This document shows, piece by piece, positions 1 to 64,000 of a stretch of DNA of 64,000 bases. Origin of the DNA: Daphnia pulex. Taxonomy: Eukaryota; Arthropoda; Branchiopoda; Diplostraca; Daphniidae. Each line of letters begins with the position of its first letter. The first letter of the stretch is position 1. A program made the translations under genes and the position numbers. The stretch is from the NCBI RefSeq assembly GCF_021134715.1, contig NC_060021.1:8030501-8094500 (forward strand). The letters run 5' to 3'. The notes under the pieces were generated by a model. The model saw nothing but the letters and a program-made list of their open reading frames with translations, did not search any database and was not told where the DNA came from.

Positions 1-1189
1 ATTGAATGATCAATCCTAATCAACGTCATATCGCATTTTTATAATTTATTATTTATAACATCTTCTATGAGGTAGGCTGATATTATAATCTGTAAGTCGT
101 CTTCTCATTATCAAAGACGATCATAACATGACCATCAGACCAATATAAAGAACTAAAAAAAAGAAAAGAAGTATTATATGTAATGTCTTGTGCATGTCTG
201 ACTGACTAAATCTATCAGAATTGCAAAGAAATTCGATCCACCAGCACCAAACGAAATCAATTGAACATTTTTTCAACTTTTATCACCCCATTTCTAATTG
301 ACAGGTATTGTTCATTGTTGACAAATTAAAATTCCCGACTGACGAAAATGATATTAAGTGCCAAGTCGAAAAATGCCCGGGGTGGGCACCATAGGCCTTG
401 AGTGTGTGTACGGTGAGTCGTACATGCAATATTTTGCATTTTTGACCGATTGGGTCGCAGATTGGTATTATCGTATTAAACGCTTGACGTGTTCTAATCA
501 TTTGCGAAAGAAAAAATGAACTGCTAGCGTATTAATATGATTGACCCCAGATCGAGTCGTGAATTTAAATTCTTTTTACCGAAATGAATCCATCAGGGCT
601 TACAACTCGAGAATCATACCATCAGAAACTCATACCGTACTAATTTATATTCTGGTTGTTAATTCCAGTTCATTTAATGTGTAGTTATCGTTATATTGAG
701 TTGGTGTTCATCTTCATATCCTGTGAGCACTTGAACATGGCTTCAAATGTTCAAAGGACTATTAGATAACATCGCGATAAATAATAACTTTAACCGATCA
801 TACCTGATCATTTATGAAACAAAATGTCAATATCATTAATATACCCACGATTCGTCAAACTTCGAAGAGTATAGTCGGACACAATATAATATCTTAATGA
901 AAGTGTCAATTTATGAAAAACTGATATTGCTCGAATTAGATCCCTTCATCTGCGTATGCAAAATAGAGTTCATGTTTAGAAATTTTATATCTCTCACCTA
1001 TAATTGAACGTTTGCAGCTTCTCCTCCTTTTGACTTCGAGCTGTTTGGATTTAGGGGGCGTGGAAGTCAATTCGTAATAGTTACTCTTACTATCGATATC
1101 GATATACGTCAGGCCAATTAATAAAAAAAATTGTGTCGTCTACTTCGTTTTGTGCACGAAAATCAGCACAACAAATAAAATTTCTAAAA
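1..1189. other. Non-coding stretch, left edge
   Basis: AT-rich sequence with stop codons in all frames and no exon-like segment that I can support. The last ~170 bases (about 1020-1189) show weak similarity to the flanks of dispersed-repeat copy C, so the repeat may extend slightly to the left. Confidence 0.5.
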
Positions 1190-2240
1190 TGTGGGCGTCG
1201 TGTGAACTCCATGCTGTTTAGCAGGTAAATACATTTTAGAATAAAAATGGAATGATTATTGGAGCTTAATTAGCAGAGTTAAACCTGTTCCAAATTGTGA
1301 GTTCCTGACTAGCATTTATCATGTAAGCCCCCTGTCTATTCGTGGCAGTTTTTTTGCACTGTGTTACTGGTGTAACCTACTGTATTTATGTGCAGATTTG
1401 AGGCCTGAACCAGCCATCATTACAACACACGACATGCAAGTTTTACTTCTGCTGGTATTGACCTGTCACCACCAACAATCTCATCATTGTCTTCTCTTGG
1501 GTAATGGTTTTCGTTACTTTTATTAACTGTGACCTGCTATATATATTTCAATGATGCATTACTTACATAAGCGTATTACATGAAAACCTCAAATTTTCCT
1601 GTTTATTAAAAATTTGTGTTTACCCACTGTCTCATTTTCAACTCTTCCTTGATTGTTGTGTCTGTCAATATTTGTCGTAACCCATTTTTAATTTTTATTT
1701 GTATAAACAGCATCCAGTTTTATTGGGAAAATTCCCATTTCTTTAAATCCCCCATGTCATCGTGTACATGTGAGTGTATTTACGAGGACCTGACGAGGAC
1801 ACCCTTTTCCCTATCTCGTCTGGTGGATTCAACTATTCTGTGGATGGAGCACCTGTGGATGCCTGGCCGTATTTTCCCTGGCTTAAAGGTAGGACAAATT
1901 ATACCTATTCTTCCTTATTGACTATTTGATGGCGTCGATTTTGAATCGTGACATAGTACAGAGAATGATTACTATTCCTGAGCTAGGCTAGGCTATAGAC
2001 GATTGATTGGAACTGTTTTCTCTTTTTACTCAGTAAGGGTTCATTAAATTTAAGCAATGGTCACTCATTTGTAGAACGACTGCAGATCAGGCCCTGATTT
2101 GTACCTCACAACTTTGTCTGTGGGTCTAAACAATCAAGTTCAAAAATATTTTAACTTGAAACGCTTTAAGCAAAGTGTAACCAGAAAATTGTATGGCCAA
2201 AAGAGACCTGCCGCCACACCGGCACTCCTCATTTCACAGT
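1190..2240 (-). repeat. Dispersed spliced-looking repeat, copy A
   Basis: About 1.05 kb that matches copies B (30360-31650) and C (41295-42690) in inverted orientation. Shared landmarks, in order on the plus strand here, are CATGCTGTTTAGCAG followed by GTAAAT near 1210, a CAG-ATTTGAGGC block near 1397, a GGTAATG donor-like site near 1500, an exon-like block ending AAAG-GTAGGA near 1890, and a CTGCCGCCACACCGG block near 2208. Splice-like GT and AG sites are kept in all copies while reading frames are not. Copy A carries a short ORF that the other copies do not share. It could be a decayed gene family, a spliced non-coding RNA or a mobile element. The strand sign marks orientation relative to copies B and C. 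Confidence 0.7.
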
Positions 2241-5200
2241 CGGCCAGTTCTTTACACACACCTCTACATAATAGCAAGTCTTCCATCTCTGTCCGGCTCT
2301 GTGATGTCTTGATGAGAATAAATCGAATCCAAGAAAAGCTTTTTTTTATTTTTGGGACGTGCAAATCGATGGGAGTGTTGGGCTTTAATCGGTCGTGACA
2401 ACTGTAAATTCCGAATACACTCTCACTCGGTAGCAGCTCGGTAGTCCAGTCCATAAATAGCGCGGATGCGAGACCGATGCGGATTAAAAATAAATATTTC
2501 CTTAGCTTCTTCTTGCCGTTTTTGCTATTGAATAACGAGGCGAAGCCAGAAAAAAAGAGATGTCACACACACTGACCAGGTGATCGATCGCCGACGTCTG
2601 GTGTCGCTGACACCCGTTTTTTCCTGCTCTTGTGGCGCAATCCGAATAACAAAAGTCGAAAACTTTTTTTTCTTTTTCTTTCTTAAATCAATTCTACATA
2701 AGAAAAAAAAATAGTAGGAAAAACACACATGACGAATCACGTATCACTTTCATGAAGAAAGAAACATTTTCTCGGCCGCTGCTGGGCTATTGATTCAAGC
2801 TGTTGAATGATTTGAATAGACATGTATCCCATGGAATGAAAAAGAAGTCTCTTATTCATCTCGCCCCTCTTTTGTATTTATTGTTGTACGATGGGGCTAC
2901 CGCGAGCTCCGGTTGACAGGCTCCAATTAATCTCCTCCTCGTTTTGTGTGTATAAATATATCTGCGATTGTTGCTGCCGGCCCTGTGGCAATCTATCCAT
3001 CTTGTTATATACGTAGACCAGACTCTCCTTTTTTTTTTCTTCTTCCCTTTGGATTTTGTGTTTGTTATTTGGCTGCAGACATATTCAACTGGAGAGAGTG
3101 AACGACGTTCGCTTTTTTTTTCTTCTTCTTCTTCTGACTGCTGCTGGGCTGCTGCTGTTCAAGGCCTTCAATCTTTGTTTGCTGGCCGTAGAGGAACCAG
3201 CCATTTGAAAAGAAGAAGAGAAAGACGTCCGACCCTGGTGCTGGATATGAATGGCAGCGCATTAGATCATGACAGGTCATCGTATATAGTTGGGGTTTCC
3301 GGTTACGGACGATTAAATATCCGAGCGCGGCTATAATACACAAGAGGTACCCCCAACGTCAGACGAGGGAGGCGCCTTTAGATTGATCCGTCTATTATTT
3401 ACCGCAATCAAAAAGGAGAGAGAAGGAAGAAAATCGAGCTCCGAGAGGTGGCATCACCGCTCCTTCACTTTGTTACATAGAAATCAAGACATTCGGATCT
3501 ACCCCCTTATCAAAAGTCTATTGCTATTTAATCCCCGGCTAAAAGTGTAGCGCCCCAGTCTGTGTTAAAATTCTACAATGTCCATTCGTATCACGCTCAT
3601 TTTCTTGTGCACGCAATTTAGCGAGTGAATCACACGTCACAAACAGTTTCGATTTTGTGATTTATCGTCTTTTAAAAAATAAAGAAACATTCCCTCCTCC
3701 TTCCACACACACACACGCTGGATCATCAACCGTATGTGTACTGTATATAATATCTAACACAAGAAAAAAGTTAATAGGGGTGTAATATGTACACACAGCC
3801 CTTTTTTTTCCTACTCTCTTGATATTCTTCCTCCCTCCAGCACCGTAGAGAAAGAAAAAGAGTCAAGGTTTGTTTTTTAATGGAGTATTGATGCCCAGAT
3901 GCAGTTAAGAAGCGCGACAGGTTTACGAGGCGCCCGGCTCGACGATTTATTAGCTACTTAAGGGAGAAACTTGCTCACACTCCTCCTCCCCCACCGCTAC
4001 CCACGGGCTACCAACGCGCGTCCGAAAAACAACCGACACGACGACGACTCTTGTGTGTGTGTGTGTGTTTGTAGCTCTCTACAAGCGCACCGCGCTAGAA
4101 TAAACCAGCCCATTATGTGATGGCTAAAAACAGGCAACGGCAGCAGCAGCAGAACAGAGCTGCTTGGCTACTAGCTACTTCTTTTGTCTATTTTGTTATG
4201 GGTCCACACTCGTATTTTCACGTCTCGGCTGCCGTTTTCTTTTCCATTTACTACACACAAGTTCTGGATGTGTGTGAGGAAAAAAGGGGAACCTGTGCCG
4301 CCCTAGCCGTTTCTTTTTTAAGGAAAAGCCTACCAATAAAAATCCGATCTGCCTCCTCCTTCAACTGATTAGCATTTCAAATATCAACTCTTTTTTTTCT
4401 TTTTCTTTTTTCTTTTGTAGAATAAATGTATACTGCATATATAGGCTTATAGGTTTTACAACTTTGGGGTCATCATTTCGATACCTGCCTTCTACGTATA
4501 TATCGCTCGTTCTCAGATAGGCTACTAAAAAAGAAAACACGGGAAATAATCTCGACTTAATTGTGTTTTCCCCTTTATACACTCGGAGAAAAAGTTATGT
4601 CATTGGACTTTTTTTTATCGCAAGATTTCTTCTTTTTTTTCTCTCCCCAAAGCGCGTCAGACTTTTCGATATCTCGTATAAAAGTTAAAAATGTTTTCTT
4701 TAAAGTTTATCTATTTTTTCGGTAGACGAACGAACGAACGAAAAGGTAAATTATTATTTGGGGTTTGCGGTGATCGCCATTGCAACGGTCTCACTTTGTT
4801 ACAACGACAAACAACAACAACAACAGGCCGTAAAATAACAAGAAAAGTGACAGCCACTGTTCAAGTTTCGGAATGAGGGTCGAATTGGAGCCTTTTTCAA
4901 AAGGGTTTGGCATAGGGGTGCGCTGTGTTGGTGTTGTTTCGGGCAGTATATACATATACATTATGACGGACATTTTCAACTGGTCTAGCAACTTTGTGCC
5001 GTTCGCGGTCAAGCGGTAACTGTTTGTGCGGGCGCGTATATTTTTTCTCCCTTTTTTTCTCTTCTCTTCTCCCGATCGAGATTTGTTATTCACGGCCTGT
5101 TGCACATTCGAAACGGCCGCGCATTGTAATGGGTTGTATCCATATAGAGAGCGAGACTGTCTCGAGCCCTTTTTTTTCTTCTTTTCTTTTGCCTACAAGT

Positions 5201-8200
5201 CATAAATATAATCTGATTTTCTAGGTCCGAGAGAGAGACAAAAAAGAAACAGTTTTTCCAGCACTCATCTTCTTGTTCCCCCCGGAAAAAGGCTGTAAAA
5301 AAACAAACAATGCAATTTGAGGTTTTTGGAAAGTATCAAGTCTAAAAGTGTGACTTGAAGGTTTATCTTTTTACCCATGGCTTCGTTTTTTAGTTTTTTC
5401 AATCTTGTATATTTTTGGGAAGTTTAAACAGATTCCCGCGCGCTTGTTTAAAAATTTTTAATGAAATTCGGCATTGAAATGATGGGAGATTAGAATCTAG
5501 TCCATGTCGAATCGAAAGAATCTAGTCCATGGGAAAATGGATTTTTTTTTCTCCCATTTTACCTGTGACCGATAACTATCCAGTTCAATGCGGTTTGATA
5601 TGCTAACGACATTACGGCGTCCGTCCATAACTCAGTATTTCAATTACATTTGGGGTAAGGGAGAATTATTTAAAGAATGAAAACGGAGATTTAGTATATA
5701 TTATTCATATTTCCCCTCTAAAGAAAAGAATCCGGCTTATTCCAATTATTATATAAGCGCACCTCGTCGCCATCAAGTCCCATAATCATCAGATTGACGG
5801 CTCAGATTAAAAAATGTATAACCATTCGATATATGTCCTATTTACGCACACACATATCCCGTATTTATCAAAATACGGCACGCATATTGGCCCTCCCTTA
5901 TTTTTTCTTCCTTTAATGTTATATGTATTTAATGTTATTTTTTGGGGGGAAGCCAAAAAGGGGGGAGAAAAAAAGAAAGAAAAAGAAACGATCGTAGAGA
6001 GAGATTTGTTGCCCAGATAGGTACACATACTGATGCAATCCGATCCTACGGCAAGAAAATGTAAATGCTATACACTCCACAACACATCCACATCTTTTCT
6101 TTTTTTTTCTATTTGTTGTTTTTTTTTATGCGCTCCCCCCTCCAAACGAGTAGGGTGTCGGATAAGTTTTTTTCCCCTATCAATAATGCCCAAGAAGAAG
6201 AAGAAGAGTATAGGCCTCTTAACAGCCTCATTAGCGACCGCTCTATAGGCCGTCGCCCACAGAGGGGTCCCTATAAGAGACTCTGGAAGCCACACAGGCC
6301 AAAGAATAAAAAAACCAAGGGAAGAAGATCATTGCTCATCATCGGAAAGAGAGAACATCTCTATAGCATATATATATACAACCCCCCCGGAAAAAAAACC
6401 ACACATATACACACTGCGTGTATATAAATAGAGTCGAATATAAGGATCGAAGGGTGAATATCGGGAAACATTAAGCGACCCCTCGAGCCTCAACTCTCTC
6501 AGCTGGAGCCAGAGACGAACGTTTGCGTGTCTGCCCCGATTTTTACGAGCATCTCTTCTTCTTCTTCTTGGCCGACATTTGCACAACAGTCGTCTGTGTG
6601 TAGATATGGTGAGCATCCAATAAAAACAGCTTCTGTGTGTGCACGTCAAAAACTGACTGTGGGGACCACTTGTTTCTCCCCCCTATGTAGTAGCCACATC
6701 AGTTTGACCGTTCGTCTCCCATTTTTATTCTTTCTGGAACACGTGTGTTTCCCTCATAGCTGTTGGCCCATTAGCATAAAAGATCGACCCCTCGACTGTG
6801 TGTTGTCCCCTCTTCTTGCAAGGAAGAACATCAACAACACAACAAAAAAAAAGCGTCAGGTCGCCATCACTTGTTATGCGTAGCGTATGGAAATGGTTTG
6901 ACTCTCTCTCTCTCTCTCTCGCTTGTCTCTTTTCTATTCCGGCGAAACGGTTGTTCCACGACATCCGACGTCGTGACAGTCGACACAGGACGCACAAAAG
7001 GTGCGGCCATGGTGAAGGATCGACACGTGACTCGCGATCCGCTCATTCGGACATATCAACCGACTGTTGGCCATCATCGGCGATCGCTTCATTCTACCGA
7101 ACGTCACCCGACTCCATAAAAAGATAGAACCCGGGTGCATATAATTTATTCATTTTTTTTTTTGTGTGTCGGATAAAAACCAGTCTCTTCTTCTTTTTTT
7201 TATTGATTTACAGTGTCCAACTGATTCCCATCGGGTAGTAAATAAGAAAACAAAAAAATCATTTCGACTTGGAGAGTCAATCCGCGTGAGACTCGAATGA
7301 AGCTTGTTGGCCCGTCGCAAGTCTTGAAATTCTCATGCGTCCCATGTTACCTAGAGATCATTTTTTGAATAAATAAAAGACTTAAGACTTTTGAAAAGCC
7401 AAAAAAAAATAGATGAAAACTTTATCGGGCGTACAATGCAAGAGCCTTCCTGCGTACACAGTTTCAATTTTCAACCCCAAATAGGAAAGGAAAAAAAGAG
7501 TAGAAAAAAACAAGGCAAACAATCAGTTATAATAATTTCACAGCGTAGAAGAGTAGTTTCCCTTTTTCTATTCACATGCAGACGCTTTATGTGCATAGTA
7601 GACATTGACGGAACTCAATTGAAATCATATTCAATAGTCCGCGCATATTAAGTCGAGTGACCCGCTGGACCAGTTTTTTTGTCTTCTTTCTTCTTATTAT
7701 TATTCGGAAATAATAACAGTGTTCTGTTCCAATTCCCATCAAAAGATGAAGGAGGGTGTCCCTTTTGATACATAGTGGCAAATGGATTAATTCCGTAAGG
7801 GTATGCGTTGTTGTTTTTTTTTTTCACCGAAAAACTGACAAATCTCTTATTCCCTATTCACCGGGATGTTCTTTTCAAACAATTCGGTCAGACACGAACA
7901 AAAAAACAGGGTAGAAAAAAAAGTTAATTTCCGTGGAAGGATGCGGATTTGTATGCACTCCCCTTCCATTCCATCTGCGCAACGCGCGAAATTCGATCCC
8001 GCAGTTGCCAAAACCCCTCGCGTTCGCCATCTTGCAGTTTAGGGACTTGAAATGAACAGAAGGGAGTTGGTACCGAATGTCATCGTCCAGGGGTTTGCCA
8101 ATTGCGCATCGAGTCCCCTTTTGGCTCTCTGATGAAATCCTGTCCGTCTATATAGCTTCTCCGACCGAGGATCCGCCCGTTTTCACATCCATTACGACTA

Positions 8201-9457
8201 CTTAGCTGCTGTTGAACTGCGCTACTACCCCCCTCCTTTTCTACTAGACGAGCCGGGCATTCACACAAACAAACGGCTACCCCCAGGAAAGGATTGTGTT
8301 GAAGAGACCGTGACCTATTTCAATAGCAGCCAAGTCTTTTCACTCTTCATCTTCAATGGAGGACAAAAGATTTTGTCTAAGTTCCTTTTCAAGCCGCCGC
8401 GCTCCCAAAGACTAAAATAACATTTACACTAACATGTCATAGTAAAAGAAGAAGAAGAGCAAAAATGACACAACCCTTTCGCTTTTTCTCCGGGCGGGGC
8501 AACACAAAAGGCGGACCAGGGAAAAATTCCATCAATCTATATAGTACGCCATAGGTATACTTAGAAGTGTCTAGTGAAATACTGCATACGGGTCTGGCAT
8601 TATTTTGCGCGTGAAAAAAAAAAGTCTTAACTGCGGTTTTTTATATTTTTCATTTCCCCCCTGAGCGTCGCCCCTCTTTACAATACAAACAGACATCGAG
8701 AGCTGGCGAAAAAGGGAGACTGGCCCATTCAATCCTAATGTGTTTCCGCACTAATGCCTTTTAATAGTCAAGGTATTCACGTGTCCTACTGTAAAGGTCA
8801 TGAGATCAGCGGGCCGATTTGCATACGAGAGCTCTGAGGGTGGAGAATAAGAGGGTAGGCCCAACATGAGGGGGGTGGTTTGTGTGACCAATTTTTCCCA
8901 CCAATATTTACTCTTGCTTATGTATAAATACATAAGAGAAATACTGCCTACATACTGCGGCTATCATATCGGAAGAGGACGGAAGGAGGGGTCGGCGAGT
9001 TTCGTGGACGACGAACGGCCGTAAGCGGCTTAACGAGCTGGAAGATGCGTCTAGTCTCCACCCCCTTTGACGACCGTCTTTTTTTTTGTTGTCCCTGTGT
9101 GGATGAGTGTAGCAGTAGCTGTTACGTTTGTGTTTGATTTTTCGGAAGCCTCACCAATAAAAAAAAATCATAATTCTGGATATTCGGTCTCGTGTTTATT
9201 TGTTTTTTTCAGCCAAAAAGTTTGGTTATGGGCCGAAATTACCCGCCTGGATGCGTCTTGATTTGTAGGGGAGGAGGCGGAACAGTTCACTACAGACCAT
9301 TGAATCCAGTACGAGACCACCATTACTATGGAAAAATGGAACGCAAAATAAAAACAGTAATCGCAAATCGACTTGATTGATTGGTTCACAATCTTGAAAC
9401 TGCGTCGCGCCTCGGCGAGTAGTCTATGTAATGGAGGATGACTCGATGGAAAACTTC
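2241..9457. other. Long non-coding stretch, low complexity
   Basis: Seven kilobases with no supportable coding exon. It is full of poly-T and poly-A runs and short microsatellites: CA near 3705, GT near 4053, CAG near 4139, CTT near 6547 and CT near 6902. The texture resembles the non-coding sequence around the ftz-f1 exons at the right of the window, so it may be intron or UTR of a large gene to the left; this is inference. The ORFs present are short, overlapping and built from low-complexity DNA. Confidence 0.5.
6901..6921. repeat. CT microsatellite
   Basis: An uninterrupted CT dinucleotide tract in non-coding DNA. Similar GA tracts occur near 60148 and 63485. Confidence 0.8.
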
Positions 9458-11143
9458 TCAAGCAGAGTCCATTGGCTCGTCCGGATCGTGCTTGGGGAAA
9501 GTGAGTGGGCCTTGGCTGACTTTTTCCGGATGGAGTTCCATGTCTTCTTCCTTTTCTTCGCCAAGAGCCAAAGCGTACATTTCAATTTCAGCTTCCAGTT
9601 CCTCCAGCTCCGCATCTTGCTCGCTAGCCGGTGCCACACGATATCCACGCTCACGGACTCGCTCAAGACGGGCGATTGCCTTCTCTTCTACTCGTAATAA
9701 TTCTTCCTCGAGTTCTTTTCGCCGAGTCTCGAGCATTTCTAATTGCAAAAAGGAAGAGCATTGTCACAAACGTGCCTCAAATTATTGAAATTTCTATTCT
9801 AAATCTCACCTTTGAGTTTACGCTGACTTTCCTTGAGTAATTCCTCTGTTTTTGGAGTCCAAACTTTTGGCTTGTAGTATAATGGAGGAGTTGTCGTTAA
9901 TTTGATAAACTTCATCAGCGGTTGTTGACGAGTTGCCCATTCATCGTGCTGCAAGAGTAAAGAGGAAGATTTTGTTAATATAGCAAGTTTAAGAGATGAA
10001 AAAGTAATAAGATATACTTCTCTTAGACGATGCATCTTCCATTCCAGTCTCCTGACATGTGCCTGTTGTCTCTTACGCTCCATGAAGAGTTCATTTCGCT
10101 CTTTTCTCAGACTCTCTTTCTCCTGGCGTGCGGTCTCCTCTAATCTTTGTTCAATTCTGGCTCGTTTTTCTTCCTGTTGAATTTTAATATGTTATCACAT
10201 AACCAAATATTTCATAGTAATTTTGATATTACTTTATCTTTCTGTGACGATTCTTCCATCCTGAATTTGGCCAATGTTCCTAATAATGAACCAAACATTC
10301 TCCGATTTCTAAAGGAATACAGAAGAATAAATGGAAATTCAACCTTGTCTGGTCTATAATTATAGGTAAGTATTAAACCTGTCTTTGACTTTAACATCTT
10401 TGCTTTGCTGGGCTAGGGCCTCTTCTCTTGTCTTTCTGTCTGCATTCGGAGCTGTGATGCTAGAGTGAATGGCACCCTGGTATTTCAAAACTTGTTAACA
10501 CAATTATGATAATAATTTGTGAATTAGAACTGACTTTGCGTGGTAGTTCTCCTTCTTCATAGTCATCATTTCTCCAACCTTTTGGATTTCCAATAGCAAC
10601 CAAAGGAGTAGGCCTAATAATATAGATTGTTAAAACAATTTTTTAGAGTAAAAAAAATCAGAAACATCATTCATACCTGCCATCATTTCCTTCTCTAACT
10701 ATTCTTTTAGTGTGAGCTGGGCCATCATGCCTCTTTTCCTGTTCATCTCTGCAAGCAAAAAAATTTCCGATCAGCCATTAAGAGTTCAAATTTGAGTAAA
10801 CAATAGGGCATGCAGGTCATACAGATTGTAATATTTCGAGATAACGTAACGGAATCAAACTAACCTGGACGACAGTCTTCCTTGAAACCGTGGGGGAATC
10901 CGGTTTCGTGCCTGTGCATTTTCTCGTCCTTCGTTATTGCCAACTTGAGACTGAAACCTGGCATTTCTGTGTTGGTTAAACAAACGTTTTGCAACAAACT
11001 TTGACTATGAGTTAAACATTTTACACTAACCTGGCCTCTGTTGGATCTCTTCCAGTTATTTTCTTGATATTTTCATCAACTTTATTAAGTGTTTCACGTG
11101 CTTTTTCAAGTTCGGCTTGAAAATTCTCAACAGCGACGGCCAT
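9458..11143 (-). CDS. pnn: Pinin (exon-junction/splicing-associated protein)
   Basis: Exons (minus strand): 11031-11143, 10865-10957, 10677-10748, 10535-10613, 10379-10476, 10233-10308, 10018-10173, 9810-9948 and 9458-9738, giving 368 aa. The N-terminus (MAVAVENFQAELEKA, then VDENIKKITGRDP) is the conserved pinin start, and NRRMFGSLLGTLAKF is the core of the pinin/SDK domain. After this come a charged coiled coil (about residues 175-235), a LYYKPKVWTP segment and a second Glu/Arg-rich coiled coil. Family knowledge: pinin is a nuclear speckle protein that joins the exon-junction-linked ASAP/PSAP complexes and affects splicing. Human pinin is about 717 aa and has a long Ser/Arg-rich tail; here the protein stops soon after the second coiled coil with an acidic end, so the RS tail is missing. 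All nine junctions keep the frame with GT..AG introns of about 58-120 nt. The start is the only ATG that fits the family N-terminus. Confidence 0.95.
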
Positions 11144-11531
11144 GATTGAAAATTCGATTTAACTGAACTGGCATGAGATGGTGGCTCCATCTGGTGGTTG
11201 AGTAACCCAACCTTTCTTTAGAATCTTCTGGCGGGAATTACAAAAACAAAAAATCAAAGTCCGTGGGTTATCACTTATCTTCTATGTAAGCCTATATGAA
11301 TGATTAAACAAGATGCTGACATATTAGATATTAAAGAATACATAATGATAAATAAGATGCAGTATATATTTTTAATCAAGTAATAAAATAATAACGAAGC
11401 AAAAGATAAAAGTTGTAATTATTTTTAAATAAAAGCATACTAAAAAATTGGTTAATTATCAACCACTTGATCATCAAAAATGTATTTCTGAAAATTAAAA
11501 AAAAATTATTTCAATATTTATTCATTACCCG
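11144..11531. other. Intergenic region upstream of pinin
   Basis: AT-rich spacer between the pinin start and the left end of the giant inverted repeat. It should hold the pinin promoter. No TATA box or other clear motif was seen. Confidence 0.4.
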
Positions 11532-11798
11532 TACTATGGCTCGTCCCGGTTTGTATTGCTTTGTATAATCTTTAGTTGAACGCTAAATATATTAGAGGCT
11601 AGCTAAGCGAATTTGGGTAGATCTTTACAAGATTAGTGAATGTGATTTTTTAAGGAAATTGTGCCTGTTGCACATCGATATTATTGGTCTTGATTCTTAA
11701 GGTGGCTTGGCTAAACTTTCAACGGTTAAACTCTATTTAATAAATAGATAACATAACATTTCGCTAATGATCTTGCATTCTTGACTAAATATTTTCAG

Positions 11799-11932
11799 GC
11801 AACTTTATTTGAAGTTTTTGTGGGCACTGATTTGCAGAGTGCTCGTGACCAACAGATAAAATGGCCCAATCCATATTGCAAATTTGAAAGTCTTCCAACA
11901 CCATCCAAAACCAAGGAATTTCTATTTGCAAG
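11799..11932 (+). pseudogene. Orphan coding-like exon, left arm
   Basis: A segment flanked by ATTTTCAG and by AG-GTAATAAT, so it has both splice sites. It is open through 44 codons, reading ATLFEVFVGTDL, then KWPNPYCKFESLPTP, then KEFLFA. I do not recognise the family. No partner exon is visible on either side within the arm, so it may be a captured exon or the remnant of a larger gene. It has an identical copy in the other arm. Confidence 0.45.
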
Positions 11933-12078
11933 GTAATAATTTCAACCAATGTTTCTTTTTATTACTGTGGTAATACATCAAGATGATGAAGTCTAATTAG
12001 GTAGAAAACCTTTCTGAAAAGTTTAAGAGCCATTGTTAATTTCAATTGGTATAAACTATAAAGTGAGTTTTAAGCCAT

Positions 12079-12490
12079 AATCATTTGGTATTAATTTTTA
12101 TATTGGATGTTGTAGACCCATTCCAATCCCCAGCAACGTAAACCTGCAAAAGGAAAGGCGCATAAAACTTGTCATGCAGTGGTGTAGAGGTTGGGTGAGA
12201 ACGGGATGTGTTACATAACCATTTGGTATTCATTTTGATATTGGTTGTTGTAGACCCATCCCCAGCAACAACAACCTGCAAAAGGAAAGGCACGTAAAAC
12301 TTGTCAAAAAGAGGTTGGGTGAGAACGGGATGTGTTAGATAACCATTTTCATTTTGATATTGGTTGTTGTAGACCCATCCCTAGAAACTTCAACCTGCAA
12401 AAGGACATTCGAAGGTCACGGAGATCATTAGATAAAACGTGTCATGCAGTGGTGTAGAGGTTGGGTGAGAACGGGACGTGTTTCATCATT
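12079..12490 (+). repeat. Tandem repeat, three units of ~130-150 bp, left arm
   Basis: Three imperfect units, each containing ATATTGG[A/T]TGTTGTAGACCC, CCTGCAAAAGGA, then GAGGTTGGGTGAGAACGGGA. The block lies just upstream of the first Tyr-rich gene promoter. The units differ by small deletions. Confidence 0.85.
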
Positions 12491-12545
12491 TTCAAGCTGC
12501 TACAATAGCCGCAAGGCTTAAGAGGAGGGGGTGATCAAAAAATCG

Positions 12546-12582
12546 TATAAAACGAGAGAGAAAAGGCGAAGGTAAGTCAGTC
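12546..12582 (+). promoter_or_regulatory. TATA box and initiator of Tyr-rich gene A, left arm
   Basis: TATAAAA at 12546-12552 followed by the initiator-like TCAGTC at 12577-12582, a spacing of 31 bases, upstream of the ATG at 12640. The right-arm mirror is 18867-18903. Confidence 0.6.
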
Positions 12583-12639
12583 GAGGGAGCATCTCCGACA
12601 CGGCAACAACTGCAGCGCTCTATCTGTCAGTTCGCATCC

Positions 12640-13627
12640 ATGGGTAAATATTCTGTCTTTTACATAGAGTTTGGTATCAATCCTTCTTTTTGCTAATGTA
12701 TGCCTGTTATTATGTAATATCTAAGTCAAATTTGTAATTGCCTAGCAAACTATGGCGTGGTGCTGCTGTTGTGTGTTGAATCATTGATGGCTGTGTCGAC
12801 CACTGGTGTACCGACGTCTTCTTGGTATGGCGGATACCAAACCGCAACTCCGCCGCCATACTACCCAAAAGCAACTTACGCAACGGCCAGTTACTGCACC
12901 GAGGTCTTCAAGTACTACACCACTAAAGCACCGGACTTTAATAGCACAACTTACGCTGCCCCGAGCCACTACACTGACGCCCTGAAGTATTACTCTGCCC
13001 GGAGTTACTACACCACCAAGGCGACGGAGGATGACTACGCATGCTGCCCTATCCTACTACACCGAGGCTCCTAAGTATTACTCTGTTCTCATCTATTTAT
13101 TGCACCGATTTTCCTAAATACTACTCTGTTCCCAGCTGCTACACCGAGGCTCCATCTGCTACACCGAGGCTCCATCTGCTACACCGAGGCTCCATCTGCT
13201 ACACCGAGGCTCCAGCTGCTTACTACACCGAAGCGGCAAAGTACTACTCTGCCCCGATCTACACAACCATATCTGTGGCGGCCAAGTATTACGCTCTCCC
13301 GACTTACTGCACAGCAGCTGCTCTTTCGTACTACGTTGAACAGAAATACTACACTGATGCTCCAGTTCACTACACCACGACTTACGCTACACCGCAGCCC
13401 CCAAGTACTACACCAAAGAAGGCGCCTTCAACAACGTATGCTGACTAGTTTATTACACCGAGGCTCCCAAGTACTTCATCACTAAGGCACCGGAATTCTA
13501 CACGTCTATGTATGCTGCCCCTGCCTACTACACCGAGGCCCCGCATTACTTCAACACTGAAGCGCCCAAGTACTACACTACAACCTGCGCTTCCCACACC
13601 TACGTACCGAAATATTATTGTGCGTAA
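12640..13627 (+). pseudogene. Tyr-rich secreted repeat protein A, broken, left arm
   Basis: Exon 1 is ATGG at 12640-12643 and exon 2 starts at 12746, giving MANYGVVLLLCVESLMA, a signal peptide. Mature sequence follows the YYTTKAP / YYTEAPKYYS pattern rich in Tyr, Thr, Ala and Pro. This looks like a cuticle or eggshell-type structural protein; the function is inferred from composition only. Compared with the tandem copy at 13716, it has lost bases near 13035, which shifts the frame and gives a stop at 13072. A second frame has a stop at 13446, and repeat-encoding sequence continues in another frame to a TAA at 13625-13627. A 20-bp tandem repeat at 13137-13216 changes frame at each unit. These breaks make it a pseudogene unless the assembly is wrong here. 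Confidence 0.75.
13137..13216 (+). repeat. 20-bp tandem repeat, four units, left arm
   Basis: Four copies of TGCTACACCGAGGCTCCATC; the last copy has one changed base. Because 20 is not a multiple of 3, successive units are read as CYTEAP, ATPRLH, LLHRGS and CYTEAP, so three extra units bring the frame back. Confidence 0.9.
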
Positions 13628-13715
13628 AAGGAGTCTTCCACAAAAAAGAAGTGCCCGAACTGCAGTGCCCTATCTGTCACCAACCGATTCCTCATCGTGT
13701 AACCGATTCGCAATT

Positions 13716-14499
13716 ATGGGTAAATATTCTTATTTTTACATAGAGTTTTGTATCAATTATATTTTTTTCTATTTGTTAATATGCCTTTTAATATTTAATA
13801 TTAATGTTTCAATTTATTTACTGTTTAGTGAACTATGGTGTCGTGCTCCTGTTGGGTGTTGTATCGTTGATGGCTGGGTCGACTGCTGGTGCAGCGATGT
13901 CTCCTTGGTATGGCGGAAACCAAACCGCAACGCCGCCGCTTTCCTACACAACTTACGCAACGACCAGTTCCTGCACTGATGTCTTCCAGTACTACACCAC
14001 CAAAGCACCGGAGTTTTATACCACAACTTACGCTGCCCCGAGCCACTACACTGATGCCCTGAAGTATTACTCTGCCCTGAGTTACTACACCATCTAGGCG
14101 ACGGAGTACTACATGACTACGTATACTGCCTATCCTACTACACCGAGGCTTCTAAGTATTACTCTGTTCTCAGCTACTTATTGCACCGATTTTCCTAAAT
14201 ACTACTCTGTTCCCAGCTGTTACACCGAGGCTCCCGCTGATTTCTCCACCAAGACGGTCGAATACTACACCCAAGCGGCGAAGTACTTCTCTGCCCCGAT
14301 CCACAACCGAGGCGGCCAAGTATTACGCAGTCCCGACTTGCTACCCGAAAGCTGTCTTTCATGCTACGTTGAACAGAAATACTACACTGATGCTCCCATC
14401 TACTACACCACGACCTACGCTACACCTAGCTACAACACCGCAGCCCACAAGTACTACACCGAAGAAGCCGCCTATTACACAACTACGTACGCTGCCTAG
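13716..14499 (+). pseudogene. Tyr-rich secreted repeat protein B, broken, left arm
   Basis: Tandem paralogue of gene A. Exon 1 is ATGG at 13716-13719 and exon 2 starts at 13829, giving MVNYGVVLLLGVVSLMAGST (signal peptide), then SPWYGGNQTATPP and YYTTKAPEF / AAPSHYTDALKYYS repeats. An in-frame TAG follows YYTI at about 14095. Later repeat units (CYTEAP, VEYYTQAAKYFSAP, YYTTTYATP) are spread over different frames, with frameshifts near 14130 and 14300, and end at a TAG at 14497. The 5' leader (ACTGCAG..CTATCTGTCA) is duplicated from gene A. I see no TATA box of its own, so it may never have had a full promoter. Confidence 0.75.
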
Positions 14500-15335
14500 T
14501 TTAGTACATCGACGAAATTAAGTATTGCCCTGCTCGAAACTACTACCAAACTTAGGTTCATATTTATTGCAATTTTCACGACTAAACTATGTCACCTAAA
14601 GTATTTCTCTGTATGTGTTGAAAGATTGTTGGAATACAAGATTGATTGATAAATCACGATGTCATGTCTATTTTCTCTAAGTACCTTTCCTCCTGCTGAT
14701 TATGCATGATTGAGAAAATATTTTTGAATGCTATGTAAACTTACAAATCAATCTTGCAAAATACAACAATAAAAATTCAAACTCCTGTTTTACATTTCAA
14801 TAATATTTAAACTCTTTCCTTTTTATAAATTTCTTTTCCATCATCAAAATCCAAAGTCCAACAACCAATATTTCTTTAAAAATGCAAAGTTCACCATCCA
14901 TTATTTCTGCTAAGTCCAGACTTTTGTTTTTGAAAAAAAATTTAAAAAAATCCCCCTTACAAAAAGTTTTCAATAATTTTCGCGAAAAATTTGATACGAA
15001 TTTTTATTGCATAAAAAATTTATTTTTACAATATTCATATACATCATATACATTTTTCCTGTGGCCCCCAGGAGGGGGGGCCTGTCGCTTTCTCTACCGC
15101 GATAATAACATGATGCAAGTTTTATGCAAGTTATTATTTGTTTGGCGCAGAAAGCTGGTTTTATCTAGCAGTTCTCGACTGTTTCAAACCTGACATTGAT
15201 CAGGTTGCCTCAGTCGTATACTGCATGATTGAATGAAAACTCAAAAGACAACACATCAAACTTTTACCGCAGCAACACAAAATATCACTGGCAGAGCAAT
15301 TTCATATGGCATGGATGAAAACGACAACACAAAAT
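14500..15335. other. Non-coding end of the left arm
   Basis: AT-rich sequence after gene B, including a G/C-rich patch near 15062. One open stretch of 103 codons exists at 14882, but its composition (Phe, Lys and Leu runs) looks like chance. The same holds in mirror image at 16114-16949. Confidence 0.5.
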
Positions 15336-16113
15336 TTTTGAAGTCAGGAACCCAGATGGAACAGCTCAGCTACAACAGCACAGCAACTTCTGGATTACAC
15401 TGCAACCGCATACTGCATACAAAGGCTCAATCTGTCTTTGTCACACCTTTCACCATTTGGCTGCAACAAGGTAACCACCAGCGTTGAAGAAGTTTTGTTA
15501 TACCTGTTTAAGAAAAGAAAATTATTGTCGAGAAACAGAAATTTGTACACATGCATACTCATTATAACAAAAGAATACAAAGAGTAACAGAAAACTACGC
15601 AGACCAACAGAATAACTTTGATATCTGATTCAAATTTTCTATAGCAGCGGAGCAAATTGGTCTACTCTCTAGTCATGTTAACTAAATCTGTGGTACTTTA
15701 GCAAGACATTTGATCAAAATAATTACTTTTTTCTGTTGCATGTGATGAGACGTACGCCTAAGAACAGGCAGCGAGACACACGAGGCACGCCATTTCGGAA
15801 ATGTACAGGCACTTCCCAAGTCTGAGTTGAATGAATTGGTTTCTACATGTTAAATCACCTGTAAATTTTCACATCAACATTTTACATTCAATAATAATAG
15901 GAAATTTAACAATAAATACCTTTTAATTTTCATCGTGAGAGAGACGTGACAACCAACAACCCACTTCTGCTGCGTCTGGGAACAAAATGGCCGCTAAGCG
16001 TCTGGAGTTCTACTGTCGGGCACTCTGGAACAGGAGTCTAATGGCTGTCAATAGGTGGCTGAATGATGTCCACCACCAGGTAGCGCGAGTGTTTTCAGAG
16101 ACGCTTAGCGGCC
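15336..16113. other. Spacer of the giant inverted repeat
   Basis: 778 bp unique to the centre of the palindrome. The part at about 15460-15660 resembles 22440-22620 (second dispersed repeat). The right end holds one copy of a short inverted repeat (15982-16003), whose partner crosses the inner edge of the right arm. Confidence 0.7.
15460..15660 (+). repeat. Second dispersed repeat, copy in palindrome spacer
   Basis: Shares with 22440-22620 the ordered blocks GGCTGCAACAA[A/G]GTAACCA, CCTATTTAAGAAAA or CTGTTTAAGAAAA, GAAACA followed by TGTACACA, and an ACTCATTAT block. Similarity is partial and judged by eye. Confidence 0.45.
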
Positions 16114-16120
16114 ATTTTGT
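15982..16120. repeat. Short hairpin element at the palindrome centre
   Basis: 22-base perfect inverted repeats at 15982-16003 and 16099-16120, each containing GGCCGCTAAGCG, flank 95 bp. The right copy spans the inner boundary of the right arm (16114). It may be a small terminal-inverted-repeat element or a by-product of the fold-back that made the palindrome. Confidence 0.6.
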
Positions 16121-16949
16121 GTTGTCGTTTTCATCCATGCCATATGAAATTGCTCTGCCAGTGATATTTTGTGTTGCTGCGGTAAAAGTTTGATGTGTTG
16201 TCTTTTGAGTTTTCATTCAATCATGCAGTATACGACTGAGGCAACCTGATCAATGTCAGGTTTGAAACAGTCGAGAACTGCTAGATAAAACCAGCTTTCT
16301 GCGCCAAACAAATAATAACTTGCATAAAACTTGCATCATGTTATTATCGCGGTAGAGAAAGCGACAGGCCCCCCCTCCTGGGGGCCACAGGAAAAATGTA
16401 TATGATGTATATGAATATTGTAAAAATAAATTTTTTATGCAATAAAAATTCGTATCAAATTTTTCGCGAAAATTATTGAAAACTTTTTGTAAGGGGGATT
16501 TTTTTAAATTTTTTTTCAAAAACAAAAGTCTGGACTTAGCAGAAATAATGGATGGTGAACTTTGCATTTTTAAAGAAATATTGGTTGTTGGACTTTGGAT
16601 TTTGATGATGGAAAAGAAATTTATAAAAAGGAAAGAGTTTAAATATTATTGAAATGTAAAACAGGAGTTTGAATTTTTATTGTTGTATTTTGCAAGATTG
16701 ATTTGTAAGTTTACATAGCATTCAAAAATATTTTCTCAATCATGCATAATCAGCAGGAGGAAAGGTACTTAGAGAAAATAGACATGACATCGTGATTTAT
16801 CAATCAATCTTGTATTCCAACAATCTTTCAACACATACAGAGAAATACTTTAGGTGACATAGTTTAGTCGTGAAAATTGCAATAAATATGAACCTAAGTT
16901 TGGTAGTAGTTTCGAGCAGGGCAATACTTAATTTCGTCGATGTACTAAA

Positions 16950-17733
16950 CTAGGCAGCGTACGTAGTTGTGTAATAGGCGGCTTCTTCGGTGTAGTACTT
17001 GTGGGCTGCGGTGTTGTAGCTAGGTGTAGCGTAGGTCGTGGTGTAGTAGATGGGAGCATCAGTGTAGTATTTCTGTTCAACGTAGCATGAAAGACAGCTT
17101 TCGGGTAGCAAGTCGGGACTGCGTAATACTTGGCCGCCTCGGTTGTGGATCGGGGCAGAGAAGTACTTCGCCGCTTGGGTGTAGTATTCGACCGTCTTGG
17201 TGGAGAAATCAGCGGGAGCCTCGGTGTAACAGCTGGGAACAGAGTAGTATTTAGGAAAATCGGTGCAATAAGTAGCTGAGAACAGAGTAATACTTAGAAG
17301 CCTCGGTGTAGTAGGATAGGCAGTATACGTAGTCATGTAGTACTCCGTCGCCTAGATGGTGTAGTAACTCAGGGCAGAGTAATACTTCAGGGCATCAGTG
17401 TAGTGGCTCGGGGCAGCGTAAGTTGTGGTATAAAACTCCGGTGCTTTGGTGGTGTAGTACTGGAAGACATCAGTGCAGGAACTGGTCGTTGCGTAAGTTG
17501 TGTAGGAAAGCGGCGGCGTTGCGGTTTGGTTTCCGCCATACCAAGGAGACATCGCTGCACCAGCAGTCGACCCAGCCATCAACGATACAACACCCAACAG
17601 GAGCACGACACCATAGTTCACTAAACAGTAAATAAATTGAAACATTAATATTAAATATTAAAAGGCATATTAACAAATAGAAAAAAATATAATTGATACA
17701 AAACTCTATGTAAAAATAAGAATATTTACCCAT
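16950..17733 (-). pseudogene. Tyr-rich secreted repeat protein B, broken, right arm
   Basis: Mirror copy of 13716-14499: exon 1 at 17730-17733 and exon 2 from 17620 downwards. It has the same in-frame stop and the same frameshifts, and the open stretches translate identically to the left-arm copy. Confidence 0.75.
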
Positions 17734-17821
17734 AATTGCGAATCGGTTACACGATGAGGAATCGGTTGGTGACAGATAGGGCACTGCAGTTCGGGCACTT
17801 CTTTTTTGTGGAAGACTCCTT

Positions 17822-18809
17822 TTACGCACAATAATATTTCGGTACGTAGGTGTGGGAAGCGCAGGTTGTAGTGTAGTACTTGGGCGCTTCAGTGTTGAAG
17901 TAATGCGGGGCCTCGGTGTAGTAGGCAGGGGCAGCATACATAGACGTGTAGAATTCCGGTGCCTTAGTGATGAAGTACTTGGGAGCCTCGGTGTAATAAA
18001 CTAGTCAGCATACGTTGTTGAAGGCGCCTTCTTTGGTGTAGTACTTGGGGGCTGCGGTGTAGCGTAAGTCGTGGTGTAGTGAACTGGAGCATCAGTGTAG
18101 TATTTCTGTTCAACGTAGTACGAAAGAGCAGCTGCTGTGCAGTAAGTCGGGAGAGCGTAATACTTGGCCGCCACAGATATGGTTGTGTAGATCGGGGCAG
18201 AGTAGTACTTTGCCGCTTCGGTGTAGTAAGCAGCTGGAGCCTCGGTGTAGCAGATGGAGCCTCGGTGTAGCAGATGGAGCCTCGGTGTAGCAGATGGAGC
18301 CTCGGTGTAGCAGCTGGGAACAGAGTAGTATTTAGGAAAATCGGTGCAATAAATAGATGAGAACAGAGTAATACTTAGGAGCCTCGGTGTAGTAGGATAG
18401 GGCAGCATGCGTAGTCATCCTCCGTCGCCTTGGTGGTGTAGTAACTCCGGGCAGAGTAATACTTCAGGGCGTCAGTGTAGTGGCTCGGGGCAGCGTAAGT
18501 TGTGCTATTAAAGTCCGGTGCTTTAGTGGTGTAGTACTTGAAGACCTCGGTGCAGTAACTGGCCGTTGCGTAAGTTGCTTTTGGGTAGTATGGCGGCGGA
18601 GTTGCGGTTTGGTATCCGCCATACCAAGAAGACGTCGGTACACCAGTGGTCGACACAGCCATCAATGATTCAACACACAACAGCAGCACCACGCCATAGT
18701 TTGCTAGGCAATTACAAATTTGACTTAGATATTACATAATAACAGGCATACATTAGCAAAAAGAAGGATTGATACCAAACTCTATGTAAAAGACAGAATA
18801 TTTACCCAT
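17822..18809 (-). pseudogene. Tyr-rich secreted repeat protein A, broken, right arm
   Basis: Mirror copy of 12640-13627 with identical lesions, including the four 20-bp units (18233-18312) and the frameshift that yields the early stop. TATA and initiator are at 18867-18903. Confidence 0.75.
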
Positions 18810-18958
18810 GGATGCGAACTGACAGATAGAGCGCTGCAGTTGTTGCCGTGTCGGAGATGCTCCCTCGACTGACTTACCTTCGCCTTTTCTCTCTCGTTTT
18901 ATACGATTTTTTGATCACCCCCTCCTCTTAAGCCTTGCGGCTATTGTAGCAGCTTGAA

Positions 18959-19370
18959 AATGATGAAACACGTCCCGTTCTCACCCAACCTCTACACCAC
19001 TGCATGACACGTTTTATCTAATGATCTCCGTGACCTTCGAATGTCCTTTTGCAGGTTGAAGTTTCTAGGGATGGGTCTACAACAACCAATATCAAAATGA
19101 AAATGGTTATCTAACACATCCCGTTCTCACCCAACCTCTTTTTGACAAGTTTTACGTGCCTTTCCTTTTGCAGGTTGTTGTTGCTGGGGATGGGTCTACA
19201 ACAACCAATATCAAAATGAATACCAAATGGTTATGTAACACATCCCGTTCTCACCCAACCTCTACACCACTGCATGACAAGTTTTATGCGCCTTTCCTTT
19301 TGCAGGTTTACGTTGCTGGGGATTGGAATGGGTCTACAACATCCAATATAAAAATTAATACCAAATGATT
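18959..19370 (-). repeat. Tandem repeat, three units of ~130-150 bp, right arm
   Basis: Mirror copy of 12079-12490. Confidence 0.85.
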
Positions 19371-19516
19371 ATGGCTTAAAACTCACTTTATAGTTTATAC
19401 CAATTGAAATTAACAATGGCTCTTAAACTTTTCAGAAAGGTTTTCTACCTAATTAGACTTCATCATCTTGATGTATTACCACAGTAATAAAAAGAAACAT
19501 TGGTTGAAATTATTAC

Positions 19517-19650
19517 CTTGCAAATAGAAATTCCTTGGTTTTGGATGGTGTTGGAAGACTTTCAAATTTGCAATATGGATTGGGCCATTTTATCTGTTGG
19601 TCACGAGCACTCTGCAAATCAGTGCCCACAAAAACTTCAAATAAAGTTGC
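19517..19650 (-). pseudogene. Orphan coding-like exon, right arm
   Basis: Mirror copy of 11799-11932 with both splice sites kept. The family is not recognised. Confidence 0.45.
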
Positions 19651-20935
19651 CTGAAAATATTTAGTCAAGAATGCAAGATCATTAGCGAAATGTTATGTTA
19701 TCTATTTATTAAATAGAGTTTAACCGTTGAAAGTTTAGCCAAGCCACCTTAAGAATCAAGACCAATAATATCGATGTGCAACAGGCACAATTTCCTTAAA
19801 AAATCACATTCACTAATCTTGTAAAGATCTAGCCAAATTCGCTTAGCTAGCCTCTAATATATTTAGCGTTCAACTAAAGATTATACAAAGCAATACAAAC
19901 CGGGACGAGCCATAGTAGGTAATGCTGTAACAAATTAGCTTAATGATAAATTTTTTTATGAATAAAATGAAATTTGTGTTAAAATCTCGAATAAAGCACA
20001 TCCGAGTTCTACCTACGAATGAAACCTGAATGTCCATGATTAAAATTATCATGCCACTTCACAGCACACCTTCTTACCATTATTAGTGCTGTTTTTCTAT
20101 CAATTGGTTAGCGACCGCGATCGACAGATTGGATGTTCCTCACCAAATCTTTAAAAATCAGACAGTATTTTTAAAAAAGAAAAGAAAAATACCATATCAC
20201 CTTCTTATTTTCCACCAGTTGACATCTATTTCTGCGACCCCATATTCTCATGGTTATTTTTTACCTGAAAACCATTAACGATTTATTAGTACGTGGTATG
20301 GTATCAGTTGACCCGAATAAATTTCTCTTGGACCTCTTATTAGGGCTTCCCTGATAGATAATTTAAAAGCAGTCTACAATCAACACGAGCAAACAAGACA
20401 AAATATTTTGAGAGTAGCTGCAGAATTTAACCACAGGAGTTTGACTCACGCTTTTTTTTCAGCTATGATGTCCTCTTCGACGTCTTGCGACGACGCTTCT
20501 TCGACGATTTCCAAATCCGTTAGCTTCATCTGACTGAAGAAGAATTAGACGCTCAGTTCTTCAAAGAGCACTTCCATTTTGGCGATGCTCGACGTCATAA
20601 AGCGTACCAGTGTGGAAAACTGTTCTACCATAACCAACAATGGTATTAGCGATTCGACATTCAACTAAGAATGAATTTAGCGGTACCCATTCCGTTATTT
20701 ACACCGTCGTTTTTGCTTCTCCGTTCTTTTTCTTCTTCTTGATCAAGGCGTTGGTCGCTGGTCTTGATTATCGCGTGCGTGGTGGAGACGATCAACACAC
20801 ACAACACAGCTTCTGTCAAACTAAGAACACGATCATTAGCAGTTGACAAGACGGGTACCATTCAGAAATATCTAACTTGACGGAGCTATAAACTCTCGCG
20901 AAAGAATCAGTTTATGAGCAATAGTACTAACTAAG

Positions 20936-21102
20936 AGTTTGTACCGGACGGTCTGTTTAATAAACAATGTTATATAAATATGCTTGTTAATCAAGTTGTT
21001 ACCTATTTATATTTAATTAATGAATAACAATTTATAAAATGAAAAAATTATATGGTTTTTTATACTTGTTTTATTTATTTAAAAAACCGTCCGGTACAAA
21101 CT
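20936..21102. mobile_element. MITE-like element with 17-bp terminal inverted repeats
   Basis: A 167-bp AT-rich segment bounded by perfect inverted repeats AGTTTGTACCGGACGGT and ACCGTCCGGTACAAACT. No internal ORF. Target-site duplication is not evident (AAG before, GCA after). The CCGG-centred termini stand out from the AT-rich interior, as in non-autonomous DNA transposons; no family is assigned. Confidence 0.6.
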
Positions 21103-22439
21103 GCAGCCAGTCAAGCAGGGGGAGACACTGCCCGACTGACTCTACCAGGGAGATTACCCGGCCGTGGTTAAGAGAAACCGGAAAAAGAACGAAGAGAGCC
21201 GAGGAACAGCTATTATGAGAGCAATGCATCATAGTAGGTTTGCGGCTTAGACTCATGCCCCTCCAACAGGTTTAATCGAATCATGCGCCTTGCAAGTCCC
21301 CGTTCGACCAGACCCTTACTCCTGGTTGTCGCAGCGAGTGAGTGACCACCGGCGGGCGTTGGTTAGTTGTTAGTTAGGGAAACGGGGCCACTGAAGAAGG
21401 GAGCCCAGATATGCACTTGCAATTTTAACTACATCTACATAATTTATTGACGAGTTTTGAATTTCAACAACCTCAGTTTCACCATTGGATCCAGTCTATG
21501 GAATGGAACGGCAGCAAACGATTGAACTGAAATGAGAAGAGATAGTTTAACTAATAGGCTAAAAGTAATAATAATTGAATGAGACTGTACATCAAGCATT
21601 ACCTCAACGCCTGTAGCAAGACACGACAGATCGAAAAAACGCAGCTGATAAAATAAGCCCGACAGAACATTGACTATTTTACCCAACTGCACATTCAACA
21701 CTGCATATACTGCATGGGGACCAACATAAGCAAATGACATTGAAGTATGATGTTGAACTGCAAGTCTGCACAAGCTCCATTTCAGCACATCTCTCAACTG
21801 GAAAATGACTGCAATACCACTGTACACCAAACTGACAACACCTAAAAAGTAAAAGAACATTAATAAACCAAAAACATTGAAATGTGAAAAAAAGATACCA
21901 ATAATGATTTACTTTAAATTTACACCAAACTAGAGAAAAGAAATAAATATGACCAAAGATCATCACATCACAAAGATTTCAATTCCGGTTTTGAAGAATT
22001 AAGGGAATTTCTGTTCTGTTTAATCAAACAAAATTTACAAGTCTATACAAGAACTTTCCACAAAAGCTCTTTTTAGAAGTATGAAATAAGATGTTGTCTT
22101 CAACATCAAGAACAAAATGCTTATTAGTTATTACCTACTAGATTTATCATGCAAGTAAATTATTACCATTTCAGATTTTCTGTTTTCGTCACACTTTTGT
22201 CTTACAATATAGTAGAGACCCTCTCAAACATGCATCTTCATGAGACACAGTAACCACGTGGAGAAAGGAAAGATCTACAACATGCTTTTACAAAATGAAT
22301 TAAAGTAGATTAGAAAACGGACTTTTCAAAAAGCCACAACTCTCGTGATTCACTTACCTGCTTTAGAGTTGTTTCAGTATGTGATAAAGTTACATCCCGT
22401 ACAGGTAACAAGCCTGCAAAAGGAACACCTATTGCAAGC

Positions 22440-22620
22440 TGGCTGCAACAAAGTAACCAGCAGAAGGCCTATTTAAGAAAATATAAAAATTACTTTCAGG
22501 AAACACAGTGTGTACACAGTTACACAGCACTCATTATGAAAATAAAATACCAGGAGTAAGACCAAACTTAAAGTCAATCAGAATGATATCTCACATTTTA
22601 TAAAGGAAGTTATAGTTGGC
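22440..22620 (+). repeat. Second dispersed repeat, copy 2
   Basis: Diverged partner of 15460-15660, with the same ordered blocks (GGCTGCAACAAAGTAACCA, CCTATTTAAGAAAA, GTGTACACA, ACTCATTAT). Confidence 0.45.
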
Positions 22621-24204
22621 AAGGTATTCAAATTTCAAATTGATCTCGGTATTGGATAACAATAGTACAATACCATGCCCTCACCATCTGTGCTGTGGCC
22701 TAACTATTTTTCAATGCAAAGTGTAGAGTATTTATGGACCGTTGCAGACGAACATCTGTGAGGTTTGGATTTTGGAAGCGGTGTTGCCACTGTGAATAAG
22801 AAAAAGGAAATTCAAATAGAACCATCTTCTGGGAGAAACGAGCAACTTTCATCCGCCCCCAATCAATGCTCGTGAGTCGTGACGCACAATGTTTCGGCTC
22901 AATGCTTAATTGCTCATGTATGCCAAAAAAACCTGTCCCTATTCTATTCAAGGCAAGTAATTAAGTTTACTTATCTTCACTTTTCGAGGTTCACTAACTC
23001 ATTCAAAATTAAATAATTTTATTAGAATCGAGAAATAACGAACTTTTTATTGCGACAAGCGGATGCGCCACAAGAGAAATTGAAAGGAAAACAAGTCATT
23101 TAGAATGAAAACACGGAATTCTTAAGTTTTTAACACATTACATAATCAAAAGTATAATTGACTTATGTAATGCAGTCAGACTGTTTCTACCTGAAAAAAT
23201 CCTATAACGCCTCTCAAGCCCTTTGCTCCGGAGCTAAATCAATTTTCTGTTGCACCACCTACATGGAACGAATAACATAATCCTTGAAGCGGAAAGTGCC
23301 GTCTAGCTCAGTAATCAACACTAATAAAGAGAAAGTGGAAAAGGGATCAACTTGTATTTCAAGGTAAAATATATCTATTACGTTTGACCTAATTTGATTG
23401 GATTTTTTTTTTTCTTTTTAGGTGGGGAGGGTTATTGAGATCAACTTATGAGACAGTGATACCTAGTCAGTTAAATCCGCAATACTTTTGAATCTGAGGG
23501 TTGGTAAGACGAAGCCATATCGATACTGCTATCTCGATTCCAGTGAGCGAGTTTAGTTTCATTCTGGAACAAGGATTTCCGAACAAAAAACGGTGCGCCA
23601 TAAAAAATAAAATAGGAACCAGCAATAAACCAGTTTTTTTTAGTGCATAATTAAATTTAGCCGCAACACGGCGAAGTAGAGTACAGCATAAACAAAATGA
23701 AACTAGCCTGGAAATTCCATTTAAAAAAAATAACGAGAATTAATTTCGTGTATCCAATTCCAGTTTACAGTTTCTCTTACTGAAACAAATATTTTTGAGA
23801 TTGATATTAGGAGGTACACATCTTGGATGTAGGTCAAATGTTAAATGTTGGTCAATCTGTGCAACTATAATTTAAATTTAAAAAAAATAATGTGTATCCA
23901 GATTTCGCGACTTACTAATTGTGGCGATCATTAAATTCATTTTAAACTCCGATAAAAATTGTCGAGATACGTTCGCTAGGAATGATTAAACCGTTTAAAC
24001 GTCTTGGTCGAAATTAAACCTTGAGTAAACAAGGACGAGGACTAATACCGGAAGAAATTTGACAGCAGTGGGCCATGATTGGAATATATTAAGAAAAAGG
24101 GAACTGACAACTTTTTACTTTTTGCATGTGGAAGTCGGCCGACTAACTGAAGACATTCGCCTCTCTAGTGGGTTCTTGAGAGAATGGTTGTTGGGCTGCT
24201 GGCT

Positions 24205-24213
24205 TATTTAAAG
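24205..24213 (+). promoter_or_regulatory. TATA box of GRP1
   Basis: TATTTAAAG upstream of the ATG at 24313. The same motif in a similar CTGGCTTATTTAAA context precedes GRP4 (28933), and TATTTAAA also precedes GRP2 (25585) and GRP3 (27383). GRP1 and GRP2 also share a TATCACCAACTTCT leader. Confidence 0.6.
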
Positions 24214-24312
24214 GCGGATCACCGATATGTTAACTACCAGTTGTATCACCAACTTCTTGAGATAAAGACATATCGCTACTAGCTTTCCACATTTTTCAAC
24301 AATTTTGCAACC

Positions 24313-24994
24313 ATGAACACCAAGGTATAACAAGCACTTTAGTTCGTCTACTTTGAGAGGGTTATTGCTCACCTATTTCTTTCGCATGTGCACTAATAAA
24401 TTTTTGTAAATGTTAATAAAGGTAATGATGCTGATGGTCCTAGCGTCCGTTATGATCGGATCGTCCTTTAGTGCTCCCCAATTTTTGGGCCGTCCTGGAG
24501 GACTCATTGGACTTCGACGACCAGGAGGATTCGGAGGCCGGCCAGGATTCGGAAATCAGGGATTCGGCAATCAAGGGTTCGGCAACCAAGGATTTGGACC
24601 TGGTGAGAATAAAGATGATGTCATTTCCAACTGAAATTAATCGTTTTATTTTTCAACTCAAGGTTTTGGTGGAGCCAATGCTGCTGGACTCGGGAATGGT
24701 GCCGTTATTGGAAATCAAGCCATCGGAACAGGAACTGGTATCGCTAACGCTGGGCCAGGTAATTAAAAAACCTATAACTGAAATTATTTTTCCACAAACG
24801 ATAAAAGATAATATTTTAAACAATTAAAGGTGGATTTGGCATTGGTCTCGGTGTTGGCGCTGCTGTTGCAACTCCAATTGGCAACTTCGCGATCGGAGAT
24901 GGACAAAGTAAGTGACATAAAATAAAGACAGTACCTTTGACATCTCATTATACAAATTTTCACTTTCACAACAGGTATTTCCGTCGGAAAATAA
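24313..24994 (+). CDS. GRP1, secreted Gly-rich protein (128 aa)
   Basis: Exons 24313-24324, 24422-24602, 24663-24758, 24830-24907 and 24975-24994. The signal peptide (MNTKVMMLMVLASVMIGSSF) is split by a phase-0 intron after residue 4. The mature protein starts APQFLGRPGG and has a three-fold GFGNQ repeat (about residues 48-62). Then comes the family C-terminal module: FGGANAAG, GNGAVIGNQAIGTGTGIAN, GFGIGLGVG, ATPIGNFAIGDGQ, ending SISVGK. Introns 2-4 are all phase 1. Function is unknown; the composition suggests an extracellular structural protein. It is the first of eleven tandem paralogues in this window. The start is the only in-frame ATG in front of the first hydrophobic stretch. Confidence 0.85.
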
Positions 24995-25584
24995 AATGTA
25001 AATGTGGGTTTTCTGAACTCCGCTACTGCGCAATTTGTAGAAAGAAAAGGGATGCCGAAAGTGCCACTTTGGTGCGATCGATCGCATTGTATTTTATTTT
25101 AATTTTGATAACAAGCAAAACCACCCAACTGTAAATACGTGTTTTGTGGCCTTCTGAGTCAGGGTTGTCAACGCTGATTTATCCAAACTCTGTTGTATAA
25201 CACAAATAATAAATAACACGAACTTTTTAATAAATCTTGCCAAGTTCATCTTATTCTATTGTCAATTATCATTGTTATAAGGTACTTGACGCAGACGCTT
25301 GAAACGTCGTGATTATTTCCGTATTTCGGAAGTAATTCAATAATTATTTCAATAAGCAACCCATTGCTATATGGAAGCTGAACACTAAATACTAAATAGT
25401 CTATATTAAAAAGAACAATAGCAGGGATACTGGGAAAACCCAAATGCGTCCTCAGCAGAATTACCTTGGGATTTTCCCGAAACAAGTTTTTTGGAAGCGA
25501 AGTTTCGGCTTTGAAACTGGCAACATCGACTCTCTAGGAAATGCGCTGTGTAATTACTAAACAAAGAAGAAGGCAGAAGTTGCC

Positions 25585-25593
25585 TATTTAAAG
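25585..25593 (+). promoter_or_regulatory. TATA box of GRP2
   Basis: TATTTAAAG 109 bases before the ATG. The following leader TATCACCAACTTCT is shared with GRP1. Confidence 0.6.
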
Positions 25594-25693
25594 TCGACTA
25601 GTACAGGCACGTAAGCGCGCAGTTCTATCACCAACTTCTCAAGTTAAAGACCTTCCAGAATTTGCGGTCAAAACTTTGCAATACTCAACAGCC

Positions 25694-26297
25694 ATGAACA
25701 CTAAGGTTGTTTTTTTCGCCTTAAATCATTTTCACGTCATTATTAATTCAATTTTACGTTTCTGCTTTTATTTAGATAATGATGATGCTTGTCCTGGCTT
25801 CGATTTTGGTTGGAACTTCCTTTAGCGCACCTCAGTTTCTCGGACGCCCCGGAGGATTTAGACGACCGGGATTCGGAGGACCTGGTAAGGAAATTTCAGC
25901 AACAACATAATATCACTAACGCAATGCAATAGTTAATTAATTTATCCATCTTCGACAGGTTTCGGGGGAGCTAATGCTGCAGGATTCGGAAACGGATTTG
26001 TTCAAAATAACCAAGCAGTCGGAACAGGAACCGGAATTGCAAACGCAGGGCCAGGTATGAATAATAAACGATTGATAAAAGTTGATTGCAACGAACTATA
26101 ATATATTTTCAATTGAAACCCAAAAGGTGGATTTGGTATCGGTCTCGGAGTAGGTGCTGGTGTAGCAACTCCGATCGGTAATTTTGCTTTCGGAGACGGA
26201 CAGAGTAAGTCTACATTACATTTCCGCTAAAAACGAGCCCGAGTTCATAAGCTCATTTCTTTTTATCAATCACGCAGGTATTTCGGCTGGGAAATAA
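25694..26297 (+). CDS. GRP2, secreted Gly-rich protein (104 aa)
   Basis: Exons 25694-25705, 25776-25884, 25959-26054, 26127-26204 and 26278-26297. Closest relative is GRP1: signal peptide MNTKIMMMLVLASILVG, then APQFLGRPGGFRRPGFGGP. The C-terminal module has the same exon sizes (96, 78, 20 nt) and reads GFGNGFVQNNQAVGTGTG, then GVATPIGNFAFGDGQ, SISAGK. It lacks the GFGNQ repeats of GRP1. All introns after the first are phase 1. Confidence 0.85.
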
Positions 26298-27483
26298 ACG
26301 CATGAAGAAAATTTAGCATTGATAGCCATGGTAACTGATTGCTTAACCAATTTTATACATCATGCCCAATGTTCACGTTTTGTTCATTTCTCAATCCATG
26401 TATCATGTGTAATATAGTTGTCGAATATCCGAAGAAAAAAATGAACTCATTTCTCCGTATACTTTTTAAATTTTAAGTTAGCGAAGTGAATGGAATGTAT
26501 AGTAAATCGTCCGTAAGCGTCTTTGCGTGACGAAGTTCAGGTGCGGTCAAGCCAGAAACAGAAAACAGAATTCCAACCATGTACAGATAACCATTCTGGG
26601 CTATGTACATAAAAGGAAAACATTAAATATTAATAATAACAATCGTTACTGTAAAAAAAAAAAAATTCTTCTGTTAAGGAAGTTATAGAGTGCCCTGTAA
26701 AAAGCAAAGCTTGTTTCTTTATGATCTTAGTACGAGCTGTTGTTTCACAAAAATGAAGGTCATCGAATTTCTTAAGAAATAAAAGATAAAAAATGGAATA
26801 AGGGTTTCGAAAAAAAAAATATGAAAGGAATGAGGAGGAACAGCGTATTCCCGAGGTCCAAACAAACAACGAACAACCTTGTCGCAACTCTCCATGAGGA
26901 AGTGAAGACAATAATAGAGCAAAATAAAGGAAGTACAAAACTGAGTTGGCTCATTCGTAAAAGAAGGGTTTTCCAACTACGTTGTAGCAATAACTATAAA
27001 CTACCTTTACTGGCTCTGAGCCAACAACCGTATAGCTACCGCCCAACAAATATTAATGTCAAAACGCTCGAAAGTAGCTATCGGGAACTCTGCTGATGAG
27101 AAAGACCATCTCGTGAATGGGTGGAAAATATATAGTCCCAATAAAGGTAACTCTTGCATCTTATTGATATGGTACTCTGCTCCGAAATGAAACAGTATGA
27201 TAAAATATCTGTTACAGCATTCTTGATATATACATTCTAATGAAGAAAGATACAACCTTGAAAACCCAGAACAAGAGCATGGCCAAAACATCTAAATTCT
27301 AACATAAAAAAAGAACAAATGGCCGCTTTTCAACGGAAACAATTAGTTAGTAATTTCCCCCCAAAAAACGAAGATAGCTGGTTATTTAAAAAGGCTTGCT
27401 CATATCAAAATATTCCGCAGTTATGCAACGCCTTTCTGTGCCATCGAAACGCTACTTTAAAACATTTGGACTGTGCCGCCACC
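26298..27483. other. Intergenic, GRP2 to GRP3
   Basis: AT-rich with poly-A and poly-T tracts. Short ORFs on both strands near 26630-27090 have no family motif. TATTTAAAA at 27383 is the probable GRP3 TATA box. Confidence 0.4.
27383..27391 (+). promoter_or_regulatory. TATA box of GRP3
   Basis: TATTTAAAA in a TAGCTGGT-TATTTAAAA context, like other members of the array, about 100 bases before the ATG. Confidence 0.5.
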
Positions 27484-28133
27484 ATGGGAATCAATAAGGT
27501 AATCAAAGTTCCGTACCATATAGAATTTAAAGCGTGCATCAAAGTGCCTCACATCTTTTCTGCATACAGAGCGATATTATTATAGCTCAAGCGTTCCTGT
27601 ATAAGTTCATTCACTGCATTCTAAGTTTCTAACGACCATCAATTATTTTACGGAAATTTTCACGAAGGTGATGACGATCATGCTGATGCTTACGGCGATG
27701 GTGCTGGTTGGTACAGGGTTTACCGAGGACGACTTTCGCATATTTGTTGTTTCTCCTCTTGAGGGTCCCATCAGCAATCAACAAATATTTCTACCTTTCA
27801 CTGGTCTAGCCCGAGGAGGGAGACAGCAGGTTTTCCCGGCAGGAGGTAATAAAATTGTATTTCTCGCTTTTATGCTTTTCATTTCAATCACGCAAGTTGA
27901 TTGAACTTTGATTAGGCGAGACTTTGCCTTTGCGATCGACTTCGCCTTTACCGTTACCAGGTGGAGGTCTTGGCGTTGGAGGCGCGGTACCTTTGCGATC
28001 GACTTCACCATTGCCTCTACCAGCAGGCGGAGGACTCGGTGTCGGCGGTGCAGTGCCATTTCGATCAACTTCGCCTTTGAATTTACCGAGTGGAGGTCTC
28101 CGATTTGGCGGTGCCCTTGGATTGCCATTGTAG
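27484..28133 (+). CDS. GRP3, array member with a replaced C-terminus (136 aa)
   Basis: Exons 27484-27498, 27668-27845 and 27916-28133. The first two exons match the family: a short exon ending in AAG (MGINK), a phase-0 intron inside the signal peptide (VMTIMLMLTAMVLVGTGF), and a phase-1 donor after PAGG. The last exon does not encode the family module. It encodes three tandem units of about 21 aa of the form PLRSTSPLPLPGGGLGVGGA, the third diverged (PFRSTSPLNLPSGG). The N-terminal mature part (EDDFRIFVVSPLEG) recalls the DDDDRRRLFLVGP start of GRP4. The ATG has a good context (GCCACCATGG). Function is unknown. It could be a young gene or a decaying one, but the frame is intact. Confidence 0.7.
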
Positions 28134-29034
28134 AGTGTTGGAGATTTTGAAATGAATACACGTTTTAGTTACTTCGCAATATTATTTCATTGCGTCATAA
28201 CTCCTTACCACAATACATCTGGGTGCTTTCACGCCCCTGTAAAACTGAAAAGCAGAATTCAGATAGAAATCAAGTAAAGCTTTTCGAGAATTACTCAAGC
28301 CTAGAATTAAAAAAAAAGAAAAACATGTGCTATACTATTGAAAATCAAAACTCAAGTCTGATCGAAATGCGGAAGGAGAATAAGCAAGCACAGAGCCGAG
28401 CTATGCACCTGTTAGCGGAAGTAAAGAAACAAAAAGCGAGAAACTGGATCCAAAAGGTCAAACTTTCAAATCGGATTCAATGGCGCACGCTGCTTCTTCC
28501 TCTACAGTTTACCAACATACTGAACGACATGGATATGTAACATCAACTTGCGCAGGATTTATATCCACTAATTGCTGAAACTTGATCGAATTCGAGCACG
28601 ACATTTTAAAGGGCACACAGTTTCCCCTGACCGTATTATTATTGGCAACTCAATTGAAGGAGAAAATATGTTTCTACCCTTGAAAGCCCGATGAAACCAA
28701 TCCGTGTTTTTGTCATTCCTGATGTTGGGTTATCACCAGTGCCAACTGCCGCTTTGGTCGGCGATCGGATCTGTAAGATTAACGGCCTTCATCGAGACTA
28801 ATGAGGAGGTAAGAAAAAATCCTGATTTTTTGGAGTAGAAGGGGATTTTGCTTGACATTCAATGCTGTGGAAGTAAAGGTTAACAGGAAGCTTGATTGGC
28901 TTCAAGACAGATCTGCTGCAAAGCTGCTGGCTTATTTAAAGCAGTGCTTGATGACAGTCAGGCAGTAGCTCAACAGCTTTCACAGTTCCACAAAACACTC
29001 AGAGGATATACAATCTATAAAACTCTTCTCTACA
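28134..29034. other. Intergenic, GRP3 to GRP4
   Basis: No supportable gene; a Lys-rich open stretch near 28190-28540 looks like chance. TATTTAAAG at 28933-28941 is the likely GRP4 TATA box. Confidence 0.4.
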
Positions 29035-29772
29035 ATGAATACTAAGGTAAACTAAATTGTTTGATTGTTCCAGCTGGCTAACTGTTATTATATCTGCTAG
29101 CGATAGCTTTCTATACGCTCTCGTATTTGATTTCGAACATATTTGTGGTCCTCAATCAATAATGATTTCCGTCTCTCACCAGGTTATGATGCTGATTCTT
29201 TTGGGGATGGCGTTGGTTGGGCCAGCTCTTTCCGATGACGACGATCGTCGTCGCTTGTTTCTTGTTGGTCCAGCAGGTCGTCGTCCTCGTCCCCTTCAGC
29301 AATTATTAAGACCTCTAATTGGAGGAGCTTTAGCAGGACGACCCCTGATTGGAGGTAAAAATTTGATTTCGAATTTCTATTATTTTCACTTTGAATTTAC
29401 AATTGTTTTGTTGTTGACAAGGTTCGCCTTTGGGAGGTCTGGGTGGCGGAGCGAATGCTGCCGGAGCCGGTAACGGTGCTGTTATAGGGAATCAAGCTAT
29501 CGGTACAGGTACCGGTATCGCCAACGCTGGCCCAGGTAAAATTTAGTGAATCGGAAGATGTTTGTTTTACACTGTACAATTACAAATATGCATTCCCGAT
29601 CAAACAGGTGGTTTCGGCATAGGAGTCGGCATCGGAGTTGGTATTGCCACCCCACTGGGAAATTTTGCTTTCGGAGATGGAAACAGTAAATGATACCTTA
29701 TTCTAATAATAATATGCTTTACAATTTTGTCTGATCAAATATCCCTTTGCAGGCATTTCCATCGGGAAATAA
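29035..29772 (+). CDS. GRP4, secreted Gly-rich protein (131 aa)
   Basis: Exons 29035-29046, 29183-29354, 29422-29535, 29608-29685 and 29753-29772. Signal peptide MNTKVMMLILLGMALVGPAL, then an unusual charged start DDDDRRR, Arg/Pro/Leu-rich sequence, and the family module (GANAAGAGNGAVIGNQAIG, GTGTGIANAGPG, GFGIGVGIGVGIATPLGNFA, SISIGK). The third exon is 114 nt instead of 96, adding six residues (SPLGGL) before GGANAAG. It keeps the terminal intron that splits AGC (Ser) before ISIGK, as do GRP1, GRP2 and GRP10. Confidence 0.85.
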
Positions 29773-30359
29773 ATGAAAGATTACAAGTAACCTGACATCC
29801 TGATGTCGATGTAAGGTGCCCGGATAGTGATGGATGTACCTGTCTTTGAACTGAGTATTTATAAATCAAAAATTCGTTGGATGACAGCACGCGGTATAGC
29901 TCATTAGAGTTTAGATTGAATACTCAATTTCTGTTGTGTGTAATATAAGTGATGTAAAAATGTTGACTTAATGCGTACAAGTTACCTTGTGCGCATGTAT
30001 GCTGGAAATAAAAAAATGGCTTTTGACACTTTACATTATTACTTCTAAAAGACCATCAATTTTTTTAGTATGTGTATAGTTGATAAATTCATTACCGTAT
30101 TAATTAATATACCGTTACACACAATTTACTACTGATACTCATTTTTGACCCAGCAACCATGGCCCGTTATTGTTGTGTGCGAGAAGGGGCCAACAAGCCG
30201 ATCGACTTCACTCCATATATGTAAATATGAAACAACAACTAATAAGCTGCAGAGTGCAAATAAGGAGAAGGACGATGAACTTGGCTCGTATTGGGCTAAG
30301 GAGTTATCGATGAGATTTATTACATTGGAAAAAGATAACTTGCGTGATATTTAATTATG
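29773..30359. other. Intergenic, GRP4 to repeat copy B
   Basis: Probable GRP4 3' UTR with AATAAA-like sites (around 30006), then AT-rich sequence. No gene seen. Confidence 0.4.
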
Positions 30360-31650
30360 TCAGGAAGTGCCGGTGTGGCAGCAAGTACCTCTTGTTGGAA
30401 AAATCAAAAATTGTTCAAGTTGTACTTTGCTTCAAGTTCTTGAAGTTCAAATATTTCTGAATTTGATTTTTTATCAACAGGCAAAGTTGCGGGGTACAAA
30501 AACAGGCCTGATCTGACGTTCTACACGTGAGCTACAGTATTTAATGAACCCTGACTGAGAAAAACAAAAACAGCAAGATAAAACAGTTGCAGTCAACTGC
30601 ATGGCTCTGGAATAATCGTACTCCGTACTATGACACGATTAACAATCAAATCACACCAAATAGCAAAAAGGAAGAAAAGAGATGAATTTGTCCTACCTTT
30701 CAGCCTGGGAAATCCACAGCCCGGCATCCAAAAGTTGAATCCACGACCAGCAGGGATAAGTAAAAGGGAGTCCTCGTAAATACACCCACATTCACACGGG
30801 CGTACACGAGGACATTTAAAGAAAGGGGAATTGATGAGATCCTCAACTCGGTCGACACTGGAAGTTTCTCCAATTAAACGGGCTGCTGTTTATCTAAATA
30901 AAAAAATTCCAACAATGAGTTCCGACAAATATTTAGAGAAACAATAACAAGCAAGGTATTTAAGTTGAGAATAAGACAGTTGTAAATCAGGGGCATACAC
31001 TAATTGTTAATAAACAGGAAAATTGAAGGTTTCCATGTAATACATGTCACATTCAGGTTATAATAAAAGTAACGAAAATTATATTACCGAAGTAATGATA
31101 CTGTGATTGTTAGTGATGACAGGAGGTCATCAGTCAAATCATATGACTGCAGGTCCAGCACAAGCAAAACTTTGCTGTTACGATGGCTGGCTCAGGCCTC
31201 AAATCTGCATAGGATAAATATAGTGCAAACAAACTAACATGAATTGACAAGGGAATAAATAATGCTAGTCAGGAAGTAACAACTTGGAACAAGTTTAACT
31301 CTTCTATTTAAGCTCCCATAGGCCATAGTCATTCCATTTTTATTCTGAGTATTTACCTGCCAAACAGCATGGAGAAGATAGCATGAAAAATGCAACACCA
31401 AAGTTGACAGGACGATGACCGCACTTTTGTAATTTTTTTATCGGGCATCCACGTTCAAAAGAAAAAGTGATTATTCCGTTTTTCTTTTTTGAAGTCTTTA
31501 ACTCTTCTTTTCGAAACTTGTAAACGACAACAAATTTGTAGCAGACGACAATAATCTTTTAATGATCAATACTTAAGAATTAAGATATCGATTAGAATTT
31601 ATTAAAGACAGGACCCTCTTGGAAGCCAGGAGGGAATAAAATATCTTGTG
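30360..31650 (+). repeat. Dispersed spliced-looking repeat, copy B
   Basis: About 1.3 kb similar to copy C (same orientation) and copy A (inverted). Read on the minus strand it has exon-like blocks with GT/AG borders: GATAAACAG then a block ending GAAAG-GTAGGACAAAT, and TATGCAG then a block ending CGGTAATAT. A 40-nt hairpin (30772-30811) lies in the first block. Frames are interrupted and not shared between copies. It separates the GRP1-GRP4 group from GRP5-GRP9. Confidence 0.7.
30772..30811. other. Conserved 40-nt hairpin in repeat copy B
   Basis: CCTCGT pairs with ACGAGG, and inside it ACACCC pairs with GGGCGT with one wobble, leaving a loop of about eight bases. The hairpin is present in copy C at 41733-41772, with a shortened loop form in copy A near 1755-1790. 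Confidence 0.6.
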
Positions 31651-32303
31651 ACACTTAATTATATAATAAGATGACATTTCCAGTCATTCCTTTAAATAAC
31701 TCCTGCAGTGATTCAACTTGGTTATTATGCAAACTTCGTTTGAAATGTCAAGTTTAAAAAAATGTCCTCATTTTCCTTTAAAAAGGGGGATTTCCGCAGT
31801 TATTAGCCAATCATTTGGGTCATTTTATTTTGTCATTGTTTTTGGTGTTGGGGATTTTCTACTTTATTTTGCGGTATTACTCAGGGACCCCAAGCTCTCG
31901 AAATGGTCGTTAGTGTCTTAGTGAATAGCGCGAAGATTAAACGAAATAAAATTCCCATCAAGTTATTCGATTGCGCATAGAAAGTTGACGAACGAGTTTA
32001 CATCGCAAAACTTGCATGTTGGGTTTTTACTCGAATAAACTCCCCAAGGCAATTTCCGTAACCGGCTCGTGCATCACAATCAGCGCCTTTATTTTATTTT
32101 TATTATTTTTTTTATTTTCATAACAAGTTGAAATAGCCTTCGGCCGTGCAGTTTCTAGTTTCCCTATAGCTATTCTCATCGTCGCTTGTGTTGATATAAG
32201 TCTCCGTTGGACTAGAAGTAGAGTTGCAGTCCTATCGGCTCTCGATCTCGATCAAGACATTTATCTTTGCTTTTACTTGCAGCTGTACAAGATTCCTTAC
32301 ATC
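31651..32303. other. Intergenic, repeat copy B to GRP5
   Basis: AT-rich. An ORF of 67 codons at 31718 has no family features. No TATA box with the array consensus was found for GRP5. Confidence 0.4.
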
Positions 32304-32868
32304 ATGAACAAGGTAAATTATTTATTTATTTGTAACAGAAGTGTGCGAAAATATTTGTTTAATAATAATAATGTGATCCTTGTGTTATTTATTTTATCAA
32401 GACAATTTTGCTGCTGTTGGTTGTCGCTATGGTCGGATGCGCATTTGGCCGACCCCAGTTTGGTGGTCAAACTCCTTTTAGACCAGGAGGTAACTTTCAG
32501 CTTGGCGGAAATCGGCCACCACCACCAGCCTTCCCGGGACAGACTTGTAAGAAACCAATTTGAATTGCTAACAGCATCACCTAAACTAAACATTGAATTG
32601 GTTTAAACGTAATGTGCTTTTAAAAAATATTTAGTGTTCAACACCGGATCGGGGCAAGTGGTTGGAACCGGAACTGGTATCGCTAACCCCAGCGCAGGTT
32701 TGTTTATTAAGAGTGGAGAATGACTTTAATTTAGCTCAATTACTTACCAAGGTAATCTATCTTCTCTCAGGTGGCGTTGGCATTGGTCTCGGTGTTGGTG
32801 CCGCAGTTGCTTCCCCCGTTGGAAATTTCGCCATTGGTCAAGGAGAAAGCGTATCCACTGGCAAATAA
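32304..32868 (+). CDS. GRP5, secreted Gly-rich protein (104 aa)
   Basis: Exons 32304-32312, 32402-32546, 32635-32697 and 32771-32868. Signal peptide MNKTILLLLVVAMVGCAFG, mature start RPQFGGQTPFRPGGNFQ, Pro-rich NRPPPPAFPGQ, then a shortened family module. Exon 3 is only 63 nt: the GANAAG/GNGAV part is missing and it begins LFNTGSGQVVGTGTGIAN. The last exon (98 nt) is the fusion of the 78-nt and 20-nt exons, reading GVGIGLGVGAAVASPVGNFA and ending SVSTGK. The GCAFGRPQ signal-peptide junction is shared with GRP7 (and SAFGRPQ with GRP6). Confidence 0.82.
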
Positions 32869-33229
32869 GGAAATCAATATTTGAATCATGATCCGTCCAA
32901 TCATGAAAATTCTGTCACGTTATTTCGTCTTTCTATATTCTGTTTTCTGTTTCGACAAAAGAAATAACGTACGCCAAATATTTACCGGGAAACATTTTGC
33001 CGGGCATCTTGCTGACCAGTTAACCTTGGCATTCAGTCTTCTTCTTATTATTGTTATTATGTCTGGCAATATATACATATGATTTGAATGCTTCTGGTTG
33101 TTTTGGTTTTTTTAAAAGTCGCATTGCTATGTACGCATAGCAAGGAGATCAGGGAATTTTCGTAGGTACCAGCGCACCGGATGACATATTACGAATAGCG
33201 CTAGTGCTCAGTATGTTGTGCATATACTA
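32869..33229. other. Intergenic, GRP5 to the GRP6 promoter
   Basis: GRP5 3' flank. A 64-codon open stretch is probably chance. No other feature. Confidence 0.4.
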
Positions 33230-33463
33230 ATAAAAATGAAGGCACTCCTTATATGCACATCACGTCAGTATCAAGGTAGTACTGTTTTCACGTGAAGTCT
33301 ATGAAGCCTCTGGCTCTTTCAGCTGCTCTGTGCTCTGTTCACGCCGCCGACCTTCTTTAAAAGGCCGTTGTTGTTGACTTGGGTTTATTCAGTAGCCAGT
33401 TAACACCAGTCGACACTCCAGCTCGCTCAAGAAAAATCTTCACGTATCTAAAACGAACCAATC
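33230..33463 (+). promoter_or_regulatory. GRP6 promoter, duplicate of the GRP7 promoter
   Basis: Matches 34890-35116 in order: GGCACTCCTTATATGC, ACGTCAGTA, TTTTCACGTGAAGT (E-box CACGTG), GAGCCTCTGGCTCT or GAAGCCTCTGGCTCT, TATA box CTTTAAAAGGCCG at 33355, and initiator TTCAGTAG at 33388. The ATG follows at 33464. Confidence 0.7.
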
Positions 33464-34186
33464 ATGAATAAGGTATGTAAATGTGATGGAAGAAATCACC
33501 CCTTACAAGTTAATTGAAAAGAAATATTTCGTTCTCTTAGATCATTTTACTATTACTGGTGGTTGTCGCACTGGTGGGAAGTGCATTTGGAAGACCCCAA
33601 CATCATGGTCATCATCATCATCATCACCATCATCATGAACATAGACCCCATGGTGGCGGGTTTGGCGGAGCTCCTGGTGGCGGGTTCGGCGGAGCTCCTG
33701 GGGGTGGGTTCGGCGGAGCTCCTGGTGGCGGGTTTGCTGGCGGTGCTCCTGGAGGATTTTCAGGTGGAGCTCCTCTTGGTGGTGGCGGCTTCTTAGGACC
33801 GCAAGGTGGTAAGTAAATCATTTGGAGTGATGCCAGAGATAACTAAAATAAAATTTCGTCACTACAGCGTCTAAACTCTAAAGTAATTGTAAATCCATAT
33901 CGAATAGGTTTCGGTGGAGCCAATGCTGCAGGAGCCGGGAACGGTGCGGTTATTGGCAATCAAGCCGTCGGAACAGGAACCGGAATTGCTAACGTCGGGC
34001 CAGGTATGACTATTTGTTTTTCATTTGAACAACACAAACCGAGGAACGAAAATTAATTGCATTTGATTTGTGAAAAATTATTACCTAGGTGGTTTTGGCA
34101 TTGGTTTGGGCATCGGAGGTGCGATAGCCACTCCACTTGGAAACTTAGCCTTCGGCCAAGGTGAAAGTCTTGCAGTCGGCAAATAG
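33464..34186 (+). CDS. GRP6, His- and Gly-rich secreted protein (156 aa)
   Basis: Exons 33464-33472, 33541-33808, 33908-34003 and 34089-34186. Signal peptide MNKIILLLLVVALVGSAFG, then RPQHHG followed by a run of nine His, EHRPHGGG, four FGGAPGGG-type octapeptide repeats, then AGGAPGG and SGGAPLGGG. The family module follows (GGANAAGAGNGAVIGNQAVG, GIANVGPG, GFGIGLGIGGAIATPLGNLA) and ends SLAVGK. The His run would bind metal ions or be pH-sensitive (inference). The terminal intron is absent. Nearest relative is GRP7, with which it shares promoter and HHGH..HRPHGGG head. Confidence 0.87.
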
Positions 34187-34534
34187 AAAACGAGGATAAT
34201 GTAAAAATAAAAATATTATATTTTTGAGTTCCCGAATGAATTTGTTGTCCGTTTTTATCCATCTGTGAATACAAATGTCAATATACTATCAATCAGAGAG
34301 CTGTCTTATTATTTAGTGGTGATCCTATTTACTGAATACGTAACGAGGAACATAAGATAAACCTGCGCTTACATTGGCATTGGCATCATGGGACTAATAC
34401 ACCTATGATGCACCGATGTAGCTCGGTATGATACAATGTGCTTTAAGGCGCTTTAAGGTGCAAAGGGAAAAACCAACTGCAATTCCAGAAATAAATCACG
34501 ATTGAGCAGTTTTTTTAAAAGTAGTTTTTCTTAT
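34187..34534. other. Intergenic after GRP6
   Basis: GRP6 3' UTR (AATAAAAATA near 34204) and AT-rich sequence leading to the relic at 34535. Confidence 0.4.
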
Positions 34535-34606
34535 ATGGGCGAAATTACATCACCAATTGGAAATTCCCCCCTCGGTCAAGGTGAAAGCATCCCCATCAGT
34601 AAATAA
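34535..34606 (+). pseudogene. GRP relic: last-exon fragment
   Basis: Reads GEITSPIGNSPLGQGESIPI then SK and a stop, matching the end of the family module (ATPLGNLAFGQGES...VGK) with substitutions at key Gly residues. No splice acceptor, signal-peptide exon or other module exon is found in the 340 bp before it. It is a leftover of a deleted array member between GRP6 and GRP7. Confidence 0.7.
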
Positions 34607-34889
34607 AACTATATTAATAATTTTAAATAATTTATTCAGTGTTGCAGCTTTCGTGTGCTATTTCGTCGCTCTACATATCGTCCATCTTCATATTTGTCAG
34701 ACAAGATTTTGCAGAGTTGTGGGCATTTAATGTTTGAGATCACATATACAAAATGCTTTCGTTTTCCTAATTGGTTTTACATGCTTTATGGTATAGGCTA
34801 TGCATACTGAGTCGACAAAATAGAGCGGCTAGAGCGCGTAGCTGATGCGAACGGAAAATTATATCGCCAACAAAATACGCAAAAGCCAT
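34607..34889. other. Intergenic between relic and GRP7 promoter
   Basis: AT-rich. No feature seen. Confidence 0.4.
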
Positions 34890-35116
34890 TAAATTTAAAA
34901 GGCGCACTCCTTATATGCGCATCCTACGTCAGTACCTTTTCACGTGAAGTCCATTGAGCCTCTGGCTCTCTTTCGGCTTTTCTCTGCGTTTTGGAGCAGT
35001 CGAGCTTCTTTAAAAGGCCGTTTTTTTACTTCGGATTTCAGTAGTCAGTTCAACCCGGTCGACGCTCTAGCTCGCCTTTCTTACTTCAATCCAGGAAGAA
35101 CGATCTAACTCTGATC
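34890..35116 (+). promoter_or_regulatory. GRP7 promoter, duplicate of the GRP6 promoter
   Basis: GGCGCACTCCTTATATGCGC, CTACGTCAGTA, TTTTCACGTGAAGTCC with the CACGTG E-box, CCTCTGGCTCT, TATA box TTTAAAAGG at 35009, and initiator TTTCAGTAG with the A at 35040 (31 bases after the TATA start). Confidence 0.7.
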
Positions 35117-35790
35117 ATGAATAAGGTAAGCAAACGAAGAACACAACAAATGATCTTAGATTTATAGACAATGTAATAAGCTACAAATTGATTGAAAACT
35201 CTTACCTTTCCTTCTAGACAATTTTGCTTTTGGTGGTCGTCGCTATGGTGGGATGCGCATTCGGAAGACCCCAGCATCACGGTCATGGTCATAGACCCCA
35301 TGGTGGTGGTGGTTTTGGCGGAGCCCGCCCTGGTGGTTTCGGTGGACCTCCTGGTGGATTTCCTGTTGGTGGTGGCGGCGGCTTGTTAGGACCGCAAGGC
35401 GGTAAGAAAATCATTTCGATTGACAGCGATAACCAAAATAAATGATAGCTTTTAATAGACCACCTACAACTTCTAAATCATTGAAAAATTATTAATTGAT
35501 GTCATTATAGGATTCGGGGGAGCGAATGCTGCCGGAATCGGTAACGGAGCTGTCGTAGGAAATCAAGCTATCGGAACAGGCACTGGAATCGCTAACGCCG
35601 GCCCAGGTACATAATACTTGCCATTTGCACACTGCAACTACGGCATTGAATTCAAGAACAAAAATTAATTCCAGTCAATTTTGTTATTTCAGGTGGTTTT
35701 GGCATTGGTTTGGGTGTTGGAGGAGCTGTGGCGACTCCATTAGGAAACCTAGCCTTCGGCCAAGGTGAAAGTCTTTCAGTCGGCAAATAA
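35117..35790 (+). CDS. GRP7, His- and Gly-rich secreted protein (128 aa)
   Basis: Exons 35117-35125, 35218-35401, 35511-35606 and 35693-35790. Signal peptide MNKTILLLVVVAMVGCAFG, then RPQHHGHGHRPHGGGG, a Gly/Pro-rich FGGARPGGFGGPPGG linker ending GGGGGLLGPQGG, then the family module (GANAAGIGNGAVVGNQAIG, GFGIGLGVGGAVATPLGNLA) and SLSVGK. It has the same architecture as GRP6 but a shorter His run (HHGHGH) and fewer repeats. No terminal intron. Confidence 0.87.
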
Positions 35791-36227
35791 AAACAAATCG
35801 TTTGTTGACTTCTCTTACGTCACTAACCAATTTGCTGTCCCTTTATCCGTCTGTGAATACACCTGTCAATTACTATCAACCTGAGAGAGAACATTTTTTG
35901 GTGATCCTTTGAAGTTGATGCGCATACAGGAACAATTTCAACCGATAGACAGATGGCTCGGTAATGTTGTATAAATTACGTCTGCTGCACGTACACAACT
36001 GGTAGTAACTGTAATTTCGCAAGAAGTCAGTTAAGCCCCCGGCTAATTTTGCGCCCGCCCATTATAGTTTAGTTTGTTCCTATATACGTACTCAATCGAC
36101 TTTGCCTAGAAGGATTATTCACAATGTTTTAGAACTTGAACTACAGTTGAAACTCGTTAGCTACAGCCAGTTGACGTACGACCTTCCCAGGGACATATCC
36201 AGCTGTAAACCAATCCAAACATAAACG
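35791..36227. other. Intergenic, GRP7 to GRP8
   Basis: GRP7 3' flank and the GRP8 upstream region. No TATA box of the array type is obvious. Confidence 0.4.
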
Positions 36228-36750
36228 ATGTTCAAGCAGGTAAGGTTACCTGTGTAGCTGATATGATTTTAAAGAAGATGTTGGTTTGATTACTAAATCT
36301 TTCTTTCCTCCTAAGACGATTTTCATTTTGGTGGTGGTTGCAATGGTTGGAAGTGCGCTTGGAAGACCCCAGAGACCTCAGAGACCAAACAGACCCATTG
36401 CTGGCGGTTTCTTACCTGGAGCAGGTGGTCAGAAAATCAATCAAATTCATTAAAATCGTTAAATACGTTTCTATATTCTATCATCTCTCAAAGGTTTAGG
36501 AGGAGCGAACGCTGCTGGACTCGGCAGTGGTTCTGTCGTAGGGAACCAAGCCATCGGACAAGGAACCGGAATCGCTAACGCTGGACAAGGTAACCCCATA
36601 ATAAGGTGGATGTTATACTGATTTCACCCAATCATTTTCATAAATCAAACAGGCGGATTTGGTATTGGTCTCGGTGTTGGTGGCGCTGTGGCCACTCCGC
36701 TTGGTAACCTAGCCTTCGGTCAAGGTGAAAGCATTTCAGTCGGTAAATAG
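36228..36750 (+). CDS. GRP8, secreted Gly-rich protein (104 aa)
   Basis: Exons 36228-36239, 36316-36424, 36494-36589 and 36653-36750. Signal peptide MFKQTIFILVVVAMVGSALG, then RPQRPQRPNRPIAGGFLPGA, then the family module (GGANAAGLGSGSVVGNQAIG, QGTGIANAGQG, GFGIGLGVGGAVATPLGNLA), ending SISVGK. There are no His repeats. Exon sizes 96 and 98 nt match GRP6 and GRP7. Confidence 0.86.
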
Positions 36751-37584
36751 GCTCGTAAATAGGAAATCAAAAACTGAGATGTTACTGATCTAATTGCTAT
36801 ACACCTATCAATTTCATCTTTGGCGGACACCAATTGATCTTGTATTCCTTCTTTCTGATTAGTGAATCCAATACACATTTAAAATGATTTACCATTTTGT
36901 GCTTATTGTTTCTTACAAAGAAGTGCTGTCGATTGCCAATGGCGAATGGAAGAAGCGCTATGCAACAGAAGCGCTATCAGCAGTGTTGTAGAGGTGAACG
37001 AAAGGTAGACGTGAACAACATTTTTAAGAGCGCTCCATAAATGACACACCTATAGCTAGTTGTAGTTTGACCTTGTTCATAAACCGGCTGAAACTGCTTC
37101 GCATCAGTTCTGTACAAAAGTTTAAAAAATAAAAGAAAATAGATTTCTCGCCGTGAATCGGGCAATAACCACGCGTCTAACAGCAAACGGAAATGACGAA
37201 AATTTCCCCCCGAAATAAAATTACTCGGAGGATGTTTTCAAGTGCCCAATGACAGTTGTTTCATCGCACTCTTCAGCTCCAGACCTCCAACAGAACTTGT
37301 CGTCTTTTAATTGAAGAAAACTCGGCAGGTGCTGCAAATTTTTGCCGCTAAGAAATTAATAGCAAAAGGAAATAGCTGTGATTAAAATACGGTAAAGTTT
37401 TGGTTTCGCTAAAATGTTATTACACGGTACCGGTACGTAGTTTAAATGTTTTAATCGAATAAACACCTTCCGCAAAACTGTAAAAAAGAGAAAAGAACAT
37501 CGTCGTTTTTTGAGTAAAACTATTTCCTTTTGACTTTTGACTTGTTACTAATAAGAAGAATAAAAATGCAGGTTAGTTTAAAAA
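36751..37584. other. Intergenic, GRP8 to GRP9
   Basis: AT-rich; no gene supported. An ATGCAG-GTTAG near 37566 lies just before the GRP9 start and may be a short upstream ORF. Confidence 0.4.
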
Positions 37585-38738
37585 ATGAAAAGATCGATTG
37601 GAATTTTGGTTGCGTTGACTTTCGCTCTAACAGCTGCTCGTCCTAGTCAAGAAACAACAACCGAAATGTCCGACGAAGCAGAAACCGAAAAACAGTTCAA
37701 AGAAAATGCCCTGAGCAATGCTGATGGCGAACATCCTCTTTTCTCGGGATACGAAGAAGGCTATCCAAATTACCAGCAACTCGCTGAGTATGGTCAGCAA
37801 GGAACAGGATATGGCGGCCACGGTCCAGAGGCCGTCGGCGTGAACAACGCTGGGTGGAATGGAGGAGGTCTCTCATCGCAAGTTTTCCCCGAGGAAAGTC
37901 AAGAGCCGTTTAATCTTCTACCTCCAACCCATCAGCAAGCGTTGGCCCCATTATTCCAAAATCACGAATCCTCGCCACCTTTCCCACCGCAACAAGGGTT
38001 CCCGTTTTACCCGCAAGAAGAAGCTCCGACATTTCCAGCAACGCCTGAGACGTCTCCATTTTTTGAAAACGCAACTCCTTTAGTAGCGCCAACACTACAG
38101 GGAAACCAGACTCTGCAAGAGAACCAATCAAGTCCCGACTCTCTCATCGGATCACGTAAGAATATACCTGTGCCATCATTTTTAAATTGATTGAAATTGA
38201 TTTCCCATGGTAACAGGACATGGCGACATCTAGCGTTTTCTTTTACTCTCTTTCGCAATGTTTTTCGTGGAATACGTAGACATTAGCGTGCAAACAATAA
38301 GACGCATTGTCAATAACGGGGTCTAAATGCGAAGGGCACTAAATGTCTGGGAATGTTAGCCATTTGATTAATTATTGAATAGATTGAAGATAATAATTCA
38401 GTTCCAATAACTGGTTTTAATATCAAGTTTTTCCACTTCAAATATAGTGTGGCAGCTTTTGAATCATTCTCAAAAAGGGAACGCAACGGCTGGCGGAGCG
38501 GGAAGTGGGGCCGTTCAAAACGGCTCAGCCACAGGCTCAGGAACAGGTGTCGCTAACGTCGGATTTGGTATGATTTGATTTGGATTGCACACCAGAGTCA
38601 ACAATTCAATTAACCATCTTATGTGTGCCACAACAATCAGGTGGATTTGGCATTGGCTTGGGAATCGGAGGTGCAATTCAGACCCCGCTCGGAAATTTAG
38701 CCTTTGGACAAGGCAGCGGAGTTGCAGTTGGAAGATAA
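37585..38738 (+). CDS. GRP9, acidic Pro/Gln-rich protein with the GRP module (262 aa)
   Basis: Exons 37585-38155, 38448-38567 and 38641-38738. Signal peptide MKRSIGILVALTFALTAARP. A long low-complexity middle follows (about residues 20-190), acidic at first and then rich in Pro, Gln, Phe and Asn (QQGFPFYPQEEAPTFPATP), with N-glycosylation sequons (ENAT, GNQT, ENQS). The C-terminus is a diverged family module (AGGAGSGAVQNGSATGSGTG, VANVGFG, GFGIGLGIGGAIQTPLGNLA), ending GVAVGR. There is no intron inside the signal peptide. The 120-nt module exon aligns without gaps to the joined exons 2 and 3 of GRP10, so these two are sister genes. Confidence 0.85.
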
Positions 38739-39918
38739 AGCTCAATATTGTTCAAGTAATTTTTCTCTCAAGAATATGTTAACTTGTTGACACACGTATA
38801 GACTAACCAATAATTGTGTATCCGTGTGTACAAACAAAAGGTGCGATTGTGGTTGTGGCTTTCTTACTGCTGGTCATGCGGTCGTCCTCGGTCGATAATA
38901 CCGTGCCCTTGGTCTGTATAATGTTTTCAGGGAAATACACGACTAAATAACTGGTCTAATCTGGTGTCAACTCATTATAATTGGTTAGATTGATTATTTA
39001 CAATTAAAAAATCTCTTAAAAATCCTAATAATTGTAGAAGAAATAATAATTTTAAAAGTTGCAAAAGAAAGAACAAGGATGTCAAGAAAACCCCATCGTT
39101 ATAAGTACCGATTTCTCAACGTTATATAATAATTAATCCCGCCCCGCGTATCCGGGAAAAGAAAAATTTCCCAGAGTGACCATTTTGAGAAGCCAAATTA
39201 ATACGTGTGTCAATGGTATTTCCCAGACTTTGACAGACGTCAACTGATGAGCCCATTTCCGGATTATTAACAAATGAATTACGTTACATACACAAGCTGA
39301 AAGGAGATCCGCCGAATATCCCAATGCGTTTCGAATCGCATGTTGTCTGAACAATAAATCGTCAGTCGACAGTCCAATGCAAGGCTAGTTGTTTATAAAT
39401 GGACCTTGAGCTAATAAGAACGCAGTTGCCGTAGTGTCGAGACTCGAGACCGTGTGAGTCACAGTTCTCTCCTCAAAAGAAGACAGGGTTATTTCTTAAA
39501 AAAAAAAAAAATACAAAAATAAAAAGACTTGTAGTGTGTAGCTACTTGGGTGTGTTTGCAGACTATACCTGCGCTTGAAAAATCCACTGCGCTGGGGAGA
39601 GTTTCTCTCTAGCGCGCACAAGGCCTTTGACCATTTCAGTCTTTCGTACGCGATAAACCCCGACGGACGGTTCGACTGGAGTGGTGTGTCGCTCTTTGAT
39701 TTTCTAGGTTTTGTTCGATATTTTGTCTCACCTGTAAAGTCGGTTATTATAGCTACTTTTCAAAGGTATACACGCAATCGAAAAACAAAACAGCTTTTTT
39801 TTATGATTTCGCTGCTGCGCCTTTGAAAACAAGACAACAACTTTTTTGGAGCACCGCGAAATTGTTTTTCATTTCTCTTGCTAAATTTTTAAGGATATAT
39901 TAAACTTGCATTTTACAG
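38739..39918. other. Intergenic, GRP9 to GRP10, with probable leader exon
   Basis: No other gene. TTTATAAATGG near 39393 is a possible TATA box. GRP10 starts directly after a TTTTACAG acceptor, so a non-coding first exon should lie around 39420-39560. Confidence 0.45.
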
Positions 39919-40840
39919 ATGAAGGTGCTACAGTTACTTCTTGTTGTTACCGCCCTATTCGGGATTGGATTAGCAGTGCCCGTACCTGACCCCCAATTTC
40001 TTCAACTAGGACAACAACAACCTTTCTTTCAGAGACCGAACAGACCTCGACCTTTCCTCCGACCCGGTGGCATTTTGTCCGGATTACTTGCTAATGGACA
40101 ACAGCAACCGCAACCTGCGGTCTCAGCCACACCGGCTGTAGAGGCTGTTCCTCACAAAACTCCGGAGGCCGTTGTTCCAGCACCAGTAACTCCTGTGGCT
40201 AGTCCTACAGGAGAAGTGGCTGCTGTTCCAGATGCCAGCGCTGCACCTAAAAACCCAGGGTCCTTGTTCACTCCGGGAGGATCGACGGAATCAAATAACG
40301 ACATTAATAAGCGTAAGAGAAACATTCGCTTTCTTCTTCTTTCAGTTTAATCATACTATTCTTTTTGTCCTGTGTTTTGTGCAAAGTTCTAGGAATGCTA
40401 AACGGTGGCCAGTTTGGCTCAGCCACAGCCGGTGGTGCTGGCAATGGTGCCGTACAAGGTGCGCTGGCGAATGGAAATTATTAATTTTTCAAAATAGATA
40501 TTTCGAATAATAATTTCTTAAAAAAAAAAAAAAAACCTCAATCCTTAGATGGTGCTGCTATCGGCCAAGGAACTGGCATAGCAAACGTTGGGCCAGGTAT
40601 GTTTTACGACACTTCAAATTTCTTTCTAGAGTGAACTGCCCCTATAACAACATTGGCAATAAACTGCGCAGGTGGATTTGGGATCGGTCTGGGCATTGGC
40701 GGAGCTATTGCGACGCCGCTAGGCAATTTAGCGTTCGGACAAGGCGACAGTAAAGACACGCATATACCGCAAATTTAAAAGAGTTTACTAATTATTACCA
40801 TTCTTTTTTTAAAATTAAAGGTATAGCGGTTGGAAAATAG
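39919..40840 (+). CDS. GRP10, Pro/Ala-rich protein with the GRP module (203 aa)
   Basis: Exons 39919-40312, 40387-40458, 40549-40596, 40672-40749 and 40821-40840. The ATG follows a splice acceptor. Signal peptide MKVLQLLLVVTALFGIGLA, mature start VPVPDPQFLQLG, then Gln/Pro/Arg-rich and Ala/Pro/Val-rich spacers (PAPVTPVASPTGEVAAVPDA). The family module (TAGGAGNGAVQ, GAAIGQGTGIANVGPG, GFGIGLGIGGAIATPLGNLA) ends SIAVGK. An extra 90-nt phase-1 intron (40459-40548), absent from every other member, splits the first module exon into 72 and 48 nt. The terminal intron before the last 20 nt is retained. Confidence 0.85.
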
Positions 40841-41294
40841 CCAAGGATATATTCTTGCCTTAAAAGCAGCACTCGATCTTGAAAGGAGAACGGCAAAGAA
40901 AACCAGTCTTGATAAAATTAATTCATCAATTCCAAGAAATTACTGACACTAAATTATTACTAAAATACCATTTCTACCAGATTTTTTTTCACACCTCACT
41001 CTGTTGAATTACTTTAGCTAATTCGTCTAATACAACTCGGATTTATCTTTTATCTCTCACAATATAATATAACATTTAGAAAGGCGTAGAAAAAATTGTT
41101 AATCTAAGAAAAAAGGAAGTTTTCGGATTCTGTAGCTGCTAGCTAGCTGCTTAGCAATAGCAAACAAAAGGTAGACGCATGTACAGTCTGCACGGGTTTG
41201 GCATAGCCTTGAGATATTTGTACATTCACGTGAGTTAATTCACCCTAACGGAGGTTCTGTTACGTAAGATCATTTTCGTGTTTTTCCCATAAAT
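40841..41294. other. Intergenic after GRP10
   Basis: GRP10 3' flank, AT-rich. No feature. Confidence 0.4.
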
Positions 41295-42690
41295 GAACGA
41301 GAAGGTTCCGGTGTGGCGGCAGGTCCCTCTTGGTCTTGTTGCACTTTGCTTGAACCCTCGAAGTGTTTAAAGCTCAAATGTTTTTGAATGTGAATATGGT
41401 TTACCCACAGAAAAAGTTGTGAGGTACACAACAAAACAAGCCTGATCTGCAGTCGTTCAACAAATGAGATTTTTTAGTGAACCATGACTGAGAAAAAACA
41501 AAAACGGAGAGAGAAAACAATTGCAGTCAACACGCCTAGCTCAGGAAGAAACATAATCCGTGACTACGCAACGATTCATAATCAAACCCACCAAAAAATT
41601 GTCATAAAGGAAGAATAGAGATCAATTTTGTCTCCTACCTTTATGCCTGGGAAATACAGCCAGGCATCTACAGTTGCTCCATCCATCCGATGAAGAGTTA
41701 AATCACCCCAGACGGGATAGGGTAAAGGGTGTCCTCGTGAATACACCCACATTCACATGGGCGTACACGAGGTCATTTTGAAGAAAGGGTAAAATGATAG
41801 ATCCGTCACTCGGCCGACATCGGTAGTTTTTCCAATGCAATGGGATGATTCTTATCTAAACAAAAATAGAAAATGGGTTACGAGAAAATATTGACAGAAA
41901 AAACAAGAAGTTGAAAATGAGACACTGCATAAACCCTAATTGTTACATAAACTGCATTGAAGCAGGTAATGCAGCATTACAATATCTAGTAGGTCACAGG
42001 TAAATTCAAGTAAAGGAAATCATTACCCAAGCGATGATCCTGAGATTGTTGCTAATAATGACAGGTTTATCACCTGCACAAGAAAAACTTGCATGTTGTG
42101 TGGTTATGATGGCTCCAGCCTCAAATCTGAAAAAAAGGAAAAGGTTACATAGTGAAATCAAACTTCCATGCATCGACAGGGCAATTGGGCAATCACATGA
42201 TAAACGCCAGTCAGGAACTAACATTTTGCAATCTTGGAACAGGTTTAACTCTTCTATAGCTCCCACAATCATTTAATTTGTATACTTAGTTTCATTTACC
42301 CGCTAAACAGCATGGAGTATGACGGTTATCAAAAATAAATAATTCTATTAGAGTATAAATCTTGAACTTGGTCTGACTTTTTCGAAATTTTCAACTAAAC
42401 AAAAGCAGACGACACTCACACTTGTCCAAAGTCCAATTTTCTTCTAATCAAAATTAGCATGCTTACGATTACGATAATAGGATATCGATAGAAATTATAA
42501 AAAGCTCCCCCTTAAAAATCCAAACCTCTCAAAAACGATAAGGGAATAAGTCGATGGAATAAGTTTTAGTTGAAATCTAATTTACCATTTCGGTTTTGGT
42601 TTGTATTTCTCCGGTGTTAAGACCCCAGAAATACATCCATTTGCACAAATAAAAAAATAAAAACAGCAGGACCCTCTGGAGGCCAGGGAA
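41295..42690 (+). repeat. Dispersed spliced-looking repeat, copy C
   Basis: Most complete copy, about 1.4 kb, parallel to copy B. Minus-strand exon-like blocks: GATAAG then a block ending ATAAAG-GTAGGAG, TTTTTTCAG then ATTTGAGGCTGG ending CTTGG-GTAATG, and CATGCTGTTTAGCGG-GTAAAT. Near its right end it shares AGGACCCTCTGGAGGCCAGG with 31610-31635 of copy B. No frame is open through the blocks. Confidence 0.7.
41733..41772. other. Conserved 40-nt hairpin in repeat copy C
   Basis: Same stem arms as 30772-30811 (CCTCGT/ACGAGG and ACACCC/GGGCGT), with changes mainly in the loop. Confidence 0.6.
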
Positions 42691-45072
42691 AGAATTCACA
42701 TTTAATTAGTTGAATATGTTCAAATTCAAGTCTTTTCATGTGTTTTATGGAAGTCTCTATTTTACAGAACGCGCAACGCCCTCGAGTTTCAGCTCCCGCA
42801 ATCAACTACTGTAATATTGATGATATAACACACACGTGAGGTAACACAACAGAACCAGACACTGTAAATACAATCACCTATACCACTTAGTTGAAAGTGG
42901 TAATACTACCTATATAGTTAACATAACTATATTGGTTTAATATTAGTTGTTAGACGACGAACTTTATTTATATTTGAATAACCACCTTTATTTTTATGAT
43001 AGTGTTCTTCACTGCGACCTCATTTTCTTTCAATCGCCTTGCTTTAAATAGCATACCGCATACGTGAGTTCGCTGAGTACGCGCTGATTTTTACAAACCG
43101 GATTATGTTTCTGTAGCAATCTTACATGGGACCGGATAACAAATATACACGGAGAAATGTCTTTTCTGTAGTGTCTTTAAAAGATATCTTACACCATTTT
43201 CAGGCTGAAGTAATGGCCTTAGTAAAATTTATCAATCTATTCAAAAGTGCGACAAAATATTTCGTTAAACCTGCTTTCACTTCGTTACTATGCCATTCTA
43301 AGCGCATACTACAGTATCATAGAATAAATATCAGTGCATCAAATTCGTGGAATTGATCGGAGAGCGCGCAAGTCGCAACAGCGTCAACACGTTGAATATT
43401 TTCTAAGAATCCAAGAATGTTTTTTTTTACCAGATCTACCGTGCAATGTTTTCCATGTCATAAATATGCCCGAACTTCCATCTTCTCGCTACCTGCCAAA
43501 ATGCAAAAAAAAATCTTCAAAAAAACTTTCAGTCGTGCAACGCAACTTATTGAAGCCAGATAACCTTGAGTATAATAATTCAGGTTTGTTGGAAATGTCG
43601 AATTATTTTATGTATATCGCATTTGATTGTGGAGAAACGCCATCTTTTTGATTACCACAAGTATCTTGGCACATTCAATATAATATTACAGCGGTCAATC
43701 GTGTTCAATGCCAATCATTCTTCTCACAAGTACTATACACTTACATATTTTCTAGACAAAACAGGTGGTCCGTGAACTTAATCCATTGTTTGGATTCCCC
43801 ATTAAACGGATTAAGTTTGAATTAAATTCCGTTATACTTACTTTACTTGGACGATATTTAGGAAGATGACGAATGCTCTCGTAGTCAGTTTTTCCATCTT
43901 CCGTCTGGCCCCTTTCGACTCACATCAGCTGGGATGGAATGAGAAACTAGGACACGAAGTCACACCATTTGTCATATCTTAAAGAGTTAAATGGGGCGCT
44001 TTGAGTTCATAACCATATAGGGATGTTCTACATATTATGCTGCCCTTTCACGTTTGTAATTAGTGACCTAATAGCGTTGAACGCCCGGAAAAACCCAAAT
44101 GCACATAATGTCAGCGGATGAGCCTATCAGAAAAGAATTAAAAAAATTTATTCGTAAAACAAATTCACTTAAATCCAAGTTACCTGAATGATATGGCGAA
44201 TCAGCGCTTCAGTGAGATATTAAAAATAACCGTCAAGTAAAGGAAACTGAGTGAAAGAAATGAAACGAAAATGTTCGTGACTAAAAATGGGGGAGAGGGG
44301 GTTTACCACATAAGACATCATTAACTCGTGACAGCTCCGCGACGCCAGTATTCGCTTTTTTCTTTACCTCAGGCGAAACATATTTCAAATTCAAAAGGAA
44401 AGCCTTGAATGGCCGCACCGTGATAAACCAAACTCATGCCCACGAGCATCTTCACCTTGATAGTCCTTGCCGTGACAACAAGGAACTGCTAGTAGCCATA
44501 CTTTTTGCCTAAATAGTTGTACGATTATTCTTCTACGGTATCTTCGTGAGTGGTTTTTTCCATGGCCAGCCAAAAGCCCTTGAAAGAGCCTCCAGCTCTT
44601 GGACGGTTCTATTAAAGAGGTGTCTTTTCTACAACACACATTATTGTGTACTTGTGCCTTCAGAGTGTTAGACGGCGGAAACTTCTTCTCTTTTGATACA
44701 TTACTCTTGTTATCCACAAAGGTAAACCTATACAAATAATTATTTCAGTATTAAAATGTTAATTCGAAATTGATACAAATTCGGAACTCAAAACATAACA
44801 CTTAAAGAGGTGTTGTACGAAAAGAATTTTTGCGCATGCGCAATTACTTGCCTCGTTATGTTGTACGGATTAAGTGGTTAAAATATTTACTCAAACTCTC
44901 TTTAAATCTTAGTTTATAGCAAAATATTGGACTCCCTTCTAATAGTACTGTATAAATTAAGAACTGTAAAAAAACAAACAAAAAAAAACATGTTAAGTTT
45001 ATCAAGGGATGATGCTGCGAAAAAGAAAATAATTTAGTATCTAAAAAGGGGAATTATATAACTATTCAACAG
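42691..45072. other. Non-coding stretch, repeat copy C to GRP11
   Basis: No gene that I can support. Open stretches at 43334-43651 (plus) and 44391-44735 (minus) are compositionally plausible but carry no recognised domain and no clean exon structure. Confidence 0.4.
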
Positions 45073-45898
45073 ATGAACGCAGCTATCCTTTTACTGGTGG
45101 CAGTCATCATCGGGTCGACGACCGCGCAGTTCTATGGAGTAGACCCTTACCGCCAATATGGAGGAGGATACAGGCCATACCGTAAATAAAATAATAGTTT
45201 CAGAAAAAAATCAATTAAAGACATGCAATAAGAATTTCTTTTGTAAATCTGAAACAGGACCACACGGAGGCTATGGTATCGTATAATTGAGAATAATATG
45301 AAATATGCGAATAATAACTTTAATGATGTATTTTACTTGATAGGAGGCTATCGTCCATACCGACCGTCTGGTGCTTATTACGGCGGCTACCCTGATCATC
45401 ACCATCATCACCATCCAGAACCTTACCACCAAGGAGGTTATGTTCCTAATCAGGGAGCTGGATTTGGTGGTCCAGTTGCTCCAGTTGCTCCAGCTCCAGG
45501 TGCTCCAGCCCCAGCTCCAGTGGCTCCGGCTGTAAATCCCACAGGCGGATGTAATGAAAAGAATGGCTTTATTTAAAAAATATTTTATTATAATGGCTTT
45601 GCTGCTTACAAATTTGTTAGTGGCTCCCGGCGCTGCCAATGCTGGAGGTGCAGGTAATGGTGCAGTACAAAACGGCCAAGCCGTTGGAACAGGTACTGGA
45701 ATCGCTAACGCTGGACCAGGTATGATACACACCTATATGATGAAAAGGCATGGCATACCTGTCAGACTAATTCAAACATCAAATTATATAATTTCAGGTG
45801 GATTTGGAATTGGTTTGGGAATTGGCCTGGCAGTTGCTACCCCATTAGGAAATCTTGCACTTGGAGAAGGAAACAGTGTTTCTGTTGGTAAAAAATAG
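45073..45898 (+). CDS. GRP11, Tyr/His/Ala/Pro-rich protein with the GRP module (177 aa)
   Basis: Exons 45073-45181, 45258-45275 (18 nt), 45344-45550, 45621-45719 and 45798-45898. The ATG follows TTCAACAG, so a non-coding first exon is likely. Signal peptide MNAAILLLVAVIIGSTTAQF, then Tyr/Gly/Arg repeats (YGGGYRPY, GGYRPYRPSGAYYGGYP), a DHHHHHHPEP His run, a PVAPVAPAPGAPAPAPVAPA stretch, then the family module (AANAGGAGNGAVQNGQAVG, GTGTGIANAGPG, GFGIGLGIGLAVATPLGNLA), ending SVSVGKK. The microexon encodes only RPHGGY plus a split codon. All introns are phase 1. The final exon is 101 nt, one codon longer than in the others. It is separated from the rest of the array by repeat copy C. Confidence 0.83.
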
Positions 45899-48059
45899 GC
45901 TATGTGTCCCTTGTTTGAAACCATTGCTTTGCTTGTTATGACACAATCCATTAAAAAAAAGTCTTTATGTCAAGTTATTTACTCTTACGATGAACTCCAC
46001 GTACCGTTTCAGTACAACGTAAAAAAGTGAAGTTGTTGAACAATACACTCTGAAATCAGTACGCGCACCTTTTATTTTTACTATTATTTTTGAACAGTGA
46101 TTTTCCTTTTTAGAGCCATTACATATGTCATCTCATGATATTAACCATTCTGCCAGAGCCGTAGAACGTAGAGAATCTTTCCCGAATTAATATATACAAT
46201 AAGATTGGATTTATGTTTTTCCCCTTGCTAACAGGCTAATTCAGTTACATTTTACATTATGAGTGCAAACTGCCGTAGGTAGAGCTCATGCAGATGGTTA
46301 CATAAACGCATTGCCTTCAGCGGTAAATCCGCCAAGGTGAGGTTTACCGAACATTCTCAGAAACAGTTCCGCTCGCAGTTACGACCATTCGCGAGTTATT
46401 CAACGTTATATTTTGATTACACGATTACCCGCCCACCAAAAACAATGAACAATCTAAATGATCGAATTCCTACCTTGTAAGTTACTACGGACGCGACGAA
46501 GCTACGCCGTACCCTATCTCTTATCAGCATTTTTTGGGGCCTGGTCGGTCTTAATAAATAACCAAACGAGAGACTCGGATCAACCTCCAACACACCACCA
46601 GCTCCATTGAAAATATTTGTACATGACGTGGTTGTGAATATGTTGAATCCTAGGAAATATCTCCCCTCTGTTTCACCAATGGATCAAGTTGAACAGCAGC
46701 ATTAAGGATCATCAACCTGAAAAGGAGAATGGTGATTTGAAGTAAGCGGTGATCAATAAGAAGATCAATCATAACAATCATAATCAATAGCAAGAACAAT
46801 CGAATTATGAGTTAAAGATAAATAGAGCAAATAAAGGGAAGAATAGATACCACTTGAATAATTGAATAACTGATATCTTTCACCACGGAGGAAGCTTTCA
46901 CTCAATTCAGAGGAAATAATAGTAAAATTGTGATATGTTAAATGCTTTCCTGTAGCACACTTCCACAGCTTTTAGGACATCAAGCTGGGGGATAGTAGCT
47001 GTTATTGTGGTCAGTATAGCAGATATTCATCAACTTGATGTAGAACTTGGAAAGCAGCCCATTATCATTATCCATTAGAATTTTAAAAAATACAGAGATG
47101 GGTCAAGATGAACTATAGTGGTTACAATATGGTGGTTAAACACTTGTACCTAGGATTTACCTACATGACATTTGGAGTTAAAACTTGACCCGTACAAGCA
47201 AACGTAACTTTCGAAATTGACATAGCACTGATTGAGTTGAGAAAGAGAAGTCAATAACATCATTCGCCATCTAGTGTCTCAATGGACAAACCTTTTAATT
47301 TTGTACCGGAACTACACCGGATATAATCTAGAATAGCACCTCAACTATCGAGATGGGAAACTATGACATAGTAGCTACTCTCTACTCATCTGCCTTGATG
47401 ATGCTAAAAACTCTCGCGTGCGTTCTCAACTTTTATCTCGTTTCATTGCCAATAAGTCACAGGAAATCAAATGAAAAAAAAAAAACCTACTAAGTAAAAT
47501 ATGGGGATCACAAAACTGTAATCAATTTCAAAACTGTTGTTCAATTAGAAAATTTTATTATATTCAATAAATCTTTAAGCCGAAATGAGATGAGTAGATA
47601 TGATATGAGAAACAGACGGGGATGAAATTAATTTACGACGCAGTCAGCTGTACAAGTAACAGTCTTACTAATGGGCAGTATGGAATTCAACTTATACTGA
47701 TGAGTTCTCCACTAGTTATAAGAAGGAAGGAGTAATTTAGAACCGGAAATCTACTGGAACGCTAGAAGTGGTAGCTGATTCTACGAGAAGGAAAGCGCAG
47801 AGGAGACGATGAATTAAAACTCCTTTTTGGGCTTTTTCGATGGCCCTTGGATGAGTGGATGAGCTCCTATATACAAGAAAATAATGATTTTATGGTGTCT
47901 ATTCTCTTAAGATTAAATTTTGAAAGTACCATCGATGGACATTCCCGTTTTAACTCTTTTGCCAACTTTCTTCAAAACATTCTCCTTTCCCTCGGCTACT
48001 TATTCAGAAGAGAAAAGCCATTAGTGTTTGAAAATTACACGACACAATTAATCAGATAA
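45899..48059. other. Intergenic, end of the GRP array
   Basis: AT-rich; no gene seen. A weak repeat similarity between 46670-46740 and 21470-21540 is the only structure noticed. Confidence 0.45.
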
Positions 48060-50126
48060 CTAACCAGGTTTTGGCGAGTTGGTTTTACGACGCTGATTTT
48101 TCCTCATTTTGGACCTTGGCGCTGTTTTCACGGCAATCAATTCTTTGATGGGCTTCTTCAGATTCGCAGTAGTAGCTCGTCGAATTTTAGCGCAAGACTT
48201 GGATTCCGTTTTCTTTTTGATGGGTTTTGATTTTAAAAGCAGATTACTAAACTGCAGAGCTAACTGCTCCGTATCATCTGTGCTGGCTCTCCCAGAAATT
48301 GTTTGATCACCACTCACTTCCATTTGAGTTGGTTCGGAGACCAACGCAAAAGGCGGCAAGATTGGTAATGGAATTGACGTTATCAGGGCATTAATCTTCG
48401 AATCAAAATTCATCTTCACGTCGCGAAACACTGACAAACGATGCATGACGACCGATTGAAATGAGGAGCATTCCGGAAGATTTATAACGCTAACTACGAA
48501 AGGGTGGTCTTGAGACTCCAAAATCAGACATACAGTAGCCATATCAGAAAGAAATTCTCCGTAACCAGATGGAAGAGGAGACGGAAACTTGGAAAAACGG
48601 AAAAATGGCCACCACCTCTTTCTGTCATGATGCCAAGCATTAATGACAGCTTCCAGACAAACATCGGTTCCTGTAAATTGAAACAAAATCGTAATATAGT
48701 AATAGGCAAAATATTAGGACATTAAACTTCAAACCTTGCAAACAAATCTTGTTCATCAGATTTGCCATTACATTCCATCCTTCTTTGACAACGTCAGACG
48801 GTGTGCGATAGGCATACGCATCTAGAAAATCAAACATGAGCTTGAGGCACTTCTTAAGACGGTCCTGACTGATGTCTCTTTCGAATTCGGACTGCAAATA
48901 AAGTTTGCACAAATCCAAGACCTAAATATAAAAGGATTACATTTAGACATTATCTTACAAGTGTAGGGAAAAATTTAAAACCTTAGAATTCGCTTGGTCG
49001 ATCTCCGCTATCTTCTCAAGAAAGTGAATGTTTAATCCTTTAGTGCCGTTGGGAATATACACTTTCATTATTTCCAGAGCAAGAATAGCGCTCACAATTC
49101 CGCCATCATTTTCAACGTATCTATAAGAATACAGATTAGAAAACGAACGTATCGAGAAAACAGAAATGAAATTACTCCCGTAAGAACAATTCAATTTCAT
49201 CGTGAGCATTCAACTTGGAAAGAATGGAGGTATAAGCTTCCAGAAAAGTAGGAATCATCCAGGGATGTTTAGCAAACATCAATGCCAATGTTATCTTCGT
49301 CTCCTTAAGTACTTGTATGTTTTCTTCAAAACATGGGAAATCAAGAGTTGTTTCATAGCCGGCAAGTAAGGCAGACGCAGCTGCAGCTTGAGACTCGTAA
49401 CCACTAGCTCGGTGTTCTTTGGCTAAGAATCAGGGACACAAATGAAATTAACAATTAATTCTTTTTAACTCTACTTAAAGTTAAAAAAAAAAAAACACCT
49501 GTGAACTTTTGTGATTCAGCAAGAGCTGGGCCATACTTTTTCTCCTGAAGCAATAATACAGTGTTCACTAAAAACAACTCATTCACTGTTTGTGACTGAA
49601 GAAGAAGATCCTTCAGTTTTTGGAACAACAGATAAAAACATAGACTATCCTTATGTTTAGTGAGCAGGGTGGGTAACATGTTCGAGGTAAACTGCCGGCT
49701 TACTTGATTATTTTCCATCTGTGAAAGCGACATCAATTAAAATGTGCTGTATAAATACAAAAATGTATGTACATACCAAGTATTTTAAGCTCTTCAACAT
49801 TAGACCATCATTCCTCTCTTGTTGGGAAGTTCTCAGACCAGCAAACAAATGTGTGGACATATTCAATGTGGCTTCACACTCTGTGAACACAAAAGACATT
49901 TGATATTGGAAAATGCAACATATTGATAACTGACTTCAGTTCATTCAACTGCCAATTAACTTATTACCATCGTTGTTTGAATTGAAACTGAATTTCCCCT
50001 CAGTGAACTCCTTTAAAAATGTTTTCTGAGACAAAAGACTTTTAGATAATGGGTGATTTGGAATGAAAATAACACACTTACTATTAGTTCTCCGAAAGTA
50101 TCTTCTTCAGTTCTATTTGTTGCCAT
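48060..50126 (-). CDS. Uncharacterised 536-aa helical protein with basic tail
   Basis: Exons (minus): 50082-50126, 49968-50025, 49777-49880, 49499-49718, 49176-49422, 48982-49120, 48735-48921 and 48060-48670; the frame closes exactly. The start is MATNRTEEDTFGELI. Residues 1-330 read as helix-rich sequence with Leu-rich amphipathic segments (CFYLLFQKLKDLLLQSQTV, SALLAGYETTLDFPCF, KLMFDFLDAYAYRTPSDVV), as in HEAT/ARM-like folds (inference). A WWPFFRFSKFP motif follows, and the last 60 residues are Lys/Arg-rich (KPIKKKTESK, KMRKNQRRKTNSPK), suggesting nuclear localisation. I do not recognise the family. It starts 503 bp head to head from the ZXD-like gene, so the two may share a promoter. Confidence 0.82.
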
Positions 50127-50629
50127 TATTATGAGTTTTTATGACCCACAAACTTCCCAAAAGAAAATCATAGAACACTAGAAATTAGTCAAATTCAGAA
50201 TTTAAATGCGCCACAAAAACGTTCTCGATACTCCAAAGGCTGGTACCGAACTGAAAGTCTGAAATGTGTTGCACTGTTGCGCAATAGACTACATTATTTT
50301 GTGGGGCGTCTACTAGCGGCATCTGGAAACTGGAATGGATCCATTGTCAGGTTAAATTCCTTTAAAAAGTAATTAAGAAAATGGAAGCATCCTTTACGCT
50401 CATTTTTTAATCTACTACACTTTCATTTATTTATTTTACTCATAAAAGGTTGAACCGCAGTGAAACGAACAATAATATTATCTCAAGAGTAAAATCGATT
50501 TCTTCAACCTGGCAACGCTGTTTAGTTTGTCATTCTTACTAATTTTTTTTTCTTTTGTGGCGAAGTTGAAATCTCTGTCTAAATTTGTTGTTCAATTTTC
50601 ATTATTTGATCGATGCGCATTGTTTGAAA
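50127..50629. promoter_or_regulatory. Divergent promoter region
   Basis: 503 bp between the start codons of two oppositely oriented genes. No TATA box is evident; it should hold both promoters. A weakly coding-like run before the ATG at 50630 has no in-frame ATG. Confidence 0.5.
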
Positions 50630-52815
50630 ATGGAAAGGTGGTTTAAAACAGATAATGAGCTTGCCAGCAGCATGGAGTACGACCAGATCGGATTGTCTAG
50701 CGAAATTAGATCAGCGCCTGATGCGCTTGTTATCTCCAACGATTTTTCTCACTGTTTGGGAGAAAAATTGCCATTAGAACTTTTGACAACTGATGAAGAA
50801 GGAGTTCCAAATATTATTGAGCTTGAAGTGCAGTTAGATGACAAGTGTTTCAACACTTCTCATGAAGAAACAGCTGTTTTGTCGACTGAGGAGACTATTC
50901 TCTTTGAGGAAGTCCGGGACACTCCAAACATTTTACATCAGGATGAAAGAGAGAACCTAATGTCTCTACAGTCAAAAGTCATTGATATTGTTGAAGAAAA
51001 GATTATGTTGTTAACACCACATGAACTTGAGTCCATGAAGGTAAGTGCTCTGGAATCAGATAGTGAGAAAGAGAGTCAACAATCCAAGGTGGAAAGTGGT
51101 CCTTCAGATTCAGTTAATGAAGTACACAGTGAAAAAATTCCCAAACCAATTGTGGTTCTTCATGAAAATGAAACATTGTACCTCTGCCCATTTGAAGAAT
51201 GCTCAAAAGGTTTTTCTAAATTATTTATGGCCAAAAGTCACATTATGACCCATGTTGGAATCAGACAATTTAAGGTATGATCAAATAATCTTGTTCAAAT
51301 TCTTTGCTATGTGATTTATTCATTTGCCTTTCTAGTGTGATGCTGAAGGTTGCTCTTGGTCATTCTTCTCAGAATACAAGTTGAAACGCCACAAAGAGTG
51401 TCATCAAGGGAAAAAAGACTTTGCTGTAAGATAGCTGAAGGTTTGCACAATCAATTGATAATGATTTTCTTCGTCTATTATTTCAGTGTACTGTTTGCCG
51501 AAGGAAGTTTACTACGTTGTACAACTTAAATTCACACAAAAAGCTTCACGATCGACCAAATATATACTCATGTTCAATTGAGCAGTGCAGTTCAGAATTT
51601 CAAACTCAGAGAGAGTTAGATAACCATTTAAAGGTAAAACAAACTAAAAATACTGCTTATGTAAAACAAACACAGTCTTTCTTCGAATACAGGAGCAACA
51701 TCGAGAAGTTGAAGCACCGTATGCTTGTCATCACTGTAATTGCGGAAAACGATTCCATTCTTTAAACGCCCTGACCACTCACCTTCGTAGTCATACGCGT
51801 GTGGGTCCATTAATGTGCCAGTGGGAAGGTTGTTCCCGATCTTTTGACAGGCCATCTCATCTGGAATCACATCTTAGAACCCATACGGGAGATCGTCCTT
51901 TTGTATGTCATTTTGAGGTGAGTTAAGTATTTGGTGTTCAAAGGTTAGGAAGGATTCATTGTTTAATTCATCACAGGGCTGTGGATGGGCTTTCCGAACG
52001 CCAAGCAAGCTTAGCCGACATCAGCGGACTCACAAGAATGAACGACCATTCAAATGTCCACACCAGGAATGTCATAAAGCTTACTTGAGATCAGAACATC
52101 TGAAGCAGCATCTTCTTAGTCAACACCGCGGAATGAAAATGTTTCGTTGTCCTGTTGAAAGTAAGTTTATTTTATTTTTATAAAATTAAATAGCGCAATT
52201 AACATTGCGTACTTGTAGATTGTGGTGCGGAATTTACAGCGAGGAGTACCTTATATGTCCATGCCAAAAGACATAATGTTGATACTGCCAATCTTACCTT
52301 CCCTTGCGAGCACCCCGGTTGCAATAAACAGTATTCCGGCAAATCCAATCTGAGGAAACACATGGTTCGATGTCACGGTAACCGTTCTACTCCATGCACC
52401 GCTACCGTTTCTCCAACGGAACCTCCGGAACTGATTAAAGTAATTGATCAGCCGATTCAAAATGACTACATCGCATTGCTATTGGGAGACGACGAGGAAC
52501 AGATGTCTGCAGACCGCTCGGTCGTCACTTTCCTCGCTGTTCCGACAGACAGTTTACAGGTAGAAATAAAAATGTTTCTTTTTGTGAGATATGGTAATAA
52601 TTATGATTAAAATTTATTAGGATGCTGGACCGGGATCAAATGGAGATTCAAATGTCTGCGTCTTACTTCATACCGGTGGTGGAAGCCATGAGGCCAGTAC
52701 AAGTTCAACTGGTCACGCCCACATTGTTTGGAGTTGGCAAACAAGTCCCGTGAAAACTGGTGAGGAATGTTCCGAATTTAGTCAGTCGACGATTAACATG
52801 CGGGATTTGGAATAA
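50630..52815 (+). CDS. ZXD-family C2H2 zinc-finger protein (608 aa)
   Basis: Exons 50630-51274, 51336-51425, 51487-51633, 51693-51917, 51977-52160, 52219-52559 and 52621-52815. A Glu/Ser-rich acidic N-terminus of about 185 aa is followed by about nine to ten C2H2 fingers in tandem, starting LYLCPFEECSKGF, then CDAEGCSWSF, CTVCRRKFTTLYNLNSHKKL, CSIEQCSSEF, CHHCNCGKRF, CQWEGCSRSFDR, CHFEGCGWAF, CPHQECHKAYLRSEHLKQH, NCGAEFTARSTLYVHAKRH and CEHPGCNKQYSGKSNLRKH. The order and the GCGWxF...RSEHLKxH...FxARSxLYxHxKxH signature match vertebrate ZXDA/B/C, known to act with CIITA in transcription. The acidic C-terminal tail is diverged. A strong GTAAGT at 51041 lies inside exon 1 but the frame reads through. 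It is tail to tail with the GET3 gene. Confidence 0.88.
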
Positions 52816-53116
52816 TTCGTCCTTCCTCTTGTAAATCCAATATTTCATTGGGTATGCACATTTTGCATTTTTTTTTGCGCATATCTTATAACACAAGGGC
52901 AATTTTCGTCTCTTCACAAACTATTGAAATGAATATATACTCGATTGTCTATTAATGCTGTTGTGTTGCTATTGACTTCGTATTGAAAAGGGTAAAGTAA
53001 ATCGGAAAATAAATTGGTTCTCCTGGATGAAATGCTGAAGTACAATTACAAAATATTTGAACCAATAATGGGTTTTCATAATAATGAAAAAACTCACACT
53101 TAACAAATACATATCT
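52816..53116. terminator. Convergent 3' flanks of ZXD-like gene and GET3
   Basis: 301 bp between two stop codons in tail-to-tail genes, AT-rich with AATAAA (53010) on the plus strand. It must hold both 3' UTRs and cleavage sites. Confidence 0.5.
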
Positions 53117-54540
53117 TTATTTTGGGGAGTAAGGCTTCAGCAAGTTCTCCGAAAACTTCTTTACTTGCTCGACGCCACGAACTTCACGATCTAGCAAGGG
53201 TAAACGTGTGACGTGGAAGTCCTCATATAAGTCGGCAATCTGTAGCGGACAAATAATAAATTCAATTAATAGAACCCCTCACCAATATGACAATAATTGA
53301 AAAAAACCTGATCAAGATATTTAGCTTGAAGTTTCTTGCGAGCACCGCATAGTCCGCACGTTTCTCCAGTTGATGTTATTGGGGCGTCTAATAATAGCTG
53401 ATTAACAATAATGTTGTGTGTGTCAATATTTGACTTGGAAAGCTCTTGAACCAGACGTTCTGTTTCGTATAGTGACAAAAACTCTGCAATGCAAACGCAA
53501 ACGAAGGTAGTTCGATTCTATAGAAAAAAATTATGTTGGTTAAATTCTTAAACAACAAACAACAAGTAATTTGTTTAAATTACAGGATCTTTGAACTGTT
53601 CATTTATTTGCTGAATAATTGGTAGCATTTCCTCTAAACGATTAGAAAATATGTCTGTATTAACATTGCTCATGCCAATAAGACCTGATATCTGCAAGAA
53701 TCAATAAATTAGTTTAGTAATCAAGGTCAAACAATATTTGTTCTTAAAAACTTACTTGTGAGACAAATGGCCCAATTTGCGACTTGAGACGCAAAAGTTT
53801 ACTGAGCCCTTTCTCTACAACAGAAGGAAATGCAAGCAAACGCAAAGTATGTCCAGTTGGAGCTGTATCAAAGACCACTACAGAGAAGTTCATTCCTTGT
53901 ACTAACCTTTAAGCACAAAATATTAAATTAGAAAAACACTTTTTTAAATGGTTCAAGATCTAGACCAGATTTCTCATACTTCATAACTTCAACATAGCTC
54001 ATAGCTTCATCGATACCAGGAAATGCACCAAATATTTCTTGCATTAATCCACGGTTGGCTCTCCAAAAGTTGTTTTCTCCTTCAAAATAATCATCTGGTA
54101 ATTCATTAAAGCCAACATTTGGGTCAATTTCCTAACAAAATAAATCAAATTAGATAATAAAACTAATAATAAGACTGACAGATGAAAACATTTTACCATT
54201 GCAAATAAATTCTCAAACCCTTTCACTTTAGTAGGAACTTTGCTAAACTTCTGATCAAAAGCATCTGATATGTTATGAGCTGGATCAGTAGAAATGATAA
54301 GTACAGTATCACGAACACGGGCCAGCTGTACAGAAAGGCTGCAACTATAATTTCAAAATTCAGAAAATAAAATTTATTACGAAAATTTCAAAATGTCAAA
54401 AGAAAATCATTATACCTGCAGGTTGTCTTGCCTACACCTCCTTTACCACCGACAAAGATCCATTTCAAAGTGGATTGCTCAATAACATTGTTAAGTGTCG
54501 GATCAAGCTGAAGAAAATCTTCTTCGATATTAGACGCCAT
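53117..54540 (-). CDS. GET3: GET3/ASNA1 tail-anchored protein targeting ATPase (338 aa)
   Basis: Exons (minus): 54416-54540, 54197-54344, 53980-54131, 53756-53906, 53584-53691, 53308-53517 and 53117-53239. The deviant Walker [18 protein letters not shown] is at about residues 29-46. Switch I matches [16 protein letters not shown], the A-loop/switch II matches [15 protein letters not shown], and the zinc-binding CxxC pair is in [28 protein letters not shown] is the usual Get3 helix. Length matches the family (human 348 aa). Known role: a cytosolic homodimeric ATPase that captures tail-anchored membrane proteins and hands them to the GET1/2 (WRB/CAML) receptor at the ER. All key residues are present. 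The start ATG gives the family N-terminus spacing before the P-loop. Confidence 0.97.
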
Positions 54541-55983
54541 TAGACGTATTATCAGACCTTGAAATAACAGACGGTAAATATTGTTTTAATGATTAGTGAG
54601 AAAGCACACGAATGGACTAGTGAATGGATTTTGTTGCAGACGACACAATACATATTTGACACATTGGCATTTGTCATTTTATTTTATAAATCTGGCGTCA
54701 TTCCTTTTTGGGCGGATATTTCAAATTATTGATTAAAAGACACCATACCCAATACATATAATATAAAATAATGTTATGACATCAAAGTATGTTCATTAAA
54801 GAGATAAAGGGTTACATTGTGTTTACTGCTTTGGAAGTTGACGAACGGAAGCAGGGTTTGCGAGTTATTAGATATGATTGGATATTAGATGGGCGGATAT
54901 GGTGCTGCTCCTGCTAGTGCTAATAAATAGAAAATTCTGAGTTTATATAACACAATAACAAATTAAGTAAACCACAAAAACATAAATCTACTGTCTCCGT
55001 AAATCTTGTTATGCAATATCGTTTTCCCCCATGGGGCCATTACGTATACAACAACTCCAGCAAGATAACTAATGGTAGCGATGAAAAATCTATGAAAATG
55101 CCTGGAGGTTAAGTTAAAAGGACTGTTGGTATGTTAAAAGAAAAAAAAAGCTTCCGGATAAAAAAGTAGGAGGGTTTAAAATGCTAGTGCACAACGCACG
55201 TGGATTCTCAGAACTGAATATTCCCCCATTTGTGGCCTTTTGCTTTGGGACTGCAGACGTTTTTCCCTGGAGAGGCCTGACTATGCGAATACACATCTAA
55301 ATGCAGGTCGTTGATACTTAACTATCAACGACAGTAACGACGACAGTAATGACAAGAGGTTATTCAACTTGTAAAACGTCAGGAAATCGCATCATTTTCT
55401 TACTGTGAAGTGATTTTAGGTTTCCAAGCACAATGTTCAGGCTCAAGAATTTTCAAAAATTCACTTTTGCTAACAGAACGCGCAAAAATCTAATGAATTT
55501 CAAATGACGTCTCTTGACACAGAGGCAGTATAGAATGAAAGAAGAAAAGGTCACTTGCAGGTCAAAACGTATGTTGGTCTCGGCCGTTGGGGATATGAGA
55601 CTATCCCTTTTTAGCTGAATAGAAAATATGGGTCAGGTTCTAAAGCCTCAGTCATTCGAGGTCATTTATCTCTTGTGAGGTCATTTCACCCATATATAGA
55701 TGACCCTATCCCACACCACTGTGCCACCCAATATTGACGACGATGACCTTGAATAAAGTAAAGGGATGAAACGTGTTAATAGAAAATAGTATGGAGACTA
55801 CTGTTGGGGGAGTAGGTCGATGACTTAAAACAACTTAAGCCCAGTTGGCCAGTTCGTTGGAAGAAGGTCATGTCATCGACTCGTCGATACATTTCATGGT
55901 CGTCCTCTTGATCTTACTACAGTATCGAAATCATCGTCGTCAGTTACTCGAGTGTTATCGACTCGGTTAGAAGTGCTCATTTG
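54541..55983. other. Intergenic, GET3 to bZIP gene
   Basis: No gene. A repeated GGTCATTT[C/A] pattern occurs near 55660-55690, and the region just before 55984 should hold the bZIP promoter and 5' UTR. Confidence 0.45.
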
Positions 55984-56802
55984 ATGATGGAGACTAAGAA
56001 CTCGATCTTGAATGCGTTACTCCAACAGGCCATTTTTAATAGTCAAGGTGTTGGTGCCAACGTTCCCGTGAACTTAAGCATGTCGTTAAACGACGAAAGA
56101 AGTGAAGTTACCAGCTCGTCATCGTCGGCCGACGATGAATCGCCCGCTGATTTGTCTAGTCGCAGTCATCACCAACGTGAAGATTCGCCGATTCCGCCAT
56201 CGTATCAACATCATCCTGACTCATCACAGCTAATGCATGCTATGGCGGCTGCTTTCTCCTTCCAGCGGGATCTGATGGCGCAACAAAACAAGTCTGACCA
56301 TCTTAATCAATCAGATGCAACAAGTCCGGCCTCACCTGCTGATCCTTCTCACCTGGTTGCCAAAGCCTTGGCCTCGGCCACCACGAGAAGGCCGAGGAGT
56401 GAGAAGAAACCTATTCCCGATGATTTGAAGGATGGCAAATATTTTGAACGCCGACGTCGGAATAATCTTGCAGTAAGTGATCTATAAAAATTTCCAAATT
56501 ACAGAATTTTAAAATTATCTTTTTCTGAAGGCTAAGAGATCTCGAGACATGCGGAAAAACCGTGAGGATCAAGTTACAGTTCGCGCCAATTTCCTTGAGG
56601 TAGGATTTAATATCTAGTAAACAATTTCACTGGTTATTCATACTTCAATTTGAGTGTTTTTTATTTTGTAATTTGACAGAAGGAGAATTCGGTCTTGAGA
56701 GCTCAAGTGGCCACTTTGAGAGACGAAGCATTCGCCTTGAAGCAAATGTTATTGCACAAGAACGCTTCCGCCATTCTCCGTAGTCAAGCTGCCACCAGTT
56801 GA
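55984..56802 (+). CDS. PAR/Giant-like bZIP transcription factor (226 aa)
   Basis: Exons 55984-56472, 56531-56599 and 56680-56802. The first in-frame ATGATG is used (the preceding codon is TTG). The N-terminus has MMETKNSILNALLQQAIF and a VPVNLSMSL motif, with Ser-rich acidic sequence after it. The extended basic region KKPIPDDLKDGKYFERRRRN is the PAR-like hinge, followed by NLAAKRSRDMRKNREDQ and a leucine zipper (VRANFLEKENSVLRAQVATL) after the exon junctions. Such proteins (Giant, CES-2, PDP1/HLF group) bind as dimers to TTAYGTAA-type sites. Giant/CES-2-like is the best match by the KPIPDDLKD segment; true orthology is not settled. Introns fall in the basic region at AA-AKRSRD and at LE-KEN, as expected for the family. 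Confidence 0.88.
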
Positions 56803-57648
56803 GCTTACGTTGTGGGGAGAACAAACAAGAACTTTGTCCACGTTATTGTTTTTACCTTTATATTTACCAATGCTAATCCCTCCTGTTTAACTGATTTCTC
56901 TTTCGGTTTCAATCCATCACGTCTTTTATTTATCATTTCTTTTTTAGACGTGCTCGTCTGCTATCAACCGACTAAGCTTCACAGTGCCAAAAATAAACGA
57001 AATAGAAATCAGTTTTTCTCTTGTCGACAATCTTTCAATCATGACCATCCGTCCTTGATTTTTTTTTAAATATTACACAGTTACCCACATGTTGAATACA
57101 TTAAACAAAGTCCTTGGTGAAGACATCTTTTATCAAGAAACTCGAGTCAAAACTCAGAATCAGTCCTAAATGGAAACGTCGCATGTTTTAACAATGTTTT
57201 TTATGTTGGAAAAAACAGGAATTTACGTGGAAGCATATGACGCATATTTTTAGTTTTAATACAAGCTAGCTGTTGGCGATGCACTTTGAAATAATAAATA
57301 TTTAAAAATAAGAACGAAGGGCTCGAATATTAGATTGTAGCATGCTGCCACCTAGTACTTTGTTTAACTATTAAAGAGAATTCAGCAGCCACACACGTGT
57401 GAGATTTCCGTCGTCTGCAAGTTGTCTTTTTTTGTCTGCTGTTTGTAGTTTGTATCAAACTTTTCGTGCGTTTCGCGAGGGGATTGCAAGGTTTAGCAGC
57501 TTTATTCTTCAATAATTAATTTCGAAATCAGCAACACATCTCTGTTCCAGGTAGAGTACAACGTCATAGAAATAAACTCATCGATTTTTTATTATAAGAA
57601 TTAACTCATAGGATTTCTGTGCAACGTCTGAAAAACTAACAAAACAGA
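56803..57648. other. Intergenic, bZIP to IMP3
   Basis: bZIP 3' UTR with AATAAA (56990 and 57295 areas), then the IMP3 upstream region. No other feature. Confidence 0.45.
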
Positions 57649-58448
57649 ATGGTCCGAAAACTAAAGTATCATGAACAGAAATTGTTGAAAAAAGTAGATT
57701 TCATCTCCTGGAAGCTTGACAACAATGTTCATGAAGTGCAAATTCTTAAAAGATACAGAATTCAAAAAAGAGATGATTACACAAAGTAAGTGGATTTTAA
57801 ATGACAGATTTCTTAAGAAATCATTTTGACGATGTATCTTAATTGCAGGTACTGCACACTTGTAATGCATGTAAAAAAGTTGGCAAACAAGATAAAGGAG
57901 CTCGACCCCAAAGACCCTTTCAGAGTGGAGTGCAGCGCTGCTCTTTTGGAAAAACTGTACAATTTTGTTTTCATATAATTTCTGAAGGTTACTTGACTGT
58001 TATCTTAAATTTAGATATTCCATGGGTTTAATTCCAACCAAGTGGTCCCTTGATCTTGTTTCCAAAATAACAGCATCCTGCTTCTGTCGAAGAAGACTTC
58101 CTGTGGTCATGGTTAGGGCAAAGATGGCAGATTCCATCAAAACTGCAACTACATTTGTGGAACAAGGACATGTCAGAGTTGGTCCTGAAGTGGTAAAAGA
58201 CCCAGCATTTCTTGTTACCAGGTACTTATTAAAACTTTTCAATTATTGATTGCATATAAATGACTCAGTTACTTTTTTTATGAATTAGAAATATGGAGGA
58301 TTTTGTGACCTGGGTAGACTCCTCAGCTATTAAGAAACATATTATGGAATACAACGAGATGGTAATAATGATCATTATTGCAATTTTTTAAAGAAATTAA
58401 TCAATTTCATTCCTTCTATTTCAGAGAGATGATTTCAATATGGCTTGA
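57649..58448 (+). CDS. IMP3: IMP3, U3 snoRNP protein (182 aa)
   Basis: Exons 57649-57785, 57849-57956, 58015-58221, 58289-58361 and 58425-58448. [19 protein letters not shown] is the diagnostic N-terminus. [31 protein letters not shown], the S4-like RNA-binding segment [39 protein letters not shown] and [20 protein letters not shown] follow in family order. Human IMP3 is 184 aa. Known role: part of the Mpp10-Imp3-Imp4 module of the SSU processome, aiding U3 base-pairing with pre-18S rRNA in the nucleolus. Exon 2 ends at a GT inside CTGTACAA; only this donor restores the KLYSMGLIP sequence. Confidence 0.97.
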
Positions 58449-58749
58449 CTTGTTTGACGAAATGCAACTTGTATGGAAATACATCCCGTTTTCTATCTAC
58501 TAAATATCGCTCATTTCCTGTCATTTTTAGAATAAAATTAATTCATTGAGTTAGATAAGTATACATTCTAGTTCAAACTTCTCCTCTGAGGTTAATGGGG
58601 TTTCCGTAGTGCTTCAAAGGGGGGGAAAACCACGGTTAATCTTAAAGGCTCAAACATTCATCGACACGGTAGGTTATTACTAACCCTTAACCGGAAAATT
58701 TATACAGTTTTCCATTCACTTTTGATTGAATCACAAGTGTCAAGGAAAC
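58449..58749. other. Intergenic, IMP3 to PDGF/VEGF-like gene
   Basis: IMP3 3' UTR with AATAAA (58532) and the short promoter region of the next gene. Confidence 0.45.
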
Positions 58750-59855
58750 ATGGCTGCCAATATGTCCTTCATTTTTGTTTGCTTAATATTCATTCATCTA
58801 GTTTATTCAGGATTACCTTTTAGATCCAAAAAATTCAACAGGCAATCGAAAAGTACATTGCGGAATTACCAAACTGAATTCTTTAACGAGGTAATGCTCA
58901 TGCATTTATTACGTTTATATGAAATTGTAATACGTTTCACTAAATTGTCAAGGTTTTCCAAGACCATTGGGACCGTAAAATGAGAACTCTTGATCCAAAA
59001 GCAAATAAGAGTTTGTGTATTTTATTATTCTCCCAATTTTATAATGGAGTGATATAAAATGTGTTTTACTGTAAAATTCAGCTGCTACTTGTGACGCCAA
59101 AGCAATTGCTGCCGAAAACAGGAATGCAAAATGCAAACCGCGTCTTTATGTTGTCGCCTTAGAAAAATTTGAAGGTTTCAAGGTAAAATAATTCTCCAAT
59201 TAAAACTAAAAATCATCCTGACTTGATGAATTTTACACCAGATCGAACCGAGTCATGTAGAAGTCATGCGATGTAATTATAGTAAATGTAGCAGTTCAGC
59301 CCAACATTGTCTACCATCAACAACTCAGATGCGAAAACTTTCGGTAAGTCGTTTTTTTCTCCCCTTATCTTGGTGCGCATTCTATTTAATTTTTTGTTGT
59401 ATAATTTCAGGTTTACGCACTTAAAGAGCCCGCCCCGAAAACGAAGGAAAATCGTTCGACAACATGTATGCAGATGGAAGTCGAGGAACACGTCAGTTGT
59501 AAATGCGGTTGTCTGATTAAGCCGAAAGATTGCCACAAGCCTGCGGTAAAAAAATATCAATCAAAGATTTATTTTTACCAGTTGACACTGAATAAATTAC
59601 ATTCGTATCCTAGATCTACTCTAAAAACAACTGTCGTTGCGAGTGCCCCAACAGGAGCGAGGCCCATACGTGCGAGCAAAACGGCTTCAAATGGAATCAG
59701 TCTATTTGTCGGTATATACTACTTTCTCGTTTTTTTTTGTGGCTCTCTTATATAATGTATACAGGGATATTTTTTGGGTGTATGCAAATCTCGCCAGACT
59801 GGTCAGTTCTCTAGACGTAGACAATCTAAAAGAGTTTGCAGCCACTATATTTTAG
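58750..59855 (+). CDS. PDGF/VEGF-related growth factor (about 241 aa)
   Basis: Exons 58750-58890, 58953-59010, 59082-59182, 59242-59343, 59411-59545, 59614-59711 and 59765-59855. Signal peptide MAANMSFIFVCLIFIHLVYS. Then a basic pro-region, and a PDGF/VEGF cystine-knot domain: CKPRLYVVALEKF, IEPSHVEVMRC, CSSSAQHCLPSTTQ, MEVEEHVSCKCGC. A NNCRCECPNRSEAHTC segment has the CxCxC spacing of invertebrate PVFs and VEGF-C/D. The usual RCxGCC is diverged to RCNYSKCSS. Known role of the family: secreted dimers that activate PVR/VEGFR-type receptor tyrosine kinases in blood-cell migration and growth. The last intron (59712-59764) is the least certain; if it is kept the protein ends at 59814 with a hydrophobic tail. 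Confidence 0.85.
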
Positions 59856-62645
59856 TTTGTATTTTTTATTTTTGGGTGTGTGTGTGTGAATGAGGCGGTG
59901 GGAACTGGTTATGGAACGAAGGTTGACTTTATTCTTAAGATAAAAACAAAACAAACAAAATTTATCGATTTGTTTGTACACACATTTATTTGTGACGTCA
60001 AGGATATTTATTACGTTACAAATATAGTGATGCATTGAATTTTTTTTGTTTAAATTCTTGTTTCTTTATTTATTTTGTTGTTCTCAGATGTATCCAGAGC
60101 TCACCACTGTCTACGGAATGAGGTCAAACTAGACCCATGTTCTATAGAGAGAGAGAGAGAGAGCTATATCAGGCCCGAGGCCTGGGGACCGACGCCGGTT
60201 ATACAATCTTTTTATTTTTCCTTTTTCCCATATGGGCTGCCTACAAAGTCTGTCTGTCGTAAGAGTCTAAAAAAAAAAGGAAAAATAAATAGAAATAAAT
60301 TTAGTCCTTTTTTTAATAAATATTATTTTTTTTGCCTACGTGTGCACTGTATATGTGTAACTATATATACCTTTGCAAAATCTCTTGAGGACTTACGAAA
60401 TTCAACGACGTCGTCAATGTCCATTAAGCAGCTTGACTAAGTGTATCGTGAATAACGAACTGAACGCCGACAGGAGAAAATCCATCCGCGTTCTCTGTGT
60501 ACACGTAGAAGATCAGGCAATTTCCGAATGGATTTACGGTGGTTGATGTTATCTCTTTGTTGGAGAGAAAAGGGGATTTCAAAACTTTTTTCTTGTGTGT
60601 GTGTGTGTGCGTACCGTGTCCGTGTGTGTAAGTTGTTACCACCGTAAATGGAGGTGCTCGAGGGGGCGATGTCGACGCGCAACTTTCACTTTTTCTGAAA
60701 CAGCCCCAGGCAGTCACCTACAACAGACTTCGTGATCCGTCGGCGTACCAGTCGGATATTTTTGTTACAAGACAAGGTTTTGTTGTTATTTCCAAATAAA
60801 AACGAAATTCCAAAAGACGCATTTTTATGAAAATTCACCGATATATTGGTCATAAAATTCAGCGTGTAACAATTTTTTGTGTTTACCAAGTACAATTTCT
60901 GTTTTAATCTTTTTTATAGAGAATTCACACACACATACACACAAAATACAGAGGCGTTCAAATTCAGCCAATGAAACGTAAGGTAGACACAATATTTTCG
61001 TCAATGTGTAACATGTTTTTTTTGTTTTGTTTTAATTCTTAATTTTTTTTTCTAAATCAAATAAAATTTTTCCCCCCTGACCGCAGAACAAATTTGTATT
61101 TTTATTTTTATTTTAAAGAGCCGACATTGGGCGGCTTCGTCACAAGAATTACTATTCACGCAGAAAAGGGAGAAAAATCGACATGGGAGAATTAAAGAAA
61201 AATAATAAACAGTTTCGTGTGTGTGTTACATGATAACAGAGAGGATTGCATTCCGGCAGAGAAGAAGAAAAGTCTGGCAGGACAAATTTTCTTTTTTTTT
61301 TTTATATAAACGCAATGGATTGAAATTGAAACATTAGCGCGCGCAAAACCCAACTCTTTTCCTTTTTTTAACCTAATTATTTTTAAATAGTCTTTTGTAT
61401 GTCCATCCCCATAAACACTGGTTCACACATTCACACTAACCGCCATAATAAGCGGGAGGGAGAAAAAACCGACACGAACCGACAGAGCGGAATGAAAAGA
61501 AAAATAGAAAAAAAAATATTAGAACGGTCACAATAGAGAAAGAGAGAGAGAACCCAATCGAAAGATTTAAATTTTTTTGTGTGTGTTTTTTTTTTGTTTG
61601 TAATCAATCCCATCGCCCACGAAAAAAAAAAAAATTCTTTAAAGGTAAATCAATGTCCCAAGAAGATAAACAGACCACATTTTGGTTTGTTGCCTTTTTT
61701 TTCCCCGGCCGTTCATATTGAAACTGGATCAATCCCAGCTGTGTGTGGATTTGGAATGTAGCCACACTACAATAGCCAAAGATTGGAGAAAGAAAGAAAG
61801 AATAATAAACGTACACACACACAGAGAAATACAAAAAACAGTTTGGAGAAAACAGAAAAGTGGGGAAATAAACAATTAAGACGATAAATGCTGCCACATT
61901 CCCAGTGGGGTCCCCCCCGTTCGGCTCTGATATATATTCATTACTACTCTTCAAGGTGAACAAGGGAGGAGCGCGATGTGGCTCGAGTCAACGATCAATA
62001 GAGAGAAGATTACACACATAAGGAGAAAAAAGTTTAGCCTTTTTTTGTTTCGTGTTGTTGTTGTTTTACAATTTTTATATGTACAGGGAAGGATGGCTAC
62101 AAACAATTGGAGGGTTTTCTTTCTTCTTCATAAAGCCAAAGTGTGTGAGGGACATTTTGTGTGACTCCGTTTTTAACTTCTTTTTGCACGAAACGGCGGC
62201 AGCAGATCTCTCGTGAGCGTGGTCGAATTTTTTGCTTTTTTCTCAGATTTTTAATTTTTAAACACCGGGATCCAGAAAATATATATCGACACCAACAAAT
62301 CTCTCTATCGTGAAAGCCTCTGGCGCACCGTCGTTGGTTTGGACAATTTCACTCAAAAATCTAAAACGAAAAGAGCTCAAAAACGTCTTGACGCCGCTGC
62401 ATATTTTTTGTTTGTTTGTTATAGTTGCGCGAATTTCATTCGAACACTCACACACAAAGTCAGTCACACACTCACATTCTCACATCAAATCTATACGTGG
62501 AAATAATTTACAAGAAAAATAACAAAAAATCAGTTTCGGACGAAAGCGCAACGAGAAAGAGACGAAAAAAGAATTTCGATTTTCTTACCTGGTGGTGGTG
62601 GTTGCAGGGAATTATTTGGTGTCAAAGATTGCCAATGATTCCTCC
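59856..62645. other. Long non-coding stretch, probably the FTZ-F1 3' UTR side
   Basis: 2.8 kb rich in poly-T and poly-A and in GA and GT tracts (60148, 60597), with no coding exon. Part of it probably is the 3' UTR of the minus-strand FTZ-F1 gene and the 3' UTR of the growth-factor gene; boundaries cannot be set from sequence alone. Confidence 0.45.
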
Positions 62646-63298
62646 TCATTTCCGCTTGGCGTGAAGCATTTCCATGAGTAGTGTTTGTGTCGGCGCACAA
62701 CCGTTGAGATGCTTGAAATAGAGATACTCTTCGCCGCGCGACGACATGGCGTGAATGTCGGGTAAGATTGCCAACATTTTAGCAAACTTGTCCTAAATAA
62801 TTGACATTCGTTATTTTCCTGTTCCAATAACACTTGGTAGAAACACACGAAAGAATCTTACAGGGATATGAGTGTAGCAGTTAAGCGTGTAGTCGAAAAG
62901 AGCTTGCTGGACTTGCTCTTGAGCTTCGACCACGTGGCGTCGATTCATCAATCCCTTGACGTCTGGAAATGGGGTTAACATAAAATGATGCTTATTTCTC
63001 TAGCTCTCAAAGAGGGTGGAAAAAAAGATAAAAATATACCTGAATTGAGAAGCATGAGAAATTTGAGACAGACGTAGTCGGGCACGTCGAAACGGATTTC
63101 GGTGAGCCGGGCCGTGACGTCGTGAAGAGGTTCGGCCAGCGATGGGCAGCCGAGTAGCGACAACGACAAAAGATCAAACTTTTGACCATTGGGCAGCGAA
63201 GATTCGTCAGGCAGGTGATTGTGCAATCGTTGATGTAAATGATCCAAAATCAACAAGTCTGACCAAGCGTGTTGCAGCAATTTCATTTGATCGTCAAC
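62646..63298 (-). CDS. ftz-f1: FTZ-F1 nuclear receptor, ligand-binding domain end (partial)
   Basis: Last three coding exons (minus): 63040-63298, 62862-62962 and 62646-62792, 168 aa in frame. VDDQMKLLQHAWSDLLILDH opens the fragment, inside the LBD helix 3-5 signature region. HNHLPDESSLPNGQKFDLLS, FDVPDYVCLKFLMLLNS, ALFDYTLNCYTHIPDKF, ILPDIHAMSSRGEEYLYFKH and the AF-2 helix LLMEMLHAKRK with its stop follow. The residues match arthropod FTZ-F1 (NR5A) better than HR39 (NR5B), whose LBD lacks the LPDE..LNNGQ-like stretch. Known role: an orphan receptor acting in moulting and metamorphosis timing and, in Drosophila, with Ftz in segmentation. The DNA-binding domain and 5' exons lie beyond the right edge of the window, since the exon at 63298 begins after an acceptor (TCGTTTAG). 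Confidence 0.94.
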
Positions 63299-64000
63299 CT
63301 AAACGAGCCACACAGAGATAACAATTGAATTTTATTGCACGACCTTGAAACACACACAGAAATAGCTCATATCGCGTTCTCTCTTTCGTTCGACAGTTGG
63401 CGTGCGCGCGAGATGTAAACCGTGAGCCTACTGACCTCAATTTAGACTTGATTAGCTATCGAGGGTGCGCGGACACACGACGGGAGAGAGAGAGAGAGAG
63501 GGAGTTGGTTTTATTGAACGGTTGTGGGGGGAGGCAACGCCGAGTGGATTACGGACGCCCCCGACCTAGTGACCTACTTTCGGGAGCGACGCTATCGACG
63601 TCGTCACCAAGCGCAAAAAACCATACGTTTCTGAGGCAACGGAATGTTACGACGAGATAAAATAATATTTTAAACAAATAAAAACTTCACACACATAAAA
63701 ACAAGGAGCCAATCTTTTTAACATTCTGGTTATTGCCATTAGAGCAAATCGGTCGGACAAGTTTTTTTTCCCGAAAAAATTTCGCTTTCTATAGAGACAG
63801 AGCAGATATGGCAGTCGCTTTCGGTTTCAACATAGACACACACGGTTGGCTAACAAAAGGCTATTTTCCCTTTTGCGGCCGTCCTGCATGAGAGAATTCA
63901 CGGTCAGAAACGAAACGCTAGCAGGCAATCCTCTCTCTCTTTGAAGAAAAAAGGGGAATGACGATGTTAATAATTAACTGGTTATGGTAATAGGGTGTAG
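63299..64000 (-). other. FTZ-F1 intron, right edge
   Basis: Non-coding sequence upstream of the GTTGACGATCAA exon, with a GA tract at 63485-63502. An intron by position; its donor is outside the window. Confidence 0.7.

What the first reader, a model, noticed from the sequence alone, without database searches (positions are those of the whole stretch)
24313..45898. Array of eleven secreted Gly-rich genes sharing one C-terminal module
Ten of eleven genes end in the same ~60-aa module (GANAAG.GNGAV.GNQA.GTGTGIAN..G, G.GIGLG.G, ATP.GN.A.G.G, S.S.GK) joined to very different secreted N-terminal regions: GFGNQ repeats, His runs, FGGAPGGG repeats, Pro/Gln-rich acidic, PAPVAP, Tyr/Gly. I know of no named family with this module. 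A constant C-terminus with a variable middle suggests an assembly or anchoring tag for extracellular matrix, cuticle, eggshell or mucus proteins.
Basis: partly seen in the sequence, partly recalled or inferred. Interest (0 to 1): 0.8.

Follow-up and report, generated by a model that had tools for sequence, protein, structure and literature searches.

The report
Water-flea array of secreted glycine-rich genes
A water-flea chromosome carries a row of eleven small genes for probably secreted proteins, ten of which share one conserved glycine-rich tail with no match in the family libraries searched, and the tail looks suited to assembling material outside cells, though no experiment shows this.

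Summary
Eleven spliced genes, all on the + strand, run from 24313 to 45898; ten end in the same 52-64-aa module. Module searches of the genome (133.19 Mb; size fits Daphnia pulex) found two further places: a displaced copy, g12, and a diverged relative, g13. Pfam (12 proteins), PDB, viral and prokaryotic searches found no relative; no eukaryote collection was available. The module is old and constrained: median pS 0.63 against pN 0.14. It alternates Gly with hydrophobic residues. g12 evolved g11's residues mostly by different codons. The N-terminal halves are not all unrelated: g1-g8 share a tiny first exon and intron phases, and six genes share a TATA position. So most of the array is one duplicated family with a hypervariable middle. 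Best reading: extracellular-matrix proteins whose tail is a silk-like beta assembly part (inferred). Rival: glycine-rich immune peptides; all 11 module proteins end GK, GR or GKK, a possible amidation signal. No expression data were held; both fold jobs were unfinished at the last polls.

The parts
24313..24994 (+). g1, 128 aa, GFGNQ-repeat middle; module exons 24663-24758, 24830-24907, 24975-24994
   Evidence: spliced model; profile hits
25694..26297 (+). g2, 104 aa; module exons 25959-26054, 26127-26204, 26278-26297
27484..28133 (+). g3, 136 aa, the member without the module; GGGLGVGGAV and RSTSPLPLP repeats; shares the tiny first exon, phases and TATA position
   Evidence: a genome search with its repeat region at E <= 1 found only itself
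29035..29772 (+). g4, 131 aa, Arg/Leu-rich middle; module exons 29422-29535, 29608-29685, 29753-29772
32304..32868 (+). g5, 104 aa; shortened exon A 32635-32697 and exon B 32771-32868
33464..34186 (+). g6, 156 aa, His run and FGGAPGGG repeats; module exons 33908-34003, 34089-34186
34544..34606 (+). decayed exon-B remnant of a further copy (ITSPIGNSPLGQGESIPISK, stop)
   Evidence: (E 7e-5)
35117..35790 (+). g7, 128 aa; module exons 35511-35606, 35693-35790; closest at DNA level to the displaced copy g12
36228..36750 (+). g8, 105 aa; module exons 36494-36589, 36653-36750
37585..38738 (+). g9, 262 aa, acidic Pro/Gln-rich middle (mature charge -18); module exons 38448-38567, 38641-38738; ends GR
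39919..40840 (+). g10, 203 aa, Pro/Ala/Val middle; module over four exons 40387-40458, 40549-40596, 40672-40749, 40821-40840
45073..45898 (+). g11, 177 aa, Tyr/Gly, His-run and PAPVAP middle; module exons 45621-45719, 45798-45898; ends GKK

Best explanation
A tandemly duplicated family of small, probably secreted proteins that build an extracellular material (cuticle, egg case, mucus, or a lining of gut or brood pouch). After signal cleavage, the constant 52-64-aa tail, rich in (Gly-X)n stretches, is proposed to stack as beta strands with the same tail of other members into a silk- or chorion-like assembly, while the freely evolving middle (His-, Pro-, Tyr-, Gly- or acid-rich) sets metal binding, cross-linking or hydration. 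Shown: the genes, their exon structure, the constraint on the tail, its alternation, the varied middle. Inferred: secretion, beta stacking, tissue and role.
For: Gene models; no Cys in 13 of 13 mature sequences, with mature starts chosen by eye. Tail kept by selection: median pS 0.63, pN 0.14 over 55 pairs of 11 genes. Gly/hydrophobic alternation in 12 of 13 tails examined, 0-9 of 5000 shuffles reaching the observed value; the exception is g3, which has no module (510 of 5000). Residue coupling: the displaced copy g12 is closest to g7 in DNA, yet 6 of its 7 exon-B differences from g7 are g11's residues, with identical codons at only 11 of 30 residues shared with g11; in 10 of 11 genes positions 23 and 25 of exon B hold one acid and one amide, in either order. 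Both suggest packing rather than a loose coil. Mature charge ranges from +4 to -18 across members, which fits materials better than one membrane-active peptide. TATA-like box at a fixed distance in 6 of 11 genes against 328 of 20000 random positions.
Against: No expression, proteomic or structural evidence; both fold jobs unfinished at the last polls. No cuticle domain found (Pfam). The GK end and mild positive charge of most members fit a secreted peptide as well. The rows of the alternation and TATA tests are related, so each is closer to one observation than to many. The all-site nucleotide tree puts g11 with g12 (support 46), against the DNA-sister reading on which the convergence rests.
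Confidence: 0.55

Rival explanations
1. Secreted glycine-rich immune peptides: a clustered family of linear, Cys-free, mostly cationic proteins, C-terminally amidated from the Gly-Lys or Gly-Arg end and acting on microbes; the middle diverges under pathogen pressure.
For: 11 of 11 module proteins end GK (9), GR (g9) or GKK (g11), and the distant relative g13 ends in bare G: each is a usable amidation signal (recalled rule). Cu2_monoox_C domains, the kind found in PHM, are in the genome, though that family also covers other monooxygenases. Mature charge is +1 to +4 in 9 of 11 module genes. A 2009 survey could not recover antimicrobial peptides from the D. pulex genome (PMC2685406, abstract passage), so the slot is open. 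Glycine-rich antimicrobial peptides with similar signals and variable mature parts exist in isopods (armadillidins, PMC7017220 and PMC5031766, passages).
Against: g9 is strongly acidic (-18) and g10 is -1. The constrained part is the nearly uncharged Gly-X tail, not the cationic part. Gly is invariant at many places in the module, so the Gly before the last Lys is weak evidence. Armadillidin H showed no secondary structure (PMC5031766, abstract), unlike the ordered pattern here.
Confidence: 0.22
2. Exon shuffling: the module exons, bounded by phase-1 introns, were copied onto several unrelated secreted genes.
For: Module exons lie between phase-1 introns; g9, g10 and g11 lack the tiny first exon in these models and have different signal stretches and middles.
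Against: g1-g8 share the tiny first exon and intron phases; six genes share the TATA position; module-lacking g3 shares these too. A search with a g8 N-terminal stretch found only array members (g8, g7, g5). No search was made for module-free genes with a g9-, g10- or g11-like N-terminus, so for these three the rival stands.
Confidence: 0.12
3. Array under little selection: low-complexity genes kept alike by recent duplication or gene conversion.
For: Tandem arrays often convert (general knowledge); a few pairs are closer (pS 0.17 for g7-g12, 0.31-0.32 for g6-g12 and g6-g7).
Against: Median pS 0.63 against pN 0.14 over 55 pairs.
Confidence: 0.03

Closest known systems
Barnacle Gly/Ser-rich cement proteins with silk-like stretches (PMC5099703, passages seen)
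   Same: Arthropod low-complexity proteins with short silk-like G-X stretches beside charged or complex stretches; proposed beta-rich fibrils
   Different: Barnacle blocks are Gly/Ser/Ala/Thr-rich and repeated; here one tail of 52-64 aa with a nearly fixed order. No direct sequence comparison was made
Armadillidins, glycine-rich isopod antimicrobial peptides (PMC7017220, PMC5031766, passages seen)
   Same: Small secreted Gly-rich crustacean peptides with a variable mature part and similar signal peptides; reported only from terrestrial isopods
   Different: Armadillidins are built of a varying G-rich tetrapeptide repeat; here the C-terminal module is the conserved part. No direct sequence comparison was made
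Arthropod cuticular protein families (CPR, CPAP, CPLCG, CPLCP and others; recalled)
   Same: Tandem arrays, short signal exon, low-complexity Pro/Ala/Gly/Tyr middles
   Different: No cuticle domain found by Pfam in 12 of 12 proteins scanned; families without a Pfam domain were not tested
Attacin-, gloverin- and diptericin-type Gly-rich insect immune proteins (recalled)
   Same: Secreted Gly-rich domains
   Different: No Pfam match to any family in 12 of 12 proteins scanned

Membership tests
Chitin-binding cuticular proteins (CPR and CPAP types) | Chitin-binding domain of the R&R or peritrophin type | tested here: not met
   Pfam scan of 12 family proteins (10 of 11 array genes, g12, g13; g6 not scanned) at E <= 5: 0 families
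Gly-rich insect immune families held in Pfam (attacin, gloverin and kin) | Match to the family profile | tested here: not met
   same scans, 0 hits
Glycine-rich crustacean antimicrobial peptides (armadillidin type) | Antimicrobial activity and immune expression | not testable with these tools
   no expression or assay data held
Glycine-rich crustacean antimicrobial peptides (armadillidin type) | Cationic, Cys-free, Gly-rich mature chain | tested here: inconclusive
   Cys in 0 of 13; charge +1 to +4 in 9 of 11 module genes, -1 and -18 in the other two; Gly 16-39%
Amidated secreted peptides | C-terminal Gly followed by basic residues or stop | tested here: met
   11 of 11 module genes end GK, GR or GKK; g13 ends G; g3 does not
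Amidated secreted peptides | Amide on the mature C-terminus | not testable with these tools
   needs mass spectrometry
Silk-like beta assembly proteins | Alternating Gly-X stretches | tested here: met
   12 of 13 tails examined exceed shuffles; g3 does not
Silk-like beta assembly proteins | Forms beta-rich fibres or sheets | not testable with these tools
   needs experiment; fold jobs unfinished

The most novel reading that the evidence does not exclude
An undescribed crustacean protein module whose residues are coupled tightly enough that a displaced copy re-evolved another paralogue's set of residues, used as a common, possibly amidated assembly tail for a set of chemically different secreted proteins: a small natural kit of matrix proteins with one connector.
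Probability: 0.3. Interest if true: 0.65.

Novelty: new variant of a known kind. Interest (0 to 1): 0.4.

Why it matters
About 10,000 of 30,550 putative Daphnia pulex proteins had no known homologue in an earlier annotation (PMC3584848, start of abstract as listed). This family gives one such orphan-looking group a defined module, a gene count at this sensitivity (11 module genes, plus g3 and the likely relative g13) and direct tests. If the tail is a common connector, the family is a natural set of matrix proteins with one assembly part and varied chemistry. If it is immune, it could fill the reported gap in Daphnia antimicrobial peptides.

Tried and rejected
Exon A and exon B as an internal duplication: hhalign probability 1.1%, E 0.05; per-gene shuffles of nine genes gave 8 to 583 of 2000 reaching the observed score. 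Not established.

Bacterial or viral origin: scans with the module alignment gave 193 pattern matches in viral contigs and 75 in genome contigs, none confirmed by tblastn.

PDB relatives: one hit each at E 5.2 and 0.68, taken as chance.

Gene conversion as the cause of the conserved tail: rejected on pS. Conversion as the cause of the g11/g12 likeness: rejected for most sites on codon use, but four codons (AAC AGT GTT TCT) are identical in both, so a tiny conversion there is not excluded.

Literature: the lists of searches showed no paper on this family by title; of the papers listed in my searches I opened only some, and those by passages.

No fold search was made.

Flanks: the 10 kb on either side of the window (L025, L026) were fetched but not examined on their own; the genome searches cover them for the module.

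Full report
What is there. I built spliced models for eleven genes by hand. All lie on the + strand between 24313 and 45898, every intron is GT..AG, and every frame is complete. Eight of them (g1-g8) start with a first coding exon of 3-5 codons (such as MNTK or MNK) ending in phase 0, followed by an exon with a hydrophobic signal-like stretch and the variable middle; later introns are phase 1. The module is coded by exon A (GGANAAG.GNGAV.GNQA.GTGTGIAN.GPG) and exon B (GFGIGLG.GGA.ATPLGN.A.GQG.S.S.GK). In g1, g2, g4 and g10 a further intron sets off the last few residues; in g10 exon A is also cut by an intron; g5 has a shortened exon A. Gene g3 lacks the module but shares the tiny exon, the phases and the TATA position.

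Is it more than chance? Exon profiles hit the genes at 20-60 bits (exon A) and 51-72 bits (exon B). The profiles were built from these genes, so the hits are by construction; what matters is the background, at most 10.9 bits for exon A elsewhere in the window and at most 7.6 and 10.2 bits in 20 shuffles of the window in blocks of six bases. One sequence that was not in the profile, a decayed exon B near 34544-34606, scores 20.3 bits, E 7e-5.

Where else. The window lies at C5:8030501-8094500 of a held genome of 133,188,837 bases in 13 contigs. The size fits Daphnia pulex, 133.2 Mb (PMC12926508, passages, which name assembly GCF_021134715.1); the species is inferred from size and gene style, not proved. 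Two searches with single modules at E <= 10 gave 22 and 21 matches, all in the array except those at two places on the same contig. One is g12, with matches at C5:1644648-1644906, minus strand: an intact-looking gene of 85 aa with an 11-residue middle. The other is at C5:10550698 (g13), E 0.69 and 0.66 with the modules. Searching back with the g13 tail gave array and g12 matches from E 0.011 upwards, and one further match on C7 at E 3.9 that I take as chance. The g13 tail aligns along the module and carries a 15-residue repeat (27 of 75 identities at lag 15), and its mature start (RPQF) resembles the array's. I take g13 as a likely but unproven relative. These searches score only the best candidates and work exon by exon, so weaker members may be missed.

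Known families. Pfam gave 0 hits at E <= 5 for 12 proteins: 10 of the 11 array genes, g12 and g13; g6 was not scanned. PDB gave one chance-level hit per search. Viral and prokaryotic collections gave no confirmed locus. Six motif strings occur in 0 papers of the held library (no positive control was run). No eukaryote sequence collection was available, so I cannot say whether the family exists outside this genome.

Selection. Over 42 codons of the tail in 11 genes (55 pairs), the median proportion of synonymous differences is 0.63 and of non-synonymous ones 0.14. Most copies are old and the protein is kept; the closest pair is g7-g12 (pS 0.17). By rough global alignment over the same 11 genes the median identity is 0.71 for the module, 0.42 for the signal stretch and 0.39 for the middle; the last figure is inflated, because identity was divided by the shorter length in low-complexity sequence. 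Middle lengths run from 11 to 181 residues. Boundaries of signal and middle were chosen by eye.

Convergence. g12 matches g7 over 419 nt at 78%, through the intron and into the 3' flank, while its matches to g11 cover the module exons and only 7-13 nt beyond. In exon B, g12 uses the same codon as g7 at 21 of 24 shared residues, but as g11 at only 11 of 30. Yet 6 of the 7 residues at which g12 departs from g7 are g11's residues, and three of them (Leu10, Leu21, Glu23) occur only in g11 and g12 among the 11 genes. Trees on 43 codons are weak and do not all agree: third positions group g12 with g7 (support 67), the protein groups g12 with g11 (94), and all nucleotide sites put g12 with g11 (46) next to g7. 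I rest the sister relation of g12 and g7 on the non-coding match, not on these trees. Positions 23 and 25 hold one acid and one amide in 10 of 11 genes, in either order; g9 (Gln, Ser) is the exception. I read this as coupling between residues in a packed structure; that is inference.

Biochemistry. 13 of 13 mature sequences lack Cys. Net charge is +1 to +4 in nine of the 11 module genes, -1 in g10 and -18 in g9. In 12 of 13 tails examined Gly alternates with large hydrophobic residues beyond shuffles (0-9 of 5000); g3 does not (510 of 5000). The 11 module proteins end GK (nine), GR (g9) or GKK (g11), and g13 ends G. Amidation would need PHM; Cu2_monoox_C domains are in the genome, in a family that also covers other monooxygenases.

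Promoters. A TATTTAA or TTTAAA box begins 101-109 bases before the ATG in g1, g2, g3, g4, g6 and g7, 6 of 11 genes, against 328 of 20000 random positions. The genes are related, so this shows shared descent and kept promoters, not six independent events.

Mechanism. I favour a matrix role, with the constant beta-type tail as assembly part and the middle as variable chemistry (0.55). Immune peptides are the main rival (0.22). Nothing here shows tissue, secretion or assembly. Both fold jobs, on single exons, were unfinished at the last polls.

Verdict. A real, conserved, apparently unnamed family within a known broad kind (arthropod arrays of secreted low-complexity proteins), whose special feature is one constant tail.

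Noticed in passing
window 11532-15335 and 16114-19917: A perfect 3804-bp inverted repeat with a 778-nt spacer carrying Tyr/Thr-rich repeat reading frames (YYTTKAP, TTYAAPSHYTDALKYY). A genome search with one frame listed 150 scored places of 1525 candidates on many contigs, many as opposite-strand neighbours a few kb apart. I fetched six places chosen because they showed such a pair: in 6 of 6 the arms are 98.6-99.98% identical over 3.19 kb or more, some cut by the fetch, while the best alignments between the seven elements (window included) are 82.5-96.5% identical. So a dispersed family of large palindromes whose arms stay alike within each copy. Fold-back mobile element, arm-to-arm gene conversion or partly an assembly artefact: not settled. 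One literature search listed nothing on it by title among the 8 of 394 papers shown.
   Followed up: partly
window 45720-45797: The g11 intron between the two module exons is 78 nt, in frame and free of stops, so a transcript that kept it would stay open and gain 26 residues.
   Followed up: no
window 9802-10191 (-), 51439-52607 (+), 54047-54352 (-): Neighbouring frames match pinin/SDK/memA, C2H2 zinc fingers and the ArsA-type ATPase above Pfam's cut-offs; a possible ELP1 piece at 49175-49429 (-) is below its cut-off (10 frames scanned, 5 with a match at E <= 0.01).
   Followed up: no
L023 (C5:1640000-1649999), minus strand: Similarity of the g12 locus to the array goes on past the gene into the g7-g8 spacer (126 nt at 76%), so a genomic segment, not a spliced copy, seems to have been copied about 6.4 Mb away.
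   Followed up: partly
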